Under the pieces are notes generated by a model. That model saw only the letters and a program-made list of their open reading frames with translations, did not search any database and was not told the DNA's origin. Below, in pieces: positions 1 through 64,000 of a DNA stretch of 64,000 nt; position 1 is the first letter of the stretch; every line of letters begins with the position of its first letter. The stretch is from Jeotgalibacillus aurantiacus (GTDB lineage: Bacteria > Bacillota > Bacilli > Bacillales > Jeotgalibacillaceae), in the NCBI RefSeq assembly GCF_020595125.1, contig NZ_JACNMS010000004.1, positions 248,001-312,000 on the forward strand. Direction: 5' to 3'. The translations under genes and the position numbers were made by a program.

Positions 1-135
1 CTCCGGGTAGAATTTCCGCAGCATATGGATCAGGCTGAAGCCGGTAAAGTTCAGCTGATTATGGAAAGCATGATTGTCTCACTTGAGACGATTCAACAGG
101 AATACGGGCAATACATTAAAATAACCTTCAAATAG
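1..135 (+). CDS. prp: Ribosomal-processing cysteine protease Prp, C-terminal part
   Basis: Only the last 44 codons are in the window; frame 1 is open from base 1 to TAG at 133-135. The fragment (EFPQHMDQAEAGKVQLIMES and on) resembles the C-terminal helix and strand of the YsxB/Prp family, but the catalytic His and Cys lie outside. Prp removes the N-terminal extension of ribosomal protein L27 in Firmicutes. Its position directly before rpmA, whose product carries that extension, is the main support. The family call is by context and partial similarity. Confidence 0.75.
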   Translation, partial: LRVEFPQHMDQAEAGKVQLIMESMIVSLETIQQEYGQYIKITFK

Positions 136-150
136 TGGGAGGTGGAGTAC

Positions 151-441
151 ATGCTAAGATTAGATCTTCAATTTTTCGCATCGAAAAAGGGAGTAGGTTC
201 TACAAAGAACGGTCGTGATTCAATCTCTAAGCGTCTAGGCGCTAAGCGTGCGGACGGTCAGTTCGTAACAGGTGGTTCTATCCTTTTCCGTCAGCGCGGA
301 ACTAAGATTTATCCTGGAGTAAACGTTGGCCGCGGAGGAGACGACACTCTTTTCGCTAAGACAGACGGCGTTGTTCGCTTTGAGCGTATGGGCCGCGACA
401 AGAAAAAAGTCAGCGTATATCCAGCTGCACAGGAAGCGTAA
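151..441 (+). CDS. rpmA: 50S ribosomal protein L27
   Basis: Ribosomal protein bL27 lies near the peptidyl transferase centre of the large subunit. The 96-residue product begins [14 protein letters not shown], the Firmicutes form with a short leader that Prp cleaves after the two Phe residues, leaving ASKKG as the mature N terminus. The conserved [10 protein letters not shown] segment follows. I chose ATG at 151 because GGGAGGTGG (137-145) sits at good spacing; the GTG at 142 lies inside that ribosome binding site. The gene follows prp by 15 bases and ends in a strong terminator. Confidence 0.97.
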
Positions 442-449
442 GCATCCAG

Positions 450-486
450 AAACTCTGGCCATTTTCGGTCAGAGTTTCTTTTTTTG
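450..486 (+). terminator. Terminator after rpmA
   Basis: AAACTCTGGCC (450-460) pairs with GGTCAGAGTTT (467-477) with one G-T wobble, loop ATTTTC, followed by a T-rich run. It separates the ribosomal protein genes from spo0B. Confidence 0.9.
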
Positions 487-555
487 TTTAGAAGTACCGT
501 CATTCTTTTGATATACTAGACTACAAGTTAACATGACAGGCAAAGGAGGGGACCG

Positions 556-1117
556 ATGAAACGTTCAAAGCAAAAGCTTGAGCTTCTGCAGCACAGCCGC
601 CATGACTGGCTTAATAAACTGCAGATCATAAAGGGAAACCTGGAGCTGTCAAATGTAGACCGCGCTAGAAAAATTATTGATGATATTATCATTGAAGCCA
701 GACAGGAAGCACACCTGACATCATTTGGTGTCCCGGGATTTGCTGAATGGCTTTTAACGTATAACTGGTATAGGACAGGTCCTCTTAAAATAGGGTATGA
801 ATTTATGGATCAGATGAATATTCCGGAACATTTTGATTCGGTTCTGCTTTCCTGGGCTGAATCATGTGCAGCCTCGCTTGAACAGGCAGCACCTGACTCG
901 GTTGATCATGAACTTTACTTTATTTTTCAAAAAAGAAGAGGATGGCTGTTTCTCAATTACAGTCGAATTTGACGGGGGAGAACTGCAGCAGCCTCCATCA
1001 TCCCTTGTGCCGAAACCGGACCGGGCAGAGGTTGAATGGATTAGCGATTCACGCACATCCTTTACAGTACAGGTAAAGTTTAGTGATGAGAACCCAGAAA
1101 TTGAAAGCAAGAAATAG
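556..1117 (+). pseudogene. spo0B: Sporulation phosphotransferase Spo0B, one-base frameshift
   Basis: Spo0B carries phosphate from Spo0F to Spo0A in the sporulation phosphorelay. ATG 556 follows AAAGGAGGG, and the N terminus has the phospho-acceptor motif HDWLNKLQ with His at residue 16, then the two-helix hairpin. The first frame ends early at 972. The family's C-terminal part (EEDGCFSITVEFDGG...) continues in the next forward frame to TAG at 1115-1117. Dropping one A from the A6 run at 929-934 restores a 186-residue protein, about the usual family length of 180-192. Position between rpmA and obg matches Bacillus. It may be a true mutation, a sequencing error in a homopolymer or, less likely, slippage during expression; read literally, the C-terminal half is lost. 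Confidence 0.85.
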
Positions 1118-1129
1118 GAGGATTCATAC

Positions 1130-2419
1130 ATGTTTGTAGATCAGGTCAAGATATATGTAAAAGGCGGAGACGGTGGCGATGGAATGGTCGCTTTCCGCCG
1201 TGAGAAATATGTGCCGATGGGAGGACCTGCAGGCGGTGATGGCGGAAGAGGAGCCAATGTTGTGTTCATCGTAGAAGAAGGCTTGAGAACACTGATGGAC
1301 TTCAGATACCAGCGTCATTTCAAAGCGCCAAAAGGTGAAAACGGCATGTCTAAAAATCAGCACGGCCGCGGCGCTGATGATATGGTCGTAAAAGTACCAC
1401 CTGGCACTGTTGTGAAAGATGAAGCGACAGGTGAGGTGATTGCCGATCTGACAGAGCACGGACAAACCGCCATTATTGCAAAGGGTGGCCGTGGTGGCCG
1501 TGGTAACTCACGATTTGCATCACCTTCCAACCCGGCACCTGAGCTTTCTGAAAAAGGGGAGCCAGGTCAGGAACGCAATGTTGTGATGGAGCTGAAGCTG
1601 CTCGCTGATGTTGGCCTTGTCGGATTCCCGAGTGTAGGGAAATCCACATTGCTCTCAGTCGTATCAGCTGCAAAGCCGAAAATTGCAGAATATCACTTTA
1701 CAACGATCGCACCAAACCTCGGAATGGTTGAAACGGAAGATAACCGTACATTTGTTATGGCCGATCTGCCAGGACTGATCGAAGGGGCACACTCAGGTGT
1801 CGGACTTGGTCATCAATTCCTCCGTCACATTGAGAGAACCCGTGTCATTGTCCATGTAGTTGACATGTCAGCTCTTGAAGGGCGCGATCCGTATGAAGAT
1901 TATCTGACGATTAATAACGAGCTGAAAGAATATAACCTCCGATTAACGGAACGTCCACAGGTCGTTGTGGCGAACAAAATGGATATGCCGGATGCAGAAG
2001 AAAACCTGAAAGCTTTCCGTGAAAAGGTTGGCGAAGAAGTTCAGATCTTCCCGATTTCAGCCATTTCACGTCAAGGCTTGAAAGAGCTTCTTTACACGGT
2101 TGCTGATCTGATTGAAAGCACGCCGGAATTCCCTCTTCAGGAAGCGGAAAAGGATGAAACGATCAACCGCGTTCTTTATAAGCACGAAGGGAAACAGGAT
2201 GATTTTGTCATCACACGTGATCCGGACGGAAGCTTCGTGATTACAGGTGATTCGATTGAACGTCTGTTTAAGATGACTGATTTCAGCCGTGAAGAGTCCA
2301 TCCGCCGTTTTGCGCGTCAGCTGCGTGCAATGGGTGTGGATGATGCCCTGCGCGAACGCGGTGCTGAGAACGGCGATACGGTAAAAATTATTGAATTCGA
2401 ATTTGATTTTGTAGAATAA
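1130..2419 (+). CDS. obg: GTPase Obg (CgtA)
   Basis: Essential GTPase for 50S subunit assembly, also linked to stress and sporulation signalling. The 429-residue product (B. subtilis 428) has the glycine-rich Obg fold at about 1-158 (many GG repeats such as GGDGGDGM), a G domain with P-loop GFPSVGKST near 165-173, DLPGLIEGA as G3 and NKMD as G4, then the C-terminal OCT domain. ATG 1130 follows AGGAGGATTC. It lies 12 bases after the spo0B frame, as in Bacillus. Confidence 0.98.
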
Positions 2420-2436
2420 AGGCGGGAGTGAAGAAG

Positions 2437-2892
2437 GTGCCAAAGAAAACGATTGATGAAAAATTTTATCTGGTCCGGGAGGATGTCCTTCCGGAAGCGA
2501 TGCAAAAAACGCTAGAAGCCAAACAGCTTCTTGAGAGAGGAAAGGCAGGCTCAGTATGGGAGGCAGTCCGCGAGGTAGACTTAAGCAGAAGTGCATTCTA
2601 TAAATACCGGGATACTGTATTTCCTTTTCATACCATCGTTAAGGAAAGAATCATTACTCTTTTCTTTCATTTAGAGGATCGTTCAGGCACCTTATCCCAG
2701 CTCCTTGGTCTGGTTGCGTCATGTCAGTGCAACATTCTGACGATTCACCAGACGATTCCACTGCAGGGAAGGGCAAATGTCACCCTGTCATTAAATGTAA
2801 CAGATATGAATGTCAGCCTGGACGAAATGCTGACACGACTGAAGAAACTTGAGTTTGTTGAAAAAGTGGAGGTTCTCGGTTCGGGTGCCTGA
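2437..2892 (+). CDS. pheB: ACT domain-containing protein PheB
   Basis: Small ACT-domain protein (about 151 residues) always found before pheA in Bacillales. It has a helical N-terminal part ([20 protein letters not shown]), a conserved [16 protein letters not shown] segment and a C-terminal ACT domain with the run [16 protein letters not shown] and the ending VEVLGSGA. Its exact role is uncertain; regulation of aromatic amino acid synthesis is inferred from the ACT domain and neighbour. I chose GTG 2437 because GGGAG (2424-2428) is 8 bases upstream; the GTG at 2428 overlaps that site. Confidence 0.9.
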
Positions 2893-2916
2893 TTTTGAAA
2901 TAGAGAAGGTGTAGTC

Positions 2917-3771
2917 GTGAAAATAGCTTACTTAGGTCCTGAAGCATCTTTTACCCATCATGCTGTAAAGAGTGCTTTCGTAAATGAAGATTTAATTCCT
3001 TTTGCCACAATTCCGGACTGCCTGGAGGCGTTATCTGAAGGAAAGGTTGATCGAGCAGCAGTGCCGCTTGAAAATGCCCTCGAAGGCTCAGTACCGATTA
3101 CGGTGGATTATTTATTCCATGATGCCGATCTTCATATTACAGCAGAGCTTGTCTCTCCAATTGAACAGCATTTAATGGTTCATCCCGACAACCTGTCGAG
3201 ATGGCAGGATGTTGAAAAAATTCTGTCTCACTCACATGCGCTTGCCCAATGTCATAAATATCTCTACTACCGTTTTCGCGGCAGAGAGCTTGAGCCTGTT
3301 ACATCAACGGCAGCAGCGGCTAAATATGTCGGTGAACATTCTGAGGAAAATATTGCAGCAATCGGGAACAGTCTTGCTGCCCATACATACGGATTAAAAA
3401 TCGTGGAAGAAAACATTCATGACTTTCACTTTAACCATACACGGTTTGTTGTCCTCTCGAGAGATCCTGTGACAGAGAATTTGACGCTTGATGGGAGTGA
3501 TGCCAAGGCAACGCTTATGATTACACTGCCATCCGACGACCGTCCCGGAGCCCTGCACCAGGTATTATCAGCATTTGCATGGCGCCAGCTGAGTCTGAGT
3601 AAAATCGAGTCAAGACCGCTGAAAACCGGACTAGGCAACTACTTTTTTATCTTAGACGTGGAACAGTCTGCTGACAGCATCCTTGTACAGGGAGCCATCG
3701 AAGAACTTGAAGCACTCGGCTGCAAAGTGAAAATTCTCGGCAGCTATAAAAAATATCCAATACAATCGTGA
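2917..3771 (+). CDS. pheA: Prephenate dehydratase
   Basis: Converts prephenate to phenylpyruvate in phenylalanine synthesis. The 284-residue protein has the two-lobed PDT domain starting IAYLGPEASFTHHA and containing TSTAAAAK and the active-site region FNHTRFVVL. A C-terminal ACT domain for phenylalanine feedback carries the conserved ESRP motif (SKIESRPLKTGLGNYFF). GTG start at 2917 follows GAGAAGGTG. It is the last gene of the obg-pheB-pheA run and is closed by a strong hairpin. Confidence 0.97.
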   Translation: MKIAYLGPEASFTHHAVKSAFVNEDLIPFATIPDCLEALSEGKVDRAAVPLENALEGSVPITVDYLFHDADLHITAELVSPIEQHLMVHPDNLSRWQDVEKILSHSHALAQCHKYLYYRFRGRELEPVTSTAAAAKYVGEHSEENIAAIGNSLAAHTYGLKIVEENIHDFHFNHTRFVVLSRDPVTENLTLDGSDAKATLMITLPSDDRPGALHQVLSAFAWRQLSLSKIESRPLKTGLGNYFFILDVEQSADSILVQGAIEELEALGCKVKILGSYKKYPIQS

Positions 3772-3789
3772 TGAATGTAAAGGCCTATA

Positions 3790-3834
3790 AATAAAGCGGA
3801 ACAAACTGGATATCGTTTGTTCCGCTTTATTTTG
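3790..3834 (+). terminator. Terminator after pheA
   Basis: Long perfect stem ATAAAGCGGAACAAAC / GTTTGTTCCGCTTTAT with loop TGGATATC, then TTTTG. It ends the obg-pheBA operon. Confidence 0.9.
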
Positions 3835-4156
3835 TTTCTTGATTTCTCTTAAACGGGCTCACCTAGTAATAGTAAGGTGTATGGGATGAAGGCTCAGGAT
3901 GAGGAGAGGCATCAGGACACTTTTTTAGGTAAGAACAATTTTGATGTTCTTAACAACAAATCCGGAAGGGTTATCGACAGAAAATAGATGTCTATTAACA
4001 TGATTAGTCATGCTATCGACGAAACCAGCTTTCTGAAATAGTCTAACGACATAAATTGCTTACCTAACGACAGAAACCGTCGTGTGATTGACATTATCAA
4101 TGGTTACTGACCTGGCTATTTGGACATGAGGGTATGCCGGGGCCGGCTCTATAAAT
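3835..4156. other. Intergenic gap with a degenerate short motif
   Basis: No coding region is convincing here. A word close to CTAWCGACAKAAAC occurs four times in 110 bases (about 3971, 4013, 4043 and 4063) with uneven spacing. In B. subtilis this place holds genes for NAD synthesis and a nifS paralogue next to the NAD repressor; nothing of them is recognisable. Confidence 0.4.
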
Positions 4157-4204
4157 AAAAAATGGTCTGGACAAACATGACAACGTTTGTCCAGACCATT
4201 TTTT
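4157..4204 (-). terminator. Terminator of niaR
   Basis: Perfect stem AAATGGTCTGGACAAAC / GTTTGTCCAGACCATTT with an 8-base loop and A/T runs on both sides. On the minus strand it directly follows the niaR stop codon; it could work in both directions. Confidence 0.85.
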
Positions 4205-4739
4205 ATTCATCAATCAGAATCCCTGCTTCAAGCAGTTCCTTTTCCACCTTTTCTATAATTGAAGCATGATCTGCTTCGATTTCGTGAAGGTGTATACCCT
4301 CTGTCAGCTCAGATAAAAGTCCGGCTTCGGTTTCCTTAACCTGCTCCATAAACCGCTTCACCTCATTTGGTGAGTGGAGCATAAGAGAAGCAGTCAAATC
4401 TCCGTATAACGGATGTTCAATGGATACATTCTTAACAGTCGCACCATTATTCACAATAATTAAAAGCTCAGTTTCCGCCTGAGCCGGCGTATGCTTGCAT
4501 ACAATTTTTTTTGTCACCCGCACAGATGGGGTGGACGGCATATATAAATAACCCTGACTCGTCGCCAGAATAGGTTCTTCTTTTGCTTTTAACAGGTTGA
4601 TGTCACTGACAATCACCTGCCGGCTGACATTCATTCTCTCAGCAAGCGTACTGCCCGTGATGGGACTGATCGAATCACGCAGTGTCAATAAAATTTGCTG
4701 GCGTCTCTGTTCACCTGTTGTCTTGCGGTCACTTGGCAT
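4203..4739 (-). CDS. niaR: Transcription repressor NiaR (nicotinate-responsive)
   Basis: DNA-binding repressor of NAD synthesis and nicotinate uptake genes in Firmicutes, with nicotinic acid as effector. The 178-residue product has an N-terminal winged helix (about 10-65, TGSTLAERMNVSRQVIVSDINLL) and a C-terminal 3H domain with the expected histidines in CKHTPAQAE, SIEHPLYG and GIHLHEIEADH. ATG 4739 follows AGAGG on the minus strand. It keeps its Bacillus position between pheA and safA, but the nadABC/nifS genes it usually adjoins are absent, so its targets must lie elsewhere. Confidence 0.9.
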   Translation of the reverse strand: MPSDRKTTGEQRRQQILLTLRDSISPITGSTLAERMNVSRQVIVSDINLLKAKEEPILATSQGYLYMPSTPSVRVTKKIVCKHTPAQAETELLIIVNNGATVKNVSIEHPLYGDLTASLMLHSPNEVKRFMEQVKETEAGLLSELTEGIHLHEIEADHASIIEKVEKELLEAGILIDE

Positions 4740-4833
4740 TCCTCTAACCTCTTTCTTGTAAGTCTCTGACGATATTGTATCATAAATGAAATCTTTTCAT
4801 AGGATATATGGAACGATTCATGGAGGTGGCAAA

Positions 4834-5613
4834 ATGAAAATTCATATTGTCCAGAAGGGTGACACCTTATGGAATATCTCAAAACAATACAATGTTCCAT
4901 TTGACCAGCTTAAAGCAGCCAACACTCAGCTTGCAAACCCGGATATGATTATGCCTGGAATGAAAATTAAAGTCCCGTCAGCCGCAGCAAAAAAAGAACT
5001 GAAAATGGAAATGACCCATCCTTATGCAGAGGTGAAACCGGCTTACCCTGAGATGAAAGAACAGATGCAATATCCGGTTTATACACAGCCGGAAATCGAT
5101 CTTCATCAGACGTACAACATTCATATGCAGCAGCTGGCAGGTCAAATGCCGTCCTTCATGATGCCAGCGCCTCCTCCATTTCCAGCTCCGGTTCAGGCTC
5201 CGGAAATGGTGAGTGATAAAGTAAAAGAGGAAATGGAAGAAGAACCGATGGTGATGGGTGTGCAGGAAATGCCTGGTGGTTACCCTGGCAACTGTTGGCC
5301 AATCTCACCGGTCATGCCAGGCTCAGGACTCGATTGTCCAATGCCATACGGCGTCCCATTTTCTCCAATGATGGGGCCGCCTCAGATGGAGATGCCTCAA
5401 ATGCAGGAAGTTGCAGGAGTCCAGCAGCAACCTCCTTTCAACGCTCAAATGCCAATGCAGGAAGCCGCTCAAATGCAAATGATGCCATACCAAAATGCGC
5501 CGATGATGATGCCTCCTCAAGGCCAAATGATGCCGCCACATCACTACTGTCAATGCGGCTGCAACAAACCCCATCAAGGCATGCCGTACCCAATGCCATT
5601 TCGGGGATACTAA
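4834..5613 (+). CDS. safA: SafA-like spore coat assembly protein (LysM)
   Basis: SafA is a morphogenetic protein at the cortex-coat interface of the spore. The 259-residue product has one N-terminal LysM domain (about 2-48: IHIVQKGDTLWNISKQYNVP...IKVPSA), then a long low-complexity region very rich in Met, Pro and Gln, ending in a Cys cluster (YCQCGCNKPHQG). B. subtilis SafA is longer (387), so the tail is shortened or diverged. ATG 4834 follows GGAGGTGG; the upstream in-frame start at 4786 lacks a site. Family assignment rests on LysM plus synteny. Confidence 0.85.
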   Translation: MKIHIVQKGDTLWNISKQYNVPFDQLKAANTQLANPDMIMPGMKIKVPSAAAKKELKMEMTHPYAEVKPAYPEMKEQMQYPVYTQPEIDLHQTYNIHMQQLAGQMPSFMMPAPPPFPAPVQAPEMVSDKVKEEMEEEPMVMGVQEMPGGYPGNCWPISPVMPGSGLDCPMPYGVPFSPMMGPPQMEMPQMQEVAGVQQQPPFNAQMPMQEAAQMQMMPYQNAPMMMPPQGQMMPPHHYCQCGCNKPHQGMPYPMPFRGY

Positions 5614-5668
5614 GCAGTAAATTGATAATAAATTAATAAGCAGTCATGCCTGTTCTATATTATTCAGA

Positions 5669-5783
5669 GGGACGGGGACATCCGAAGACTCCTGCGGCAG
5701 AGAAGCGACAGGTGAGACAGCGTAGCGCGAAGCGCTAGCTGGCTCACCGCGCGGCCGCGGAAAGCGAAGGATGTCCCCGTCCC
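5669..5783 (+). repeat. Family-1 palindromic element, copy A
   Basis: Outer arms GGGACGGGGACATCC (5669-5683) and GGATGTCCCCGTCCC (5769-5783) are exact inverse complements. Inside lie GACTCCTGCGGCAGAGAAGC and the inner stem GGTGAGACAGC / GCTGGCTCACC, capped by tip hairpin TAGCGC-GAA-GCGCTA (5723-5737). The core recurs at 11007, 29957, 36263 and 51743, and as a half copy at 59661, with different arms each time. It sits in the gap downstream of safA. Confidence 0.9.
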
Positions 5784-5789
5784 GGCTTT

Positions 5790-5820
5790 GGAAAAGCGGA
5801 GGCGACTCGTCCAGCCCCGG
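5790..5820 (-). repeat. Partial family-2 element (3' end only)
   Basis: GAAAAGCGGAGGCGACTCGT and the following CCAGCCCCGG are the reverse complement of the right end of the family-2 elements at 6208-6454 and 51767-51893. Only about 30 bases remain, immediately after family-1 copy A. Confidence 0.75.
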
Positions 5821-5880
5821 TTTTATGAATAAAAAACAAAATCAGCCGCAAACTAAGTAACAAAAAAGCAGGTGAACACA

Positions 5881-6168
5881 TTGAAGTATTTCATCCTATC
5901 AGCAGCCCTACTCACTATGTTCAGCATTCCTCAACACGCATCCGCTCACACCATCACCATTGATTTCGAAACGATTTTCCTTGACGGCGAAAAAGGAACT
6001 GAAACACGTCAGGAAAGCTTTGAAGCCATGGAGGATTTCTGGTCCCTTTACGAAGGGTGGCAGCTGGTGGATATGTCAGAGGAAAAAGTTGTTCTCAGAA
6101 AAAGCAGGGAAGAGCTTTCCCCGCTCAGCGCAATGAACGGATATACACCCATCATCACAAAAGAATAA
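5881..6168 (+). CDS. bofC: BofC-like protein, N-terminal domain only
   Basis: BofC is a forespore protein that controls the SpoIVB protease in the checkpoint for sigma-K activation. The 95-residue product has a signal peptide (MKYFILSAALLTMFSIPQHASA, cleavage after ASA) and a domain matching the BofC N-terminal domain: FLDGEKGTETRQESF, the key run EDFWSLYEGWQLVD, then SPLSAMNGY. B. subtilis BofC is about 170 residues and has a second domain that is entirely missing here; the frame stops at 6166 and family-2 repeats begin 40 bases later. TTG 5881 is favoured because AGGTGA is 5 bases upstream; GTG 5872 lies within it. Position just before ruvA matches Bacillus. Confidence 0.8.
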   Translation: MKYFILSAALLTMFSIPQHASAHTITIDFETIFLDGEKGTETRQESFEAMEDFWSLYEGWQLVDMSEEKVVLRKSREELSPLSAMNGYTPIITKE

Positions 6169-6180
6169 TATTTAAATCGA

Positions 6181-6209
6181 AAAGCGGTCCTCCGGGCTGC
6201 TTTTTTTTG
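6181..6209 (+). terminator. Terminator after bofC
   Basis: AAAGCGGTCC pairs with GGGCTGCTTT (two wobbles) around a 3-base loop, followed by eight T. Confidence 0.8.
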
Positions 6210-6330
6210 TCTAGCTCCGGCGACTAGCCCCTCGAGGTCATAAGCCAAAAATGAACGAGGGTAAAGAGCAACCCTCTTTTCATTTTCGTCTTATGCTTGT
6301 CGGGGCTGGGCGAGTCGCCTGCGCTTTTCT
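6208..6330 (+). repeat. Family-2 palindromic element, tandem copy 1
   Basis: Runs from TGTCTAGCTCCGGCGACTAG to GAGTCGCCTGCGCTTTTC. The outer stem GGCGACT + AGCCCC pairs with GGGGCT + AGTCGCC around a five-base bulge, with an inner GAGGG / CCCTC hairpin. It is followed directly by a second copy, with a period of about 124 bases. Confidence 0.9.
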
Positions 6331-6454
6331 GTGTCCAGCTCCGGCGGCTAGCCCCTCGAGGTCATAAGTCAAAGCTGAACGAGGGCGAAGGTCAGCCCTC
6401 TTTTCATCTTCGCCTTTTGCTTGTCGGGGCTGAACGAGCCGCCTGAGCTTTTCT
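6331..6454 (+). repeat. Family-2 palindromic element, tandem copy 2
   Basis: Same layout as copy 1. The outer stem reads GGCGGCT / AGCCGCC, a paired change from GGCGACT / AGTCGCC in copy 1, so pairing is kept. The remaining bases to ruvA hold no further gene. Confidence 0.9.
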
Positions 6455-6594
6455 TTGACGATTTCAACGGTTCGTGCGCTTCGTTCTGAAATCTGTTAAA
6501 ATAGAACGGATGTTTCTATTTATCTGAAATAGTCAGATTTTAAAGCGCTAAAAATGTGGTACAATGGAGAATGGACTGAAAGGAAGATACCTTG

Positions 6595-7206
6595 ATGTAT
6601 GAATATATAAAAGGCGAAATCGCTTATATTGCAACTGAATATGTTGTGTCAGATCATCATGGACTTGGTTATAAAATCTATATGCCAAATCCATTTATTA
6701 TGGCGTCAAAAAAAGGACAGACTGTACAAATTTTTACATACCAGCATGTTCGCGAGGACCAGCTGACGTTATTCGGCTTCCCGACAATGGAAGAGAAGCT
6801 GCTTTTTACAAAACTCTTAAGTGTTTCGGGCATTGGACCGAAGGGGGCACTTGCCGTTTTGGCTTCGGGTGCACCTGAACAGGTGATTGAAGCGATTGAA
6901 AACGAAAATGAAACACTGCTTGTTAAATTCCCTGGCGTCGGCAAGAAAACGGCACGTCAGATGATTTTAGATCTGAAAGGGAAACTTCAGGATGTCGTTC
7001 CTGATTACTTTCCTAACCTGTTTACAGAACCGGCTGAGGAGAAGAATGAAGCTGAGACTGCACTGGAAGAAGCGATGCTCGCGCTCGAGGCACTCGGGTA
7101 TTCTGAGAGGGAAACAAAGAAAATAAAACCTGTCTTGCTAAAAGAAGTCATGACAACCGATCAGTATATTAAAAAAGGGCTGCAGCTCATGTTAAAACTG
7201 AAGTAA
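6595..7206 (+). CDS. ruvA: Holliday junction helicase subunit RuvA
   Basis: RuvA binds Holliday junctions and loads RuvB for branch migration. The roughly 203-residue protein has an N-terminal OB-fold, the helix-hairpin-helix region with [15 protein letters not shown] and [19 protein letters not shown] (about 70-130), a linker and a C-terminal domain III with [13 protein letters not shown] that contacts RuvB. ATG 6595 is 8 bases after AGGAAG; the preceding TTG at 6592 is possible. It begins the ruvA-ruvB-DUF2905-queA-tgt-yajC run. Confidence 0.97.
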
Positions 7207-7219
7207 AGGAGGGGACAGC

Positions 7220-8218
7220 ATGGAAGAGCGCATCATGACCGGTGAAGCAAACCTGGAAGACCAGTCGCTTGAGCAATCAATCAGGCCACAGCTGCTGAGC
7301 ACGTATATCGGTCAGGACCAGGTGAAAAAGAACCTTGAAATCTATATCGAAGCAGCTAAAAACAGGCAGGAGACTCTTGACCATGTCCTTCTTTACGGAC
7401 CACCGGGGCTTGGGAAAACAACGCTTGCTGCGGTTATTGCAAATGAAATGAATGTAAATCTCAGGACGACTGCAGGACCGGCGATTGAACGTCCGGGTGA
7501 TCTTGCCGCCATTTTATCAGCGCTTGAACCGGGGGACGTTTTGTTTATTGATGAGATTCACCGTCTGCCGCGTGCGATTGAAGAGGTATTGTATCCGGCT
7601 ATGGAGGATTTCTGTCTGGATATCGTGATTGGTACCGGTCCGAGTGCACGTTCAGTCAGGCTGGATTTACCACCTTTTACGCTCGTTGGCGCTACGACAA
7701 GAGCAGGCGCCATATCTGCGCCGCTCAGAGATCGCTTTGGTGTCCTCAGCCGCCTGGAATATTATAATGAAGAGCAGTTGATTGACATCGTATGCCGTAC
7801 GGCTGATATTTTTAATACGGAGATTGATGAACAGGGCGCTGCTGAAATTGCCCGTCGCTCAAGAGGAACACCGCGTATCGCGAACCGTCTGTTGCGACGT
7901 GTACGGGATTATGCGCAGGTACGGGGGAACGGGGACATTACACTTCCGATTGCTCAATCATCCCTCGAACTTCTGCAGGTGGACCGGATGGGGCTTGATC
8001 ATATTGACCATAAGCTGTTGACGGGCATTATTGAGCGGTTCCGGGGTGGCCCGGTAGGACTTGATACGATTGCTGCGAGCATTGGTGAGGAATCCACAAC
8101 GATTGAAGATGTGTATGAACCTTACCTGCTGCAAATCGGTTTTCTCCAGCGCACACCGAGAGGGCGTATTGTAACGCCACTTGTTTATCAGCATTTTAAT
8201 ATGGAGGTACCAGAGTGA
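7220..8218 (+). CDS. ruvB: Holliday junction helicase motor RuvB
   Basis: AAA+ ATPase that drives branch migration with RuvA. The 332-residue product has Walker [10 protein letters not shown] (about 57-65), Walker [12 protein letters not shown], sensor 1 VGATTRAG, the arginine finger region APLRDRFG and the C-terminal winged helix ([36 protein letters not shown]). ATG 7220 follows AAAGGAGGGG, 13 bases after ruvA; its end overlaps the next gene. Confidence 0.98.
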
Positions 8219-8418
8219 GTCTTCCAAAAATGATGATGATTGCCGGTGCGGCTTTACTCATTGCAGGATTTTTACTGCAATTTATAAAAGCGGGCCGTCT
8301 GCCTGGAGATATTGTGATTAAACGGGAAAATTTCACGGTTTATTTTCCGATCGTGACATCGATTCTGCTCAGTCTTATTTTGACGGGGATCTTTTTTCTG
8401 ATCGGAAGGTTTCGATAA
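8215..8418 (+). CDS. DUF2905 family small membrane protein
   Basis: A 67-residue protein with two predicted membrane helices (about 5-23 and 44-64) around a short loop with [21 protein letters not shown], the signature of DUF2905. The function is unknown. GTG 8215 overlaps the ruvB stop (GTGA) and follows GGAGG at 8203-8207, so translation is probably coupled to ruvB. A homologue lies between ruvB and queA in other Bacillales. Confidence 0.85.
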
Positions 8419-8436
8419 TAAGGAGCTGTAAGAGAC

Positions 8437-10618
<2,182 letters not shown>

Positions 10619-10652
10619 TAGATAACTGCACGAAGGGAGGAGTTAAATCAGT

Positions 10653-10925
10653 ATGGATATGTTATTGACGTTGGCACCGCTTATTCTGATGTTCGGTTTG
10701 ATGTACCTTTTCTTAATCCGTCCACAGCAGAAGCGCCAGAAGAAAGTAATGGAAATGCAGAACAGCTTAAGCAAAGGTGATAAGATTGTCACGATTGGCG
10801 GTCTTCACGGAATCATTGATGCGCTTGACGAAGGTCAGGTTGTCATTAAGTGTGGAGACGGAAGCCGTTTAACTTATGATCGCAATGCGATTCGTGAGGT
10901 TGTAGAGAAAAATTCTGCTATGTAA
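10653..10925 (+). CDS. yajC: Preprotein translocase subunit YajC
   Basis: Small accessory subunit of the Sec translocase. The 90-residue product has one N-terminal membrane helix (about 4-22, LTLAPLILMFGLMYLFLI) followed by RPQQKRQKK and a cytoplasmic part with GDKIVTIGGLHGIIDA, all typical of the family. ATG 10653 follows GGGAGGAG. It ends the ruvA-to-yajC run and is followed by a terminator. Confidence 0.95.
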   Translation: MDMLLTLAPLILMFGLMYLFLIRPQQKRQKKVMEMQNSLSKGDKIVTIGGLHGIIDALDEGQVVIKCGDGSRLTYDRNAIREVVEKNSAM

Positions 10926-10947
10926 ATAGGGGATCGACTGCTTAAAG

Positions 10948-10982
10948 AAAAAAAGCTGCCTGAGGGCGGCTTTTTTTCTTTT
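10948..10982 (+). terminator. Terminator after yajC
   Basis: AAAAAAAGCTGCC / GGCGGCTTTTTTT with loop TGAG (one wobble), then more T. Confidence 0.92.
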
Positions 10983-11006
10983 TATTTATTTTTAATACAT
11001 GAAACC

Positions 11007-11117
11007 GGGGCTGGGGCACCCTCCGCTTTCCGTGGCCGCGCGGTGAGCCAGTTGTGCTGCGCACATCTGTCTCACCTGTCGCTTTCCGCCACAGGAGTCT
11101 TCGGGTGCCCCAGCCCC
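11007..11117 (-). repeat. Family-1 palindromic element, copy B
   Basis: Arms GGGGCTGGGGCACCC (11007-11021) and GGGTGCCCCAGCCCC (11103-11117) are exact inverse complements. The core is in reverse orientation to copy A, and the tip stem is TGTGC-TGC-GCACA (11053-11065). It lies between convergent yajC and the TIGR04086 gene. Confidence 0.9.
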
Positions 11118-11241
11118 TCTGAATATGAAAAGTCCCCCTGTCTTAAAATATAATGTTTGTTAATAAACAGGGGGCTGTGCGACTTTTCAGTGTATGGTAT
11201 AGAATAACTGCAAGCTATGATGGGTCTGAAGTGACTGATCT

Positions 11242-11613
11242 TCAGGATTTGTTGAACAGGTTGACGCCGGCGACTCCTCCGGTGCAGGAGAGGAGGAGGA
11301 GGCCGGTGTAGTGAAAGAGGTGGGACCATTCGAACTGGATCGGCCAGACTGTCCATATGGATAAGGCGATGAGTAATAGTCCGGTGATGGCACCAATTAC
11401 CCAGCCGTGACTTTTTGAGAAGGCGCCGCCTGCCATGCTGCCGATGACGGCAAAAACAAAGACGGATCCGTTGAGCCATTTTGATGCGGTTGTTTCGGTC
11501 ATAGATGTGAAGTGGAGTAGGGTGGCAAAGAGACAGGATGACAGGAGTGCAAGGATTAGGATGGTGATGATGGCACCGCTTGTACCTTTGAAGACATTGA
11601 TCCAGGAAGACAT
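11242..11613 (-). CDS. TIGR04086 family membrane protein
   Basis: A 123-residue protein with four predicted membrane helices (about 13-34, 46-63, 70-88 and 99-117), matching in length and place the TIGR04086/YrzE family found after yajC in Bacillales. The GGxxGxxxxxK-like stretches (GSMAGGAFSKSHG and CTGGVAGVNLF) fit this family. The function is unknown. Its ATG at 11613 follows a minus-strand AGAAGGGA. Confidence 0.75.
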   Translation of the reverse strand: MSSWINVFKGTSGAIITILILALLSSCLFATLLHFTSMTETTASKWLNGSVFVFAVIGSMAGGAFSKSHGWVIGAITGLLLIALSIWTVWPIQFEWSHLFHYTGLLLLSCTGGVAGVNLFNKS

Positions 11614-11677
11614 GGGATCCCTTCTTTCTGAGTAGTTTTTTAAATATCGGGAACGCTATCGTTGAAGGATGGTGACC

Positions 11678-12319
11678 GTGATGATTGAGTTTTACAGTCT
11701 TGTTGCACTAAGGGCCGTATTATTATATATATTGATTTTTATTATTTTCAGACTCATGGGCAAAAGAGAGGTCGGGGAACTGAGCCTGCTGGATCTCGTT
11801 GTTTTTATGATGATTGCTGAGGTAGCTGTATTTGCGATTGAAGATCCTTATATGAGTATGTTTCAGGCAGCCTTCCCCATGATTCTGTTAATGATCCTGC
11901 AGATTATTCTTTCCTGGGTTTCTTTGAAGTCAAAGCGAATACGTGAGCTTTTTGATGGGAGACCTTCTATTTTAATCAAAGATGGTGAACTTGTTAAAAG
12001 CGAAATGAGAAAAAACAGATACAACATTGATGATTTGATGCAGCAGCTGCGTGAAAAAGAAGTATTTAACCTTCATGAAGTGTCCTATGCTATTTTAGAG
12101 CCATCGGGCAGTTTGACGGTTTTGAGAAAGGGACGTGAAGAAGGCAGCCTTTCTCTTCCGTTAGTAATGGATGGAAGGGTTCAGCAAAGACATCTGGATC
12201 TGATCGGAAAGGATGAAACTTGGTTGAAAAATGAACTAGGTAAAATGGGTTACACATCCTGTAAAGATATTTTCTTTTGCTCTTTTGAGGATGGAAGATG
12301 GTACATCAGCTCTTCCTGA
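11678..12319 (+). CDS. DUF421 (YetF-type) membrane protein
   Basis: About 213 residues, with three N-terminal membrane helices (roughly 5-25, 36-52 and 60-80) containing FRLMGKREVGELSLLDLVVFMMIAEVAV, the DUF421 signature. A soluble domain follows, with the run FDGRPSILIKDGELV...YNIDDLMQQLREK. Related proteins in spore formers are thought to affect spore germination or the membrane, but no function is settled. The start is uncertain: GTG 11678 has AAGGA at 8 bases, while ATG 11669 and ATG 11681 are alternatives. Its last 14 bases overlap the convergent spoVB. Confidence 0.85.
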   Translation: MMIEFYSLVALRAVLLYILIFIIFRLMGKREVGELSLLDLVVFMMIAEVAVFAIEDPYMSMFQAAFPMILLMILQIILSWVSLKSKRIRELFDGRPSILIKDGELVKSEMRKNRYNIDDLMQQLREKEVFNLHEVSYAILEPSGSLTVLRKGREEGSLSLPLVMDGRVQQRHLDLIGKDETWLKNELGKMGYTSCKDIFFCSFEDGRWYISSS

Positions 12320-13811
12320 AAGACTTGCCGAAAATAAACCAGTCCTCTTTTTTAATAAGCTGAAGACCGGATGCGAACACAATAAAACAGACCGTTAAAA
12401 TGAAAATGCGTTCCGGAGAAGAGGCATATGGAACGATTAACTGATGGATCAGGGAGCACAGTACGAGTAAAAATCCCGTCGCCACATACTGTCCATAAGG
12501 AATCGTCAGTTTGATCATCGTGCGTATGGAGTGAAAGTGTAAAAAGGTGACGGTGATCACGCCGGCTGCAATCCCGATCGCCGCGCCAATAATGTTTTCC
12601 ATTTGCAGCAGTAAAAAGGCCATGACGGCCAATTTGACAATGGCACCAATAATGCTGTTGATCATAGCTGTTCCCGCCGCTTCGAATGCCTGCATGACAG
12701 CATGAAGGGGACCCTGATAATAATAAAAAATGAATAGTGCAGATAAAAGCTTCAGTATATCCTGCCCGTTTGAGGTGTGATAGAGCAGCTGAAGGAAATA
12801 CTCTCCTTCCATAAACAGCAGTAGGGAAAACAGTGCACCGGTTACAAGTGAAATTCTGAGTGCCTGATGAACCCTGTGTTCAACAGTCTGCAGCTGCTTT
12901 TTTGCCAGCGCCTCGCTGATTGAGGGAACAAGAGCGGTACTGAGTGAGACCGTAATAAAGGATGGCAGTAAAAGGACAGGAAGAATAAATCCTGTCAGCA
13001 ATCCGTATTGCCCGGTTACATATGATGCGGTTAAGCCCGTCATCATCAGACATTTCATCACAATAATCGGTTCAAGAAACCACGCTGCAGATCCGACCAT
13101 CCTGCTTCCTGCAGAAGGTAGTGCGATATTGAGAAGTTTTTTTGATGTAGCAGCAAACATGACCGGCTTTTTCATTCTGACCGGTCTTTTTGTTATGTAA
13201 AAAACAGTTAGAAGAAAGAGTAGTGAAACGAGCTCACCTGCAACGGACGCAATCATTGCCCCTGCCGCTGCATATTCGATTCCGCGTTCCATCAGTGCTG
13301 AAACAATCCATGTTAACAGAAATATCCTTACCAGTTGTTCAATGACGGATCCTGCTGCTGTAACACCCATCTTTTGTTTACCCATGAAGTATCCCCGCAG
13401 GACAGCTGAAAAGGCTGCAATGGGCACAACCGGAAGTACTGCAATAAAGGGAATAAGTGTACGGTTGTTGTCCAGCAGAACATTAGCGATGAATGGTGCC
13501 GAGAAAAACAGAGCAGGTGTTAATAAACATGCCAGTGATCCTGTAATCCACAACGATGCAGTCAGAATATTTCTGACTTCGTGCGGGCTTTTTTTGGCTT
13601 CCGCTTCGGATACATATTTTGAAATGGCAATTGGCAGACCAAGCTGGGTGACCGTGATAGCAAGCATCAGAGCAGGAAATGTCATCATATATAATCCGAC
13701 GCCTTCTTCACCAGTCAGCCCGGCGAGCATTATCCGATGAACAAATCCCAATATTTTTGTGGCCAGTGCGGCTACCATCAGTAAAATGGTTCCTTTAATA
13801 AATGTCGACAC
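12306..13811 (-). CDS. spoVB: Stage V sporulation protein B (flippase-like)
   Basis: Polytopic protein of the MVF/polysaccharide exporter superfamily needed for spore cortex synthesis, probably moving a lipid-linked precursor. About 501 residues with some 12-14 membrane helices; family runs GEEGVGLYMMTFPALML, QLGLPIAISKYVSEAEA, LRGYFMGKQKM and FSAVL are clear. GTG 13811 is chosen because GGAGG (13817-13821) is 5 bases upstream and the product then starts MSTFIKGTIL like its relatives; ATG 13823 contains that site. It converges on the DUF421 gene. Confidence 0.92.
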   Translation of the reverse strand: MSTFIKGTILLMVAALATKILGFVHRIMLAGLTGEEGVGLYMMTFPALMLAITVTQLGLPIAISKYVSEAEAKKSPHEVRNILTASLWITGSLACLLTPALFFSAPFIANVLLDNNRTLIPFIAVLPVVPIAAFSAVLRGYFMGKQKMGVTAAGSVIEQLVRIFLLTWIVSALMERGIEYAAAGAMIASVAGELVSLLFLLTVFYITKRPVRMKKPVMFAATSKKLLNIALPSAGSRMVGSAAWFLEPIIVMKCLMMTGLTASYVTGQYGLLTGFILPVLLLPSFITVSLSTALVPSISEALAKKQLQTVEHRVHQALRISLVTGALFSLLLFMEGEYFLQLLYHTSNGQDILKLLSALFIFYYYQGPLHAVMQAFEAAGTAMINSIIGAIVKLAVMAFLLLQMENIIGAAIGIAAGVITVTFLHFHSIRTMIKLTIPYGQYVATGFLLVLCSLIHQLIVPYASSPERIFILTVCFIVFASGLQLIKKEDWFIFGKSFRKS

Positions 13812-13911
13812 AGTGTCCTCCATCTTCTCAAACGACTTGATTTCAGCTACAATGAATCATATGCACAAAGAGAGATTGGTTAGTACAACAAGATAGACAG
13901 GAGGAGAATGT

Positions 13912-14241
13912 GTGAATAAGGAAATGTCATTTGAAGAAGCATTCAGAGTGGCCGGTCCGGCTCTTGTCAGTAAAGCGCAGGAATTACAGCTTTACGGATA
14001 TGATTCGGCAACCCCTGAGCTTCTTTGGAAATACATGCAAACAAAGAAGTGGAAGAGGGAACAGGGCGAAATTCGTATTCACCGTGCTGTAAATGAAATA
14101 TTATCTATTAAAGCCGGTGATTTTATGAATTATATGGCGAATCAGGAGTACCGCTCATTTTCAGTAGGAAATGGTCTCAATGATGACGAAGTCGAACTGC
14201 TGCTTTATGGAGAACAAAACGGAAACTTGAACAAGTCCTGA
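13912..14241 (+). CDS. comN: Post-transcriptional regulator ComN
   Basis: A 109-residue protein resembling ComN (YrzD), which in B. subtilis raises comE operon expression by acting on its mRNA. Shared features are LYGYDSATPELLWKYMQTKKW followed by IHRAVNEILSIKAGDFMNYM. GTG 13912 follows GGAGGAGAATGT. It lies between divergent spoVB and secDF as in Bacillus, and the comE genes it would act on are present at 59.8-63.3 kb. Confidence 0.8.
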   Translation: MNKEMSFEEAFRVAGPALVSKAQELQLYGYDSATPELLWKYMQTKKWKREQGEIRIHRAVNEILSIKAGDFMNYMANQEYRSFSVGNGLNDDEVELLLYGEQNGNLNKS

Positions 14242-14257
14242 CAAATTTTATAGGTCA

Positions 14258-14286
14258 TTGACACGTGTTCTCAACTGTTACATAAT
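14258..14286 (+). promoter_or_regulatory. Sigma-A type promoter for secDF
   Basis: TTGACA (14258-14263), 17-base spacer, CATAAT (14281-14286). It lies 17 bases after comN and 115 bases before the secDF start. The leader contains a small inverted repeat TGCACAC-CG-TGTGCA just before the ribosome binding site. Confidence 0.7.
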
Positions 14287-14400
14287 AAGTCTGTTGCTGA
14301 AATTTCAGACGTTTTACAAGTTTGTTACAAGCCGGAGCAATGTTTTGGCTGAAGTTTTCTTGCACACCGTGTGCATGTAATTGAGGAGGATTTTTACATA

Positions 14401-16674
14401 ATGATAAAGCGCAGCAGGATTGTCGCTTTTTTTCTATTAGTCATTCTAATAGGCGGCACAATGGGATTGACCTCTCAGACGATACTTAACAACATTAAGC
14501 TTGGACTTGACCTCCAGGGTGGATTTGAAGTTCTTTATGAAGTGGAGCCCGCTGAAGAAGGACAGGACATAACGGAAGCCGTTGTATCAGATACAGCAGA
14601 AGCACTTGAACGAAGAGTGAACGTCCTTGGTGTCAGCGAACCGGTCATTCAGGTCGAGGATGGCAATAGAATCCGTGTTCAGCTTGCAGGGGTAGAGGAT
14701 CAGAATGAGGCAAGAGAGATTCTGTCTACTGAAGCCAACCTGACATTCCGTGATGTGAATGATGAAGTTCAGATGACCGGTGCTGACCTTGTTGAGGGTG
14801 GTGCCACACAAATCTTTGACCCGAATACAAATGCGCCGATTGTGCAGGTTCAATTAAAGGATGCAACACAGTTTGGTGAAATAACAGAGCGTATTCTCGC
14901 TATGGCACCTGAGAATCAACTAGTGATCTGGCTTGATTATGAAGAGGGTGACTCTTTCCGGGAAGAAGTGACGAAGGAAGATCCTAAATTTATTTCTGCC
15001 CCATACGTAAATCAAGTGCTAGATAGAGAAACGGTAACGATTTCTGGGAATTTTACGCTTGAGGAAGCTCAAAACCTGAGAGACCTTTTAAACGCCGGTT
15101 CTCTGCCTGTTGAACTTGTTGAAGTTTATTCTACTTCTGTAGGAGCTTCATTTGGTCTAATGGCAATGGATCAGACAATATTAGCAGGGATTATTGGTAT
15201 TTCGCTGATTTTCCTGTTTATGCTTGTGGTCTATCGTTTCCCTGGATTCATTGGAATCCTGACGCTTTCCGTATATATTTACTTAATTCTGCTTATTTTT
15301 GACTGGTTGAATGGTGTCTTAACCTTACCGGGTATTGCAGCCCTGATCCTCGGGGTCGGTATGGCGATTGATGCCAATATCATCACCTACGAACGGGTAA
15401 AAGAAGAACTTCGTGTGGGGCGTTCAATCAAAGATGCCTGGAAAAAAGGTAGCGGATCCTCACTTTGGACGATCTTTGATGCGAATATTACAACACTCCT
15501 TGCAGGTATTGTGCTGTTTGCATTCGGAACAAGCTCTGTTAAAGGGTTTGCGACGATGCTTCTGATCAGTATTCTGACAAGCTTTATCACCGCCGTTTTC
15601 GGTACACGACTATTTATGAGTCTTTGGGTGAAGAGTAAGTTCCTTGAAGGCCATAAGAGCTGGTTCGGTGTCAAACAGTCGGAAATTCTTGAATACAATG
15701 AAGACGAAGAACCTGATTCACTTGATCTTCCAACAAAGTTTGACCGTTTTGACTTTGTAAAAAGCCGGAAGAAATTCTTCCTTCTCTCTGCAGCACTTCT
15801 TGTTGCCGGATTGTCGGTTTTATTAATTTTCAGATTGAATCTGGGTATTGATTTTACCGAGGGAACTCGTATGGAAGTTCTTTCAGATCAATCATTTGAA
15901 GATGGACAGCTGGAGTCAGACATTGAATCAGTAGGTCTTGAGGCTTCAAGTATCGTCATCTCCGGAGATAACCAGGAGATTGGGGTTGCCCGATTCAGTG
16001 AGGCATTAAGCCAGGATCAGATTGCTGAATTGAGATCTTATTTCAATGAAAAATACGGTAGTGATCCAAATATTTCAACGGTTAGTCCTGTAATCGGAAA
16101 AGAGCTTACTGAAAATGCATTATACGCAGTAGCGATCGCCTCACTGGGTATCATTCTCTACGTAACGATCCGATTTGAATGGCAAATGGCAGTGGCTTCG
16201 ATTGTCGCGCTTGTTCACGATGCATTTTTCATTATTGCTGTGTTCAGTCTGACACGTCTTGAAGTGGATATTACCTTCATTGCGGCCGTTCTGACCGTAA
16301 TTGGTTATTCAATTAATGATACGATCGTTACATTTGACCGTATCCGTGAGAATATGAGAAAAATAAAGCGTATTGAGACGAAAGAAGAGCTTGCGTTAAT
16401 TGTGAATAATTCACTCAGACAAACGCTTGGACGTTCGGTTAATACTGTTTTGACGGTTGTATTTGTTGTTGTTGCGCTGATTATTTTTGGGGCGACGTCG
16501 ATTCTTAACTTCTCGATTGCGCTATTAGTCGGATTAATTGCAGGTACTTATTCTTCTGTGTTTATTGCTGCACAGCTTTGGTATGTGCTGAAGAAGCGTC
16601 AGTTGAAGAAGAAGGGTGTACTGATTACGTATAAAGAGAAGCAGGATTGGGCTTCAGATGAGCCTGTTGTGTAA
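14401..16674 (+). CDS. secDF: Protein translocase fused SecD-SecF
   Basis: Proton-driven accessory of the Sec pathway that pulls proteins out on the trans side. The product is 757 residues. The SecD half has an N-terminal helix, GLDLQGGFEVLYEV, the periplasmic-type domains, and five helices including LGVGMAIDANIITYERVKEELR; the SecF half starts near 460 with LNLGIDFTEGTRMEV and has VIGYSINDTIVTFDRIREN. The fused form is normal for Bacillus (737 residues). ATG 14401 follows GAGGAGGA; the upstream frame to 14371 lacks a site. Confidence 0.97.
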   Translation: MIKRSRIVAFFLLVILIGGTMGLTSQTILNNIKLGLDLQGGFEVLYEVEPAEEGQDITEAVVSDTAEALERRVNVLGVSEPVIQVEDGNRIRVQLAGVEDQNEAREILSTEANLTFRDVNDEVQMTGADLVEGGATQIFDPNTNAPIVQVQLKDATQFGEITERILAMAPENQLVIWLDYEEGDSFREEVTKEDPKFISAPYVNQVLDRETVTISGNFTLEEAQNLRDLLNAGSLPVELVEVYSTSVGASFGLMAMDQTILAGIIGISLIFLFMLVVYRFPGFIGILTLSVYIYLILLIFDWLNGVLTLPGIAALILGVGMAIDANIITYERVKEELRVGRSIKDAWKKGSGSSLWTIFDANITTLLAGIVLFAFGTSSVKGFATMLLISILTSFITAVFGTRLFMSLWVKSKFLEGHKSWFGVKQSEILEYNEDEEPDSLDLPTKFDRFDFVKSRKKFFLLSAALLVAGLSVLLIFRLNLGIDFTEGTRMEVLSDQSFEDGQLESDIESVGLEASSIVISGDNQEIGVARFSEALSQDQIAELRSYFNEKYGSDPNISTVSPVIGKELTENALYAVAIASLGIILYVTIRFEWQMAVASIVALVHDAFFIIAVFSLTRLEVDITFIAAVLTVIGYSINDTIVTFDRIRENMRKIKRIETKEELALIVNNSLRQTLGRSVNTVLTVVFVVVALIIFGATSILNFSIALLVGLIAGTYSSVFIAAQLWYVLKKRQLKKKGVLITYKEKQDWASDEPVV

Positions 16675-16691
16675 GGTGAATAGATGAATTG

Positions 16692-16731
16692 AAACCGGGA
16701 TGACTCTTGAGGGAGTTGTTCCGGTTTTTTT
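16692..16731 (+). terminator. Terminator after secDF
   Basis: AAACCGG / CCGGTTT outer stem with an inner GACTC / GAGTT stem, followed by seven T. Confidence 0.85.
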
Positions 16732-16885
16732 GAATACCCGGTCCGGGACCATCCCCTGAGCCAAGCCGTTTTAATAGGGTTAAGAACACTCGTATTAGGG
16801 TAAAATGAAATAATTCTTTATACTGGTAAAGGGTTTTGTCCGAATTTGATGGATTAGATCAGATAAATAAAAATGGGGTGAGAAG

Positions 16886-17236
16886 ATGAAATTTCAATGG
16901 ACGTTAATTTTAGGGATTGTTTTTGCACTAATTGTTGCTATTTTTGCTGTTATTAATGTTGATCCTGTGACGGTGAACTTTGGTTTTGCTGAGACGGATC
17001 TTCCGCTGATTCTTGTTATTCTCGGTTCAGTTTTAATGGGTGGAATTATTATTGGTTCAGTTGGCTTGTTCCGTCTGTTTATTGCGCAGCGGAAAGTGAA
17101 GCAGCTGGAGGTTGAAAATCAGCGTCTGAATGATCGTGTGGCAGAGCTTGAATCAAAAAATCCGGAACCGTTGCCTACGCGGACGGATTACAGGAAAACG
17201 GCCCCTGACAGTGCGGGTGACTCTGCAGCAGAATAA
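16886..17236 (+). CDS. LapA-domain membrane protein (YrvD-like)
   Basis: A 116-residue protein with two membrane helices (about 6-26 and 42-64) of the LapA/DUF1049 type, followed by a short coiled coil (about 72-94, KVKQLEVENQRLNDRVAELESK) and an acidic tail. The function in Firmicutes is unknown. ATG 16886 follows TGGGGTGAG. It stands between secDF and recJ as in Bacillus and has its own terminator. Confidence 0.85.
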   Translation: MKFQWTLILGIVFALIVAIFAVINVDPVTVNFGFAETDLPLILVILGSVLMGGIIIGSVGLFRLFIAQRKVKQLEVENQRLNDRVAELESKNPEPLPTRTDYRKTAPDSAGDSAAE

Positions 17237-17253
17237 AGAAATGTTTATTGATC

Positions 17254-17296
17254 AACAACCCTCTCAATGTCATGTCATTGAGAAGGTTGTTTTTTG
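17254..17296 (+). terminator. Terminator after the LapA-domain gene
   Basis: AACAACCCTCTCAATG pairs with CATTGAGAAGGTTGTT around loop TCATGT, followed by a T run. Confidence 0.9.
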
Positions 17297-17340
17297 ATAT
17301 TTAATCCTGACTGTATTAAGAGGATGATAAGGACGACCGA

Positions 17341-17369
17341 TTGAAACACGTATTCGCCTCCTGTATAAT
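17341..17369 (+). promoter_or_regulatory. Sigma-A type promoter for recJ-apt
   Basis: TTGAAA (17341-17346), 17-base spacer, TATAAT (17364-17369), 26 bases before the recJ start. Confidence 0.75.
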
Positions 17370-17394
17370 AAAAGAATCTGAAGAGGTGAATAAC

Positions 17395-19755
17395 ATGCTA
17401 ACATCTAAAACTAGATGGAATGTTAAGGAAACCAGCGGCGAACAATCCAAAAGGCTTGCTGATGCACTTAACATTCCACTTTTTATTGCAAATTTACTTG
17501 TGCAAAGGGGTATAACAGAGCCTGATGCTGCATCTGATTTCTTATATGCAGATAAAAAAGAAGTGCACGATCCGTTTCTCATGATGGATATGGATAAGGC
17601 AGTGGAACGCATCAAACGGGCTATCAGCGAACAGGAAATGATTCTTGTATATGGAGATTATGATGCGGACGGTGTAACGAGTACATCTGTATTGCTGACG
17701 GCACTAAGAGAATTAGGTGCTGAAGCCGAATTTTACATACCGAACCGGTTTACTGAAGGTTATGGACCGAATGAAGGTGCTTTCCGCGATGCTGTTGCTC
17801 AAGGGTTTTCATTAATTATTACGGTCGATAATGGCATTTCAGGTGTCCATGAAGCGCAGGTATTGAAAGAACTGAATACAGATCTGATTATCACGGATCA
17901 CCATGAACCAGGACCTGAACTGCCGGAAGCTTTAGCCATCATTCATCCGAATCATCCTGAAAGTACTTATCCATTTAAAGAACTGGCAGGCGTAGGGGTT
18001 GCTTTTAAGCTGGCTCATGCGCTGCTTGGAAGGGTTCCGGATGAACTGCTTGATCTTGTGGCGATTGGTACGATTGCCGATCTCGTTCCGCTCCATGGAG
18101 AAAACCGGATTCTTGTTAAAAAAGGTTTAAAACAACTTAGAGCAACAAGACGTCCCGGCATTCATGCCATTCTGAAAAAAGCAGGTTCAAATGTTTCTGA
18201 AGCGGATGAAGAAACGGTCGGCTTTGCAATCGGACCACGTCTGAATGCAGTAGGAAGGTTGTCTGATGCAGATCCGGCGGTTGATCTTCTTTTGACTGAG
18301 GATACAGAAGAAGCAGAAGGGATTGCAGCTGAAATAGACAGGCTGAATAAAGAACGGCAGGCAATTGTCTCTGAGATTACAAAGGAAGCGACAGAGATCG
18401 TGGAAGAGCATTACCGCTCTGAAGAAAACCGGGTGCTTGTCCTGGCTAAAGCAGGATGGAATCCGGGCGTAGTCGGAATCGTTGCATCAAAACTCGTTGA
18501 AAAATATTACCGTCCCGTAATTATTCTTTGTATTGATGAAGAGACTGGGAAAGCCAAGGGTTCTGCCAGAAGTATCGAAGGATTTAATATGTTTCAGGAG
18601 CTTTCTAAAAACCGTGAAATCCTTCCACATTTCGGCGGACACCCGATGGCAGCAGGAATGACATTGTCGGTTGAGCATGTTGATCTGCTCAGGGAGAACC
18701 TGAATCGTCAGGCGGAGTCCATGCGTGAGGAGGATTTTATACCTGTCACACATATCGATGTGCCGATTAAAATCGAGGATACAGATTTAAAAGCGATTGA
18801 ACAGCTCAATATGCTCGCTCCATTCGGGATGAAAAATGCGAAACCGAAAGTACTGGTTGAACAGGCAGCCATTTCTTCCATCAGAAAAATAGGTGCCAAT
18901 CAAAATCATTTAAAAGTCACCTTAAAACAGGATGATTATTCTCTTGATGCGATTGCGTTTCAGCTTGGAGAAGCGGCAGACCATATTTCACCATTGGCTT
19001 CAATTGACGTAATTGGTGAACTTTCAGTAAATGAGTGGAACAATACGCGGAAGCCGCAGCTTTTTATTAAAGATCTCCGTGTGAAGGAATGGCAATTGTT
19101 TGATGTCAGAGGGATTACCCAGCCGGCAAGGTGGGTGTCGCTCGTTCCTGAAAATGCGGTAGCTGTTTCCTTTAAAAAAGAAACGTATGACCGGTTCTAT
19201 GATTTATTTTCCGGTCATGAACTGCATCTGATTGAAAATCATGAGCAGGCAAAGCAAACAGATTTGATGGACAGACCGCTTGTCCTGCTTGACCTGCCTG
19301 AAGAGGAGCATGTACTGGTCGATCTTATCAAAAATGAGCGACCTTCAAGGTTGTATGCTCATTTTTATCATGAGAATCCGCAGTTTTTCAGTGCGGTTCC
19401 AGGAAGAGATCAGTTTGCGTGGTTTTTTACATTTCTGAAAAAGAGAGGTTCATTCAACCTTAAAAATCAGGGCCAGGCACTTGCTTCTCACCGTGGTTGG
19501 TCAATTGACACAATTAATTTTATGACAAAGGTGTTTTTTGAACTTGGTTTTGTTACAATAAACGATGGATTCGTTTCGATTAATGAGCATATACAAAAGC
19601 GGGATTTAACAGAATCCCCTGCTTATCAGCGCAAGACACAGTCTGTAAAGATGGAGCAGGAGCTTTTATATTCTTCGTTTCATGATTTGAAGCGATGGTT
19701 TGAAGAGCGCTCCGGCTGGACGGGGCAACTTGAGGAGGAAAAGGTATGGATTTAA
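17395..19755 (+). CDS. recJ: Single-strand-specific exonuclease RecJ
   Basis: 5'-to-3' exonuclease on single-stranded DNA for recombination and mismatch repair. It is 786 residues, the same length as B. subtilis RecJ. DHH domain motifs are [12 protein letters not shown] (about 87), the TDHHEPG motif and the [12 protein letters not shown] region; the DHHA1 domain has [12 protein letters not shown] and C-terminal domains follow. ATG 17395 follows GAAGAGGTG, and the longer frame to 17341 would overlap the promoter. It overlaps apt by 10 bases. Confidence 0.97.
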
Positions 19756-20258
19756 AACAATATGTGACGATCGTTGAAGACTGGCCGAAAGAAGGTATTC
19801 GCTTCAAGGACATTACGACTCTAATGGACAATGGCGATGCTTACCGTTACGCAACGGATCAGATCGTTGAATATGCAAAAGATAAGCAGATTGATTTAAT
19901 CGTAGGACCGGAAGCGCGCGGCTTTATTATCGGCTGTCCGGTTGCTTATGCACTTGGTGTCGGTTTTGCACCTGTACGTAAGGAAGGAAAGCTTCCGCGT
20001 GAGACAGTAAAAGTAGATTATGGATTAGAATACGGAAAAGATGTCCTGACGATTCATCGTGATGCGATCAAGCCAGGACAGCGCGTGCTGATTACCGATG
20101 ACCTGCTTGCAACAGGCGGTACAATCGAAGCAACGATCAAGCTGGTTGAAGAGCTTGGCGGAGTAGTCGCAGGCTGTGCTTTCCTGATCGAGCTTACTTA
20201 TCTTAACGGCCGTGAAAAGCTGAACGGTTATGATATGCTGAGATTAATGGAATACTGA
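19746..20258 (+). CDS. apt: Adenine phosphoribosyltransferase
   Basis: Salvages adenine to AMP using PRPP. It is 170 residues, with GPEARGFI and the PRPP-binding loop [14 protein letters not shown] (about 116-129). ATG 19746 lies inside the end of recJ with GAGGAGG just upstream, so translation is likely coupled. It is followed by relA, as in other Bacillales, after a terminator. Confidence 0.97.
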
Positions 20259-20269
20259 GGTTAAGCAGC

Positions 20270-20299
20270 AAAGAGTCCTGATCAAAAGGGACTCTTTTT
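20270..20299 (+). terminator. Terminator after apt
   Basis: AAAGAGTCC / GGACTCTTT with a loop of about 10 bases, then T run. Confidence 0.85.
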
Positions 20300-20524
20300 C
20301 ATATCCCGAATCACATAATTTGAAAGAAGACGATTAAGCCAGGATACATTTCTTTTTTCAATCTTTAGCTGAACATAGAATTAGAAGTAAAATTTCGTTA
20401 ATTTTACCGGCGGCTTTGTGCTTATTTTACGAAAACAGCCGGAATTGCTTTACATAAATTGATTTTTTATTAATAATAGAAACAATACTCAAAACTATTA
20501 AGAATGATAAAGGTGATAAAACGT

Positions 20525-22717
20525 ATGGCAAATGATCGGGTGCTTACCGCGGAAGAAGTGTTCGAGATTACGGCAACCTATATGAATGATCAGCAGGTTG
20601 ACCTTGTAAAAAAAGCCTATGAGCTGGCTAAAGAGGCCCATAAAGAACAGTTCAGAAAATCGGGTGAGCCTTACATCATACACCCTGTTCAGGTGGCAGG
20701 CATCCTGGCAAACCTTCAAATGGATCCCTCAACCGTTGCAGCAGGATTTCTGCACGATGTGATTGAGGATACAATATATACGTATGATGATTTACGCGAA
20801 CGTTTCAACGAAGAAGTGGCAATGCTCGTTGACGGCGTGACCAAGCTTGGAAAAATCAAATATAAATCAAAAGAGGCGCAGCAGGCGGAGAATCACCGGA
20901 AAATGTTCATTGCCATGGCACAGGATATTCGGGTTATTCTGATCAAGCTTGCTGACCGTCTTCATAATATGAGAACGCTGAAGCATATGCCGGTGGAAAA
21001 GCAGATTCGGATTTCGAACGAAACGCTCGAAATTTTCGCTCCTCTTGCTCACCGCCTCGGTATATCCGCTATTAAATGGGAACTTGAGGATACAGCGCTC
21101 AGATATTTAAATCCTCAGCAATACTACCGAATCGTTAACCTGATGAAAAAGAAACGTAACGAACGGGAAGAGTACGTCAATAACGTCATTGATGAAATTA
21201 ACCAGCAGGTAAATGAAGTAGGCATTGATGCGGAAATTTATGGCCGTCCGAAGCACATTTATTCGATCTATAAAAAAATGGCGATGCAAAATAAACAGTT
21301 TAATGAAATCTATGACCTTCTTGCTGTGCGTGTTCTGGTTGACAGTATTAAGGACTGTTATGCTGTGCTCGGAATTATCCATACGTGCTGGAAGCCGATG
21401 CCTGGTCGATTTAAAGATTATATCGCCATGCCGAAACCGAATATGTACCAGTCTCTCCATACGACCGTCATTGGTCCAAAAGGGGATCCGCTTGAAGTTC
21501 AGATCCGTACGTCCGATATGCACCGCATTGCAGAATACGGGGTAGCGGCTCACTGGGCTTATAAAGAAGGAACTGTTGTCAATGAAGACAATAAACAGTC
21601 AATTGAAAAGAAGTTAACCTGGTTCCGTGAAATTCTTGAGTTTCAGCAGGATTCGTCTGATGCTGAGGAGTTTATGGATGCGCTGAAGTTCGATCTGTTC
21701 TCTGATATGGTGTATGTGTTCACGCCAAAAGGAGATGTTATGGAGCTGCCTGCCGGATCGGTACCTATTGATTTTGCCTACAGGGTTCACTCTGAAATCG
21801 GAAATAAAACAATTGGAGCCAAGGTGAACGGTAAAATGGTACCGCTCGATTCAACGCTGAAGACTGGCGATATTATTGAAATCATGACCTCCAAGCATTC
21901 TTACGGCCCGAGTCAGGACTGGCTCAAGCTGGCACAGACTTCCCAGGCTAAGCACAAGATCAAAGCGTTCTTTAAGAAACAGCGGCGTGAAGAAAATGTG
22001 GAAAAAGGCCGCGACGTCGTTGACCGTGAAATCCGTGCGCTTGATTTTGACCCTAAAATTGTTCTGACAGATGAAAATATGAAACGTGTTTATGAGAAAT
22101 TCAATTTTGCCAGTGAAGAAGACCTTTATGCGGCTGTAGGATACGGCGGGATCACGGGGGCACAGATTGCCAACCGTCTGACGGATCGTCTCCGGAAGCT
22201 TCGTGATGAAGAAGACACGCTTGAAAAAGCGATGGCAGATATTAAACCGCCTTCTCCGAAGAAAAAGAAGGATGCAGGTGTAACGGTAAAAGGAATCGAT
22301 AATCTTCTCGTACGTCTGTCAAAATGCTGCAGCCCTGTGCCTGGTGATGAGATCATTGGTTTTATCACAAGAGGCCGCGGCGTCTCAGTTCACCGTCATG
22401 ACTGTCCGAATATTCAGGGGGATTCAGAAGCACGCTTAATTCCCGTTGAGTGGGAAGGCACTACCGATAACCGCAAGGAATACAACGTGGACATTGAAAT
22501 CTCCGGTTACGACCGCAGAGGTTTATTAAATGAGGTCCTGCAGGCGGTTAATGAAACAAAAACCAATATCTCTGCTGTCAGCGGAAGAAGCGACCGTAAT
22601 AAAATCGCGACGATTAACATGTCCATCATGATTCAAAACGTCACCCATCTTCAGCGGGTAGTGGACAGGATCAAACAAATACCGGACATCTACGCTGTTC
22701 AGCGAATTGTAAACTGA
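20525..22717 (+). CDS. relA: Bifunctional (p)ppGpp synthetase/hydrolase Rel
   Basis: Makes and degrades the stringent-response alarmone. It is 730 residues: hydrolase HD domain (about 25-180, FLHDVIEDT present, so hydrolase is probably active), synthetase domain with [13 protein letters not shown] and [14 protein letters not shown] domain ([22 protein letters not shown]), zinc-finger region ([17 protein letters not shown]) and C-terminal ACT domain. ATG 20525 follows AAAGGTGAT, and its start [12 protein letters not shown] matches relatives. The roughly 250 bases upstream probably hold its promoter; a weak TTTACA at 20449 is visible. Confidence 0.97.
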
Positions 22718-22735
22718 TACTGGAGGCTTTTAACA

Positions 22736-23176
22736 GTGAAAGTGGTCGTACAAAGAAGTAAAAAAGCACAAGTAACCGTTGATGGAAATGTAACAGGACA
22801 GATCCCTCATGGCCTTGTTCTGTTAGTCGGAATCAGTCAGGATGACAGTGAGGCGGACTGTGCTTATGCTGCAGAGAAAATCGCTAAACTGCGAATTTTT
22901 GAAGATGAAGAGGGGAAAATGAACCATTCTGTCCTGGATCGTGAAGGGCAGATTTTATCCATTTCACAATTCACTTTATACGGGGATACGAAAAAAGGGC
23001 GCAGACCTAATTTTATGGCTGCTGCGAGACCTGATCATGCCGAGCCTTTATACGAACATTTTAACGAATTGCTCAGAGAAAAAGGGCTTCAGGTGGAAAC
23101 CGGCGTATTCGGTGCGATGATGGATGTATCTCTCACAAATGATGGTCCTGTCACACTCATCGTAGAAAGTAAATAA
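22736..23176 (+). CDS. dtd: D-aminoacyl-tRNA deacylase
   Basis: Removes D-amino acids (and mischarged Gly from tRNA-Ala) from tRNA. It is 146 residues, with the two cross-subunit active-site motifs [17 protein letters not shown] (about 80) and [13 protein letters not shown] near the end. GTG start at 22736 follows GGAGGC. It is 18 bases after relA, so it is co-transcribed. Confidence 0.97.
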
Positions 23177-23177
23177 C

Positions 23178-23227
23178 AAAGACCGTACAAGCTCTTTTGA
23201 ATCAGGAAGAACTTGTGCGGTCTTTTA
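23178..23227 (+). terminator. Terminator after dtd
   Basis: AAAGACCGTACAAG pairs with CTTGTGCGGTCTTT (one wobble), followed by T. Confidence 0.88.
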
Positions 23228-23291
23228 ATTTTAGGCGAATTGATTTATTCATTCATGAAGCTCTTTATTGAAAAAAAGATATACAGCATAC

Positions 23292-23321
23292 AGGTCCCGG
23301 TCAAACACATGACCGGGACCT
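23292..23321 (-). terminator. Probable terminator of the amidase gene
   Basis: AGGTCCCGGTCA / TGACCGGGACCT, a perfect 12-base stem with a 6-base loop, just beyond the stop on the minus strand. The T tract on that side is not immediate. Confidence 0.6.
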
Positions 23322-23334
23322 TTGCCTGTTTTTG

Positions 23335-25131
23335 TCAGTCTTCATCACCTGAAAAATACACTGTTAATCCATTGTAAATCCCGGTTGCGGCAATTTCTCT
23401 GAAACGGTCATTCGTTACAGACGCTTCCTCCGATGGGTTACTGATAAAACCAAGCTCAATTAAAGCAGATGGGGCAGTGTTATCACGTAAAACAAGGAAA
23501 TTTCCAAAGTGGACACCACGATTGCGGATCGTCATTTGATCTTCAAGACCGGTATGAATGGCATTGGCCAGATCCTCATCCGGGCCTCCGTAAAAATAGG
23601 TAGTGTATCCTCGGACACTGCGATCATCAACTGAATCATAATGAATGGAAACAAACGCATCTGCATCATGCTGTTGTGAAATGGCAACGCGCTGATGAAG
23701 CTCAATATAACGGTCATCTTGTCGCGTCATAATCACATTTGCCCCTGCGCTTACCAACTTATGATAGAGAATTTCGGCAGTGCGAAGCGTAATGGATTTT
23801 TCCAGAGTGCCTGAAGCACCAATAGTTCCGCCATCACGGCCTCCATGCCCTGCATCAATGACAATAGTGGCATCCTCAATAGAGGTCACAGGTTCACTGT
23901 CAGTCTCAGGCTCTTCAGTTACCCCGGAACTGTCAGCTTCATCATCGGGCTTGGCATCTGATGAAACGATCCAGTTTGCAATAAAACCTGACGTTCCATC
24001 AGCCAGTTTAATTTCAATCCAGTCACCTTCATGCGAAAGAGCTGAAAAAACTTCCCCCGCCTGGGCGCGGTAGACAATTTCTGCATTGGTAGAGGGTTCG
24101 CGGCGAATATTGGAACCGTTATAAAGAATCGTAATACTCTCCTCCTGCCCGGTTGTAACGCTTGAGCTGCCTGCGTGTCTGCCAGGAGCAGTGTACCATG
24201 AAGCGATCCAGCCCTGCTCGCCTTCCCTGAATTCAATCAGTACCCATTCTCCTGACTGATCAAGGACCGTGTACGATTCGTATAATGAAACTGTTCCGAT
24301 TGATTCAGACGTTCTGTCGGGTTCGCTTCTGACGTTTAAGCCATCAGCTGTTATGTGTATATCTGCCTGCAGTGGCTCATCAGCCGGGATTTCATCTGCA
24401 GCATTGCTCCCCTGAAGATTGTATTCGACATAAGAAGAGCTGACCCAGCCGCTAATGGATCCGGTTTCGACCTCCAGCCAGCCGTATTGTTCATCCAGTA
24501 CATTTACCTGATCACCGCTGTTTAACGTTCCGATCACAGCACCTTCTGCTGAAGCGTCACTTCTCACATTCAGACGATCTACAAGAATGGTTCCGTAAGC
24601 ACGATTCGATTCAGAGCCTGTGTCCTCATCAGCTGTTTCCTGCGCTTCTATGTATGCTGAAAATACCCAGCCGGTGACTCCCGTCGATGTCCGGATTTCA
24701 CTCCAGTCTGATTCTTCGGAAAGTACCTGTAAGACTTCACCTGCAGCAAGAACCGTCAGAATTTCTCCCTCTTCAGACGGTGCGTCTCTTACCCGGAGCT
24801 GGTCGGTGGTAACGGCTGAAGAAGATGGATTCTCTGTTTGTTCAGTTTCCGGTTGTGCCACGGAAACCTCAGTTAAAAGCCATTCGGCAATCCATCCCAT
24901 CTGTCCGTCTGACGTTTCAACATGTACCCATCCATACTCTCTGGATATTTCGGTAAAACGATCACCTTCTGACCCGGAAGCTACCGGTGGATAAGCAAGG
25001 CCCGGGCCTTCTCTTATCTGAATAGATGGGTAGGCCGGTGTTAGTTTGCCTTCTTCTGCAGATACACCTTGAAAGGGAACAAATGAACATAATAGCAGGA
25101 AAATGATAAAAATATTAATCCGTTGTTTCAT
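23335..25131 (-). CDS. N-acetylmuramoyl-L-alanine amidase with five SH3b domains
   Basis: Secreted cell wall hydrolase that cuts the amide bond between MurNAc and L-alanine. The roughly 598-residue product has a signal peptide (to about 25, ending VSA), five bacterial SH3 domains at about 33-88, 107-162, 181-237, 253-310 and 331-387, each with an LRVRD/LNVRS-like start and a GW/GF end, an acidic linker, then an Amidase_3 catalytic domain (about 420-590). This has zinc ligand motifs VIDAGHGGRDGG, an ELHQRV segment and SIHYDS, plus ALIELGFISNPSE. ATG 25131 follows GAGGTGA. It resembles B. subtilis YrvJ in place and build. Confidence 0.9.
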   Translation of the reverse strand: MKQRINIFIIFLLLCSFVPFQGVSAEEGKLTPAYPSIQIREGPGLAYPPVASGSEGDRFTEISREYGWVHVETSDGQMGWIAEWLLTEVSVAQPETEQTENPSSSAVTTDQLRVRDAPSEEGEILTVLAAGEVLQVLSEESDWSEIRTSTGVTGWVFSAYIEAQETADEDTGSESNRAYGTILVDRLNVRSDASAEGAVIGTLNSGDQVNVLDEQYGWLEVETGSISGWVSSSYVEYNLQGSNAADEIPADEPLQADIHITADGLNVRSEPDRTSESIGTVSLYESYTVLDQSGEWVLIEFREGEQGWIASWYTAPGRHAGSSSVTTGQEESITILYNGSNIRREPSTNAEIVYRAQAGEVFSALSHEGDWIEIKLADGTSGFIANWIVSSDAKPDDEADSSGVTEEPETDSEPVTSIEDATIVIDAGHGGRDGGTIGASGTLEKSITLRTAEILYHKLVSAGANVIMTRQDDRYIELHQRVAISQQHDADAFVSIHYDSVDDRSVRGYTTYFYGGPDEDLANAIHTGLEDQMTIRNRGVHFGNFLVLRDNTAPSALIELGFISNPSEEASVTNDRFREIAATGIYNGLTVYFSGDED

Positions 25132-25240
25132 CACATCACCTCAGTCTCATGTTGCGGATATTCTTAATAGTCAATATGATATAGAAAATCCGGGATGAAG
25201 TCATTAGAATTTTCAAAAAAGAGAGATCTGACAATTCCTC

Positions 25241-25269
25241 TTGACAACAATGGATTACGTTATTATGAT
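25241..25269 (+). promoter_or_regulatory. Sigma-A type promoter of the hisS-aspS leader
   Basis: TTGACA (25241-25246), 17-base spacer, TATGAT (25264-25269), just upstream of the T-box leader. Confidence 0.8.
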
Positions 25270-25275
25270 TGATAA

Positions 25276-25552
25276 CATCATTATAAACGCACAAACAGCT
25301 GTTGATGGAGAACAGTAGGTAAGATCCCGCATGAAAAGAGAGAGTCTGACGCGGCTGAGATCAGACTCACATGACGCCTTATTGAATGAACACTCCGTAG
25401 GCTTTTTTCTGAACAGTGGCTCATCACTCATTAGGAAGAAACGTAGGCAGGCGTTAACTGCTTAAAGTGGAAGCTTATGCTTCAATTAGGGTGGCACCAC
25501 GGGAAATCAAATCCCGTCCCTTGTTTTCGGACAAGGGACGGGATTTTTTTGT
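25276..25552 (+). promoter_or_regulatory. T-box leader controlling hisS-aspS
   Basis: The conserved T-box sequence AGGGTGGCACCACGGG starts at 25488. A strong terminator hairpin follows (AAATCCCGTCCCTTGT / ACAAGGGACGGGATTT, 25509-25546) with a T run. The likely specifier codon is CAC (His) in GAACACTCC at 25391-25393, matching the histidyl-tRNA synthetase gene downstream. The leader senses uncharged tRNA-His and permits read-through. The start is estimated from the promoter. Confidence 0.9.
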
Positions 25553-25582
25553 GTTTGCTGGAAATTTAAAGGAGGAATTGAT

Positions 25583-26848
25583 GTGACCATTAATATACCA
25601 AGAGGAACGCAGGACCTGCTTCCGGATGTAACAGGCCGCTGGCAGCTGATCGAGCAGACTGCAGCTGAAATCTGCCGACAGTATCAATATAAGGAAATCA
25701 GAACCCCTATTTTTGAACATACTGAATTATTTGAGCGCGGTGTGGGAGATACAACGGATATCGTACAAAAAGAGATGTATACCTTTAAAGACCGCGGTGA
25801 CAGAAATCTGACGTTGCGCCCTGAAGGAACTGCAGGAGTTGTCCGCTCCTACGTTCAGCACAAAATGCACGGTCAGGCCGTTCAGCCCGTTAAGCTTTTC
25901 TACAGCGGTCCGATGTTCCGCTATGAGCGCCCGCAGGCAGGCCGTTTCAGACAGTTCGTACAGTTCGGTGTAGAAGCGATTGGAAGTGACGATCCGGCGA
26001 TTGACGCAGAAGTGATCTCACTGGCGATGGAGCTTTACAGCCGTATGGGTCTGAAAAAACTGAAGCTCGTGCTGAACAGCCTTGGAGATACAGAAAGCAG
26101 ACTGGCGCATAAGGAAGCGCTCATTCAGCACTTTGAACCGAGAATTGATGAATTCTGCTCTGATTGTCAGGTGCGTCTCAAGAAGAACCCTTTACGCATT
26201 CTTGACTGCAAAAAAGACCGGGATCACGAACTGATCGCAAATGCACCTTCACTTAAGGATTTCTTAAATGAAGAATCGAAGGCCTATTTTGAAAAGGTTC
26301 AGCACTATTTGGACATCATGGGCATCGAATATGAACTGGATCCGAATCTTGTTCGCGGGCTTGATTACTACAACCACACTGCTTTTGAAATCATGAGTAA
26401 TGCGGAAGGCTTTGGCGCGATTACGACACTCTGTGGTGGTGGAAGATACAACGGTCTTACTGAGCAGATCGGCGGACCAACTGCCCCTGGTATCGGCTTT
26501 GCCCTCAGTATTGAACGTCTGCTGGCAGCGCTTGATGCTGAACAGGTTGAGCTCGAAGTCAATGATCAGGTGGATGCTTACTTTGTAGCCATGGGTGAAG
26601 AGGCGAAGGATAAAGTAGTGGAGCTGAACTACACTTCACGCCACAGCGGACTCAGCACCGAGATGGACTTTTTGAACCGGAAAATGAAAGGTCAGCTAAA
26701 AACAGCAGACCGTATTCAGGCGAAATATGTGGTCATCATTGGTGAAAATGAACTGCAGGAAGGCAAGGCTGCCGTTAAAAATATGCACGATGGCACACAG
26801 GAAACCGTACCTTTAGACGAAGTCATTAACTACATCAGAAAAGCGTGA
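25583..26848 (+). CDS. hisS: Histidyl-tRNA synthetase
   Basis: Charges tRNA-His. This class II enzyme has 421 residues, with motif 1 in [14 protein letters not shown], motif 2 region [23 protein letters not shown], the histidine-binding [14 protein letters not shown] and motif 3 [12 protein letters not shown]. The C-terminal anticodon-binding domain is at about 330-420. GTG 25583 follows GGAGGAATTGAT; the ATG at 25581 is out of frame. It is controlled by the T-box upstream. Confidence 0.97.
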
Positions 26849-26862
26849 GGAGAGGGATTAAT

Positions 26863-28635
26863 ATGTTTGGACGATCATTTTATTGTGGAGAAGTACCGGA
26901 AGCGGCGATTGGTGAGAAAATCACCCTAAAAGGATGGGTTCAGAAAAGACGTGACCTTGGTGGACTGATTTTCGTAGACCTGCGTGACAGAAGCGGGATT
27001 GTCCAGGTTGTGTTCAATCCGGATTTTTCAAAAGAGGCACTTGAAACAGCTGAAACAATCCGTAGTGAATATGTACTGAGCATTGAGGGAACGGTTCAGG
27101 CGAGACAGGAAGGAACCGTGAACCCGAATCTTGCAACAGGTGCCATTGAAATTCACGCAGAATCCGTGACGATTATCAGTGAAGCCAAAACACCTCCTTT
27201 TGCCATTGAAGATAAGGCGGAAACTGCAGAAGAGATCCGACTGAAGCATCGTTACCTTGACCTGCGCCGCCCTGTAATGGCAGAAACATTCAAGATGCGT
27301 CATGCGATTACAAAATCAGTTCGACGCTTCCTTGATGATGCACAGTTCATTGAGGTGGAAACACCGATGCTGACGAAGAGTACACCTGAGGGAGCGCGTG
27401 ACTATCTTGTACCAAGCCGCGTTCATGAAGGAGAATTTTACGCACTTCCCCAGTCACCTCAGCTTTTTAAACAGCTGTTAATGGTCGGCGGATTTGACCG
27501 CTATTATCAGATTGCTCGCTGCTTCCGCGATGAGGATCTGCGTGCAGACCGTCAGCCTGAATTTACACAGATCGATATAGAAACGAGCTTCATGAGTCAG
27601 GAAGAGATTATGGCCATGAATGAGCAAATGCTGTTCGAGATGATGAAGGATGTAAAGGGTCTTGAAATTCAGCTGCCAATCCCAAGAATGACTTATCAGG
27701 ATGCGATGGAGCGTTACGGTTCTGATAAGCCGGATACACGTTTTGGTATGGAACTGACGGATGTTTCAGCGCTGGTTAAAGAATCAGGCTTTAAAGTATT
27801 CAGCGGAGCCGTTGCCAATGGTGGTCAGGTTAAGCTGATTAATGCCAAAGGTGCAGCAGAGCAATATTCACGTAAGGACATTGATGCACTTGGTGAATTT
27901 GCAGGCCGTTACGGAGCAAAAGGGCTGGCATGGCTGAAAGTAACAGCTGACGGCATTGCAGGACCAATTGCAAAGTTCTTTAATGAAGAAGAGCAGCAGT
28001 CGCTTATTTCTGCAGCTGATGCATCTGAAGGAGATCTGTTACTATTTGTAGCGGATAAAAAATCAGTCGTAGCAGATGCACTTGGTGCACTTAGATCAAA
28101 GCTTGGTAAAGATCTTGGCCTGATTGACGAAAAAGCCTTCAATTTCCTTTGGGTGACAGACTGGCCGTTACTTGAATACGATGAGGAAGCCGGCCGTTAT
28201 TTTGCCGCTCACCATCCGTTCACGATGCCTGTGAGAGAAGATCTTCCTTTACTGGAGACAGACCCGGGTGCTGTCCGTGCGCAGGCTTATGATATCGTAT
28301 TAAACGGTTACGAGCTTGGCGGCGGATCACTGCGTATTTTTGAACGCGAAATTCAGGAAAAGATGTTCGAGGTGCTCGGCTTCAGCCAGGAAGAAGCACA
28401 GGAACAGTTTGGTTTCCTTTTAGAAGCCTTTGAGTATGGAACACCTCCACACGGTGGAATTGCGCTTGGACTTGATCGTCTTGTCATGCTGCTTGCAGGC
28501 AGAACGAACCTTCGTGACACGATTGCTTTCCCTAAAACAGCGAGCGCAAGCTGTGTGCTGACAAATGCACCGGGTGAAGTAAGTGATGCTCAGCTGGACG
28601 AATTAAGATTATCTCTGAATCTTCAGAAAAATTGA
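26863..28635 (+). CDS. aspS: Aspartyl-tRNA synthetase
   Basis: Charges tRNA-Asp. It is 590 residues: an N-terminal OB-fold ([23 protein letters not shown]), motif 2 [22 protein letters not shown], the bacterial GAD insertion (about 290-420) and motif 3 [16 protein letters not shown] 26863 follows GAGGAGAGGG, 14 bases after hisS. Co-transcription with hisS under the T-box is expected. Confidence 0.98.
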
Positions 28636-28645
28636 TGAATATAAA

Positions 28646-28674
28646 TTGTATTATATATACTCTTATGCTATGAT
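28646..28674 (+). promoter_or_regulatory. Promoter of 6S RNA
   Basis: TTGTAT (28646-28651), 17-base spacer, TATGAT (28669-28674), about 8 bases before the predicted RNA start. Confidence 0.7.
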
Positions 28675-28681
28675 GTAATCA

Positions 28682-28880
28682 CAAGGTAAGTCCTGAAGTG
28701 CACGTTACCCAAATCTTCAGTTTTGACCGAACACTTCATTATCCGGGAGCTCACGTTTTTCTGCGGCGTGCATCCCTTTGCGGGGAAACACCAATCAGAA
28801 AACAGGGCACCCACTTGCTGAGACCGGGTTCAAAACGTAAGATCCTTACATCTTGACGGCACAATTGGGATTTACCGAAC
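28682..28880 (+). ncRNA. ssrS: 6S RNA (6S-1/BsrA type)
   Basis: 6S RNA binds sigma-A RNA polymerase as a promoter mimic. In Bacillus, 6S-1 RNA lies between aspS and yrvM (tcdA), the position seen here. A gap of about 400 bases without an ORF has a promoter, a terminal helix GGTAAGTCC (28685-28693) with GGATTTACC (28868-28876; one wobble), a 5' start AAGTCCTGAAGTG and the GACCGAACAC segment recalling the family, and a strong terminator. A length of about 195 fits. The call rests on synteny, promoter and stem; covariance was not tested. Confidence 0.8.
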
Positions 28881-28892
28881 CGTACATAGCAT

Positions 28893-28926
28893 AAAAAGTC
28901 CGGAGCATTCGTGCTCCGGACTTTTT
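28893..28926 (+). terminator. Terminator after 6S RNA
   Basis: AAAAAGTCCGGAGCA-TTCG-TGCTCCGGACTTTTT, a perfect 15-base stem with a TTCG loop. Confidence 0.92.
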
Positions 28927-29051
28927 ACATTTCACAGATGTCACGATTGCGAAGGGCATTGAATCGGTGATCCATTTCTAAATCTTATTGCACTTATCGG
29001 AAAAATACGCTATTCTATTACCGCTAAAGAAACCATTTGGAGTTGATTAAT

Positions 29052-29810
29052 ATGCTTCACCAATTTTCAAGAAATGAACTTGCGATCGGCCGTGAAGGGA
29101 TCGATCTTTTAAAAGGAAAAACAGTTGCAGTACTCGGCATCGGCGGTGTTGGATCTTTCGCAGCAGAAGCACTGGCACGAAGCGGCGTGGGAAGACTCAT
29201 TCTCGTTGATAAAGATGATGTGGAAATTACAAACGTAAACCGTCAGATCATTGCTTTATTGTCAACAGTCGGTCAGCCAAAAGCTGATCTGATGAAAGCA
29301 CGTATTGCTGACATCAATCCAGAATGTGAAGTGATTTCACTGAAAATGTTCTATACAGAAGAAACGTATGAAGAATTTTTCAGCTATGGCCTGGATTTTG
29401 TAGTCGATGCGTCTGATACGATCGCCTACAAAATTCATTTGATGAAGGAATGTATCGCACGTGATATCCCGGTTATTTCAAGTATGGGTGCTGCAAATAA
29501 AATGGACCCTACAAGATTCCAGATTGCCGATATCTCGAAAACGCACACAGATCCGATTGCCAAAGTAATCAGACGTGAGCTACGCAAGCAGGGCATTAAA
29601 AAAGGAATTCCGGTTATCTTTTCTGATGAAAGCCCGATTGTTACAAGAGAAGAAGTGAACAAAACAGTCGGCAAAGAAAACGCACCGATCCGGAAAGCCA
29701 AAATGCCGCCATCATCTAATGCATTTGTACCATCCGTCGCTGGATTAGTTGCAGCAAGTCATGTCATTAACACTTTATTGAAAGATATAGAAATTAAAAG
29801 AGTGCGATAA
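29052..29810 (+). CDS. tcdA: tRNA threonylcarbamoyladenosine dehydratase
   Basis: Converts t6A37 in tRNA to the cyclic form ct6A using ATP. It is 252 residues and of the ThiF/E1-like fold, with VAVLGIGGVGSFAAEALARSG (about 24-44), DKDDVEITNVNRQ and DASDTIAYK. ATG 29052 follows TTTGGAG. It lies after aspS and the 6S gene, as in Bacillus (YrvM). Confidence 0.92.
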   Translation: MLHQFSRNELAIGREGIDLLKGKTVAVLGIGGVGSFAAEALARSGVGRLILVDKDDVEITNVNRQIIALLSTVGQPKADLMKARIADINPECEVISLKMFYTEETYEEFFSYGLDFVVDASDTIAYKIHLMKECIARDIPVISSMGAANKMDPTRFQIADISKTHTDPIAKVIRRELRKQGIKKGIPVIFSDESPIVTREEVNKTVGKENAPIRKAKMPPSSNAFVPSVAGLVAASHVINTLLKDIEIKRVR

Positions 29811-29956
29811 TAAAGTGACAAAAATATGAACAAACTTTAGTGCACAGTAAATTAAATATAATGCTAAAACTCTATACTATTCTCTTGGTAACAAAACATT
29901 CAGAATACGTTTAATACCACGATGAATTAAACTAAGCTAAACATTATAAACCTAAA

Positions 29957-30071
29957 GTGCCGGGTCATTCCGTAGACTCCTGCGGCAGAGAAGCGACAGG
30001 TGAGACAGCGTGATGCGAAGCATTAGCTGGCTCACCGCGCGGCCGCGGAAAGCGAAGGAATGACCCGGCAC
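29957..30071 (+). repeat. Family-1 palindromic element, copy C
   Basis: Arms GTGCCGGGTCATTCC (29957-29971) and GGAATGACCCGGCAC (30057-30071) are exact inverse complements. The core is in the same orientation as copy A, with tip hairpin TGATGC-GAA-GCATTA (30011-30025). The rest of the gap after tcdA shows no gene. Confidence 0.92.
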
Positions 30072-30094
30072 GGTTTATATAATCAATATCCTGC

Positions 30095-30122
30095 AAAAAA
30101 AACGGCCTTGTGCCGTTTTTTT
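30095..30122 (+). terminator. Terminator before the ABC genes
   Basis: A-rich arm ending CGGC, loop CTTGT, then GCCGTTTTTTT. It probably insulates the ABC genes from tcdA transcription. Confidence 0.75.
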
Positions 30123-30189
30123 ATTTTCCTGAAACTTTTTTCCAAGTAGTCCGTAAATAGGTTGAACAACGAAAAAAGGAGAGGTGAAT

Positions 30190-31122
30190 ATGAGCGGGAA
30201 AACAGTAGTTGAACTGAAAAATGTAACAAAACAAATTCGCAGTAAAACGATTATTGACAACATATCTTTTAACGTTTACAGCGGCGAAGTGTTCGGATTT
30301 TTGGGGCCAAACGGAGCTGGTAAAACGACAACGATCCGTATGATTGTCGGTTTGATGAAACTCTCTGGTGGAGATGTCATCATTGACGGTAAAAGCATCA
30401 AAACGGATTTTGAAGGAGCGGTCCAGCATGTCGGGGCCATTGTAGAAAATCCGGAAATGTATAAGTTTATGTCAGGCTATAAAAACCTTGTTCATTACGC
30501 AAGAATGTATAAAGGTATTTCAAAGGAAAAAATTGACGAAGTTGTCAAGCTTGTCGGACTCGAAAAGAGAATTAACGATAAGGTAAAAACGTATTCTCTG
30601 GGGATGAGACAAAGACTTGGCATAGCGCAGAGCTTACTCCATGATCCAAAAGTGCTCATTCTAGATGAGCCGACGAATGGACTTGACCCTGCAGGAATCA
30701 GGGAAATTCGTGATTACATAAGAAAATTGGCAAAAGAAAGAGACATGGCTGTGATCGTATCGAGCCACCTGCTCTCAGAAATGGAAATGATGTGTGACCG
30801 GATCGGAATCATTCAGGATGGAAAGCTTGTTGATGTTCAAACGGTGAACGACTTTATGTCTGAACAGACGCAGGTATTTAAGCTTGAGGTTGAAAATCCG
30901 GAGCAGATCATCGGACGGATGCAGGCTGTTTTTGAAGAATGGAAAGTAGAGCTGGTTGATCAGTCACTTCTTATCAGCTGTACAAAAGAAGATGTACCTC
31001 AAATCGTCAAATGGTGTGTTCGGGAAAACGTTGATATTTATGGAGTCGCTCCGGCAGCTAAAACGCTCGAAGACCGATTCCTTGAAGTAACGAGCAGGAA
31101 GGGGGAGCCAGTCAATGTTTAA
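30190..31122 (+). CDS. ABC transporter ATP-binding protein
   Basis: ATPase subunit of an ABC exporter of the BcrA/CcmA-like class. It is about 310 residues: Walker A GPNGAGKTTT (about 40-49), Q-loop region VGAIVENPEMY, signature YSLGMRQRLGIAQ, Walker B VLILDEPTNGLDPAG and the switch His in SSHLL; a C-terminal extension of about 90 residues is typical of this class. The substrate is unknown; drug, bacitracin or Na+ export are family options. ATG 30190 follows GGAGAGGTG. This pair is not present between tcdA and rarA in B. subtilis, so it is an insertion relative to that order. Confidence 0.9.
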   Translation: MSGKTVVELKNVTKQIRSKTIIDNISFNVYSGEVFGFLGPNGAGKTTTIRMIVGLMKLSGGDVIIDGKSIKTDFEGAVQHVGAIVENPEMYKFMSGYKNLVHYARMYKGISKEKIDEVVKLVGLEKRINDKVKTYSLGMRQRLGIAQSLLHDPKVLILDEPTNGLDPAGIREIRDYIRKLAKERDMAVIVSSHLLSEMEMMCDRIGIIQDGKLVDVQTVNDFMSEQTQVFKLEVENPEQIIGRMQAVFEEWKVELVDQSLLISCTKEDVPQIVKWCVRENVDIYGVAPAAKTLEDRFLEVTSRKGEPVNV

Positions 31123-32038
31123 TTTAATTCGTAACGAATGGATGAAGCTGTTCAGCCGGGTTGCAACCTATATCATGATCGGTCTGTTAGTCGTTGCAGT
31201 TGCGGGGTCCACTGTGATTTATGCTTTCATCTCGAACATGGAAGAAACAGAAGGTGGATCGTGGCAGGCGCAGCTTGAGACTCAAAATGCGCAGATCGAA
31301 GCCGGCGAAGCTTTTGTGATGGATCCCGAAGCGCAGGTGGCTATCAATAATTATGCACTTGAGAACGATATTGAACCAAACACATCCGGAACTGCATGGT
31401 CATATCTGGAAAACAATGCATTATTAATCTCCCTTATTGGATTGTTTGCGATTATCGTAGCGTCCGGAATCGTGGCAAGTGAATTTTCATGGGGAACGAT
31501 CAAGCTACTGATGATCCGTCCAATTTCAAGATGGAAGATTCTTTTATCGAAGTTTTTAACCGTAGGTGCGTTCGGTATGCTGCTCGTTGCGATCACCGCT
31601 GTTTTATCCATTATTTTAGGTTTCATTTTCTTCGATTCAGGTTCTTCGGTAAGACTTGCTTACGTAGACGGAGTAGTGGAAGAAAGCAATATGATTTTCT
31701 ACCTTGTGAAGATTTATTTCTACAGCTCCATTGATGTAATTTTGCTGACGGCGATGGCGTTTATGATTTCAGCTGTGTTCAGAAACAGCTCGCTTGCGAT
31801 TGGAATTAGCCTATTCCTGTTGTTTGTTGGTGGAACGGTCACAAGCTTTATCGCCATGTATTATGACTGGGCTAAATACAGCCTTTTTGCCAATACAAGC
31901 CTTGCGATGTATGAGATGAATATGCCGATTGTAGAAGGGATGACGATGACGTTCTCTGTGATCATGATTTTGATCTACTTTGCGATCTTTATGGTGCTGG
32001 CGTTTACAGTGTTTACGAAAAGAGATATTGCAAGCTGA
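31115..32038 (+). CDS. ABC transporter permease (ABC-2 type)
   Basis: A 307-residue membrane protein with about six helices: one at 14-36, a long extracytoplasmic loop (about 40-100), then helices near 105-125, 145-170, 205-225, 230-250 and 275-300. The SEFSWGTIKLLMIRPISRWKILLSKF segment is typical of ABC-2 permeases. It overlaps the ATPase gene by 8 bases, so the two form one exporter. Substrate unknown. Confidence 0.88.
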   Translation: MFNLIRNEWMKLFSRVATYIMIGLLVVAVAGSTVIYAFISNMEETEGGSWQAQLETQNAQIEAGEAFVMDPEAQVAINNYALENDIEPNTSGTAWSYLENNALLISLIGLFAIIVASGIVASEFSWGTIKLLMIRPISRWKILLSKFLTVGAFGMLLVAITAVLSIILGFIFFDSGSSVRLAYVDGVVEESNMIFYLVKIYFYSSIDVILLTAMAFMISAVFRNSSLAIGISLFLLFVGGTVTSFIAMYYDWAKYSLFANTSLAMYEMNMPIVEGMTMTFSVIMILIYFAIFMVLAFTVFTKRDIAS

Positions 32039-32040
32039 TG

Positions 32041-32077
32041 AAAAAAGGACCGGACTGTTTCATATGTCCGGTCTTTT
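32041..32077 (+). terminator. Terminator between convergent permease and rarA
   Basis: AAAGGACCGGAC / GTCCGGTCTTT with A and T runs at both ends; likely works both ways. Confidence 0.88.
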
Positions 32078-32087
32078 TTAATTGTAT

Positions 32088-33353
32088 TCACTTTTTGTTC
32101 ATGTTTCCGTATATCTGTTTCAGTGCCTGTTCGAACTTCCCGGTTTCTTTTGGTTCGTAATATCTCGCCGATTTCAAATTGTCAGGCAGATATTGCTGTT
32201 CCACCCAGCCGCTTGGGTAGCTGTGTGGGTATTTGTATTCGGTTCCGCGTCCGAGTTTTTCAGCACCTTTATAATGAGCATCTTTTAAATGGTTCGGTAC
32301 TGACCCTGCTTTTCCTTTTCTTATATCTGACAGTGCGCTGTCGATCGCTGAAATAGCGGAGTTGGATTTCGGCGTCAGGCAGAGTTCAATGACTGCCGCA
32401 GCAAGTGGAATTCGAGCTTCAGGAAAGCCCAGCCTTTCAGCTGATTCAATCGCTGCCAGGGTCCGATGACCGGCCTGGGGGTTGGCGAGCCCGACATCTT
32501 CATAGGCAATGACAAGAAGTCTTCTTGCGATTGTGGGCATGTCTCCTGCTTCAATTAACCGGGCAAGATAATGAAGGGCAGCATTGACATCGCTGCCTCT
32601 GATGGATTTTTGAAAAGCGCTCATCACATCATAGTGTGCGTCTCCGTCCTTGTCGTGTGCGAAGTAATTTTTCTGCAGACACTCTTCGGCCGTTTCAACA
32701 TCAATTATGATTTCCCCTTCTTTTTCCTCTGTTGACATCACTGCGAGCTCGAGGGCGTTCAGTGCACTTCTGACATCCCCATTGCTGGCGTTAGAAAAAT
32801 GATCGAGTGCCTCATCAGTCAGCCTGACCTGCTCTGTGCCAAGTCCGCGTTCCTCATCATCAAGTGCACGTAAAATCGCTTTTTTCATTTCATCAGGTGT
32901 TAAAGGGGTCAGTTCAAATATCTGACATCGGCTCCTGATCGCAGGGTTAATGGCATGATAAGGGTTACTTGTGGTTGCCCCGATCATGACAATCAATCCG
33001 CTTTCTAAATGTGGTAAGAGAAAATCCTGCTTCGTTTTATCAAGCCGGTGGACTTCATCAAGCAAAAGAATGACCCTGCCTGACATTTTAGCCTCCTGCA
33101 CGACAATTTCCATATCCTTTTTATTGTTCGTCACGGCATTCAGAGAACGGAATGCATATTTCGTGCTGCCTGCAATCGCTGAAGCAATCGACGTTTTACC
33201 GATTCCAGGTGGTCCGTATAGAATCATGGATGAAAGCTGTTTCGCTTTCACCATTCGTCTGATGATTTTCCCTTCTCCGACAAGGTGCTGCTGACCGATG
33301 ATTTCATCAATATCAGACGGTCTCATCCGAAAGGCAAGCGGTTTTTTCGCCAT
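32088..33353 (-). CDS. rarA: Replication-associated recombination protein RarA
   Basis: AAA+ ATPase of the MgsA/WRNIP1 family acting at stalled replication forks. It is 421 residues, with Walker A GPPGIGKTS (about 47), Walker B LLLDEVHRLDK, sensor 1 IGATTSNPYHAINPAIRSRC and the C-terminal tetramer domain (AYEDVGLANPQAG, KNSAIS-like region and GWVEQQYLP). ATG 33353 follows AGGAG on the minus strand; GTG 33362 lies against that site. Convergent to the ABC genes. Confidence 0.95.
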   Translation of the reverse strand: MAKKPLAFRMRPSDIDEIIGQQHLVGEGKIIRRMVKAKQLSSMILYGPPGIGKTSIASAIAGSTKYAFRSLNAVTNNKKDMEIVVQEAKMSGRVILLLDEVHRLDKTKQDFLLPHLESGLIVMIGATTSNPYHAINPAIRSRCQIFELTPLTPDEMKKAILRALDDEERGLGTEQVRLTDEALDHFSNASNGDVRSALNALELAVMSTEEKEGEIIIDVETAEECLQKNYFAHDKDGDAHYDVMSAFQKSIRGSDVNAALHYLARLIEAGDMPTIARRLLVIAYEDVGLANPQAGHRTLAAIESAERLGFPEARIPLAAAVIELCLTPKSNSAISAIDSALSDIRKGKAGSVPNHLKDAHYKGAEKLGRGTEYKYPHSYPSGWVEQQYLPDNLKSARYYEPKETGKFEQALKQIYGNMNKK

Positions 33354-33431
33354 AGTTATCACTCCTGTAAGATCACTTCTTCCATCATAGTCTATCAGTT
33401 ACCCTTAATGCCAATCGAAGCGGTTATATGC

Positions 33432-33437
33432 TATAAT
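33432..33437 (+). promoter_or_regulatory. Probable -10 box of cymR
   Basis: TATAAT 40 bases before the cymR start; no good -35 hexamer is seen at 17 bases, so the promoter is only partly supported. Confidence 0.45.
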
Positions 33438-33476
33438 GGCTAAAGCAAAAAAGACGTTAACAAAGGTGGAGACAAG

Positions 33477-33896
33477 ATGAAGATTTCGACAAAGGGCCGT
33501 TACGGATTAACGATCATGATTGAGCTTGCTAAAAATCATGGTGAAGGGCCAACGTCATTAAAATCAATTGCCAAAACACATGATCTTTCCGAGCATTACC
33601 TTGAGCAGCTGATCGCACCGCTTCGTAATGCCGGATTTGTAAAAAGTATCAGGGGTGCCTACGGCGGTTACGTACTGGCTGATGAACCTGGGAATATCAC
33701 AGCCGGTGATGTAATCCGTGTACTGGAAGGACCGATCAGTCCAGTCGAAGGAATAGAGAATGAAGCGCCGCCTCAAAGAGAGCTGTGGATCCGGATTCGT
33801 GATGCAGTGAAAAATGTTCTGGATCATACAACGATTGAAGATCTGGCAAACTACACAGAAGAAGGCGAATCAGACGCCTATATGTTTTATATTTAA
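33477..33896 (+). CDS. cymR: Cysteine metabolism repressor CymR (Rrf2 family)
   Basis: Rrf2-type regulator that, with CysK, represses cystine uptake and cysteine synthesis genes. It is 139 residues, with the winged helix at about 1-80 (MKISTKGRYGLTIMIELAK, LSEHYLEQLIAPLRNAG, KSIRGAYGGY) and the C terminus DLANYTEEG...AYMFYI as in B. subtilis. No cysteine is present, so it cannot carry the Fe-S cluster of IscR. ATG 33477 follows AAAGGTGGAG. It heads the iscS-mnmA run. Confidence 0.95.
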   Translation: MKISTKGRYGLTIMIELAKNHGEGPTSLKSIAKTHDLSEHYLEQLIAPLRNAGFVKSIRGAYGGYVLADEPGNITAGDVIRVLEGPISPVEGIENEAPPQRELWIRIRDAVKNVLDHTTIEDLANYTEEGESDAYMFYI

Positions 33897-33913
33897 TTGG
33901 AGGGACTACGATC

Positions 33914-35056
33914 ATGAATCACATTTATGCTGATCATGCAGCTACAACCCCTGTCCATCCGGAAGTGGCTGATGTTCTCGTTCAAACACTGACGTCGAGC
34001 TACGGGAATCCGTCCAGTATTCATGGAACAGGCAGGGAAGCAAGGAAAATTCTTGACGATGCAAGAACATCGATTGCAAGACAGATCGGTGTTCATTTTA
34101 ATGAGATCATCTTTACAAGCGGCGGGACGGAAGCGGATAACCTGGCGATTTTCGGAACGGCAGAATCAATGAAATCAAAAGGCAATCACATCATTACGAC
34201 TGCTGTTGAACACCACGCGGTTTTACATCCGTGCCAGGAGCTTGAGAAAAAGGGATATGATGTTACGTATCTCCCTGTTGATCAAAATGGAAAAATCAGC
34301 GTCGATGATGTCAAGAAAGCGTTAAGAGAAGACACGATTCTGGTCACGATTATGTTTGGTAATAATGAAGTGGGTACAATACAGCCGATTGAGGAAATTG
34401 GCGCGCTGCTGAAGGATCATCAGGCCGTGTTTCACACGGATGCTGTTCAGGCGTTCGGGCTCTTGTTATTTGATCCAAAAGAACTTGGTATTGATCTATT
34501 CTCGGTTTCGGCCCATAAAATTAACGGCCCGAAAGGTATCGGCTTTTTATATGCAAGAGAAGGAATCTCGCTTTCCCCTGGTCTTTTTGGTGGCGAGCAG
34601 GAGCGTAAAAAGAGAGCGGGTACAGAAAATACAGCGGCGATTGCAGCGCTGGCAAAAGCAGTGGAAATGGCCTTTCAGAACAGAGATGAGAAGATTGCTG
34701 AGCTGAATGCGATCCGCCATGCGATGATTGAAGAATTAAACAGCCTGAATGTCCGCTATGAGCAGAACGGATCACTTGAGGACAGTCTTCCACACGTGCT
34801 AAACTTAAGCATTCATGGTGCAGACGTTGAATCTCTTCTGGTCAACCTGGATCTTGAAGGGGTGGCTGTATCGAGCGGTTCCGCATGTACAGCTGGTTCA
34901 ATCGAGCCTTCACATGTTTTATCCGCTATGTTTGGGGAAGGGAATGAGAAGCTTTTTAACTCCATCCGGTTCAGTTTTGGATACGGTAATACAGTTGAGG
35001 ATGGTAAAAAGATCGCTCAGACGCTGAAAAAAATCATGGACCGTTTTACAAAATAG
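33914..35056 (+). CDS. iscS: Cysteine desulfurase (YrvO-type IscS)
   Basis: PLP enzyme that takes sulfur from cysteine and, from its partner mnmA next door, feeds tRNA 2-thiolation. It is 380 residues: YADHAATTPVHPEV at the start, SGGTEADNLAI, the PLP Lys in SVSAHKINGPKGIGF (about 200) and the active Cys in SSGSACTAGSIEPSHVL (about 325). ATG 33914 follows TTGGAGGGAC, 17 bases after cymR. Confidence 0.93.
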   Translation: MNHIYADHAATTPVHPEVADVLVQTLTSSYGNPSSIHGTGREARKILDDARTSIARQIGVHFNEIIFTSGGTEADNLAIFGTAESMKSKGNHIITTAVEHHAVLHPCQELEKKGYDVTYLPVDQNGKISVDDVKKALREDTILVTIMFGNNEVGTIQPIEEIGALLKDHQAVFHTDAVQAFGLLLFDPKELGIDLFSVSAHKINGPKGIGFLYAREGISLSPGLFGGEQERKKRAGTENTAAIAALAKAVEMAFQNRDEKIAELNAIRHAMIEELNSLNVRYEQNGSLEDSLPHVLNLSIHGADVESLLVNLDLEGVAVSSGSACTAGSIEPSHVLSAMFGEGNEKLFNSIRFSFGYGNTVEDGKKIAQTLKKIMDRFTK

Positions 35057-35078
35057 TCACGGTTAATCTATAGAATAA

Positions 35079-36206
<1,128 letters not shown>

Positions 36207-36211
36207 TACAG

Positions 36212-36246
36212 GAAGCGGAACATGTGATGTGTTCCGCTTTTGTTTT
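36212..36246 (+). terminator. Terminator after mnmA
   Basis: AAGCGGAACA / TGTTCCGCTT around a short loop, then TTTGTTTTTT. Confidence 0.88.
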
Positions 36247-36262
36247 TTATTATTGGAGAACC

Positions 36263-36372
36263 GGGCCTGGGGCATCCTTCGCTCGCGCGCCGCGCGGTGA
36301 GCCAGCTGTGCTTCGCACATCTGGCTCACCTGTCGCTTCTCTGCCGCAGGAGTCTACGGATGCCCCAGGCCC
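36263..36372 (-). repeat. Family-1 palindromic element, copy D
   Basis: Arms GGGCCTGGGGCATCC (36263-36277) and GGATGCCCCAGGCCC (36358-36372) are exact inverse complements. Reverse orientation, with tip stem TGTGC-TTC-GCACA (36307-36319). The rest of this gap (to 36594) holds only a possible -10 (TATACT near 36553) for the next gene. Confidence 0.92.
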
Positions 36373-36594
36373 TTTAAGTTTTTACATACAACTTATCTTT
36401 TTGAAAAGGAAAGAAAAACCCGTTTCTTTAGACGGAGAAGCTTCCGAATATCCAGTCTTTTTTTATGTATCTTCAAAATTATATAAAATCAGACTTGGTT
36501 AAATATATTGCCATTTACATAAGCCATGAGTCAGTTTTTACCGAACATATGTTATACTGATGGCACAAATTTAATCAGATTCAGGAGTGGAAAG

Positions 36595-37260
36595 ATGAGT
36601 TCTTTAAATGATCAGGCGATTGCATTAATACAGGAAGGAAAGTATGAGGAGGCGCTTCAGCTGTTGAATCAGCAGATTGAAGAAAATCCGAATGATGCAG
36701 CGGCTTATATTAACTTTGGTAATATTCTTGCGCAGTTTAATGAAATTGAGAAAGCGGAGCGTTTTTATCAGAAGGCGATTACGCTTGATGAGAAAGCGGG
36801 AGCGGCTTATTATTCGCTGGCAAACCTGTATTATAATCAGGAGCGTTTTCAGGAGGCAGCGGTACTGTATGAGAAGGCTGTTCACAATGGCATTCAGGAC
36901 AGCGATGCTTATTTTATGCTCGGTATGTCTTTTGTGAATCAGGATCAGACAAAGCTTGCTTTACCTTATTTGCAGCGTGCTTCTGAGCTGACTGAAGAGG
37001 ATGCGGAAGTGTTCTTTCAGTATGGACTTGCCCTTGCAAAGATTGAGCAGGGAGAAGAGGCGATCAGAAACCTGAAGCTTGCGGTTGAGCTGGATGCCGA
37101 GCATGCAGACGCCCTGTATAATCTCGGTGTGGCTTATGCTGGTTTTGTGGAGGATGCGAAAGCCGCAATTGACTGTTTTGAACGTGCAATTGAGGTTCAG
37201 CCGGATCATTATCTGGCATTAAACGGACGTCAGATTATGAAGCAGGCACTTGAACAATAA
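36595..37260 (+). CDS. Tetratricopeptide repeat protein (YrrB-like)
   Basis: A 221-residue cytoplasmic protein made almost entirely of TPR units, about six, each of 34 residues with the pattern A-Y--LG / A---Y--A (for example AAYINFGNILAQFNEIEKAE and DALYNLGVAYAGFVEDAKAA). TPRs mediate protein contacts; the partner is unknown. Its place between mnmA and recD2 matches B. subtilis yrrB. ATG 36595 follows CAGGAGTGG. Confidence 0.9.
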   Translation: MSSLNDQAIALIQEGKYEEALQLLNQQIEENPNDAAAYINFGNILAQFNEIEKAERFYQKAITLDEKAGAAYYSLANLYYNQERFQEAAVLYEKAVHNGIQDSDAYFMLGMSFVNQDQTKLALPYLQRASELTEEDAEVFFQYGLALAKIEQGEEAIRNLKLAVELDAEHADALYNLGVAYAGFVEDAKAAIDCFERAIEVQPDHYLALNGRQIMKQALEQ

Positions 37261-37276
37261 TTCGGGAGGACTCGGG

Positions 37277-39652
37277 ATGAAGGCACAGCAGACAGATCTG
37301 TTTACAGAAGAAGAGCTGTATGTGAAAGGAAGAATGATTGTTACCATTTTTCATAACGAAGATAATATGTACTCCGTTGTCAGAATCCGCGTGGCGGAGA
37401 CGAATCTTCAGAATGCGGAAAATGAAATGGTCGTAACGGGTCACTTTCCTGCGATGCAGGAGGAGGATACGTATCTTTTTTATGGACATGTGAAAGAGCA
37501 TCCCCGTTTTGGCCCGCAATTTATCGCATCCCGCTTTAAAAAAGAACTCCCGCAGACGAAACAGGGGATTATTCATTATCTTTCAAGTGATCTGTTTAAC
37601 GGGATCGGTAAAAAAACGGCTGAAAAGATCGTCGATGTGATTGGTGAAAATGCCATTTCGAAAATCATGGAAAATGAAGCCGTTCTTCACTCGGTCCCGA
37701 AGCTTTCTAAAGAAAAGGCAAAGCACATTCATGAGGTGCTGATGGAGCATCAGGGGCTTGAGCGGATCATGGTACTGTTAAATGACTGGGGGTTCGGTCC
37801 CCAGTTATCCATGAAGATCTATCAATTTTATCAGGAAAATACGCTTGATGTGATTGAAAAAAATCCTTACCAGCTTGTTCACGATATTGAAGGGGTTGGT
37901 TTTGGAAAGGCGGATGAACTCGGCAGGCATCTGGGGCTGTCCGGGAATCACCCTGACCGGATTAAGGCGGCGTGCCTGTATTGCCTGACTCAGATCTCCC
38001 TGCAGGAAGGTCATGTATATGCAGATTCCAAATCCCTGATGGTGAAGGTCAAAGAGCTTTTGCAGAAGCATCAGCCTGAACAGATTGAATACACAGATAT
38101 ATCAGCAAGCCTGATTGAATTGAACGAAGAAGGAAAAATCATTGGTGAAAATAAACGGGTCTATATGCCTTCCCTTTATTATTCAGAAGCAGGTATAGCC
38201 TCGAGTATTGAAAACATTCTAAGCCGGACTGAATATGAGGATGGATTTCCTGAAGCTGAATTTCTTTTGGCGCTTGGTGATCTGGAGGAGCGGATTGGTG
38301 TGACCTATGCGCCTTCCCAAAAACAGGCGATTCAAACTGCACTTTCATCGCCTTTGATGATTTTGACCGGCGGCCCGGGTACTGGGAAAACAACCGTGAT
38401 AAAAGGGATCGTGGAACTTTACGCAGAACTTCACGGCGTTTCGCTTGATCCTGATCAATACTCCAAGGATGATCCGTTTCCGGTTGTGCTTGCTGCCCCG
38501 ACCGGCCGCGCAGCAAAGCGGATGACGGAATCGACCGGATTAAAAGCGATGACGATTCACCGCCTTCTCGGTTTTACCGGACAGGAGGAAATGGAGGATG
38601 AGGATGAACGGATGATTACCGGCCGCCTCTTGATCATTGATGAAATGTCCATGGTTGATACATGGCTTGCCAACAAGCTTCTTCAGGCCGTTCCTGAAGG
38701 GATGCAGGTCATTTTAGTAGGTGACCAGGATCAGCTCCCTTCGGTTGGACCGGGCCAGGTGTTGCAGGATCTCCTTCAGTCTGAAAAAATCCCGTCTGTT
38801 GAACTGACGGATATTTACAGGCAGGAAGAGGGATCATCCATTATTGAGCTTGCCCATGACATGAAAAAAGGACAGGTTCCTGCAACGATCAGACAGTCCT
38901 TTCCTGACCGTTCCTTTATTCCGTGCAGGGCTGGACAGATGGATGATGTAGTTGGGAAGATCGTAAAAAATGCCGTTGATAAAGGTTACAGCCCGAAGGA
39001 CATACAGGTACTTGCACCGATGTACAGAGGACCTGCAGGCATTGATAAGCTGAATACGCTTTTACAGGAGCTTCTGAACGGGAACCCGGATGGATCGAGG
39101 AAGGAATTGAAATGGGGAGATATCACGTACCGGATCGGGGACAAGGTACTTCAGCTTGTCAACCAGCCTGAGAGTAATGTGTTTAATGGCGATATGGGCG
39201 AGATCATTTCCATTTTTTACGCGAAGGAAAATACAGAAAAGCAGGATATGGTACTCGTTTCGTTTGATGGTGTTGAAGTGACCTATACAAGGCAGGATTT
39301 AAATCAGATCACGCACGCCTACTGCTGTTCTATTCATAAATCACAGGGAAGTGAATTTCCGATTGTGATTCTTCCAGTCGTCAAAAGCTATTCAAGAATG
39401 CTTAGGAGAAACTTGTTATACACCGCGATCACGCGAAGCAGCCGGTTTTTAATTCTTTGCGGTGAGGAAGAGGCTTTCCGTTACGGGGTTGAAAGGCAGG
39501 ATGATCTTGTCAGGATGACGACTCTGAAAGAACGTCTCGGCTATTCAGAAGGTGATGCGAAGCAGGAAGTTCAGGAAAGGTTCCCGGATCAGGTGGACCC
39601 GATGATCGGAATGAATGGCGTCAGCCCCTACGATTTTATGCCAGAGGTATAG
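37277..39652 (+). CDS. recD2: ATP-dependent DNA helicase RecD2
   Basis: SF1 5'-to-3' helicase of the RecD2 class, acting at forks independently of RecBCD. It is 791 residues: an N-terminal OB-like region, helix-hairpin-helix motifs (NGIGKKTAEKIVD and GVGFGKADELG), Walker A TGGPGTGKTTV (about 367), LAAPTGRAAKRM, Walker B LLIIDEMSMVD, VGDQDQLPSVGPG and motif VI YTAITRSSRF. ATG 37277 follows GGGAGGACTC; the frame to 37250 overlaps the TPR gene without a site. Confidence 0.95.
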   Translation: MKAQQTDLFTEEELYVKGRMIVTIFHNEDNMYSVVRIRVAETNLQNAENEMVVTGHFPAMQEEDTYLFYGHVKEHPRFGPQFIASRFKKELPQTKQGIIHYLSSDLFNGIGKKTAEKIVDVIGENAISKIMENEAVLHSVPKLSKEKAKHIHEVLMEHQGLERIMVLLNDWGFGPQLSMKIYQFYQENTLDVIEKNPYQLVHDIEGVGFGKADELGRHLGLSGNHPDRIKAACLYCLTQISLQEGHVYADSKSLMVKVKELLQKHQPEQIEYTDISASLIELNEEGKIIGENKRVYMPSLYYSEAGIASSIENILSRTEYEDGFPEAEFLLALGDLEERIGVTYAPSQKQAIQTALSSPLMILTGGPGTGKTTVIKGIVELYAELHGVSLDPDQYSKDDPFPVVLAAPTGRAAKRMTESTGLKAMTIHRLLGFTGQEEMEDEDERMITGRLLIIDEMSMVDTWLANKLLQAVPEGMQVILVGDQDQLPSVGPGQVLQDLLQSEKIPSVELTDIYRQEEGSSIIELAHDMKKGQVPATIRQSFPDRSFIPCRAGQMDDVVGKIVKNAVDKGYSPKDIQVLAPMYRGPAGIDKLNTLLQELLNGNPDGSRKELKWGDITYRIGDKVLQLVNQPESNVFNGDMGEIISIFYAKENTEKQDMVLVSFDGVEVTYTRQDLNQITHAYCCSIHKSQGSEFPIVILPVVKSYSRMLRRNLLYTAITRSSRFLILCGEEEAFRYGVERQDDLVRMTTLKERLGYSEGDAKQEVQERFPDQVDPMIGMNGVSPYDFMPEV

Positions 39653-39707
39653 GAAATCTTTGGACAGTCAATGATAGTAAAAAAACCCCCGGACTGGAGG
39701 GATTATA

Positions 39708-39887
39708 TTGACATGTCCAAACTGTTCCAACCGTGAAGTCGATATGCTGACTTCAAAACGTTATTTCTGTCATTCATGCTGTGTTGAATTTACACGGGCA
39801 AAAAATAAATGGAAGCTCTATGAAATTACGGAGGATGGACTGCTGACCCATACTCGAAAAATCGTATTTGATGGTGCTGAAGGATGA
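39708..39887 (+). CDS. Small zinc-ribbon protein
   Basis: A short frame of 59 residues with a clear ribosome binding site (CTGGAGGG, 39694-39701) and TTG start. The product has two Cys pairs, CPNC at 3-6 and CHSC near 22-25, the spacing of a zinc ribbon, then a C-terminal strand region (KWKLYEITEDGLLTHTRKIV). It overlaps the next gene as ATGA (39884-39887), which supports real translation. The family is not recognised with certainty and the function is unknown. Confidence 0.75.
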   Translation: MTCPNCSNREVDMLTSKRYFCHSCCVEFTRAKNKWKLYEITEDGLLTHTRKIVFDGAEG

Positions 39888-40951
39888 CTCAGTGGATCAA
39901 TAAGCGCTTCATCCTGAAGGCTGCGGGTGGAGTGCTTTTTTTATGGGTTCTTTTCTTCACGGAAACCGGTCTTGTGGTCAGGGAAAGTGCTGTCACTGCA
40001 GTCGTCCCTCTTTTGATCAGTGCGGTGCTTGCGTATTTGCTATTGCCCGCCGTTCATCTTTTGAATAAAGCGCGATGCCCTGATTTGTTATCTATCTCGA
40101 TTATCTTTATTTTGATCATCTGCTCAGTTATTTCACTTATTCAATGGGGCATCCCGTTTTTGATAGTGGAAGGACCTTCATTTATTACTTCTGCACAAAC
40201 CGTAGCGGGAGAACTGTTCGCTGCAGGAAGAGAAATGGAGCAGCTGCTCACGGTCTTTCCGGAAGCGATTCAATTGAAGGCGGGGGAAACAGTCACTCAT
40301 GTGACAGAGCAGCTGGACAGTCAGCTGTCGGCGGTTTTCCTCGGGCTCGATGACTCGATAAAATGGATTGTCATTTTAACGCTTGTCCCGTTTATGACGT
40401 TTTATCTTTTAAAGGACAGAATGTTGATCAAACATTGGGTTTATGGTTTAATCCCTGACGAAAAAAAAGAAAGAGTAAGATTCTTTTTTAAAGAGACGGA
40501 TAAAAGTCTCGGTGGATATATTCGGGGACAGGTGCTGCTGTCAATGGCCATTGCAGTGTTAACGTATGTGCTGTTGTTGATTCTTTCAGTTCCTTACGCG
40601 CCTTTTCTGGCGATTATCATGGGTATATTTAATGTCATCCCATATGTTGGTCCGATCATCGGCTCGATACCTGCTGTCCTGATCGCTTCGACGATTTCAC
40701 TTCCGGCCGTTTTATGGATTGTAGCAGGTGTTTTTGTCATTCAAATGCTTGAAAGTCACCTTCTGTCTCCCTGGATTATCGGGAACAGCGTGCACTTTCA
40801 TCCAATCGTTATGATGGTGCTTTTACTCGCAGGAGGAGAGATCGGCGGGGTCATCGGACTCATCGTGATCATCCCTGCTGCCATGCTGATCCGGCTCTTA
40901 TGGAAAACAATCCGATTAAATAAATACGATCATGAATTGACAAAGGGCTGA
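39884..40951 (+). CDS. AI-2E family transporter (YrrI-like)
   Basis: A 355-residue polytopic membrane protein with about eight helices, of the AI-2E/PerM superfamily: signature GYIRGQVLLSMAIAVLTYVLLLILSVPYAPFLAI and GIFNVIPYVGPIIGSIPAVLIA. Members are linked to export of signals or Na+/H+ exchange; the substrate here is unknown. It sits before alaS as in B. subtilis. ATG 39884 is coupled to the zinc-ribbon gene. Confidence 0.88.
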   Translation: MTQWINKRFILKAAGGVLFLWVLFFTETGLVVRESAVTAVVPLLISAVLAYLLLPAVHLLNKARCPDLLSISIIFILIICSVISLIQWGIPFLIVEGPSFITSAQTVAGELFAAGREMEQLLTVFPEAIQLKAGETVTHVTEQLDSQLSAVFLGLDDSIKWIVILTLVPFMTFYLLKDRMLIKHWVYGLIPDEKKERVRFFFKETDKSLGGYIRGQVLLSMAIAVLTYVLLLILSVPYAPFLAIIMGIFNVIPYVGPIIGSIPAVLIASTISLPAVLWIVAGVFVIQMLESHLLSPWIIGNSVHFHPIVMMVLLLAGGEIGGVIGLIVIIPAAMLIRLLWKTIRLNKYDHELTKG

Positions 40952-41029
40952 GAGATTTCTATAATTTCAAGTAGAATTGTTCTGTCACGTTACCGGTTGC
41001 TCTGTTTGCAATCGCGTGTATATGAAGAA

Positions 41030-41275
41030 TAAATGATCATCTCGAAGATGGAATGAGTACACATTTACCATTGTTCATTAAAAGAGAGGGCTCCCTGGGC
41101 TGAAAGGGGCTTAATGAACTGAAATGTGGAAAGCTGGTCCGGAGTGCAGGTAATCACTGCCGTATGCTGCGTTAAAGCGATGAAAGTGGTGGGTTTTCAA
41201 TCCATAACCAGGGTGGTACCGCGAGTGTAAGCTCGTCCCTGTGTCGGATTGGAGGCCTTTTTCTGTTTTTTGGAC
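41030..41275 (+). promoter_or_regulatory. T-box leader controlling alaS
   Basis: The conserved AGGGTGGTACCGCG lies at 41210-41223, followed by GAGTGTAAGCTCGTCCCTG, the usual antiterminator partner region. A likely alanine specifier is GCT at 41133-41135 (GAAAGCTGG). The gene downstream is alanyl-tRNA synthetase, in agreement. The terminator hairpin is less clear than in the hisS leader; a T run is at 41262-41266. The 5' limit is approximate. Confidence 0.85.
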
Positions 41276-41306
41276 GCTTCGGGAATTATAAAGGAGGAAC
41301 AGCCAG

Positions 41307-43937
41307 ATGAAAAAATGGACAGGTGCAGAAATCAGACAAATGTATTTGGATTTCTTTAAGGAAAAAGGACATGATATTGAGCCGAGTGCATCACTCGTTC
41401 CACACGAAGATCCTTCTTTACTCTGGATCAACAGCGGTGTTGCGACGCTGAAGAAGTATTTTGACGGTCGTGTGATTCCGGCTAATCCGCGTATTACCAA
41501 TGCGCAGAAATCGATTCGTACGAATGATATTGAAAACGTCGGAAAAACAGCCCGTCACCATACATTCTTCGAAATGCTTGGTAACTTCTCAATCGGAGAA
41601 TATTTTAAAGAAGAAGCGATTGAATGGGCATGGGAATTCCTCACTTCTGATAAGTGGATCGGCTTTGATCCAGAGAAGCTTTCTGTCACGATTCACCCTG
41701 AGGACGATGAAGCATTTGAGATCTGGAAGGACAAAGTAGGCGTGCCGGAGCACCGCATCATCCGTCTTGAAGGAAACTTCTGGGATATCGGGGAAGGCCC
41801 AAGTGGTCCTAACTCTGAAATCTTCTTTGACCGCGGTGAAGAGTACGGCAATGACCCGGCGGATCCTGAATTGTATCCTGGCGGAGAAAATGACCGTTAT
41901 CTTGAAATCTGGAATCTTGTATTTTCACAGTTTAATCATAATGCTGACGACACGTACACGCCGCTGCCAAAGAAAAACATTGATACAGGTATGGGTCTTG
42001 AGCGTATGGCGTGTGTTGTTCAGGACGTTCCGACCAACTTTGAAACGGATCTGTTTATGCCAATCATTGAAGCAACCGAGCTTGTTTCAAAAGTGCGCTA
42101 TGGACAGAGTGAAAATGATATGGCATTTAAAGTGATTGCCGACCATATCAGAACCGTTTCGTTTGCAGTAGGGGATGGTGCACTTCCTTCGAATGAAGGA
42201 CGTGGCTATGTGCTGAGACGACTGCTGAGAAGAGCGGTCCGCTTTGCCAAACAGCTGGGCATCAACCGACCATTTATGTTTGAACTGGTACCGGTTGTAG
42301 CGGATATCATGTTTGACTTCTATCCGGAAGTGAAGCAGAAGCAGGAATTTATCCAAAAAGTTATTAAAAACGAAGAGGAACGCTTCCATGAAACGCTGAA
42401 TGAAGGCCTTGCTATTTTAAATGAGCTGATGAAAGCAGCAAAAGAAAATGGCTCAAATCTGATTCAGGGTAAGGACGTATTCCGTCTTTATGATACATTC
42501 GGTTTCCCTGTTGAACTGACAGAAGAGTATGCAGAGGAAAATGGTCTTCAAATTGATCAGGACGGTTTCCGAGCAGAAATGGAAGCACAGCGCTCCCGTG
42601 CCCGCGCTGCACGTCAGGAAAGCGGCTCGATGCAGGTTCAGGGTGGCGTTCTGGGCGATATTAAAGTGAATAGTGAATTTGTCGGCTATAGCAGACTGAA
42701 GCATGATTCCGTCATTGAAGAGCTTGTCATCAATCAGGAATTTGCCTCTGAAGCATCAGAAGGCCAGGAAGTTCAGTTCATTCTCGCTGAGACTCCATTC
42801 TATGCTGAAAGTGGAGGTCAGATTGGTGATAAAGGGATTGTTTCTAACGATCTGGTGACCATTGAGGTGAAGGACGTTAAGAAAGCGCCGAATGGGCAGA
42901 ACCTTCACACAGGTATTGTCACAGCAGGAACAGTGACTAAAGGTGATGCTGTGACGGCGGAAGTGAAAACAGATTCCCGTAACCGCATTACAAAAAATCA
43001 TACGGCAACACACCTGCTGCACCAGGCATTGAAGGATGTATTAGGCGATCATGTCAATCAGGCGGGATCTCTTGTTGAGCCGGATCGTCTGCGTTTTGAC
43101 TTCTCTCACTTTGGCCAGGTGACACAGGAAGAGCTTGAACAAATCGAAGAGATTGTAAACGCAAAAATTTGGACAAGCTATGAGGTAGACACAGCCATTA
43201 AATCATTGGATGAAGCAAAAGCGATGGGTGCGATGGCATTATTCGGTGAAAAGTACGGCTCTGAAGTCCGCGTCGTATCGATCGGCGATTACAGTCTTGA
43301 GCTTTGCGGAGGCTGCCATGTTGGCAACACAGCTGAAATCGGCTTATTCCGTATTGTATCTGAAGGTGGAATCGGTGCAGGTACCCGTCGTATTGAGGCG
43401 GTAACAGGAGAAGCTGCTTACCGTCATATGAACGATCAGATCAACATTCTGAATCGTTCTGCGAAAAAGCTGAAAGCCAACCCGCGTGATCTGGAAACAC
43501 GTCTTGAAGGTCTCCAGTCTGATGTAAAGGTCCTGCAGCGTGAAAATGAATCTTTAAATGCCAAGCTGTCAAATATCGAAGCGAAAAGCATTCTCGATAA
43601 AATCGAAGATGTTGACGGTGTATCCGTATTGGCACAAAAGGTTCAAGCTGCAGATATGAACGCATTGAGAACGATGGCAGATGACGTGAAAAACAAGCTT
43701 GGATCCGGCGTACTCGTGTTGATTTCTGTACAGGGAGACAAGGTTCAGATCATTGCAGGCGTCACAAAAGATTTAATCGAAAAAGGCTATCATGCTGGAA
43801 AACTGATTAAAGAAGTAGCCGGCATCTGTGGCGGAGGCGGCGGTGGCCGTCCTGATATGGCACAAGCAGGCGGTAAGGATCCATCGAAAGTGGAAGAGGC
43901 CCTTCTATTTGTTCCTGAATGGGTGAAATCCGTTTGA
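41307..43937 (+). CDS. alaS: Alanyl-tRNA synthetase
   Basis: Charges tRNA-Ala and edits Ser/Gly errors. It is 876 residues: class II core ([55 protein letters not shown]), tRNA-recognition region, editing domain with zinc motif [11 protein letters not shown] and [13 protein letters not shown], and C-terminal DHHA1-type oligomerisation domain with [18 protein letters not shown] 41307 follows AAGGAGGAAC. It is T-box controlled. Confidence 0.98.
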
Positions 43938-44015
43938 TTCTGATCCATTCTGGTGTACAATGAACAGTAGTTGGATAATAGGAATGCAGGTTGATTCCGT
44001 AGTGAGGTGTAGAAG

Positions 44016-44282
44016 ATGAGCTCATTTGATAAAACGATGCGGTTCGATTTTGGGGATGAATCGGCTGACAGGGAGGTACAACGAGTCCTGGTACAGGTAT
44101 TCAAAGCTCTTGAAGAGAAAGGATACAATCCGATTAACCAGATAGTAGGGTATCTTTTATCGGGTGACCCCGCCTATATTCCACGCCACCAGGATGCGAG
44201 GAATATCATCCGTAAACTGGAACGGGATGAGATTATTGAAGAACTGGTGAAGTTTTATCTTCAGCAGCATAAAGAAGGATGA
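44016..44282 (+). CDS. ireB: IreB family regulatory phosphoprotein
   Basis: An 88-residue protein of the DUF965/IreB (YrzL) family, typically placed between alaS and ruvX. It starts [12 protein letters not shown], with the two Thr/Ser-containing N-terminal residues that the IreK-type kinase phosphorylates in Enterococcus, then [43 protein letters not shown] signalling role in cell envelope stress is known only in Enterococcus. ATG 44016 follows GAGGTGTAGAAG. Confidence 0.92.
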
Positions 44283-44286
44283 TATC

Positions 44287-44706
44287 ATGCGTACGATGGG
44301 TCTGGACGTAGGCTCTAAAACCGTTGGAGTAGCGGTTAGTGATGCTCTTGGCTGGACGGCCCAGGGCATCGAGACCATTAAGATTGATGAAGCCGCAGGG
44401 CATTTCGGCCTGAAGCGCATAAAAGAGCTCGTTCAGGAGCATGAAATCTCCAAAATTGTCATCGGCTTACCGAAAAACATGAACAATACGCTTGGTCCTA
44501 GAGCAGAAGCCAGCCAAAAGTATGGTGATATGCTGAAAAGCCGTCTGGATGTGGACATCATTTTCTGGGATGAACGGTTAAGCACGATGGCAGCTGAACG
44601 TGTACTGCTGGAAGCGGATGTCAGTCGCAGTAAAAGAAAAAAAGTAATTGATAAAATGGCGGCTGTCATGATCCTTCAGGGATATCTTGACAGCGCGTCA
44701 AAATGA
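44287..44706 (+). CDS. ruvX: Holliday junction resolvase-like RuvX (YqgF)
   Basis: RNase H-fold nuclease of the YqgF family, linked to 16S/23S pre-rRNA processing and proposed resolvase activity. It is 139 residues, with [16 protein letters not shown] (first Asp), [19 protein letters not shown] and [14 protein letters not shown] (acidic pair). ATG 44287 is 5 bases after ireB and lies in the alaS-ireB-ruvX-DUF1292 order of all Bacillales. Confidence 0.95.
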
Positions 44707-44716
44707 GGTGACCATA

Positions 44717-44998
44717 ATGGAGCATGGTGAAAAAAATATTACAGTCATTGATGAGCAGGGTAACGAGGTTCTATGTGAAGTCCTTTTTACATTTGACTCT
44801 GATGAATTCAAAAAATCATATGTATTGTACTACCCGGTAGGAGATACAGACGAGGAAGAGATCGAGATTCACGCTTCTTCTTTCGAGCCTGACGATGAAA
44901 ATGCTGAAGGTGAACTGAAGCCAATCGAAACAGAAGCAGAATGGGATATGATCGAAGAAATGCTCAACACATTCCTGGATGAGGAAGAAGAGGAATAA
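44717..44998 (+). CDS. DUF1292 family acidic protein (YrzB-like)
   Basis: A 93-residue, very acidic protein of the DUF1292 family, same length as B. subtilis YrzB. The core is [33 protein letters not shown], with an acidic C terminus (FLDEEEEE). The function is unknown. ATG 44717 follows GAGGTGACC; the longer frame to 44687 overlaps ruvX without a site. Confidence 0.93.
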
Positions 44999-45009
44999 TA
45001 GCACTAATG

Positions 45010-45058
45010 AAGGATGGGAAGACTCTGAAAATGAGTCGTTCCATCCTTTTGTTTTTTT
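45010..45058 (+). terminator. Terminator after DUF1292 gene
   Basis: AAGGATGG / CCATCCTT with inner GACTC / GAGTC, then TTGTTTTTTT. Confidence 0.9.
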
Positions 45059-45218
45059 ATGAGTAAAGGACAGCTCGACTCTAAAAACATTAATCGTTCA
45101 GACCTTTATCCTTTTAAAAAGGATGAATACTGTAAAATGCTCAAGGTTGCCCGGACATATTTTTAAGGTATAATGGGGGTAATTGAAAAAAAGAGCGTGC
45201 TTTTTGGAGGGAAATTGA

Positions 45219-46430
45219 TTGAGCGATAAAAAATCTTTAATCGATCAGTGGAAACTGAACTTGCAGGAACGAAAAAAGGAAGCAAAAAAAGTAAGGAAAA
45301 TCGTTTTTATTCTGTCTGTCATTCTGCTGTTTTTAACAGCCGGTTTAGTTCTTGGGGGATATTCGTACGTGAGTGCAGCACTCGAGCCGGTTAATCCGGA
45401 AAGTGAAGAAGCCATCCCGGTAGAAATTCCGATTGGATCGTCTGTTGACAGCATCACGTCTACACTCGAGGAGAGCGGAGTTATCAGGGATGCACAGGTG
45501 TACAAGTATTATCTTAAATTTAATAATGAATCGGAATTTCAGGCGGGAACCTATGAATTTACACAGGCCATGACGCTTGATGAAATTACAGAAAGTTTAA
45601 AAACCGGAAAGATTTATCATGAACCTATTTTTAATGTAACGATTCCGGAAGGACTTACCCTTGAACAGATCGCAGGTGTGATTGAGGAAAATACTGATTA
45701 CACTCAAGAAGGGTTTATGGAAAAAGTAACTGATCCGGTCTTTATCGAATCATTAAAAAGCCAATATCCTGAACTGATTACGTCAGATTTGGATAATGAA
45801 AATATTAAGGTGACACTGGAAGGATACTTATTTCCTGCTACTTATCCGTTTTACGAAGAAAATCCTTCACTTGAGAGTATCATTACTCAAATGGTGGATG
45901 CGATGTATAACAATGTGTCTCCATATCTTGCCACACTGCCTGAGTTTACAGCAGGTGATTATACCGGAGCAACTGAAAGTGGCGAGGGAGAGAAAGTCAT
46001 GGACGTTCACGACGTTCTTACAATGGCTTCTTTGCTTGAGAGAGAAGCAACTGCTTCTACAGACCGCAGCATGATTGCGGGTATTTTTTATAACCGCCTT
46101 GAAGAGGGCATGCCGCTTCAGACCGATCCTACTGTTCTCTATGCAAAAGGAGAATGGAACGATAGAGTATTGTTTGAGGATCTGGAAATTCAGGACCCTT
46201 ACAATACGTATCAGAATCAGGGGCTTCCTCCCGGACCGATTGCAGCACCAGGTCTTGCATCCATTGAAGCTGCACTGAATCCGGAAGCAAGTGATTACCT
46301 GTATTTCCTGACTTCTGCTGAAGATGGGGCTATGTATTATTCTGAAACACTTGAAGAGCATGAGCGGAAAGCTGAACAATACATTTACAGTGTAAATGAA
46401 GAGCAGGCTTCTGAAGAGGAAGGCTCTTAA
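45219..46430 (+). CDS. mltG: Endolytic transglycosylase MltG
   Basis: Membrane-bound enzyme that cuts nascent peptidoglycan strands and sets their length. It is 403 residues: a basic cytoplasmic N terminus, one membrane anchor (about 27-50), a LysM-like subdomain (about 65-125) and the YceG catalytic domain with TLEGYLFPATYPF, the catalytic Glu in MASLLEREA, AGIFYNRLEEGMPLQTDPTVLY and GLPPGPIAAPGLASIEAALNP. The TTG start at 45219 follows TGGAGGGAAA. Confidence 0.95.
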   Translation: MSDKKSLIDQWKLNLQERKKEAKKVRKIVFILSVILLFLTAGLVLGGYSYVSAALEPVNPESEEAIPVEIPIGSSVDSITSTLEESGVIRDAQVYKYYLKFNNESEFQAGTYEFTQAMTLDEITESLKTGKIYHEPIFNVTIPEGLTLEQIAGVIEENTDYTQEGFMEKVTDPVFIESLKSQYPELITSDLDNENIKVTLEGYLFPATYPFYEENPSLESIITQMVDAMYNNVSPYLATLPEFTAGDYTGATESGEGEKVMDVHDVLTMASLLEREATASTDRSMIAGIFYNRLEEGMPLQTDPTVLYAKGEWNDRVLFEDLEIQDPYNTYQNQGLPPGPIAAPGLASIEAALNPEASDYLYFLTSAEDGAMYYSETLEEHERKAEQYIYSVNEEQASEEEGS

Positions 46431-46571
46431 ATCGAATGGAGGAATGTGTGATCATCTGCAGCTGATTAAAACGTGACAGTTTTTCAGCTTTCATAAAGAT
46501 GATTCACTTTCCTCCTGTTTTTATGGTAGAATAGATAAAGTATTTTCAGGCGTCTATCACAAAGTCCGATG

Positions 46572-46600
46572 GCAGAAAGCATCTTGCTTTCTTCTTTTCA
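46572..46600 (+). other. Hairpin upstream of trmR
   Basis: AGAAAGC-ATCTT-GCTTTCT followed by TCTTTTC, 70 bases before the trmR start. It could be a weak terminator or attenuator; a possible -10 (TAGAAT) lies near 46529. Confidence 0.4.
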
Positions 46601-46664
46601 TGTCCGGAGACTGTTTTGTGAGCGCTCTTTTTTATGGAAGCAGACTTGTAAAGGCGTGATCGAA

Positions 46665-47303
46665 ATGGATGAAAAAGTCCATCAATACATTGAAAATTTA
46701 ACAGCTGACCGTTCTGACTTTTTCATGAATATGGAGAACTATGCGAAAGAAAATGGTGTACCGATTATGGAACTGGCCGGAATGGAAACCCTTCTGCAGT
46801 TTTTACGCCTTCAACAGCCGAAAAAATTGCTTGAGATCGGTACTGCAATCGGCTATTCCGCACTCAGGATGGCGACCGAGATCAGTCAGGTGAAAATCGT
46901 CTCTATTGAACGGGATCAGGAGCGCTATGAAAAGGCACAGCAATTTGTTCAGCAATCCGGTGTAGGCGACCGTATCACGCTATTGTATGGAGACGCATTT
47001 GATCTAATTTATGAGGTGGCGGCTTACGGTCCTTTTGATGCAGTCTTTATTGATGCAGCCAAAAGTCAGTCTGACCGTTTCTTTGCAAGTTATGAACCAT
47101 TATTTGCAGAAAATCCGGTCGTTTATACAGATAACGTCTTATTTAAAGGACTTGTTGCACATCAGACAGGTGATGAAAGTAGAAATGTCAGACAGATGCT
47201 TCGTAAAATTAACCGGTTTAACGAATGGATCATGTCCAGGGATGATTACCACACCGTCATTATCCCGGTTGGTGATGGTCTGGCAATCAGTAAGAAGAGG
47301 TGA
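46665..47303 (+). CDS. trmR: tRNA 5-hydroxyuridine methyltransferase
   Basis: Class I SAM methyltransferase (YrrM) that makes 5-methoxyuridine from 5-hydroxyuridine at tRNA position 34. It is 212 residues, with LLEIGTAIGYSALRMA (SAM motif I, about 57-72), SIERDQERYEKA, FDAVFIDAAKSQSDRFF (metal-binding) and YTDNVLFKGLV, all as in the O-methyltransferase family 3. ATG 46665 has only a weak site (AAAGGCGTG); the upstream open frame to 46569 looks non-coding. The next two genes make the hydroxyuridine substrate. Confidence 0.9.
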   Translation: MDEKVHQYIENLTADRSDFFMNMENYAKENGVPIMELAGMETLLQFLRLQQPKKLLEIGTAIGYSALRMATEISQVKIVSIERDQERYEKAQQFVQQSGVGDRITLLYGDAFDLIYEVAAYGPFDAVFIDAAKSQSDRFFASYEPLFAENPVVYTDNVLFKGLVAHQTGDESRNVRQMLRKINRFNEWIMSRDDYHTVIIPVGDGLAISKKR

Positions 47304-47308
47304 ACGAA

Positions 47309-48238
47309 ATGCACAAACCGGAATTATTAGTGACCCCGATGTCTGTTTTGCATATGGAACAGCTGATTGAAGCTGGCGCTGATGCTTTTGTGGTCGGCGA
47401 ACAGCGCTACGGCTTAAGACTTGCTGCTGAATTTTCCAGAGAGGATGTAGCAAAAGCTGTCAGTCTGGCCCATCAGCATCAGAAAAAAGTGTACGTAGCC
47501 ATGAACGGGATTTTTCATAATGATAAAGTGGAAGAATTGAATGATTACCTTTCATTCTGTCAGGAAATACAGGCAGATGGTGTTATTTTCGGAGACCCTG
47601 CCGTATTGATGGCGGCAAGAGAATCCGCGCCGGAGATGCCTCTTCACTGGAATACCGAGACAACCGCGACCAATTATTTTACCTGCAACTACTGGGGTGA
47701 AAAAGGAGCCAAAAGGTCAGTCCTTGCAAGAGAACTATCAATGGATGCAATTGTTGAAATTAAGGAAAATGCCAACGTGGAAATTGAAGTGCAGGTCCAC
47801 GGCATGACCTGCATGTTCCAGTCAAAGCGTTCACTGCTTGGTAATTATTTTCTTTATCAGGGCAAAGCGATGGAGATTGAAAACAGGAAGCAGAATAAAA
47901 ACATGCTTTTACATGACGATGAGCGAAACAATAAATATCCTATTTTTGAAGATGAAAATGGCACGCATATTATGAGTCCTAATGATATGTGTATCATTGA
48001 TGAGTTGAGTGAGATGATGGAAGCAGGTGTGGATTCCTTTAAAATTGATGGAATTCTGCAGGAGCCGGACTATGTCACTGCCGTCACAGCTTTATACCGC
48101 AAAGCGATTGACCTTGCAGCCGATCAGCCGGAAGCGTATGAGGCACAAAAAGATGAGTGGCTTGAGCAGATTGAAAACATGCAGCAGCCTCACCGGCCAC
48201 TTGATACTGGATTCTTCTTTAAAGAAACGGTTTACTAA
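47309..48238 (+). CDS. trhP1: U32 family tRNA hydroxylation protein TrhP1
   Basis: Member of peptidase family U32 (YrrN), which with its paralogue is needed for prephenate-dependent 5-hydroxylation of U34 in tRNA. It is 309 residues, the same as B. subtilis YrrN, with ELLVTPMSVLHMEQLIEAGADAFVVGEQRYGLR at the start and VQVHGMTCMFQSKRSLLGNYF. It carries fewer cysteines in the usual cluster than the next gene. ATG 47309 follows AGAGGTG, overlapping the end of trmR by its site. Confidence 0.92.
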   Translation: MHKPELLVTPMSVLHMEQLIEAGADAFVVGEQRYGLRLAAEFSREDVAKAVSLAHQHQKKVYVAMNGIFHNDKVEELNDYLSFCQEIQADGVIFGDPAVLMAARESAPEMPLHWNTETTATNYFTCNYWGEKGAKRSVLARELSMDAIVEIKENANVEIEVQVHGMTCMFQSKRSLLGNYFLYQGKAMEIENRKQNKNMLLHDDERNNKYPIFEDENGTHIMSPNDMCIIDELSEMMEAGVDSFKIDGILQEPDYVTAVTALYRKAIDLAADQPEAYEAQKDEWLEQIENMQQPHRPLDTGFFFKETVY

Positions 48239-48256
48239 GCAGGAGGGGACAAGGGA

Positions 48257-49534
48257 ATGACCAAGGTGATTGATAAGATTTCCACAATCAAAGATGGCAA
48301 ACGAGTAATTGTGAAGAAACCTGAGTTACTTGCGCCTGCAGGAAACCTTGAAAAGCTGAAGGTAGCAGTGCATTATGGGGCTGACGCTGTCTTTATCGGC
48401 GGTCAGGAATACGGATTACGGTCTAATGCCGGAAATTTCACGATTGAGGAAATGAAAGAAGGCGTCGAATTTGCCAAAAAATATGGCGCTAAAATCTATG
48501 TAACAACGAATATTTTTGCTCACAATGAAAACATTGATGGCCTTGAAGACTATTTGCGTGGTATCGCTTCAGCCGGAGTGGCAGGAATCATCGTGGCAGA
48601 TCCGCTTATTATCGAAACGTGTAAGCGTGTTGCGCCGGAGGTTGAGGTGCATCTGAGTACCCAGCAGTCCCTTTCAAACTGGAAAGCAGTTCAATTCTGG
48701 AAAGAGGAAGGACTGCACCGTGTTGTACTCGCCCGTGAAACAAGCGGCGATGAAATTCAGGAAATGAAAGAAAAGGTCGATATTGAAATTGAAACCTTTA
48801 TTCACGGAGCGATGTGTATTGCCTACAGCGGTCGCTGCGTCCTGAGTAACCATATGACAGCACGGGATTCAAACCGTGGCGGCTGCTGTCAGTCGTGCCG
48901 CTGGGATTATGACTTATATGCAGTTGAAGATGGTCAGGAAAAGGCACTTTATGGAGAAGATGATGCTCCGTTTGCCATGAGTCCGAAGGATCTGAAGCTG
49001 ATCGAATCCATTCCGAGAATGATCGAGCTTGGCATTGACAGCTTAAAAATAGAAGGCCGGATGAAATCCATTCACTACGTGGCAACGGTTGTCAGTGTGT
49101 ACCGGAAAGTCATTGACGCTTACTGTGCAGATCCTGAGAACTTCAAGATTAAAAAAGAATGGCTGGAAGAGCTTGATAAATGTGCGAATCGTGATACGGC
49201 AACAGCCTTTTTCGAAGGCGTTCCGGGTTATGAAGAGCAGATGTTTGGTGAACACGGAAAAAATACAAAGTTCGATTTTGCAGGTCTGGTGCTGGATTAT
49301 AACGAAGAATCTAAAATGGTTACCTTACAACAAAGAAACTATTTTAAGCCGGGGCAGGAAATTGAATTCTTTGGCCCAGATATGGATAACTTCACACAGG
49401 TTGTCGAAAAGATCTGGGATGAAAGAGGAAATGAGCTGGACGCAGCGAGACATCCGCTGCAAATTGTCCGTTTTAAGGTGGATCAGCCTTTACGTCCGCT
49501 CAACATGATGCGAAAGGAGCTCTCGGCTAAATGA
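48257..49534 (+). CDS. trhP2: U32 family tRNA hydroxylation protein TrhP2
   Basis: Second U32 family protein (YrrO), partner of TrhP1. It is 425 residues: [44 protein letters not shown] and the four-Cys Fe-S type cluster [15 protein letters not shown] with [11 protein letters not shown] (about 185-220), then a C-terminal beta domain ([23 protein letters not shown]). ATG 48257 follows AGGAGGGGAC. It overlaps udk (ATGA). Confidence 0.94.
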
Positions 49535-50169
49535 TGGAAAATAAACCCGTAATTATAGGTGTAACAGGCGGTTCCGGATCAGGAAAAACGTCTGTTACAA
49601 AAGCGATCTATGACTATTTTAAAGATCAGTCGATTGCAATCATTGAACAGGATTATTATTATAAGGATCAAAGTAATATTCCTTACGAAGAACGATTAAA
49701 AACAAACTATGATCATCCGCTTGCTTTTGATAACGATTTATTAATCGAACACATCAGTCAGCTGCTTAAAAGAGAAGCTGTAGAGAAGCCGGTTTACGAT
49801 TATACGGTTCATACACGATCTGAAAGAACGATCCCGGTAGAGCCGAAAGATGTGATCATCGTGGAAGGCATCCTCGTGCTTGAAGATGAAAGACTTCGCG
49901 ATCTGATGGATATCAAATTATATGTGGATACAGATTCAGATCTGCGCATTATCAGACGTATGCTTCGTGATATCAACGAGCGGGGCCGCACGATTGATTC
50001 TGTCGTGGACCAGTATATTAACGTGGTCCGTCCGATGCATAATCAGTTTATTGAGCCGACTAAGCGCTATGCGGATATTATTATTCCGGAAGGCGGACAG
50101 AACCATGTTGCCATTGATTTAATGGTAACGAAAATTCAAACGATTCTTGAACAAAAGTCAATTGTGTAA
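49531..50169 (+). CDS. udk: Uridine kinase
   Basis: Phosphorylates uridine and cytidine for pyrimidine salvage. It is 212 residues, with Walker [14 protein letters not shown] (about 9-21), [17 protein letters not shown] and [16 protein letters not shown] 49531 overlaps the trhP2 stop codon; AAAGGAGC lies 10 bases upstream. Confidence 0.97.
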
Positions 50170-50187
50170 TATGATAGCAAAGAATGT

Positions 50188-50214
50188 AAAAGAGGGTTAA
50201 AAAATCCTCTTTTT
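50188..50214 (+). terminator. Terminator after udk
   Basis: AAAAGAGG / CCTCTTTT with a short A/T loop and T run. Confidence 0.8.
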
Positions 50215-50296
50215 AACATACTTCATAATTGAGGGTATGAATTCATAGCATGGAATAGAAAAATAGTTGACATGTATGTTAAAGGAGTGAAGGGCT

Positions 50297-50773
50297 TTGC
50301 CAAATGAAAAAGTTTATCCAATGACTCAGGAAGGAAAGCAAAAGCTTGAACAGGAGCTTGAGCATTTAAAATCAGTCAAAAGAAAAGAAGTTGTAGAACG
50401 TATTAAAATCGCTCGCAGCTTCGGAGACCTTTCGGAGAACTCTGAGTATGACTCAGCTAAAGAAGAACAGGCTTTTGTAGAAGGCCGTATTTCCACACTT
50501 GAATCCATGATCCGCAATGCGAAAATCATTGAAGATGATGGAGCACTTGATGGCGTTGTTTCCCTAGGGAAAACAGTGACTTTTATTGAACTTCCGGATG
50601 GTGACGAAGAGTCGTACACAATCGTCGGAAGTGCGGAAGCAGATCCGTTTGAGGGACGCATTTCAAATGACTCACCGATTGCTAAAAGCCTGATTGGTAA
50701 AGTGGTCGGCGATGAAGTGAAAGTGCAGACACCAGGCGGAGACATGGATGTCCGTATTACATCAATCAGCTAA
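50297..50773 (+). CDS. greA: Transcription elongation factor GreA
   Basis: Rescues backtracked RNA polymerase by stimulating transcript cleavage. It is 158 residues: an N-terminal coiled coil (about 10-75) with the acidic tip in [18 protein letters not shown] and a C-terminal FKBP-like domain ending in [24 protein letters not shown]. The TTG start at 50297 follows AAAGGAGTGAAGG. Own terminator follows. In B. subtilis a penicillin-binding protein gene comes next, but it is absent here. Confidence 0.97.
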
Positions 50774-50783
50774 AATGGTAATG

Positions 50784-50818
50784 AAAGCACCGGGACCAAC
50801 AGTTCTGGTGCTTTTTTC
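50784..50818 (+). terminator. Terminator after greA
   Basis: AAAGCACCGGGAC / GTTCTGGTGCTTT (wobbles) with CAACA loop and six T. Confidence 0.88.
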
Positions 50819-51012
50819 TTACCGGTCATTCATATAAAAACCTGCTTATGCTGTAACCAAATTTATGATCAAACGTCTTATCTGTGTAGGTATTGAATCA
50901 CTGACGCTAAAAACGGTCTTCTTGTCACTTGCCGGAATGATAAGAATCCGTGTTATAGTAGTTTAGATTCTTTTAAGCAGGGAAAAAAGTGTGAGTGAGG
51001 AGTGAAGAAATC

Positions 51013-51687
51013 ATGAACAAAAATTCCAGATCAACGATTCAAAGTAAAAAGAGGAAAACAAATATCATATATAATACCTCGATTGCGATTGTATTCGGAC
51101 TTATTCTGATTGTAGGTTCCATTATATTCTTTGGGGGCAACGAGAATCAGGCTGCATCTGAAGACGAGGAAAAAACCATCGCTGAACAGGTTCAGGAAAA
51201 CAACGGAGTAGCTGATGAACAGGATTCAAATGACAATGAAGAGCAGCAGGAAGAATCAGAATCAGCATCATTAACCGCTGCTGAATCACAGGAGCAGGAG
51301 GACAACGCTTCTGAAGATGAGCAGACTGAAGAGCAGGCTGCAGCGGTTGAAGAAAAGGAAAAGAAAGAAAAAGAAGAAAAGAAAAAGAAAAAAGATGAAA
51401 AGCCTGAAGAAGGTGAATTTAAGCCAATCGGTACTGAGCAGACAGGCGAACATGTATCTTCCTATGAAGAAGGCACTGTAGACTGGAATGAGAAGGTAAA
51501 AGCAGCTGCTTATGCAACCGGTCTAGACGCTTCTACCATGACAGTATGGTGGATGGGTAACAATGGAGGACCAAACCTTTCATATGCTGACGTATCAGGT
51601 CCTGATGCCTCTTCAGAAGAATACCGCGTCCACCTTGAGTGGATTGATGGTGAAGGTTGGAAGCCGGTTAAAGTTGACGAACTATAA
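51013..51687 (+). CDS. DUF1510 family protein (YrrS-like)
   Basis: A 224-residue single-pass membrane protein: basic N terminus (STIQSKKRKTN), one helix (about 18-40), a long acidic, Gln/Glu-rich then Lys/Glu charged linker (about 45-140) and a conserved C-terminal domain of about 80 residues (VDWNEKVKAAAYATGLDASTMTVWWMGNNGGPNLSYADV...EYRVHLEW) that defines DUF1510. The function is unknown; in B. subtilis it lies beside a PBP gene that is missing here. ATG 51013 follows GAGGAGTGAAG. Confidence 0.88.
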   Translation: MNKNSRSTIQSKKRKTNIIYNTSIAIVFGLILIVGSIIFFGGNENQAASEDEEKTIAEQVQENNGVADEQDSNDNEEQQEESESASLTAAESQEQEDNASEDEQTEEQAAAVEEKEKKEKEEKKKKKDEKPEEGEFKPIGTEQTGEHVSSYEEGTVDWNEKVKAAAYATGLDASTMTVWWMGNNGGPNLSYADVSGPDASSEEYRVHLEWIDGEGWKPVKVDEL

Positions 51688-51726
51688 AACAAATCCCCGT
51701 TCATTAGTGAACGGGGATTTGTTTTA
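51686..51726 (+). terminator. Terminator after yrrS-like gene
   Basis: AACAAATCCCCGTTCA / TGAACGGGGATTTGTT, perfect stem with a TTAG loop, beginning in the stop codon. Confidence 0.9.
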
Positions 51727-51742
51727 TGGACATATAATAACC

Positions 51743-51981
51743 GTGCCGGGCATTTCTTCGCTTTCCTTTGTCTAGCTGCGGCGACTAGCCCCTCGAGGTC
51801 ATAAGTCAAAGCTGAACGAGGGCAAAAGACAGCCCTCTTTTCATCTTCGCCTTATGTTTGTCGGGGCTGGACGAGTCACCTCCGCTTTTCTAAGGCCGCG
51901 CGATGAGCCAGCTAGTGCTCCGCACTACGCTGTCTCACCTGTCGCTTCTATGCCGCAGGAGTCTACGGAATGGCCCGGCAC
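51743..51981 (-). repeat. Family-1 element copy E, interrupted
   Basis: Left arm GTGCCGGGCATTTC and right arm GGAATGGCCCGGCAC (51967-51981) pair with small gaps. The tip hairpin is TAGTGC-TCC-GCACTA (51913-51927). The core is cut between CTTTCC and GGCCGCGCG by a full family-2 element (51767-51893). Confidence 0.92.
51767..51893 (+). repeat. Family-2 element nested in family-1 copy E
   Basis: Runs from TTTGTCTAGCTGCGGCGACT to GAGTCACCTCCGCTTTTCTAA. It is the same element as the tandem pair at 6208-6454, with the inner CGAGGGC / GCCCTC hairpin. Flanks CTTTCCT and CTTTTCT are similar and may mark the insertion site. Confidence 0.9.
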
Positions 51982-52075
51982 TTTTTGAAAAGTATGCTGC
52001 CAATTGAATGAATAATCCGTCCATCTAAAACCAAAAAAAGCAATTCATACAACTGAATATTGAAATTGTTTAGTG

Positions 52076-52279
52076 TTATTCGGCCTTGAAATGAACGCAG
52101 GCTGTATAGAGTAATCGTCCATCACCCATTTTGGTTACTTCATGTTCAACGGAATGAACCCGGAGCAGAATCGCCTGGTTGTTTTCAACCTGCTGCTGAA
52201 TGGCGCGTTCCAGCTCCTTAAGACTCGAAGCCTCAAAAAACTCTATTTTATCTTTAATCATGTCCAGTTGAAAACTCAT
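52076..52279 (-). CDS. DUF2536 family protein (YrzA-like)
   Basis: A 67-residue soluble protein starting MSFQLDMIKDKIEFFEASSLKELERAIQQQVENNQAILLRV, which matches the DUF2536 family known near mtnN in Bacillales. The function is unknown. ATG 52279 follows GGGGAG on the minus strand; the longer frame to 52321 is not supported by a site. Transcribed away from mtnN. Confidence 0.82.
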   Translation of the reverse strand: MSFQLDMIKDKIEFFEASSLKELERAIQQQVENNQAILLRVHSVEHEVTKMGDGRLLYTACVHFKAE

Positions 52280-52414
52280 GATAATCTCCCCTGACAACGT
52301 ATAGTGCTTGAGAAAAAGCATGGAATTAGTATAACATGAGGTGATTGAACTTTACGACTGGCTATGGTAAGTTCAAAGAAGTTTTGAATCATTTGCTCAG
52401 AAAGCAGGGATAGT

Positions 52415-53110
52415 ATGAAAATCGGAATTATTGGTGCGATGGAAGAGGAAGTTGAACTTCTGAGATCAAATATTGAACAGGCAAAAACCGAAACCATTGC
52501 GAACAGTGAATTTACATCCGGATGGATCGATGGTAAAGAAGTTGTACTTGTAAAAAGCGGGATTGGAAAAGTTAATGCGGCAATGACAACCACGATTCTG
52601 CAGGAACGATATCAGCCTGACTACATATTAAATACAGGGTCTGCCGGCGGTTTTGATCCAACTCTTGAGGTTGGTGATGTTGTGATTTCCACCGAAGTGA
52701 GACACCATGATGTTGATGTAACCGCCTTTAATTATGAGTACGGACAGGTTCCGGGTATGCCTGTTGCTTTTAAGGCTGAAGATCAACTCAGACAGGCTGC
52801 ACGTGAGAGCGCTGAAGAAATCGGGACTGTTAATACGGTTGACGGGCTTATCGCGACAGGAGATTCATTTATGAATGACCCTGCAAGAGTAAAAGCACTT
52901 GAAGATAAATTTGAAGGTCTCCAGGCACTTGAAATGGAGGCAGCGGCGATTGCCCAGGTCGCACATCAGTACGGAACACCTTTTGTCATTATCCGTTCCC
53001 TGTCTGATATTGCTGGGAAAGAGTCAGATCTGTCTTTTGAACAGTATTTGAAAAAAGCAGCTGTCAATTCAGCCAATCTGATTCTAGGAATCGTTAAAAG
53101 AATAAAGTGA
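52415..53110 (+). CDS. mtnN: 5'-methylthioadenosine/S-adenosylhomocysteine nucleosidase
   Basis: Hydrolyses MTA and SAH to free adenine in methionine salvage and the methyl cycle. It is 231 residues: [11 protein letters not shown] at the start, [23 protein letters not shown] and the catalytic region [13 protein letters not shown]...[11 protein letters not shown] 52415 follows AAAGCAGGGA. In B. subtilis it lies in an operon with yrrT and mccAB; here it stands alone, with sigK converging 2 bases after its stop. Confidence 0.97.
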
Positions 53111-53112
53111 TC

Positions 53113-53811
53113 TTAATGAAGCTCTTCCTGTGAGAATGCATGGAAGAGCTTCATTAATGCTCTTTTTTCGATCCGGGAAACATAGCTTCTGGAGATCCCG
53201 AGCTCTTTGGCGATTTCGCGCTGGGTCTTTTCATCCTGTCCACTGAGCCCGAAGCGTGCACTGATCACTTCAATTTCCCTGTCTTCAAGTGTTTGTAATA
53301 GTCCGCGGACCTTCTCTTCATTCATTTTCTGTTCGAGCTGATCATCAAGTGCCTCATCTTCACCCCGCAAAATGTCTATCAGACTGATCGCATTACCATC
53401 TTTATCTTCTCCGATCGGGTCATTTAATGAAACATCCTTTTTCGTCTTTTTCAATGAGCGCAAAAACATAAGAAGTTCATTTTCAATACATCTTGCAGCA
53501 TAGGTGGCCAGTTTGGTTCCTTTTTCGAAAGAGTAACTTTCAATTGCTTTAATGAGTCCGATTGTACCGATCGAGATCAGATCTTCAGGAGACTCCCCTG
53601 TATTTTCAAACTTTTTCACAATATGTGCCACAAGTCTTAGGTTGTGTTCAATCAAAAGCTTTCGTGCCTCCTGATCACCTTCTAACACTTTTTCAATGGC
53701 CTCTTTTTCTTCCTCTTTACCAAGCGGCTTGGGGAAAGCATTCTGTTTGAAGTATCCGGTCAGTGCAGGCAAATCGCATACAGTAGCAAGCATCATCAAA
53801 AAAATAGACAA
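53113..53811 (-). CDS. sigK: Late mother-cell sigma factor, pro-sigma-K
   Basis: Sigma factor for late mother-cell genes in sporulation. It is 232 residues, continuous, with no skin element or other interruption. The first 19 or so residues ([19 protein letters not shown]) are a hydrophobic pro-sequence; [11 protein letters not shown] aligns with the mature N terminus of B. subtilis sigma-K. Region 2 has [18 protein letters not shown] and [16 protein letters not shown]...[15 protein letters not shown]; region 4 has [27 protein letters not shown]. The TTG start at 53811 follows AAAGGAGGG. Confidence 0.95.
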
Positions 53812-53877
53812 GCTATCCCTCCTTTTTCCATTCGCCCTACTGCTACGATATGAAAAAAAGCTGGAAACTTGCCCGTC

Positions 53878-54018
53878 CTACTCATTCAATTTATATTCTC
53901 TCAGTGACCTGGTCATTTTGCCGGTACCCTTACACGTCTGACATTTTCTGCTGAGAAATCCAGCTCTTCTGATTAAACCCTTACCCCGACATTCAGAACA
54001 AATGTTAACAACCTTCAT
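53878..54018 (-). CDS. Small protein with two CxxCxGxG zinc motifs
   Basis: A 46-residue protein with CSECRGKG (7-14) and CQTCKGTG (25-32), the repeat used by the DnaJ cysteine-rich domain to bind zinc, between basic segments. ATG 54018 has an excellent site (AGGAGGATCC); the longer frame to 54087 has none. I do not recognise a named family. It is encoded just upstream of sigK on the same strand, 66 bases away, with no terminator seen between, so it may be transcribed with sigK. Function unknown. Confidence 0.75.
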   Translation of the reverse strand: MKVVNICSECRGKGLIRRAGFLSRKCQTCKGTGKMTRSLREYKLNE

Positions 54019-54152
54019 AAGGATCCTCCTGTCCGAATATTCAGAATTCTTTATTCTATCGTATAGGATCCCGTGAAAAATTGCCACTACTTCATTCTGA
54101 AAGTGCAGGTATGGATAAAGTAAGGTAGTATAATAATGATAGTTTTTTAGAT

Positions 54153-54272
54153 TCAGCTTGCCTGTCGCTTACTGATTTCACGCTCAATCATCTGGATGAA
54201 GTCAGAAGCGAGGTTCAGTCGAATTGCTTCTTCAAGTGCTTTGATCAGAAGGGGAAGTGGAAGGTTGTTCAT
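54153..54272 (-). CDS. sda: Sporulation checkpoint inhibitor Sda
   Basis: Sda blocks KinA-type histidine kinases and so holds back sporulation when replication is disturbed. The product is 39 residues, NNLPLPLLIKALEEAIRLNL followed by ASDFIQMIEREISKRQAS; the pattern matches B. subtilis Sda (two-helix hairpin, LLxxx...A..LNL..DFI..IE.EI..R), which is 46 residues. ATG 54272 follows GAGAGGAG. The place beside yqeG and the DnaA boxes upstream agree with sda in Bacillus. Confidence 0.87.
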   Translation of the reverse strand: MNNLPLPLLIKALEEAIRLNLASDFIQMIEREISKRQAS

Positions 54273-54306
54273 AAAAATATCTCCTCTCAGTTTTTTCGCT
54301 AAAATG

Positions 54307-54335
54307 ATAGTAGCAAAATTTTTTTGAAAGAACAA
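54307..54335 (-). promoter_or_regulatory. Probable sda promoter
   Basis: On the minus strand TTGTTC (54335-54330), 17-base spacer, TACTAT (54312-54307). The nearest DnaA box lies just upstream of the -35. Confidence 0.6.
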
Positions 54336-54343
54336 GCGTTCTG

Positions 54344-54443
54344 TTATCCACAACTCCAAGTGGATAACCTGTGTAAAACGTGTAGATAACTATCCTGATA
54401 TAAAGAGTTTATCAGTAAATGACCGTTGATAAAGTTATCCACA
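54344..54443. promoter_or_regulatory. DnaA-box cluster at sda
   Basis: Two perfect TTATCCACA boxes (54344-54352 and 54435-54443) and two one-mismatch boxes in the inverse orientation (AGTGGATAA at 54359-54367 and TGTAGATAA at 54381-54389) lie within 100 bases, between sda and yqeG. DnaA control of sda is known in B. subtilis. Confidence 0.85.
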
Positions 54444-54506
54444 AAACAAAGATGTGCATTATTTGTCGAACGAATTTTGAGATAATTTTCAAATTGAAGA
54501 ATGCTT

Positions 54507-54535
54507 TTGAACTTACGCATGAGATCATGTATGAT
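54507..54535 (+). promoter_or_regulatory. Sigma-A type promoter of the yqeG operon
   Basis: TTGAAC (54507-54512), 17-base spacer, TATGAT (54530-54535), 26 bases before yqeG. Confidence 0.75.
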
Positions 54536-54561
54536 AAAGACTTGAAGTGAAGAGGTGAACG

Positions 54562-55086
54562 ATGATGATAAAACTATTTTTACCGAATGAATACGTAGAC
54601 AGCGTATTTGAAATAACACCGGAAAAACTGAAAAAACAGGGAATTAAAGCAATTATTACTGATCTTGATAATACGCTTGTTGAATGGGATCGTAAGAACG
54701 CTACTCCAAAACTGATTGAGTGGCTTGAAAATATGCAAAAGCATGATATTCTCGTGACCATTGTGTCTAATAATAATCAATTGAGAGTGGCAGCGTTCTC
54801 AGATCCGATTGGTGTACCGTTTATTTATCATGCCAGAAAACCGATGGGACGCGCCTTCAGACGTGCGCTGCGTGATATGAATGTAAAGAAATCAGAAACG
54901 GTTGTCATTGGTGATCAGCTTCTGACAGATGTTCTCGGCGGGAATCTGAATAAGCTGTATACGATTCTTGTTGTACCGGTTGCCAAAACAGACGGATTCT
55001 TTACAAGAATTAACCGTCTGATTGAAAGACGCCTTTTGAACTTTTTTAAGCGTAAAAAAATGATACAGTGGGAGGATAAAAAGTGA
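54562..55086 (+). CDS. yqeG: HAD-family phosphatase YqeG
   Basis: YqeG, HAD superfamily class IIIA phosphatase. It is 174 residues with the nucleophile motif TDLDNTLVEWD (about 32-42), VSNNN (motif II) and GDQLLTDVLGGN (motif III). The physiological substrate is unsettled. ATG 54562 follows AGAGGTGAAC; ATG 54565 is an equal option. It overlaps yqeH by 4 bases and opens a run of tightly packed genes to 59570. Confidence 0.93.
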   Translation: MMIKLFLPNEYVDSVFEITPEKLKKQGIKAIITDLDNTLVEWDRKNATPKLIEWLENMQKHDILVTIVSNNNQLRVAAFSDPIGVPFIYHARKPMGRAFRRALRDMNVKKSETVVIGDQLLTDVLGGNLNKLYTILVVPVAKTDGFFTRINRLIERRLLNFFKRKKMIQWEDKK

Positions 55087-56189
55087 GCGATTTACACGTG
55101 ACGTGTATTGGGTGTGGTGTTGAGATCCAGACAGAGGATAAAGAGGCGATTGGCTATGCACCACCATCCAGTTTGAAAAGGGAGCAGATCATCTGTCAGC
55201 GCTGCTTCAAATTAAAGCACTATAATGAAGTGCAGGATGTTTCATTAACAGATGATGATTTCCTTAAGATTCTGAATGGACTCGGTGAAGTGGACGCGCT
55301 GATTGTTAAAGTTGTAGATATTGTAGACTTTAACGGCAGTTTCCTGAAAGGCCTGCACCGTTTTGTTGGAAAGAACCCTGTATTATTAATTGGAAACAAA
55401 TCCGATATTCTTCCTAAGTCACTAAAGCCGAATAAGCTGATTAACTGGATGAAGTACGAAGCGAAGCAGCTCGGGCTGAAGCCGGTGGACGTGCTCTTAT
55501 GCAGTGCCGATAAGGGACACCGTATTCAGGAAGTGTTGGAAGCGATTGATCGCGAGCGGAAAGGCCGTGACGTATATATTGTCGGCTGTACCAATGTAGG
55601 GAAATCCACGCTGATTAACCGGATCATCAAAGAGGTGACGGGGGAAAATGATGTGATTACGACCTCTCAATTCCCTGGAACGACACTTGATATGATTGAA
55701 ATTCCTCTTGACGATGGTCAGGCAATTATTGATACACCGGGAATTATCAACCGCGACCAGATGGCGCATGTAATTAACAAGCAGGACTTGAAAATTGTCA
55801 TGCCAAGAAAAGAATTAAAACCTAAAGTGTTTCAGTTAAAAGAAGAGCAGACACTTTTTGTTGCAGGTCTGGCAAGATTTGATTTTATCAGTGGAGAGAA
55901 AAATTCATTTACATGCTATTTTTCAAATGAACTGGATATCCACCGCACGAAGCTTGAAAATGCGGACAATCTTTACGAAAAGCATGTGGGAGACATGTTA
56001 TCCCCTCCGCGCAGTGAGGATCTTGCAGCATTTCCGAAGCTGAAAAGACACGAGTTTATGATTAAGGAAGCGAAAACAGATATCGTGTTCTCAGGTCTTG
56101 GCTGGATAACAGTTAATGAAGCAGGAGCAAAGGTAGCTGCTTATGTCCCGGAAGGTGTAAGTGCGATCGTGCGTAAGTCATTAATCTGA
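55083..56189 (+). CDS. yqeH: Ribosome biogenesis GTPase YqeH
   Basis: Circularly permuted GTPase needed for 30S subunit assembly. It is 368 residues: an N-terminal zinc finger (CIGCGVEIQ at 9-12 and CQRCFKLKHY), then permuted G motifs, with NKSD (G4) ahead of P-loop VGCTNVGKSTLIN (about 161) and DTPGII (G3), and a C-terminal domain. GTG 55083 overlaps yqeG, with GGAGG in view. Confidence 0.95.
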   Translation: MSDLHVTCIGCGVEIQTEDKEAIGYAPPSSLKREQIICQRCFKLKHYNEVQDVSLTDDDFLKILNGLGEVDALIVKVVDIVDFNGSFLKGLHRFVGKNPVLLIGNKSDILPKSLKPNKLINWMKYEAKQLGLKPVDVLLCSADKGHRIQEVLEAIDRERKGRDVYIVGCTNVGKSTLINRIIKEVTGENDVITTSQFPGTTLDMIEIPLDDGQAIIDTPGIINRDQMAHVINKQDLKIVMPRKELKPKVFQLKEEQTLFVAGLARFDFISGEKNSFTCYFSNELDIHRTKLENADNLYEKHVGDMLSPPRSEDLAAFPKLKRHEFMIKEAKTDIVFSGLGWITVNEAGAKVAAYVPEGVSAIVRKSLI

Positions 56190-56205
56190 CAGGAGTTGAA
56201 TGATC

Positions 56206-57039
56206 ATGAAGCTGGCCGTTATCGGACATCCTATTAAACAGTCAAAATCACCCTTTATGCATAAGATCTGGCTTGAAGAGCTCGGCATTTCCGGGAGCTA
56301 TGAAGCGAAGGACATTCTGCCGGAATCACTTGCCGGGGAGGTTGAAGCGCTTTTGAAGGGTGGATATGACGGCTGGAACGTGACCATTCCGCATAAAGAA
56401 GCCATCATACCGTTACTGGATGAGGTTGATGAACAAGCATCTGCGCTTGGTGCCGTTAACACTGTTATTGTAAAGGATGGCAGACTGATTGGTAAAAACA
56501 CTGATGGGACAGGCTTCATGAAATCTCTTTTATTAAAGAGAACTGCTGAAGACATTGCCCGTTCCAGGGTGTTAATGATCGGCGCAGGCGGTGCTGCCAA
56601 AGGGATTGCAGGAGCGCTTGTCCCTTATCAGCCCAAATCTTTCTCAATTGCAAACAGAACACCCTCAAAAGGTGAACGGCTTCTAAACAGTCTGGTCATC
56701 AATGGTGAAAAGTACGCTTTAACAATAGATGAAGCGGAAGTGCAATTAGATAAATTTGATATTGTAATCAATACAACGTCGGTCGGTATGGTCCCGGATA
56801 CAGATCAAACCCCGATCGATATGACAAGAGTCAGAAGAAAAAGTCTGGCGGCAGATATTATTTATAACCCACTTCAAACAGCGTTTTTAAAACAGGCATC
56901 AGAAGCTGGTGCTGATACGCTGAACGGAGTGGGAATGTTTGTGTATCAAGGCGCAACCGCTTTTGAAGAGTGGACGGGGAAAAAACCGGATGCTGAAAAA
57001 ATGATAAAAAGGATTTCAGAAACAATAGGAGGATCATAA
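56206..57039 (+). CDS. aroE: Shikimate dehydrogenase
   Basis: NADPH-dependent reduction of 3-dehydroshikimate in the shikimate pathway. It is 277 residues: IGHPIKQSKSPFMHKIWLEE (substrate site SKSP), NVTIPHKE (catalytic Lys in PHKE), NTDGTGF, Rossmann GAGGAAKGIAGAL and NRTPSKGERLL. ATG 56206 is 8 bases after AGGAGTTG; the ATG at 56200 is too close to that site. Its stop overlaps the next start (TAATG). Confidence 0.96.
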   Translation: MKLAVIGHPIKQSKSPFMHKIWLEELGISGSYEAKDILPESLAGEVEALLKGGYDGWNVTIPHKEAIIPLLDEVDEQASALGAVNTVIVKDGRLIGKNTDGTGFMKSLLLKRTAEDIARSRVLMIGAGGAAKGIAGALVPYQPKSFSIANRTPSKGERLLNSLVINGEKYALTIDEAEVQLDKFDIVINTTSVGMVPDTDQTPIDMTRVRRKSLAADIIYNPLQTAFLKQASEAGADTLNGVGMFVYQGATAFEEWTGKKPDAEKMIKRISETIGGS

Positions 57040-57338
57040 TGCTTACAGGTAAACAAAAAAGATTTTTACGTGGTGAAGCACATCACCTATCACCTATTTT
57101 CCAAATTGGGAAAGGTGGCGTGAACGATAATATGGTAAAACAGATTGGTGAAGCATTAGAAGCAAGAGAACTTATTAAAATCAGTGTGCTCCAGAACTGT
57201 GAACAGGATAAGGATGAGGCTGCAGCTGTTATTGTGAAGGGAGCACGCGCCGAACTCGTTCAAATTATCGGAAATACGATTGTTGTGTATAAAGAGTCAA
57301 GAGAAAATAAGAAGATTGAGCTTCCGAAAAAAGGCTGA
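57039..57338 (+). CDS. yqeI: Ribosome-associated RNA-binding protein YqeI (YhbY)
   Basis: CRS1/YhbY-type RNA-binding protein associated with 50S assembly. It is 99 residues, with LTGKQKRFLRGEAHHLSPIFQIGKGGVNDNMVKQIGEALEARELIKI, containing the family GKGG loop, and GNTIVVYKESRENKKIELP. Coupled to aroE and nadD by one- to four-base overlaps. Confidence 0.95.
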   Translation: MLTGKQKRFLRGEAHHLSPIFQIGKGGVNDNMVKQIGEALEARELIKISVLQNCEQDKDEAAAVIVKGARAELVQIIGNTIVVYKESRENKKIELPKKG

Positions 57339-57913
57339 TGCAAAAAAAGAGGATTGGCCTGCTAGGGGGCTCATTTGATCCTGTTCATATTGGCCATTTG
57401 ATCATGGCGAATGAAGCTTATCAATCTCTTGGACTCGATGAAGTGAGATTTATGCCAAACGGTGCGCCACCACATAAGTCATTGTCCGGACAGGCAACAA
57501 TTATGCAAAGGGTCGAAATGGTGGAACTCGCAATTGCGAATATCCCGTATTTTAAAATGGAATATGCAGAGGTCCATCGTAAGAATAAAGCGTACACGTA
57601 TGATACAATAATGGAAATAAAAGAAAACGAACCTGGTCATGAATGGTTTTTTATCATTGGTGGAGATATGATGGATACATTAGCATCTTGGTACAGAATA
57701 AACGATTTAAAAAAACACGTTCAGTTTATCGGGTTTCATCGTCCGGGCATCACTCCTGCTGATGATACTGATGTCAGGGTCATAGAAGGACCCTCCATTC
57801 ATTTATCATCAACCTTTATACGTGACCGGATTAAATCCGGTCAAAACTGCAAATTTCTTCTTCCGTCTTCTGTAGAGGCGTATATCAGTAAGGAGGGGTT
57901 GTATGAATCGTGA
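57338..57913 (+). CDS. nadD: Nicotinate-nucleotide adenylyltransferase
   Basis: Makes nicotinate adenine dinucleotide from nicotinate mononucleotide and ATP, a late step in NAD synthesis. It is 191 residues: LLGGSFDPVHIGHL (nucleotidyltransferase HxGH), FMPNGAPPHK, FIIGGDMMDTLASW and SSTFIRDRIKSG. ATG 57338 overlaps yqeI (TGATG). It is the only NAD synthesis enzyme in the window. Confidence 0.96.
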   Translation: MQKKRIGLLGGSFDPVHIGHLIMANEAYQSLGLDEVRFMPNGAPPHKSLSGQATIMQRVEMVELAIANIPYFKMEYAEVHRKNKAYTYDTIMEIKENEPGHEWFFIIGGDMMDTLASWYRINDLKKHVQFIGFHRPGITPADDTDVRVIEGPSIHLSSTFIRDRIKSGQNCKFLLPSSVEAYISKEGLYES

Positions 57914-58487
57914 GGAAGCACTTTCTTATGTCCGTGAAATACTTCCTGCTAAGAGGTATATTCACACGCTGGGCGTAGTTGAAACGGCAAAAGCGCTGGC
58001 GGAATCAATCGGGGAGGATGCTGAAAAGGCAGAACTTGCTGCTGCGCTGCATGATATGGCGAAATATCAGAGCAGGGATGAATTGAAAAGGATCATTGTC
58101 GATCAGAAACTGGACATGCGCCTGCTTGATTTTCATCATGAGCTATGGCACGGTCCGGTAGCGGCACACCTGGCAAAAACGGAACTAGGCATTGAATCAG
58201 AAGAAGTGCTGCTTGCGATCCGTTACCATACGACCGGCAGAGCAAATATGACGAAGCTTGAACAAATCGTTTATTTGGCAGATTATATAGAACCCGGGAG
58301 AAAGTTTCCCGGCGTTGAAAAAGTAAGAGAGATAGCTTATACAGATTTTGATAAAGCGATGCGAAAAGCGGTAAAACAATCTATATTATTCCTGATTGAG
58401 AAAAAACAGCGTGTCTTTCCTGATTCGCTTGATTGTTATAACGACTTAATGCTGCAAAAGGAGAAGTTAAAATATGAAAGAAACTGA
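57903..58487 (+). CDS. yqeK: HD-domain Ap4A hydrolase YqeK
   Basis: Symmetrical diadenosine tetraphosphate hydrolase of the YqeK class. It is 194 residues, with a metal-binding HD domain: HTLGVVETAKALAE, AALHDMAKY (HD), HHELWHGPVAAHLA and AIRYHTTG, then a DYIEPGRKFPGVEKVRE segment. ATG 57903 overlaps nadD by 11 bases, with AAGGAGGGG upstream. Confidence 0.94.
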   Translation: MNREEALSYVREILPAKRYIHTLGVVETAKALAESIGEDAEKAELAAALHDMAKYQSRDELKRIIVDQKLDMRLLDFHHELWHGPVAAHLAKTELGIESEEVLLAIRYHTTGRANMTKLEQIVYLADYIEPGRKFPGVEKVREIAYTDFDKAMRKAVKQSILFLIEKKQRVFPDSLDCYNDLMLQKEKLKYERN

Positions 58488-58827
58488 ACTGTTAGCCCTT
58501 GCCTACAACGCGGTTGATGACAAGCGGGCAGAAGATATTATTACATTAAACATGCAGGGGATTTCCCTGATTGCAGATTACTTTATGATCTGTCACGGTA
58601 ACTCAGACAAGCAGGTACAGGCGATTGCGCGTGAAGTAAAGGATCGTGCAGAAGAAGCCGGTTTTTCAGTGAAGCGCATGGAAGGCTATGACGAAGCGCG
58701 CTGGGTGCTTGTGGATCTTGGCTACGTTGTTGTACACGTGTTCCATCGTGATGAGCGCGATTACTACAAGCTCGAGAAACTTTGGGGAGATGCTCCGATT
58801 GAAGATATGACGAGCAGCCTGAACTGA
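58474..58827 (+). CDS. rsfS: Ribosomal silencing factor RsfS
   Basis: Binds ribosomal protein uL14 and blocks joining of subunits when nutrients are short. It is 117 residues, with DKRAEDIITLNMQGISLIADYFMICHGNSDKQVQAIAREV, GYDEARWVLVDLGYVVVHVFHRDERDYYKLEKLWGDA, all family hallmarks. ATG 58474 overlaps yqeK by 14 bases with AAAGGAGAAG upstream. Confidence 0.97.
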   Translation: MKETELLALAYNAVDDKRAEDIITLNMQGISLIADYFMICHGNSDKQVQAIAREVKDRAEEAGFSVKRMEGYDEARWVLVDLGYVVVHVFHRDERDYYKLEKLWGDAPIEDMTSSLN

Positions 58828-59570
58828 TGTCTTATGAATCATTTGCCCTTGTCTATGACCAGCTGATGGCGGATGTACCTTACGATTCCTGGATGGCTTT
58901 CTTAGTTGAAGCAACAGGGGATCAGGGCCATTCTGCGAAAAGACTTCTTGATGTTGGTTGTGGAACAGGTGAGTGGACGTTAAAGGCTTCAGAATATGGC
59001 TATGACGTAACCGGCATCGATCTATCTTCATCCATGCTCACCATTGCGCGTGAAAAAGCGGAAGAAGCAGGGCTGAAGGTTGATTTTTTCGAAATGAATA
59101 TGACAGACGTGCAGGGTTTTGAACCTTTTGACCGCATTACGATCTTTTGCGATTCACTCAATTATCTTGAGACAGAAGAAGAGGTTCAAAAAACTTTTGC
59201 CAATATGGCTGTTCTGTTAAAGAGCGGAGGTTATTTACTGTTCGATGTCCATTCGATTTATAAAATGAACCACTTGTTCATCGGTCAGTCCTATCATGAT
59301 GACACAGGTGAAGCAGCTTACATCTGGGATTCTTTTGAAGGGGAATATGAAAACAGCGTGGAGCATGAACTGAGCTTTTTCATTGAGGAAGAATCAGGTC
59401 TGTACAGACGATATGATGAGCTTCACAAACAGCGTACATTTACTGCTGAGCAGTATCAACAATGGCTTGAAGAAGCCGGTTTTCAGGTGAAATCCATTTC
59501 AGCCGACTTCACGATGGATGCACCGGAAGAAACAAGCGAACGCATCTTCTTTGTATGTACCAAACCATAA
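58827..59570 (+). CDS. Class I SAM-dependent methyltransferase (YqeM-like)
   Basis: A 247-residue methyltransferase with SAM motif I LLDVGCGTGEWTL (about 38-50), a GIDLSSSMLTIAREKA segment and FDRITIFCDSLNYL. The substrate is unknown. It starts at ATG 58827 overlapping rsfS (TGATG) and closes the yqeG operon; in B. subtilis this place holds yqeM. No membrane segments. Confidence 0.9.
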   Translation: MSYESFALVYDQLMADVPYDSWMAFLVEATGDQGHSAKRLLDVGCGTGEWTLKASEYGYDVTGIDLSSSMLTIAREKAEEAGLKVDFFEMNMTDVQGFEPFDRITIFCDSLNYLETEEEVQKTFANMAVLLKSGGYLLFDVHSIYKMNHLFIGQSYHDDTGEAAYIWDSFEGEYENSVEHELSFFIEEESGLYRRYDELHKQRTFTAEQYQQWLEEAGFQVKSISADFTMDAPEETSERIFFVCTKP

Positions 59571-59579
59571 CAACAATAC

Positions 59580-59612
59580 GAACAGCGCCTTTTTGAGGAG
59601 CTGTTCTTTTTT
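59580..59612 (+). terminator. Terminator after the yqeG operon
   Basis: GAACAGC / GCTGTTC with CC / GG inner pair, then six T. Confidence 0.88.
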
Positions 59613-59660
59613 ATTGTAAGAATGTCAGGCGTGTATGAAATGGACTTTTTATCGATCAGA

Positions 59661-59716
59661 GGACCTGCCACACCCGGAGACTCCTGCGGCAGTGAAGCGA
59701 CAGGTGAGGCAGGTCC
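59661..59716 (+). repeat. Family-1 half element, copy F
   Basis: Arms GGACCTGCC (59661-59669) and GGCAGGTCC (59708-59716) enclose only the first half of the family-1 core (GACTCCTGCGGCAGTGAAGC plus GACAGGTGA). The second half and tip hairpin are missing, yet the arms still pair exactly. In B. subtilis comER lies in this area; it is absent. Confidence 0.8.
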
Positions 59717-59810
59717 GGTCTTACTATAATTAAAAATTCGTGTTTCCTTTTTAAAAATGGTATCATAAGGTAATCTTCTGAATCGGCCGCTGCTTCAGGA
59801 GGAATGGATC

Positions 59811-60431
59811 GTGAAAAATTGGATTTTAACTTACCGCAAACAGCTTCTTTATACTTCTCCTTTTATCCTCATCATCCTTTTTATTTTGTTTATCAATCCA
59901 TCCGATCAGGAACCCGTTCCCTCACCACTTACTACACAAACAATGGAGCAAAAGCCTGACCCTGTAACTGAACAGGTTGAAACGGACACTGCCACTGAGA
60001 GCGTTACAAATGAAATTCATGTTGATGTTAAAGGCCAGATCAAACATCCCGGTGTTTATCGAATGAAAGAGGGGGACAGGGTCATTGATCTGATCGCTGC
60101 GGCAGGTGGTGAAACAGCTTCTGCAGATATGATAACAGTGAATCTTGCACAAAAACTTTCTGATGAAATGGTCATTTACATCCCGGTCCCGGGTGAGCAG
60201 GAGTTCAATATTCCGGATACTGTTGAAAAAGAACAGGGGAAAGTAAATCTGAATACAGCGGATCAGGCAGAGCTTGAGACCATTCCCGGAGTAGGACCAG
60301 CCAAAGCTTTAGCGATTATTGAGTTCAGGGAGTCGAATGGTGCATTTAAAGAAATCGAAGAAATTATGAACATTTCAGGCATTGGAGAGAAAACTTTTGA
60401 TAAACTGAAAGAGTCAATTACCGTAAAATAA
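59811..60431 (+). CDS. comEA: Competence DNA receptor ComEA
   Basis: Binds double-stranded DNA at the cell surface for uptake. It is 206 residues: one membrane helix (about 12-30), a variable stalk, an SLBB-type domain (about 63-125, IHVDVKGQIKHPGVYRMKEGDRV) and two helix-hairpin-helix motifs (VNLNTADQAELETIPGVGPAKALAII and INISGIGEKTFDKL-like end). GTG 59811 follows AGGAGGAATG. Followed by comEB and comEC. Confidence 0.95.
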   Translation: MKNWILTYRKQLLYTSPFILIILFILFINPSDQEPVPSPLTTQTMEQKPDPVTEQVETDTATESVTNEIHVDVKGQIKHPGVYRMKEGDRVIDLIAAAGGETASADMITVNLAQKLSDEMVIYIPVPGEQEFNIPDTVEKEQGKVNLNTADQAELETIPGVGPAKALAIIEFRESNGAFKEIEEIMNISGIGEKTFDKLKESITVK

Positions 60432-60466
60432 TCATCAGCAGCGGCTGGTAACAGGAGGTACTCATA

Positions 60467-60949
60467 ATGGAAAGAATTTCATGGGATCAGTATTTTATGG
60501 CTCAGAGTCATCTGCTTGCTTTAAGGAGTACTTGTACAAGACTGGCAGTTGGTGCAACCATCGTCAGGGAAAACCGGATTATTGCCGGAGGATATAACGG
60601 CTCGATAAAAGGCGGGACACATTGTATCGATGAGGGGTGTTATGTTATTGATAATCATTGTGTGCGCACGATTCACGCGGAAATCAATGCTTTGCTGCAA
60701 TGTGCAAAGTTTGGTGCAGCGACTGAAGGAGCGCATTTGTACGTTACTCATTTCCCTTGTCTGCAGTGTTCAAAAGCGATTATTCAGGCGGGGATTCAGA
60801 AGATTTATTACGCAACGGATTATAAAAACCATCCTTACGCTGAAGAATTATTTGAGCAGGCGGGTGTACATATCGAACACGTTCCGTTCGACCCGAGCTC
60901 AATTGAAGCTTTAATCAGATCTTCAGATCAAAATGAGCATATAAAATGA
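60467..60949 (+). CDS. comEB: ComEB, dCMP deaminase family
   Basis: Deoxycytidylate deaminase-like zinc enzyme of the competence operon. It is 160 residues, with the zinc/catalytic motifs TIHAEINALLQC (HAE) and FPCLQCSKAI (PCxxC); the GGTHCIDEGCY segment is also typical of dCMP deaminase. In B. subtilis it is not strictly needed for uptake. ATG 60467 follows CAGGAGGTAC. It overlaps comEC by 4 bases. Confidence 0.94.
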   Translation: MERISWDQYFMAQSHLLALRSTCTRLAVGATIVRENRIIAGGYNGSIKGGTHCIDEGCYVIDNHCVRTIHAEINALLQCAKFGAATEGAHLYVTHFPCLQCSKAIIQAGIQKIYYATDYKNHPYAEELFEQAGVHIEHVPFDPSSIEALIRSSDQNEHIK

Positions 60950-63252
60950 AGCCGTTCCTACCGGCTGTCCCCGCCGCGCTGATCGGTGTTCTGGCGGGGC
61001 ACTTTCATTTATGGCTGTATCTGGTCATTCCTCTGGTTATTCTTATGCTTATTAAAAAAATGAGATGGCTAACCTTCATACTCGTTGCAGTAGTAATGAT
61101 CTCTTTTTATATAAGGTCGGATTTTTATTATTCCACATTATCCTCTACGCTTGATCCTTCAGAAACACCCGCTTTGCTTAAATTAACCTCTCCATTTAAA
61201 AACTCCGGTGATTATTTAACCGCAGAAGCTCAAACGTCTGAAAAAGAAAAAGTGATTATTCGTCTTTCAAAAAACTACACAGGAGCTGCTGATCTGTTCC
61301 CGGCAGAGTGTGTCTGGACAGGTGAATGGCATGAACCATCTGAAGCAGTCAACTTTAACGGCTTTGATTATCAGCAATACCTCTCTCTTCAGAATATCCA
61401 TTGGATTTTTCATGCAGAAGATTTTTCAGAATGTGAGCAATTGCCTCCTTCGTTTATGGAGAAGCTCCTTTTAATAAGAGAGCGGGGCATCTCCCATATG
61501 AAAGCCCGTTTTCCGGAATCACTGCATGGTATCAGTTATGCTCTTTTGTTTGGAGACCGGTCTTTGATGAAGGAAGAGCATCTTATTGCTTACCAGAAGC
61601 TAGGGATCATTCATTTGCTGGCGATTTCCGGTATGCACGTCGGGCTGGTCTCTGTTCTGATCTGGAAAGTACTGCTCCGGCTGCAGTTGACGCGTGAATC
61701 GATTACGTTAATATTGTTTATCCTACTGCCGCTGTATGCTGTCATGACGGGTGCTTCTCCACCGGTTCTGCGTGCTTCAGGCATTGTGTTAACGATATTG
61801 GCTGTAAGGTTCATGAAGGGAAGGATGTCCCTGATAGAAGCGTTCTCTGTTGTAATCTGTTTTCATCTTTTCCTTATACCCGCGGCTGTGATGTCCCCAG
61901 GCTTTCAGTTGAGTTATGCAGTAAGTCTGTCCATCATTCTTTCTTCAAAACGCATCCTGCAACAATCATCCTCCATCATCGCCGTTTTAAAGGTAACGGG
62001 TGTTGCCCAGCTCGGTGCTCTTCCGTTTTTGCTTTGGCACTTTTACGAGGTCTCTATTGCTTCGTTTTTTGCTAATTTAATCTACATTCCTTTTTATACA
62101 TTGTTTTTATTACCGGTTCTGCTACTGTTTTATGGGGCCAGCTTTGTTTTTCCTTCTGCTGTCTCAATTCTACTAGTGATTCCGGATCAGGCTGTCAGGT
62201 TATTTGATCATGCTGCTTTATTTTTTTCTGAATTTCCCTATGCCGTTCTGGTGACTGGAAAGCCTGCTGTATTCATGCTTTTTATGATTGTGATATCACA
62301 GATTGTCATTTTTTACTTTCTTGAGAAAAGAAAATACGGTGTCGTTTTTAGTTTGATCATGCTTTTTTGTATCTTCGGATTTTCTCGGGATCAGATTAAC
62401 CCTAATGGTACAGTTACATTTATTGATGTAGGGCAGGGTGACAGCATATTGATTGATCTTCCTTATAATCAGGGGACGTATCTGATTGACGCAGGAGGAG
62501 CAATGGCTTTTTCAGATGAGGATGAGCCGTTTAGAGTTGGGAAGGAAATCATTGTACCCTTCCTTAAAAGCAGGGGAATCACATCGCTTGATCTTCTTAT
62601 ACTGACTCATCATGACTGGGATCACATTGGAGGTGCTGAAGATATCGCAGAGGAAATTCATATTAAAGAGGTTTGGACAAGTGAAGGATCACCTGATAAA
62701 AAGGAGATGAAGGAGCTTCTTGACTACTTTTACGAACAGAAGATACCGGTTTTTGAGCAGAATGAAACATTTACATGGGAGATTGGAGATGCGGAATTTA
62801 AGCTGATTCATCCGGATGATCATCTGGAAGGGAATAATAACTCTCTAGTTCTTCACGCACTCATCGGAGGAATGAGTTGGTTGTTTACCGGAGATATCGA
62901 AACAGAGGCTGAACGCAGTTTAAGTAAGCTGCCCATCCGTTCTAATGTTTTGAAAGTAGCCCATCATGGCAGCAACACATCCACGACAGACGAATTTCTA
63001 AATGCTGTTAATCCGGAGATTGCCGTCATCTCGGCAGGAAGAAACAATCGTTATGGTCACCCGCATCCTGATGTGCTGAAAAGGCTTGAGGATCAGGGTA
63101 CAGCAGTGCTTGGCACTTATTCACACGGCGCGATTGAATTCCGCTATCGTAAAAACAATGGAACCTTTCACTGGATGCTTCCATACGCTATGGGAGTAAG
63201 TGAAATACAAAATAAAAAAGAGCCCGATCAGGCTCTTCATCAGGATCCTTAA
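60946..63252 (+). CDS. comEC: Competence DNA channel ComEC
   Basis: Forms the inner membrane channel for incoming single-stranded DNA. It is 768 residues: N-terminal helices and the OB-fold domain (about 60-160), the competence domain with LLAISGMHVGLVSVLIWKVLL (about 230), many helices to about 480, and a metallo-beta-lactamase domain (about 490-740) with THHDWDHIGGAED and VAHHGSNTSTT. The first 25 residues include hydrophobic segments. ATG 60946 overlaps comEB (ATGA). The last codons also encode the terminator of the convergent yqzM. Confidence 0.96.
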   Translation: MKPFLPAVPAALIGVLAGHFHLWLYLVIPLVILMLIKKMRWLTFILVAVVMISFYIRSDFYYSTLSSTLDPSETPALLKLTSPFKNSGDYLTAEAQTSEKEKVIIRLSKNYTGAADLFPAECVWTGEWHEPSEAVNFNGFDYQQYLSLQNIHWIFHAEDFSECEQLPPSFMEKLLLIRERGISHMKARFPESLHGISYALLFGDRSLMKEEHLIAYQKLGIIHLLAISGMHVGLVSVLIWKVLLRLQLTRESITLILFILLPLYAVMTGASPPVLRASGIVLTILAVRFMKGRMSLIEAFSVVICFHLFLIPAAVMSPGFQLSYAVSLSIILSSKRILQQSSSIIAVLKVTGVAQLGALPFLLWHFYEVSIASFFANLIYIPFYTLFLLPVLLLFYGASFVFPSAVSILLVIPDQAVRLFDHAALFFSEFPYAVLVTGKPAVFMLFMIVISQIVIFYFLEKRKYGVVFSLIMLFCIFGFSRDQINPNGTVTFIDVGQGDSILIDLPYNQGTYLIDAGGAMAFSDEDEPFRVGKEIIVPFLKSRGITSLDLLILTHHDWDHIGGAEDIAEEIHIKEVWTSEGSPDKKEMKELLDYFYEQKIPVFEQNETFTWEIGDAEFKLIHPDDHLEGNNNSLVLHALIGGMSWLFTGDIETEAERSLSKLPIRSNVLKVAHHGSNTSTTDEFLNAVNPEIAVISAGRNNRYGHPHPDVLKRLEDQGTAVLGTYSHGAIEFRYRKNNGTFHWMLPYAMGVSEIQNKKEPDQALHQDP
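63212..63237 (-). terminator. yqzM terminator inside comEC
   Basis: AAGAGCC / GGCTCTT, loop of six, with six T on the minus strand. It lies within the last codons of comEC. Confidence 0.75.
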
Positions 63253-63383
63253 GATCCAACTACCGATATAACGGTTCCTACAGTAAATAATAGTGCAAAA
63301 AATACGAATGAAACAACGAATGCTACACCGGAGTCAATTAAGTCGTTACGCTTCGACTGAACATTTTTTTCAAACTCGTTCAT
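63249..63383 (-). CDS. yqzM: Small membrane protein YqzM
   Basis: A 44-residue protein starting MNEFEKNVQSKRNDLIDSGVAF with one membrane helix (about 20-42). It matches YqzM, known between comEC and holA in Bacillus. ATG 63383 follows AGGAGGGG. Its last 4 bases overlap the comEC stop in the opposite direction. Function unknown. Confidence 0.88.
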   Translation of the reverse strand: MNEFEKNVQSKRNDLIDSGVAFVVSFVFFALLFTVGTVISVVGS

Positions 63384-63756
63384 TTTTACCCCTCCTATAT
63401 ATACTTTTTCAGTATAGAGGATGCCAGAAAAAAAATCTATACTTACAAATTATTTTTCCTGCTATCCCATCGGTTATCACAAATATTTCACGATTTGTTG
63501 AAAATACTAACCGTGTAAACCACTGCTTAGAGAATATCCTAGGCTTCTCTTGGCAGAGTTTAAATACCCGCGCCGGTTATCCGGTGCGGCTTCCTGTGTT
63601 GTCATCAGCACGTGATTTCATTAGAATAAGAATATCTTCAGTTAAAGAATAGCTTTTTCCAGTGGCAGGTGCAAATCAGACCGCTGGTGAGAAGCAGCTT
63701 ATATACATAAAACGAATCCTGAAAGCTTGGAAATACATTGAATTGAGGCGTTAACA
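63384..63756. other. Gap between yqzM and holA
   Basis: No convincing gene. It has the ribosome site and a possible minus-strand promoter of yqzM (TATACT near 63412) and a perfect 9-base hairpin CCGCGCCGG-TTAT-CCGGTGCGG (63568-63589; one wobble) that lacks a T run. A forward frame over 63293-63652 runs across yqzM and has no ribosome site. Confidence 0.4.
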
Positions 63757-64000
63757 TTGATAGTGAAGGAATGGAATCAAATCAAAAACAAGCAGTTTGC
63801 CCCTGTTTATCTGCTTTACGGTGAAGAAGACTATCTCCTGCAGGAAACACGTCAGCTGCTTATTAAGCATGTGGTGAATGAAGATGAACTGGATTTCAAT
63901 TTTTCCGTACACGATTTAAGCGATGGTGCGAGTCTGGAGGCGGCGGTAGAGGATGCGGAATCGTTTCCTTTTATGGGCGAAAGAAGACTCGTTTTTATCG
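63757..64000 (+). CDS. holA: DNA polymerase III delta subunit, N-terminal part
   Basis: Delta subunit of the clamp loader. The first 81 codons are in the window (IVKEWNQIKNKQFAPVYLLY, GEEDYLLQETRQLL, ESFPFMGERRLVFI). FAPVYLLYGEEDYLLQ is typical of the family start. The TTG at 63757 has GAGG 8 bases upstream; GTG 63763 is an alternative. It follows the comE region, as in Bacillus (yqeN). Truncated by the window end. Confidence 0.92.
   Translation, partial: MIVKEWNQIKNKQFAPVYLLYGEEDYLLQETRQLLIKHVVNEDELDFNFSVHDLSDGASLEAAVEDAESFPFMGERRLVFI

Follow-up and report, generated by a model that had tools for sequence, protein, structure and literature searches.

What keeps the two outer arms of a palindrome complementary when the arms differ from copy to copy? 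The question is raised by a 64,000-nucleotide stretch of the Jeotgalibacillus aurantiacus genome (the window), in which such palindromes recur around a shared core. The family to which they belong is a non-coding, dispersed hairpin repeat of Bacillales with more than 100 copies in this genome, the outer arms of which are copy-specific yet nearly always paired.

Copies in the window and architecture of the element

The original prediction counted five full copies and one half copy. All six places exist; they comprise four intact copies, one composite (51743) and one copy (59661) that, by our reading, is internally deleted rather than half of an element. The copies, together with pieces of a second module, are as follows.

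5669-5783, plus strand: intact single-module element; P1 arms 5669-5683 and 5769-5783, 15/15 Watson-Crick; inner stems P2 CTGCGGC/GCCGCGG and tip TAGCGC(GAA)GCGCTA
5783-5819, plus strand: end fragment of a second module, directly adjoining the 5669 element; inverted repeat I10
6195-6454, minus strand: two free-standing copies of the second module, head-to-tail, the module being that of the 51743 composite
11007-11117, minus strand: intact single-module element; arms GGGGCTGGGGCACCC, 15/15 Watson-Crick
29957-30071, plus strand: intact single-module element; arms GTGCCGGGTCATTCC, 15/15 Watson-Crick
36263-36372, minus strand: intact single-module element; arms GGGCCTGGGGCATCC, 15/15 Watson-Crick; tip TGTGC(GAA)GCACA
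51743-51981, minus strand: composite element; outer arms 51743-51757 and 51967-51981, pairing 12/15
59661-59716, plus strand: internally deleted copy; arms GGACCTGCC/GGCAGGTCC (59661-59669 and 59708-59716), shortened and still paired

The self-complementarity predicted for the arms at 5669, 11007, 29957 and 36263 was thus borne out at every position, and the tip pairs quoted in the prediction were correct, with one G.T in TGATGC/GCATTA. The second stem, P2, had been called constant; it is not, since it varies in pairs (e.g., CCTaCGGC/GCCGtGG). The arms of the composite enclose a family-1 domain plus the second module, which is ∼125 to 135 bp long (repeat D1, 51756-51891). The free-standing copies at 6195-6454 represent a related family and not family 1.

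Counterparts in a sister species were compared at each place. The 5669 counterpart matches in both arms and shows a C-G/T-A double change at its tip. At 11007 the sister species has the same arms and flanks, but its element is 261 bp long and differs inside; the 36263 element is common to both species, and the arms of the 51743 counterpart pair 15/15. The 59661 site holds an even shorter remnant, and the 29957 locus is without an element, its flank differing too.

The J. aurantiacus genome contains at least 150 matches to the hairpin element. Single-module elements are ∼110 to 115 bp long, and composites reach 240 to 265 bp or more. The core, in which the internal loops are conserved and the tip is capped by GNA, is enclosed by a paired outer stem (P1) of almost unconstrained sequence. 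The P1 arms are 15 to 16 bp long in 119 of 121 elements. The outer ends carry a constant A (119/121) and are mostly GGTTT-like, and GNAG is confined to the P1 interior, with N free. Among 128 elements there are 103 distinct 5' arms; same-length copies in genome G000 are 51 to 62% alike in the arms and 76 to 92% alike in the core. C(GNA)G occurs in 91 of 96 tallied tip loops, with all four bases represented at N. A T.G pair in P2 is conserved in 32 of 34 copies from this genome and in 27 of 41 matches from other species.

Similar words had been noted in other Bacillaceae; they are present, and so is the hairpin fold itself, the purine internal loops and cap recurring across many genera. With a fixed register, just 38 of 109 parsed places in the named genomes pair at 7 or more of 9 positions.

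Covariation and change at shared sites

Covariation was compared with shuffled and slid controls in 34 copies from this genome. Standard pairs made up 98.9% of 1,386 paired cells, falling to 32 to 49% when the arms were slid against each other, and double changes occurred in 22 of 41 pairs (0 of 500 shuffles). Among 41 distinct matches from other species, for which the alignment was fitted to the model, 33 of the 41 pairs covary, again above the shuffled and slid controls. Arm scores (wobble counted as half) were also taken at 49 places with the core pattern, drawn from the window and 39 BLAST-chosen loci; 44 scored at least 12 of 15, and 29 scored exactly 15/15. A looser scan, made up mostly of chance places, gave arm scores peaking near 10. 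These results support the proposal that the paired changes reflect maintenance of the fold, whether by selection or by copying; the choices between DNA and RNA and between selection and copying can be made only in part from the evidence below.

The arms could have paired simply because each copy arose by recent inverted duplication. The sister-species comparison argues against this, with like arms (at most 8 of 30 differences) at 33 of 77 mapped sites and six paired double changes among them, just two of which have both flanks well aligned. Independent change of the two sides would have given 0.16 double changes at these 33 sites, which also carry 18 one-sided changes. Where both 60-bp flanks aligned at >75%, two double changes were observed versus 0.17 expected; one of the two is accompanied by a new neighboring mismatch. 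The six are spread over four elements, two of which carry two each, and five are transversions, which have no stepwise path via G.T. These few sister-species comparisons suggest that the two arms of a single site can change in concert. Divergence between the species was 3.0% in arms and 5.7% in flanks, both rates being trimmed by the cutoffs for like arms and for flank identity (>75%).

Among the other mapped sites, 18 of 77 had arms that differed between the species, and 11 of 77 had a gap of <40 bp with no element. No clean empty insertion site was seen among 12 sites inspected, each of which showed a remnant, an altered flank or a different element. Where one site held different arms, the outer bases were barely more alike than those of random pairs (P = 0.07), and we make no claim that hairpin tops swap at mid-stem.

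Strand asymmetry and possible explanations

P1 arm mismatches were next read on the element strand in the two sister species, after 16 of 137 and 10 of 93 calls had been discarded as chance matches, as nested calls or, in one case, because an element had been called on both strands. G.T outnumbered A.C by 31 to 8, with similar excesses for elements on the plus (18:5) and minus (13:3) genome strands; the collapsed count before cleaning was 32:8. The excess fell short of significance in the sister genome G004 alone (12:4, P = 0.08), and neither a third species (10:7) nor the other genera together (8:3) gave a significant one; it vanished at a loose arm threshold, at which chance matches abound (87:73).

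Our tentative explanation, to which we would give somewhat less than an even chance, is that what the copies keep is a fold, specific to one strand and probably formed in single-stranded DNA, with arms that drift while paired and cores that are exchanged. The single strand is suggested by the excess of G.T over A.C on both genome strands together with the conserved T.G of P2, and folded DNA is suggested by the C(GNA)G tips, which match the rule for very stable DNA mini-hairpins. Pairing would be judged on the element's own strand, probably in the folded single-stranded DNA, and recognition would go by shape (the GNA cap and purine internal loops) and not by P1 sequence. P1 could then drift within the limits of pairing, mismatches being weeded out and in part repaired by template-switch copying between the arms. 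Cores would stay alike through ectopic gene conversion, with interiors exchanged through shared core blocks; exchange is indicated by interior length, which differs inside kept arms at 10 of 33 sites, 11007 being an example. The element would have spread in the past as a REP or MITE does. A bolder form of this proposal, which we regard as quite unlikely, makes the copies chromosome-wide, strand-specific folded-DNA tags, with a host or relic transposition protein that reads the shape, private outer stems rewritten as pairs by template switching and interchangeable interior modules.

DNA folding energies favor the element strand but are not taken as proof of single-stranded DNA, because the strand difference sits in the P3 region, which holds an A.G mismatch, and not in the cap, which the energy model does not score; composites favor the element strand under RNA energies too.

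A structured RNA, arising mostly where transcription reads through into 3' regions, and kept paired by selection on the RNA fold (as proposed for REP-like repeats), is possible but on the unlikely side. RNA-like covariation, the conserved purine internal loops and the excess of G.T over A.C would all fit it, as would a mild sense bias relative to neighboring genes (44 of 73 tandem cases in both genomes, shared sites counted twice) and a bias in fork direction in G007, in which 79 of 128 elements point with the fork (79:49, P = 0.01), although this is no strong rule. However, in the set before cleaning, the G.T excess was at least as strong in antisense elements (8:0) as in sense elements (13:2); because the excess is not restricted to sense elements, read-through mRNA is disfavored as the judge of pairing, small as these numbers are. 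Upstream stretches look unlike each other by eye except for the last A, and tips in G000 are mostly GNA triloops (three-base loops in 94 of 98) and not tetraloops, though 44 of 182 central loops from other species have four bases. Rfam 15 returned no gathering-level match at the elements in the window and none at E ≤ 1 for positions 5600 to 5850. Transcription terminators of varied sequence are a very improbable alternative. The GC-rich stem is followed by GGTTT, and convergent gene pairs are somewhat overrepresented (16 of 55 element sites versus 34 of 179 long gaps in G000; 16 of 62 versus 36 of 203 in G004), but six or more T residues in the 8 nt after the stem were found in 24 of 121 elements on the element strand and in 21 of 121 on the other, and a long, less variable core would be needless. 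A crude scan placed a terminator-like hairpin ahead of the element at 29 of 129 gene ends within 400 bp; the window gives the impression that elements follow terminators, but this does not hold generally.

Mutation alone could also keep palindromes perfect, if template switching during replication copies arm onto arm with neither function nor selection. This neutral explanation, which we consider unlikely, accounts for the transversions, since stepwise change through G.T does not yield them, and for the two double changes apiece in two of the four elements. Its mechanism is already known: template switching can make paired double changes in one event, as studied in rRNA genes (PMC8794818), whereas the present case concerns a dispersed repeat with few in-place sister-species examples. 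Neutral copying nevertheless predicts no strand asymmetry, in conflict with the 31:8 ratio, and a neutral rate in the arms, which change less than the flanks; nor does it predict internal loops and a cap that recur over many genera. We think it highly doubtful that arms are instead set at insertion, with the core jumping into preexisting short palindromes and taking the arms of its target. Arms do differ between most sites, as the number of distinct 5' arms attests, but core-less look-alikes are uncommon (a search of 945 kb gave 45 GC-rich palindromes, of which 5 lie in a similar context, some of these being, by our reading, remnants), the outer ends are constant, and some arms change in place as pairs. 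Core insertion into existing palindromes is thus not supported.

Relation to known repeats and mobility

Among the openly searchable papers listed, none was seen to describe this hairpin element or its core word GACTCCTGCGG, and no report was found there of a bacterial repeat family that conserves C(GNA)G as its cap. The element may be described as a strand-specific hairpin element of Bacillales, perhaps folded single-stranded DNA, with arms kept by selection and perhaps by template-switch copying. MITE-like repeats of the bcr1 type are short, non-coding and dispersed, with inverted ends, and the present element resembles them in each of these features. It differs in its terminal inverted repeats, the P1 arms, which are copy-specific instead of a shared terminal sequence; no target-site duplication was seen among the sites inspected, none of which is a clean empty site, and no autonomous partner was found. 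bcr1 of the Bacillus cereus group is named in PMC2267715. The same paper describes Bhal-1 of Bacillus halodurans, which likewise comprises intergenic, hairpin-forming repeats in tens of copies in a related bacterium; the passages on these repeats do not mention covarying free arms, and the comparison is by description and not by sequence (PMC2267715).

The GTAG and CGTC families of REP/BIME are 20 to 40 bp long, carry a tag at one end and are often accompanied by a RAYT gene, and G.T pairs in REP families have been taken as a hint of RNA function (PMC3733652). They share with the present element high copy number, intergenic location, palindromic form and subfamilies with alternative complementary stem bases and G.T pairs, whereas the present element is ∼110 to 115 bp or longer and has no GTAG-type tag at its outer ends. 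It also shows no link to the presence of a Y1 transposase, and its arms are far more variable than its core. The mini-hairpins d(GCGNAGC), used as a synthetic stabilizing piece, are very stable DNA structures with a C(GNA)G cap and free N (PMC4686876), the same cap that is found at the tip of this element.

RAYT is unsupported as the mover, as no PF01797 match was found in G007 (128 element matches), G005 (65) or G001 (34), and 4-kb stretches around three Y1 genes contained no R1 match. No autonomous parent element with the same ends was found in 2.7 Mb, in which 193 of 194 arm-matched half pairs lie <500 nt apart; the remaining pair, 1,947 nt apart, encloses an oxidoreductase gene. The Y1 and autonomous-partner searches thus did not reveal the enzyme that moved the element. 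At E ≤ 1e-3, matches occurred in 4 of 72,556 plasmid records, all from Priestia or Bacillus, and in none of 50,697 phage records.

If the element does act as folded single-stranded DNA, a dispersed DNA repeat can show the covariation that is often read as proof that an RNA is functional, with consequences for the discovery of RNAs by comparative genomics. With more than 100 copies and many sites common to sister species, the family provides a natural test bed for a long-standing question on the evolution of perfectly paired stems, namely whether pairs change by slow compensating mutations or, in a single step, when one arm is copied from its partner.

Copies in the window and anatomy of the element

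The window is part of the 3.5-Mb draft genome of J. aurantiacus (G000), and all six places assigned to family 1 are present in the sequence. Five had been predicted to be full copies; four are intact hairpins of ∼110 to 115 bp with outer arms paired 15/15, and the fifth, at 51743, is a composite that encloses a second module. The presumed half copy at 59661 is instead an internal deletion. The second repeat module occurs at the following window positions:

6195-6454: tandem pair of this module, reading GTCTAGCT..GCGCTTTTC on the + strand
51756-51891: second repeat module of the same GTCTAGCT..GCGCTTTTC type, inside the 51743 composite

By eye, the tandem copies differ by a paired change (GGCGACT/AGTCGCC versus GGCGGCT/AGCCGCC). 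Elsewhere in the window, the Rfam families for a T-box leader and 6S RNA matched at 25293-25524 and 28687-28875, and an unrelated palindrome (4151-4210) has 26-nt arms, 8 nt apart and 96% complementary.

Read on the strand carrying GACTCC, the order of parts at the 5' side is A, an arm of the outer stem P1, GNA, GACT, P2 CCTGCGGC, AGAGAA, GCG, and ACA. The middle consists of P3 (GGTGAG A CAGC, tip stem, GNA, tip stem, GCTG G CTCACC), and the 3' part comprises G, CGC, G, GCCGCGG, AAAGCGAA, the second P1 arm, and GGTTT. The P1 arm is 15 to 16 nt long and nearly free in sequence; A lies directly 5' of P1 in 119 of 121 elements, and the 3' neighbor reads GGTTT in 46, the others mostly carrying a close variant. 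The predicted fold of a 127-nt stretch with element 5669 has an energy of −76.7 kcal/mol, versus −47.7 ± 3.8 for shuffles. In all same-length groups (111, 112, 113, and 115) of the wider G000 set, arm likeness was 51 to 62% and core likeness 76 to 92%, with the finder requiring the first 18 core bases with at most 4 changes. Further core subtypes were seen (e.g., loci L021 and L022). At locus L019 (G000 C5:126841-126955), the two arms resemble different arm types and pair poorly, as if two element halves had recombined.

Covariation within and between species

For the covariance model R1, 34 single-module copies were taken from 49 places by arm score and length; they were also the most 5669-like, so pairing and core likeness were partly chosen. 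Before any choice by pairing, the arm score reached 12 of 15 or more at 44 of these 49 (a wobble pair scoring half), and arms were exact (15/15) at 29. Among the 34 copies, standard pairs made up 98.9% of 1386 cells, both sides changed at 22 of 41 pairs, and 165 cells had both-side changes; none of 500 shuffles was as high by any of these measures. Pairing fell to 32 to 49% when partners were slid by 1 to 3 columns. In P1, double changes occurred at 12 of 15 pairs, one of which was GC in 13 copies, CG in 10, UA in 7, and AU in 4, with no mismatches. In other species (42 matches at thirty loci, 41 distinct rows), double changes were found at 33 of 41 pairs, with 350 double-change cells versus 107 in shuffles, in an alignment that was fitted to the model and so is biased toward structure. 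A T.G pair in P2 was kept in 32 of 34 R1 copies and 27 of the 41 rows.

The sister species (G004), closest to G000 in the set of genomes searched, is collinear with it, with long blocks 87 to 97% identical, and 0.92 Mb of it was compared with 1.10 Mb of G000. Cleaning to remove chance hits, nested calls, and elements called on both strands left 121 of 137 finder calls in G000 and 83 of 93 in G004. Both flanks of 77 of the 121 G000 elements mapped in G004: 33 sites held a like-armed element, 18 held a different-armed element, and the element was absent from 11 sites with a gap of <40 bp and 15 with a larger gap. The 33 like-armed sites contained 18 one-sided changes and 6 double changes, the latter against 0.16 expected if the sides changed independently; five of the six were transversion pairs without a G.T path. 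With both 60-bp flanks required to align at >75%, 29 sites remained, with 17 one-sided and 2 double changes (0.17 double changes expected), and a new mismatch adjoins one of the two. The clearest double change (G000 C4:180006) is T-A versus G-C in otherwise like arms. Divergence was 3.0% in arms and 5.7% in flanks (p = 0.0006), both values being trimmed by the like-arm and flank cutoffs. Interiors differed by >6 nt at 10 of the 33 sites; at the 11007 site, the same arms and flanks in G004 surround an interior whose core is of a different subtype and which carries another module. Copies that swap interiors via shared core blocks would account for both the interior differences and the core likeness, and we infer that this exchange is gene conversion. 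At two sites (25 and 30), G004 retains only arm parts, as scars of element loss.

Number, spread, and genomic setting

G000 contains at least 150 matches (1230 candidates; weakest listed E = 1.2e-5). Matches at E ≤ 0.001 were found in 30 of 41 genomes: every one of the 12 genus members (counting G000) and, in other families of the order, 18 of 29. A 32-base core pattern was found in at least 116 stretches of named genomes, and the 80 listed carry about 22 Bacillales genus names, including Priestia, Metabacillus, Fictibacillus, Halobacillus, and Oceanobacillus. One record with the Bacillales core pattern, JAGGRA010000050.1 (locus L227), is labeled Pseudomonas sp. ISL-84 and is probably a mislabeled genome. 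In other species, including G007, P1 has two parts, CAGC-[8 bp, variable]-gga-[9 bp]...[9 bp]-gga-[8 bp]-GCGG, and the variable blocks again match each other. The inner block was paired 9/9 at 19 of 37 parsed G007 places (places below 6 of 9 being dropped). A fixed-register parse of the named-genome loci gave 109 places, 38 of them with an inner arm paired at ≥7 of 9; the remainder may be in other registers or decayed.

By simple ORF calls in G000 and G004, no element lay within any ORF of ≥600 bases. Convergent neighbors were somewhat overrepresented at element sites, in G000 (16/55 versus 34/179 long gaps) as in G004 (16/62 versus 36/203), and 44 of 73 sites between tandem neighbors had the element in the neighbors' sense (both genomes, with each shared site entered for both). 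Of 128 element matches in G007, a near-complete genome with its DnaA match at bases 856-1341, 79 were oriented with the fork (p = 0.01); none of the 128 lay in C1:1534512-2149826, a 615-kb span that takes in the point opposite the origin. Y1 transposase genes (PF01797), of the RAYT type, were not supported as movers; they were present in 34 of 41 genomes. G001, G005, and G007 have no PF01797 match yet contain 34, 65, and 128 element matches, and no R1 match was found in 4-kb stretches at three Y1 loci examined in G000 and G004. A search of 2.7 Mb found no autonomous version.

Strand asymmetry, possible DNA folding, and relation to known repeats

P1 mismatches were G.T in 31 cases and A.C in 8 (166 distinct arm pairs, ≥13 of 15; p = 3e-4), with the 3' arm picked by Watson-Crick matches only. 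The ratio was 37:14 at an arm threshold of 12 of 15 (p = 0.002); split by genome, G000 gave 21:4 and G004 12:4 (p = 0.08). Before cleaning, with look-alikes collapsed, the ratio stood at 32:8. Against strand asymmetry, the loose threshold of 11 gave 87:73, and the excess was nonsignificant in G007 (10:7) and other genera (8:3). Fork direction and read-through transcription are not ready explanations, since the excess occurred on both strands (18:5 on +, 13:3 on −) and in both sense and antisense elements (13:2 and 8:0 before cleaning, when convergent elements gave 11:5 and divergent ones 2:2).

A three-base tip loop was present in the folds of 94 of 98 single-module elements, and the loops tallied (n = 96) included CGAAG (51), CGGAG (17), CGTAG (16), and CGCAG (7). 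In other species, the central loop had three bases in 104 of 182 cores and four in 44; C-G closed 100 of the 104, and 75 of these were GNA. According to PMC4686876, GNA and GNNA loops with any N and G-C closing pairs form exceptionally stable DNA mini-hairpins, GCGAAGC having a Tm of 78°C. This likeness favors, but falls short of proving, the reading of the element as folded single-stranded DNA. The element strand was the more stable in 97 of 98 elements with DNA energies (by a model without a GNA term) and in 75 of 98 with RNA energies; the DNA gap comes from the P3 region, the site of an A.G mismatch (44 elements, 115 nt). Composites preferred the element strand under both energies (22/22).

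Rfam gave no match at the element, and the literature search, at listing level, returned no description of it. Intergenic stem-loop families have been catalogued in Bacillus halodurans (PMC2267715). Alternative complementary stems with G.T pairs, as in the Jeotgalibacillus element, are already known among REP families (PMC3733652); in the tests made here, the element showed neither the outer tag nor the RAYT link of REPs. We call it a dispersed hairpin repeat with arms unusually free yet paired: the hairpin repeat as a kind is known, and this form of it we call new.
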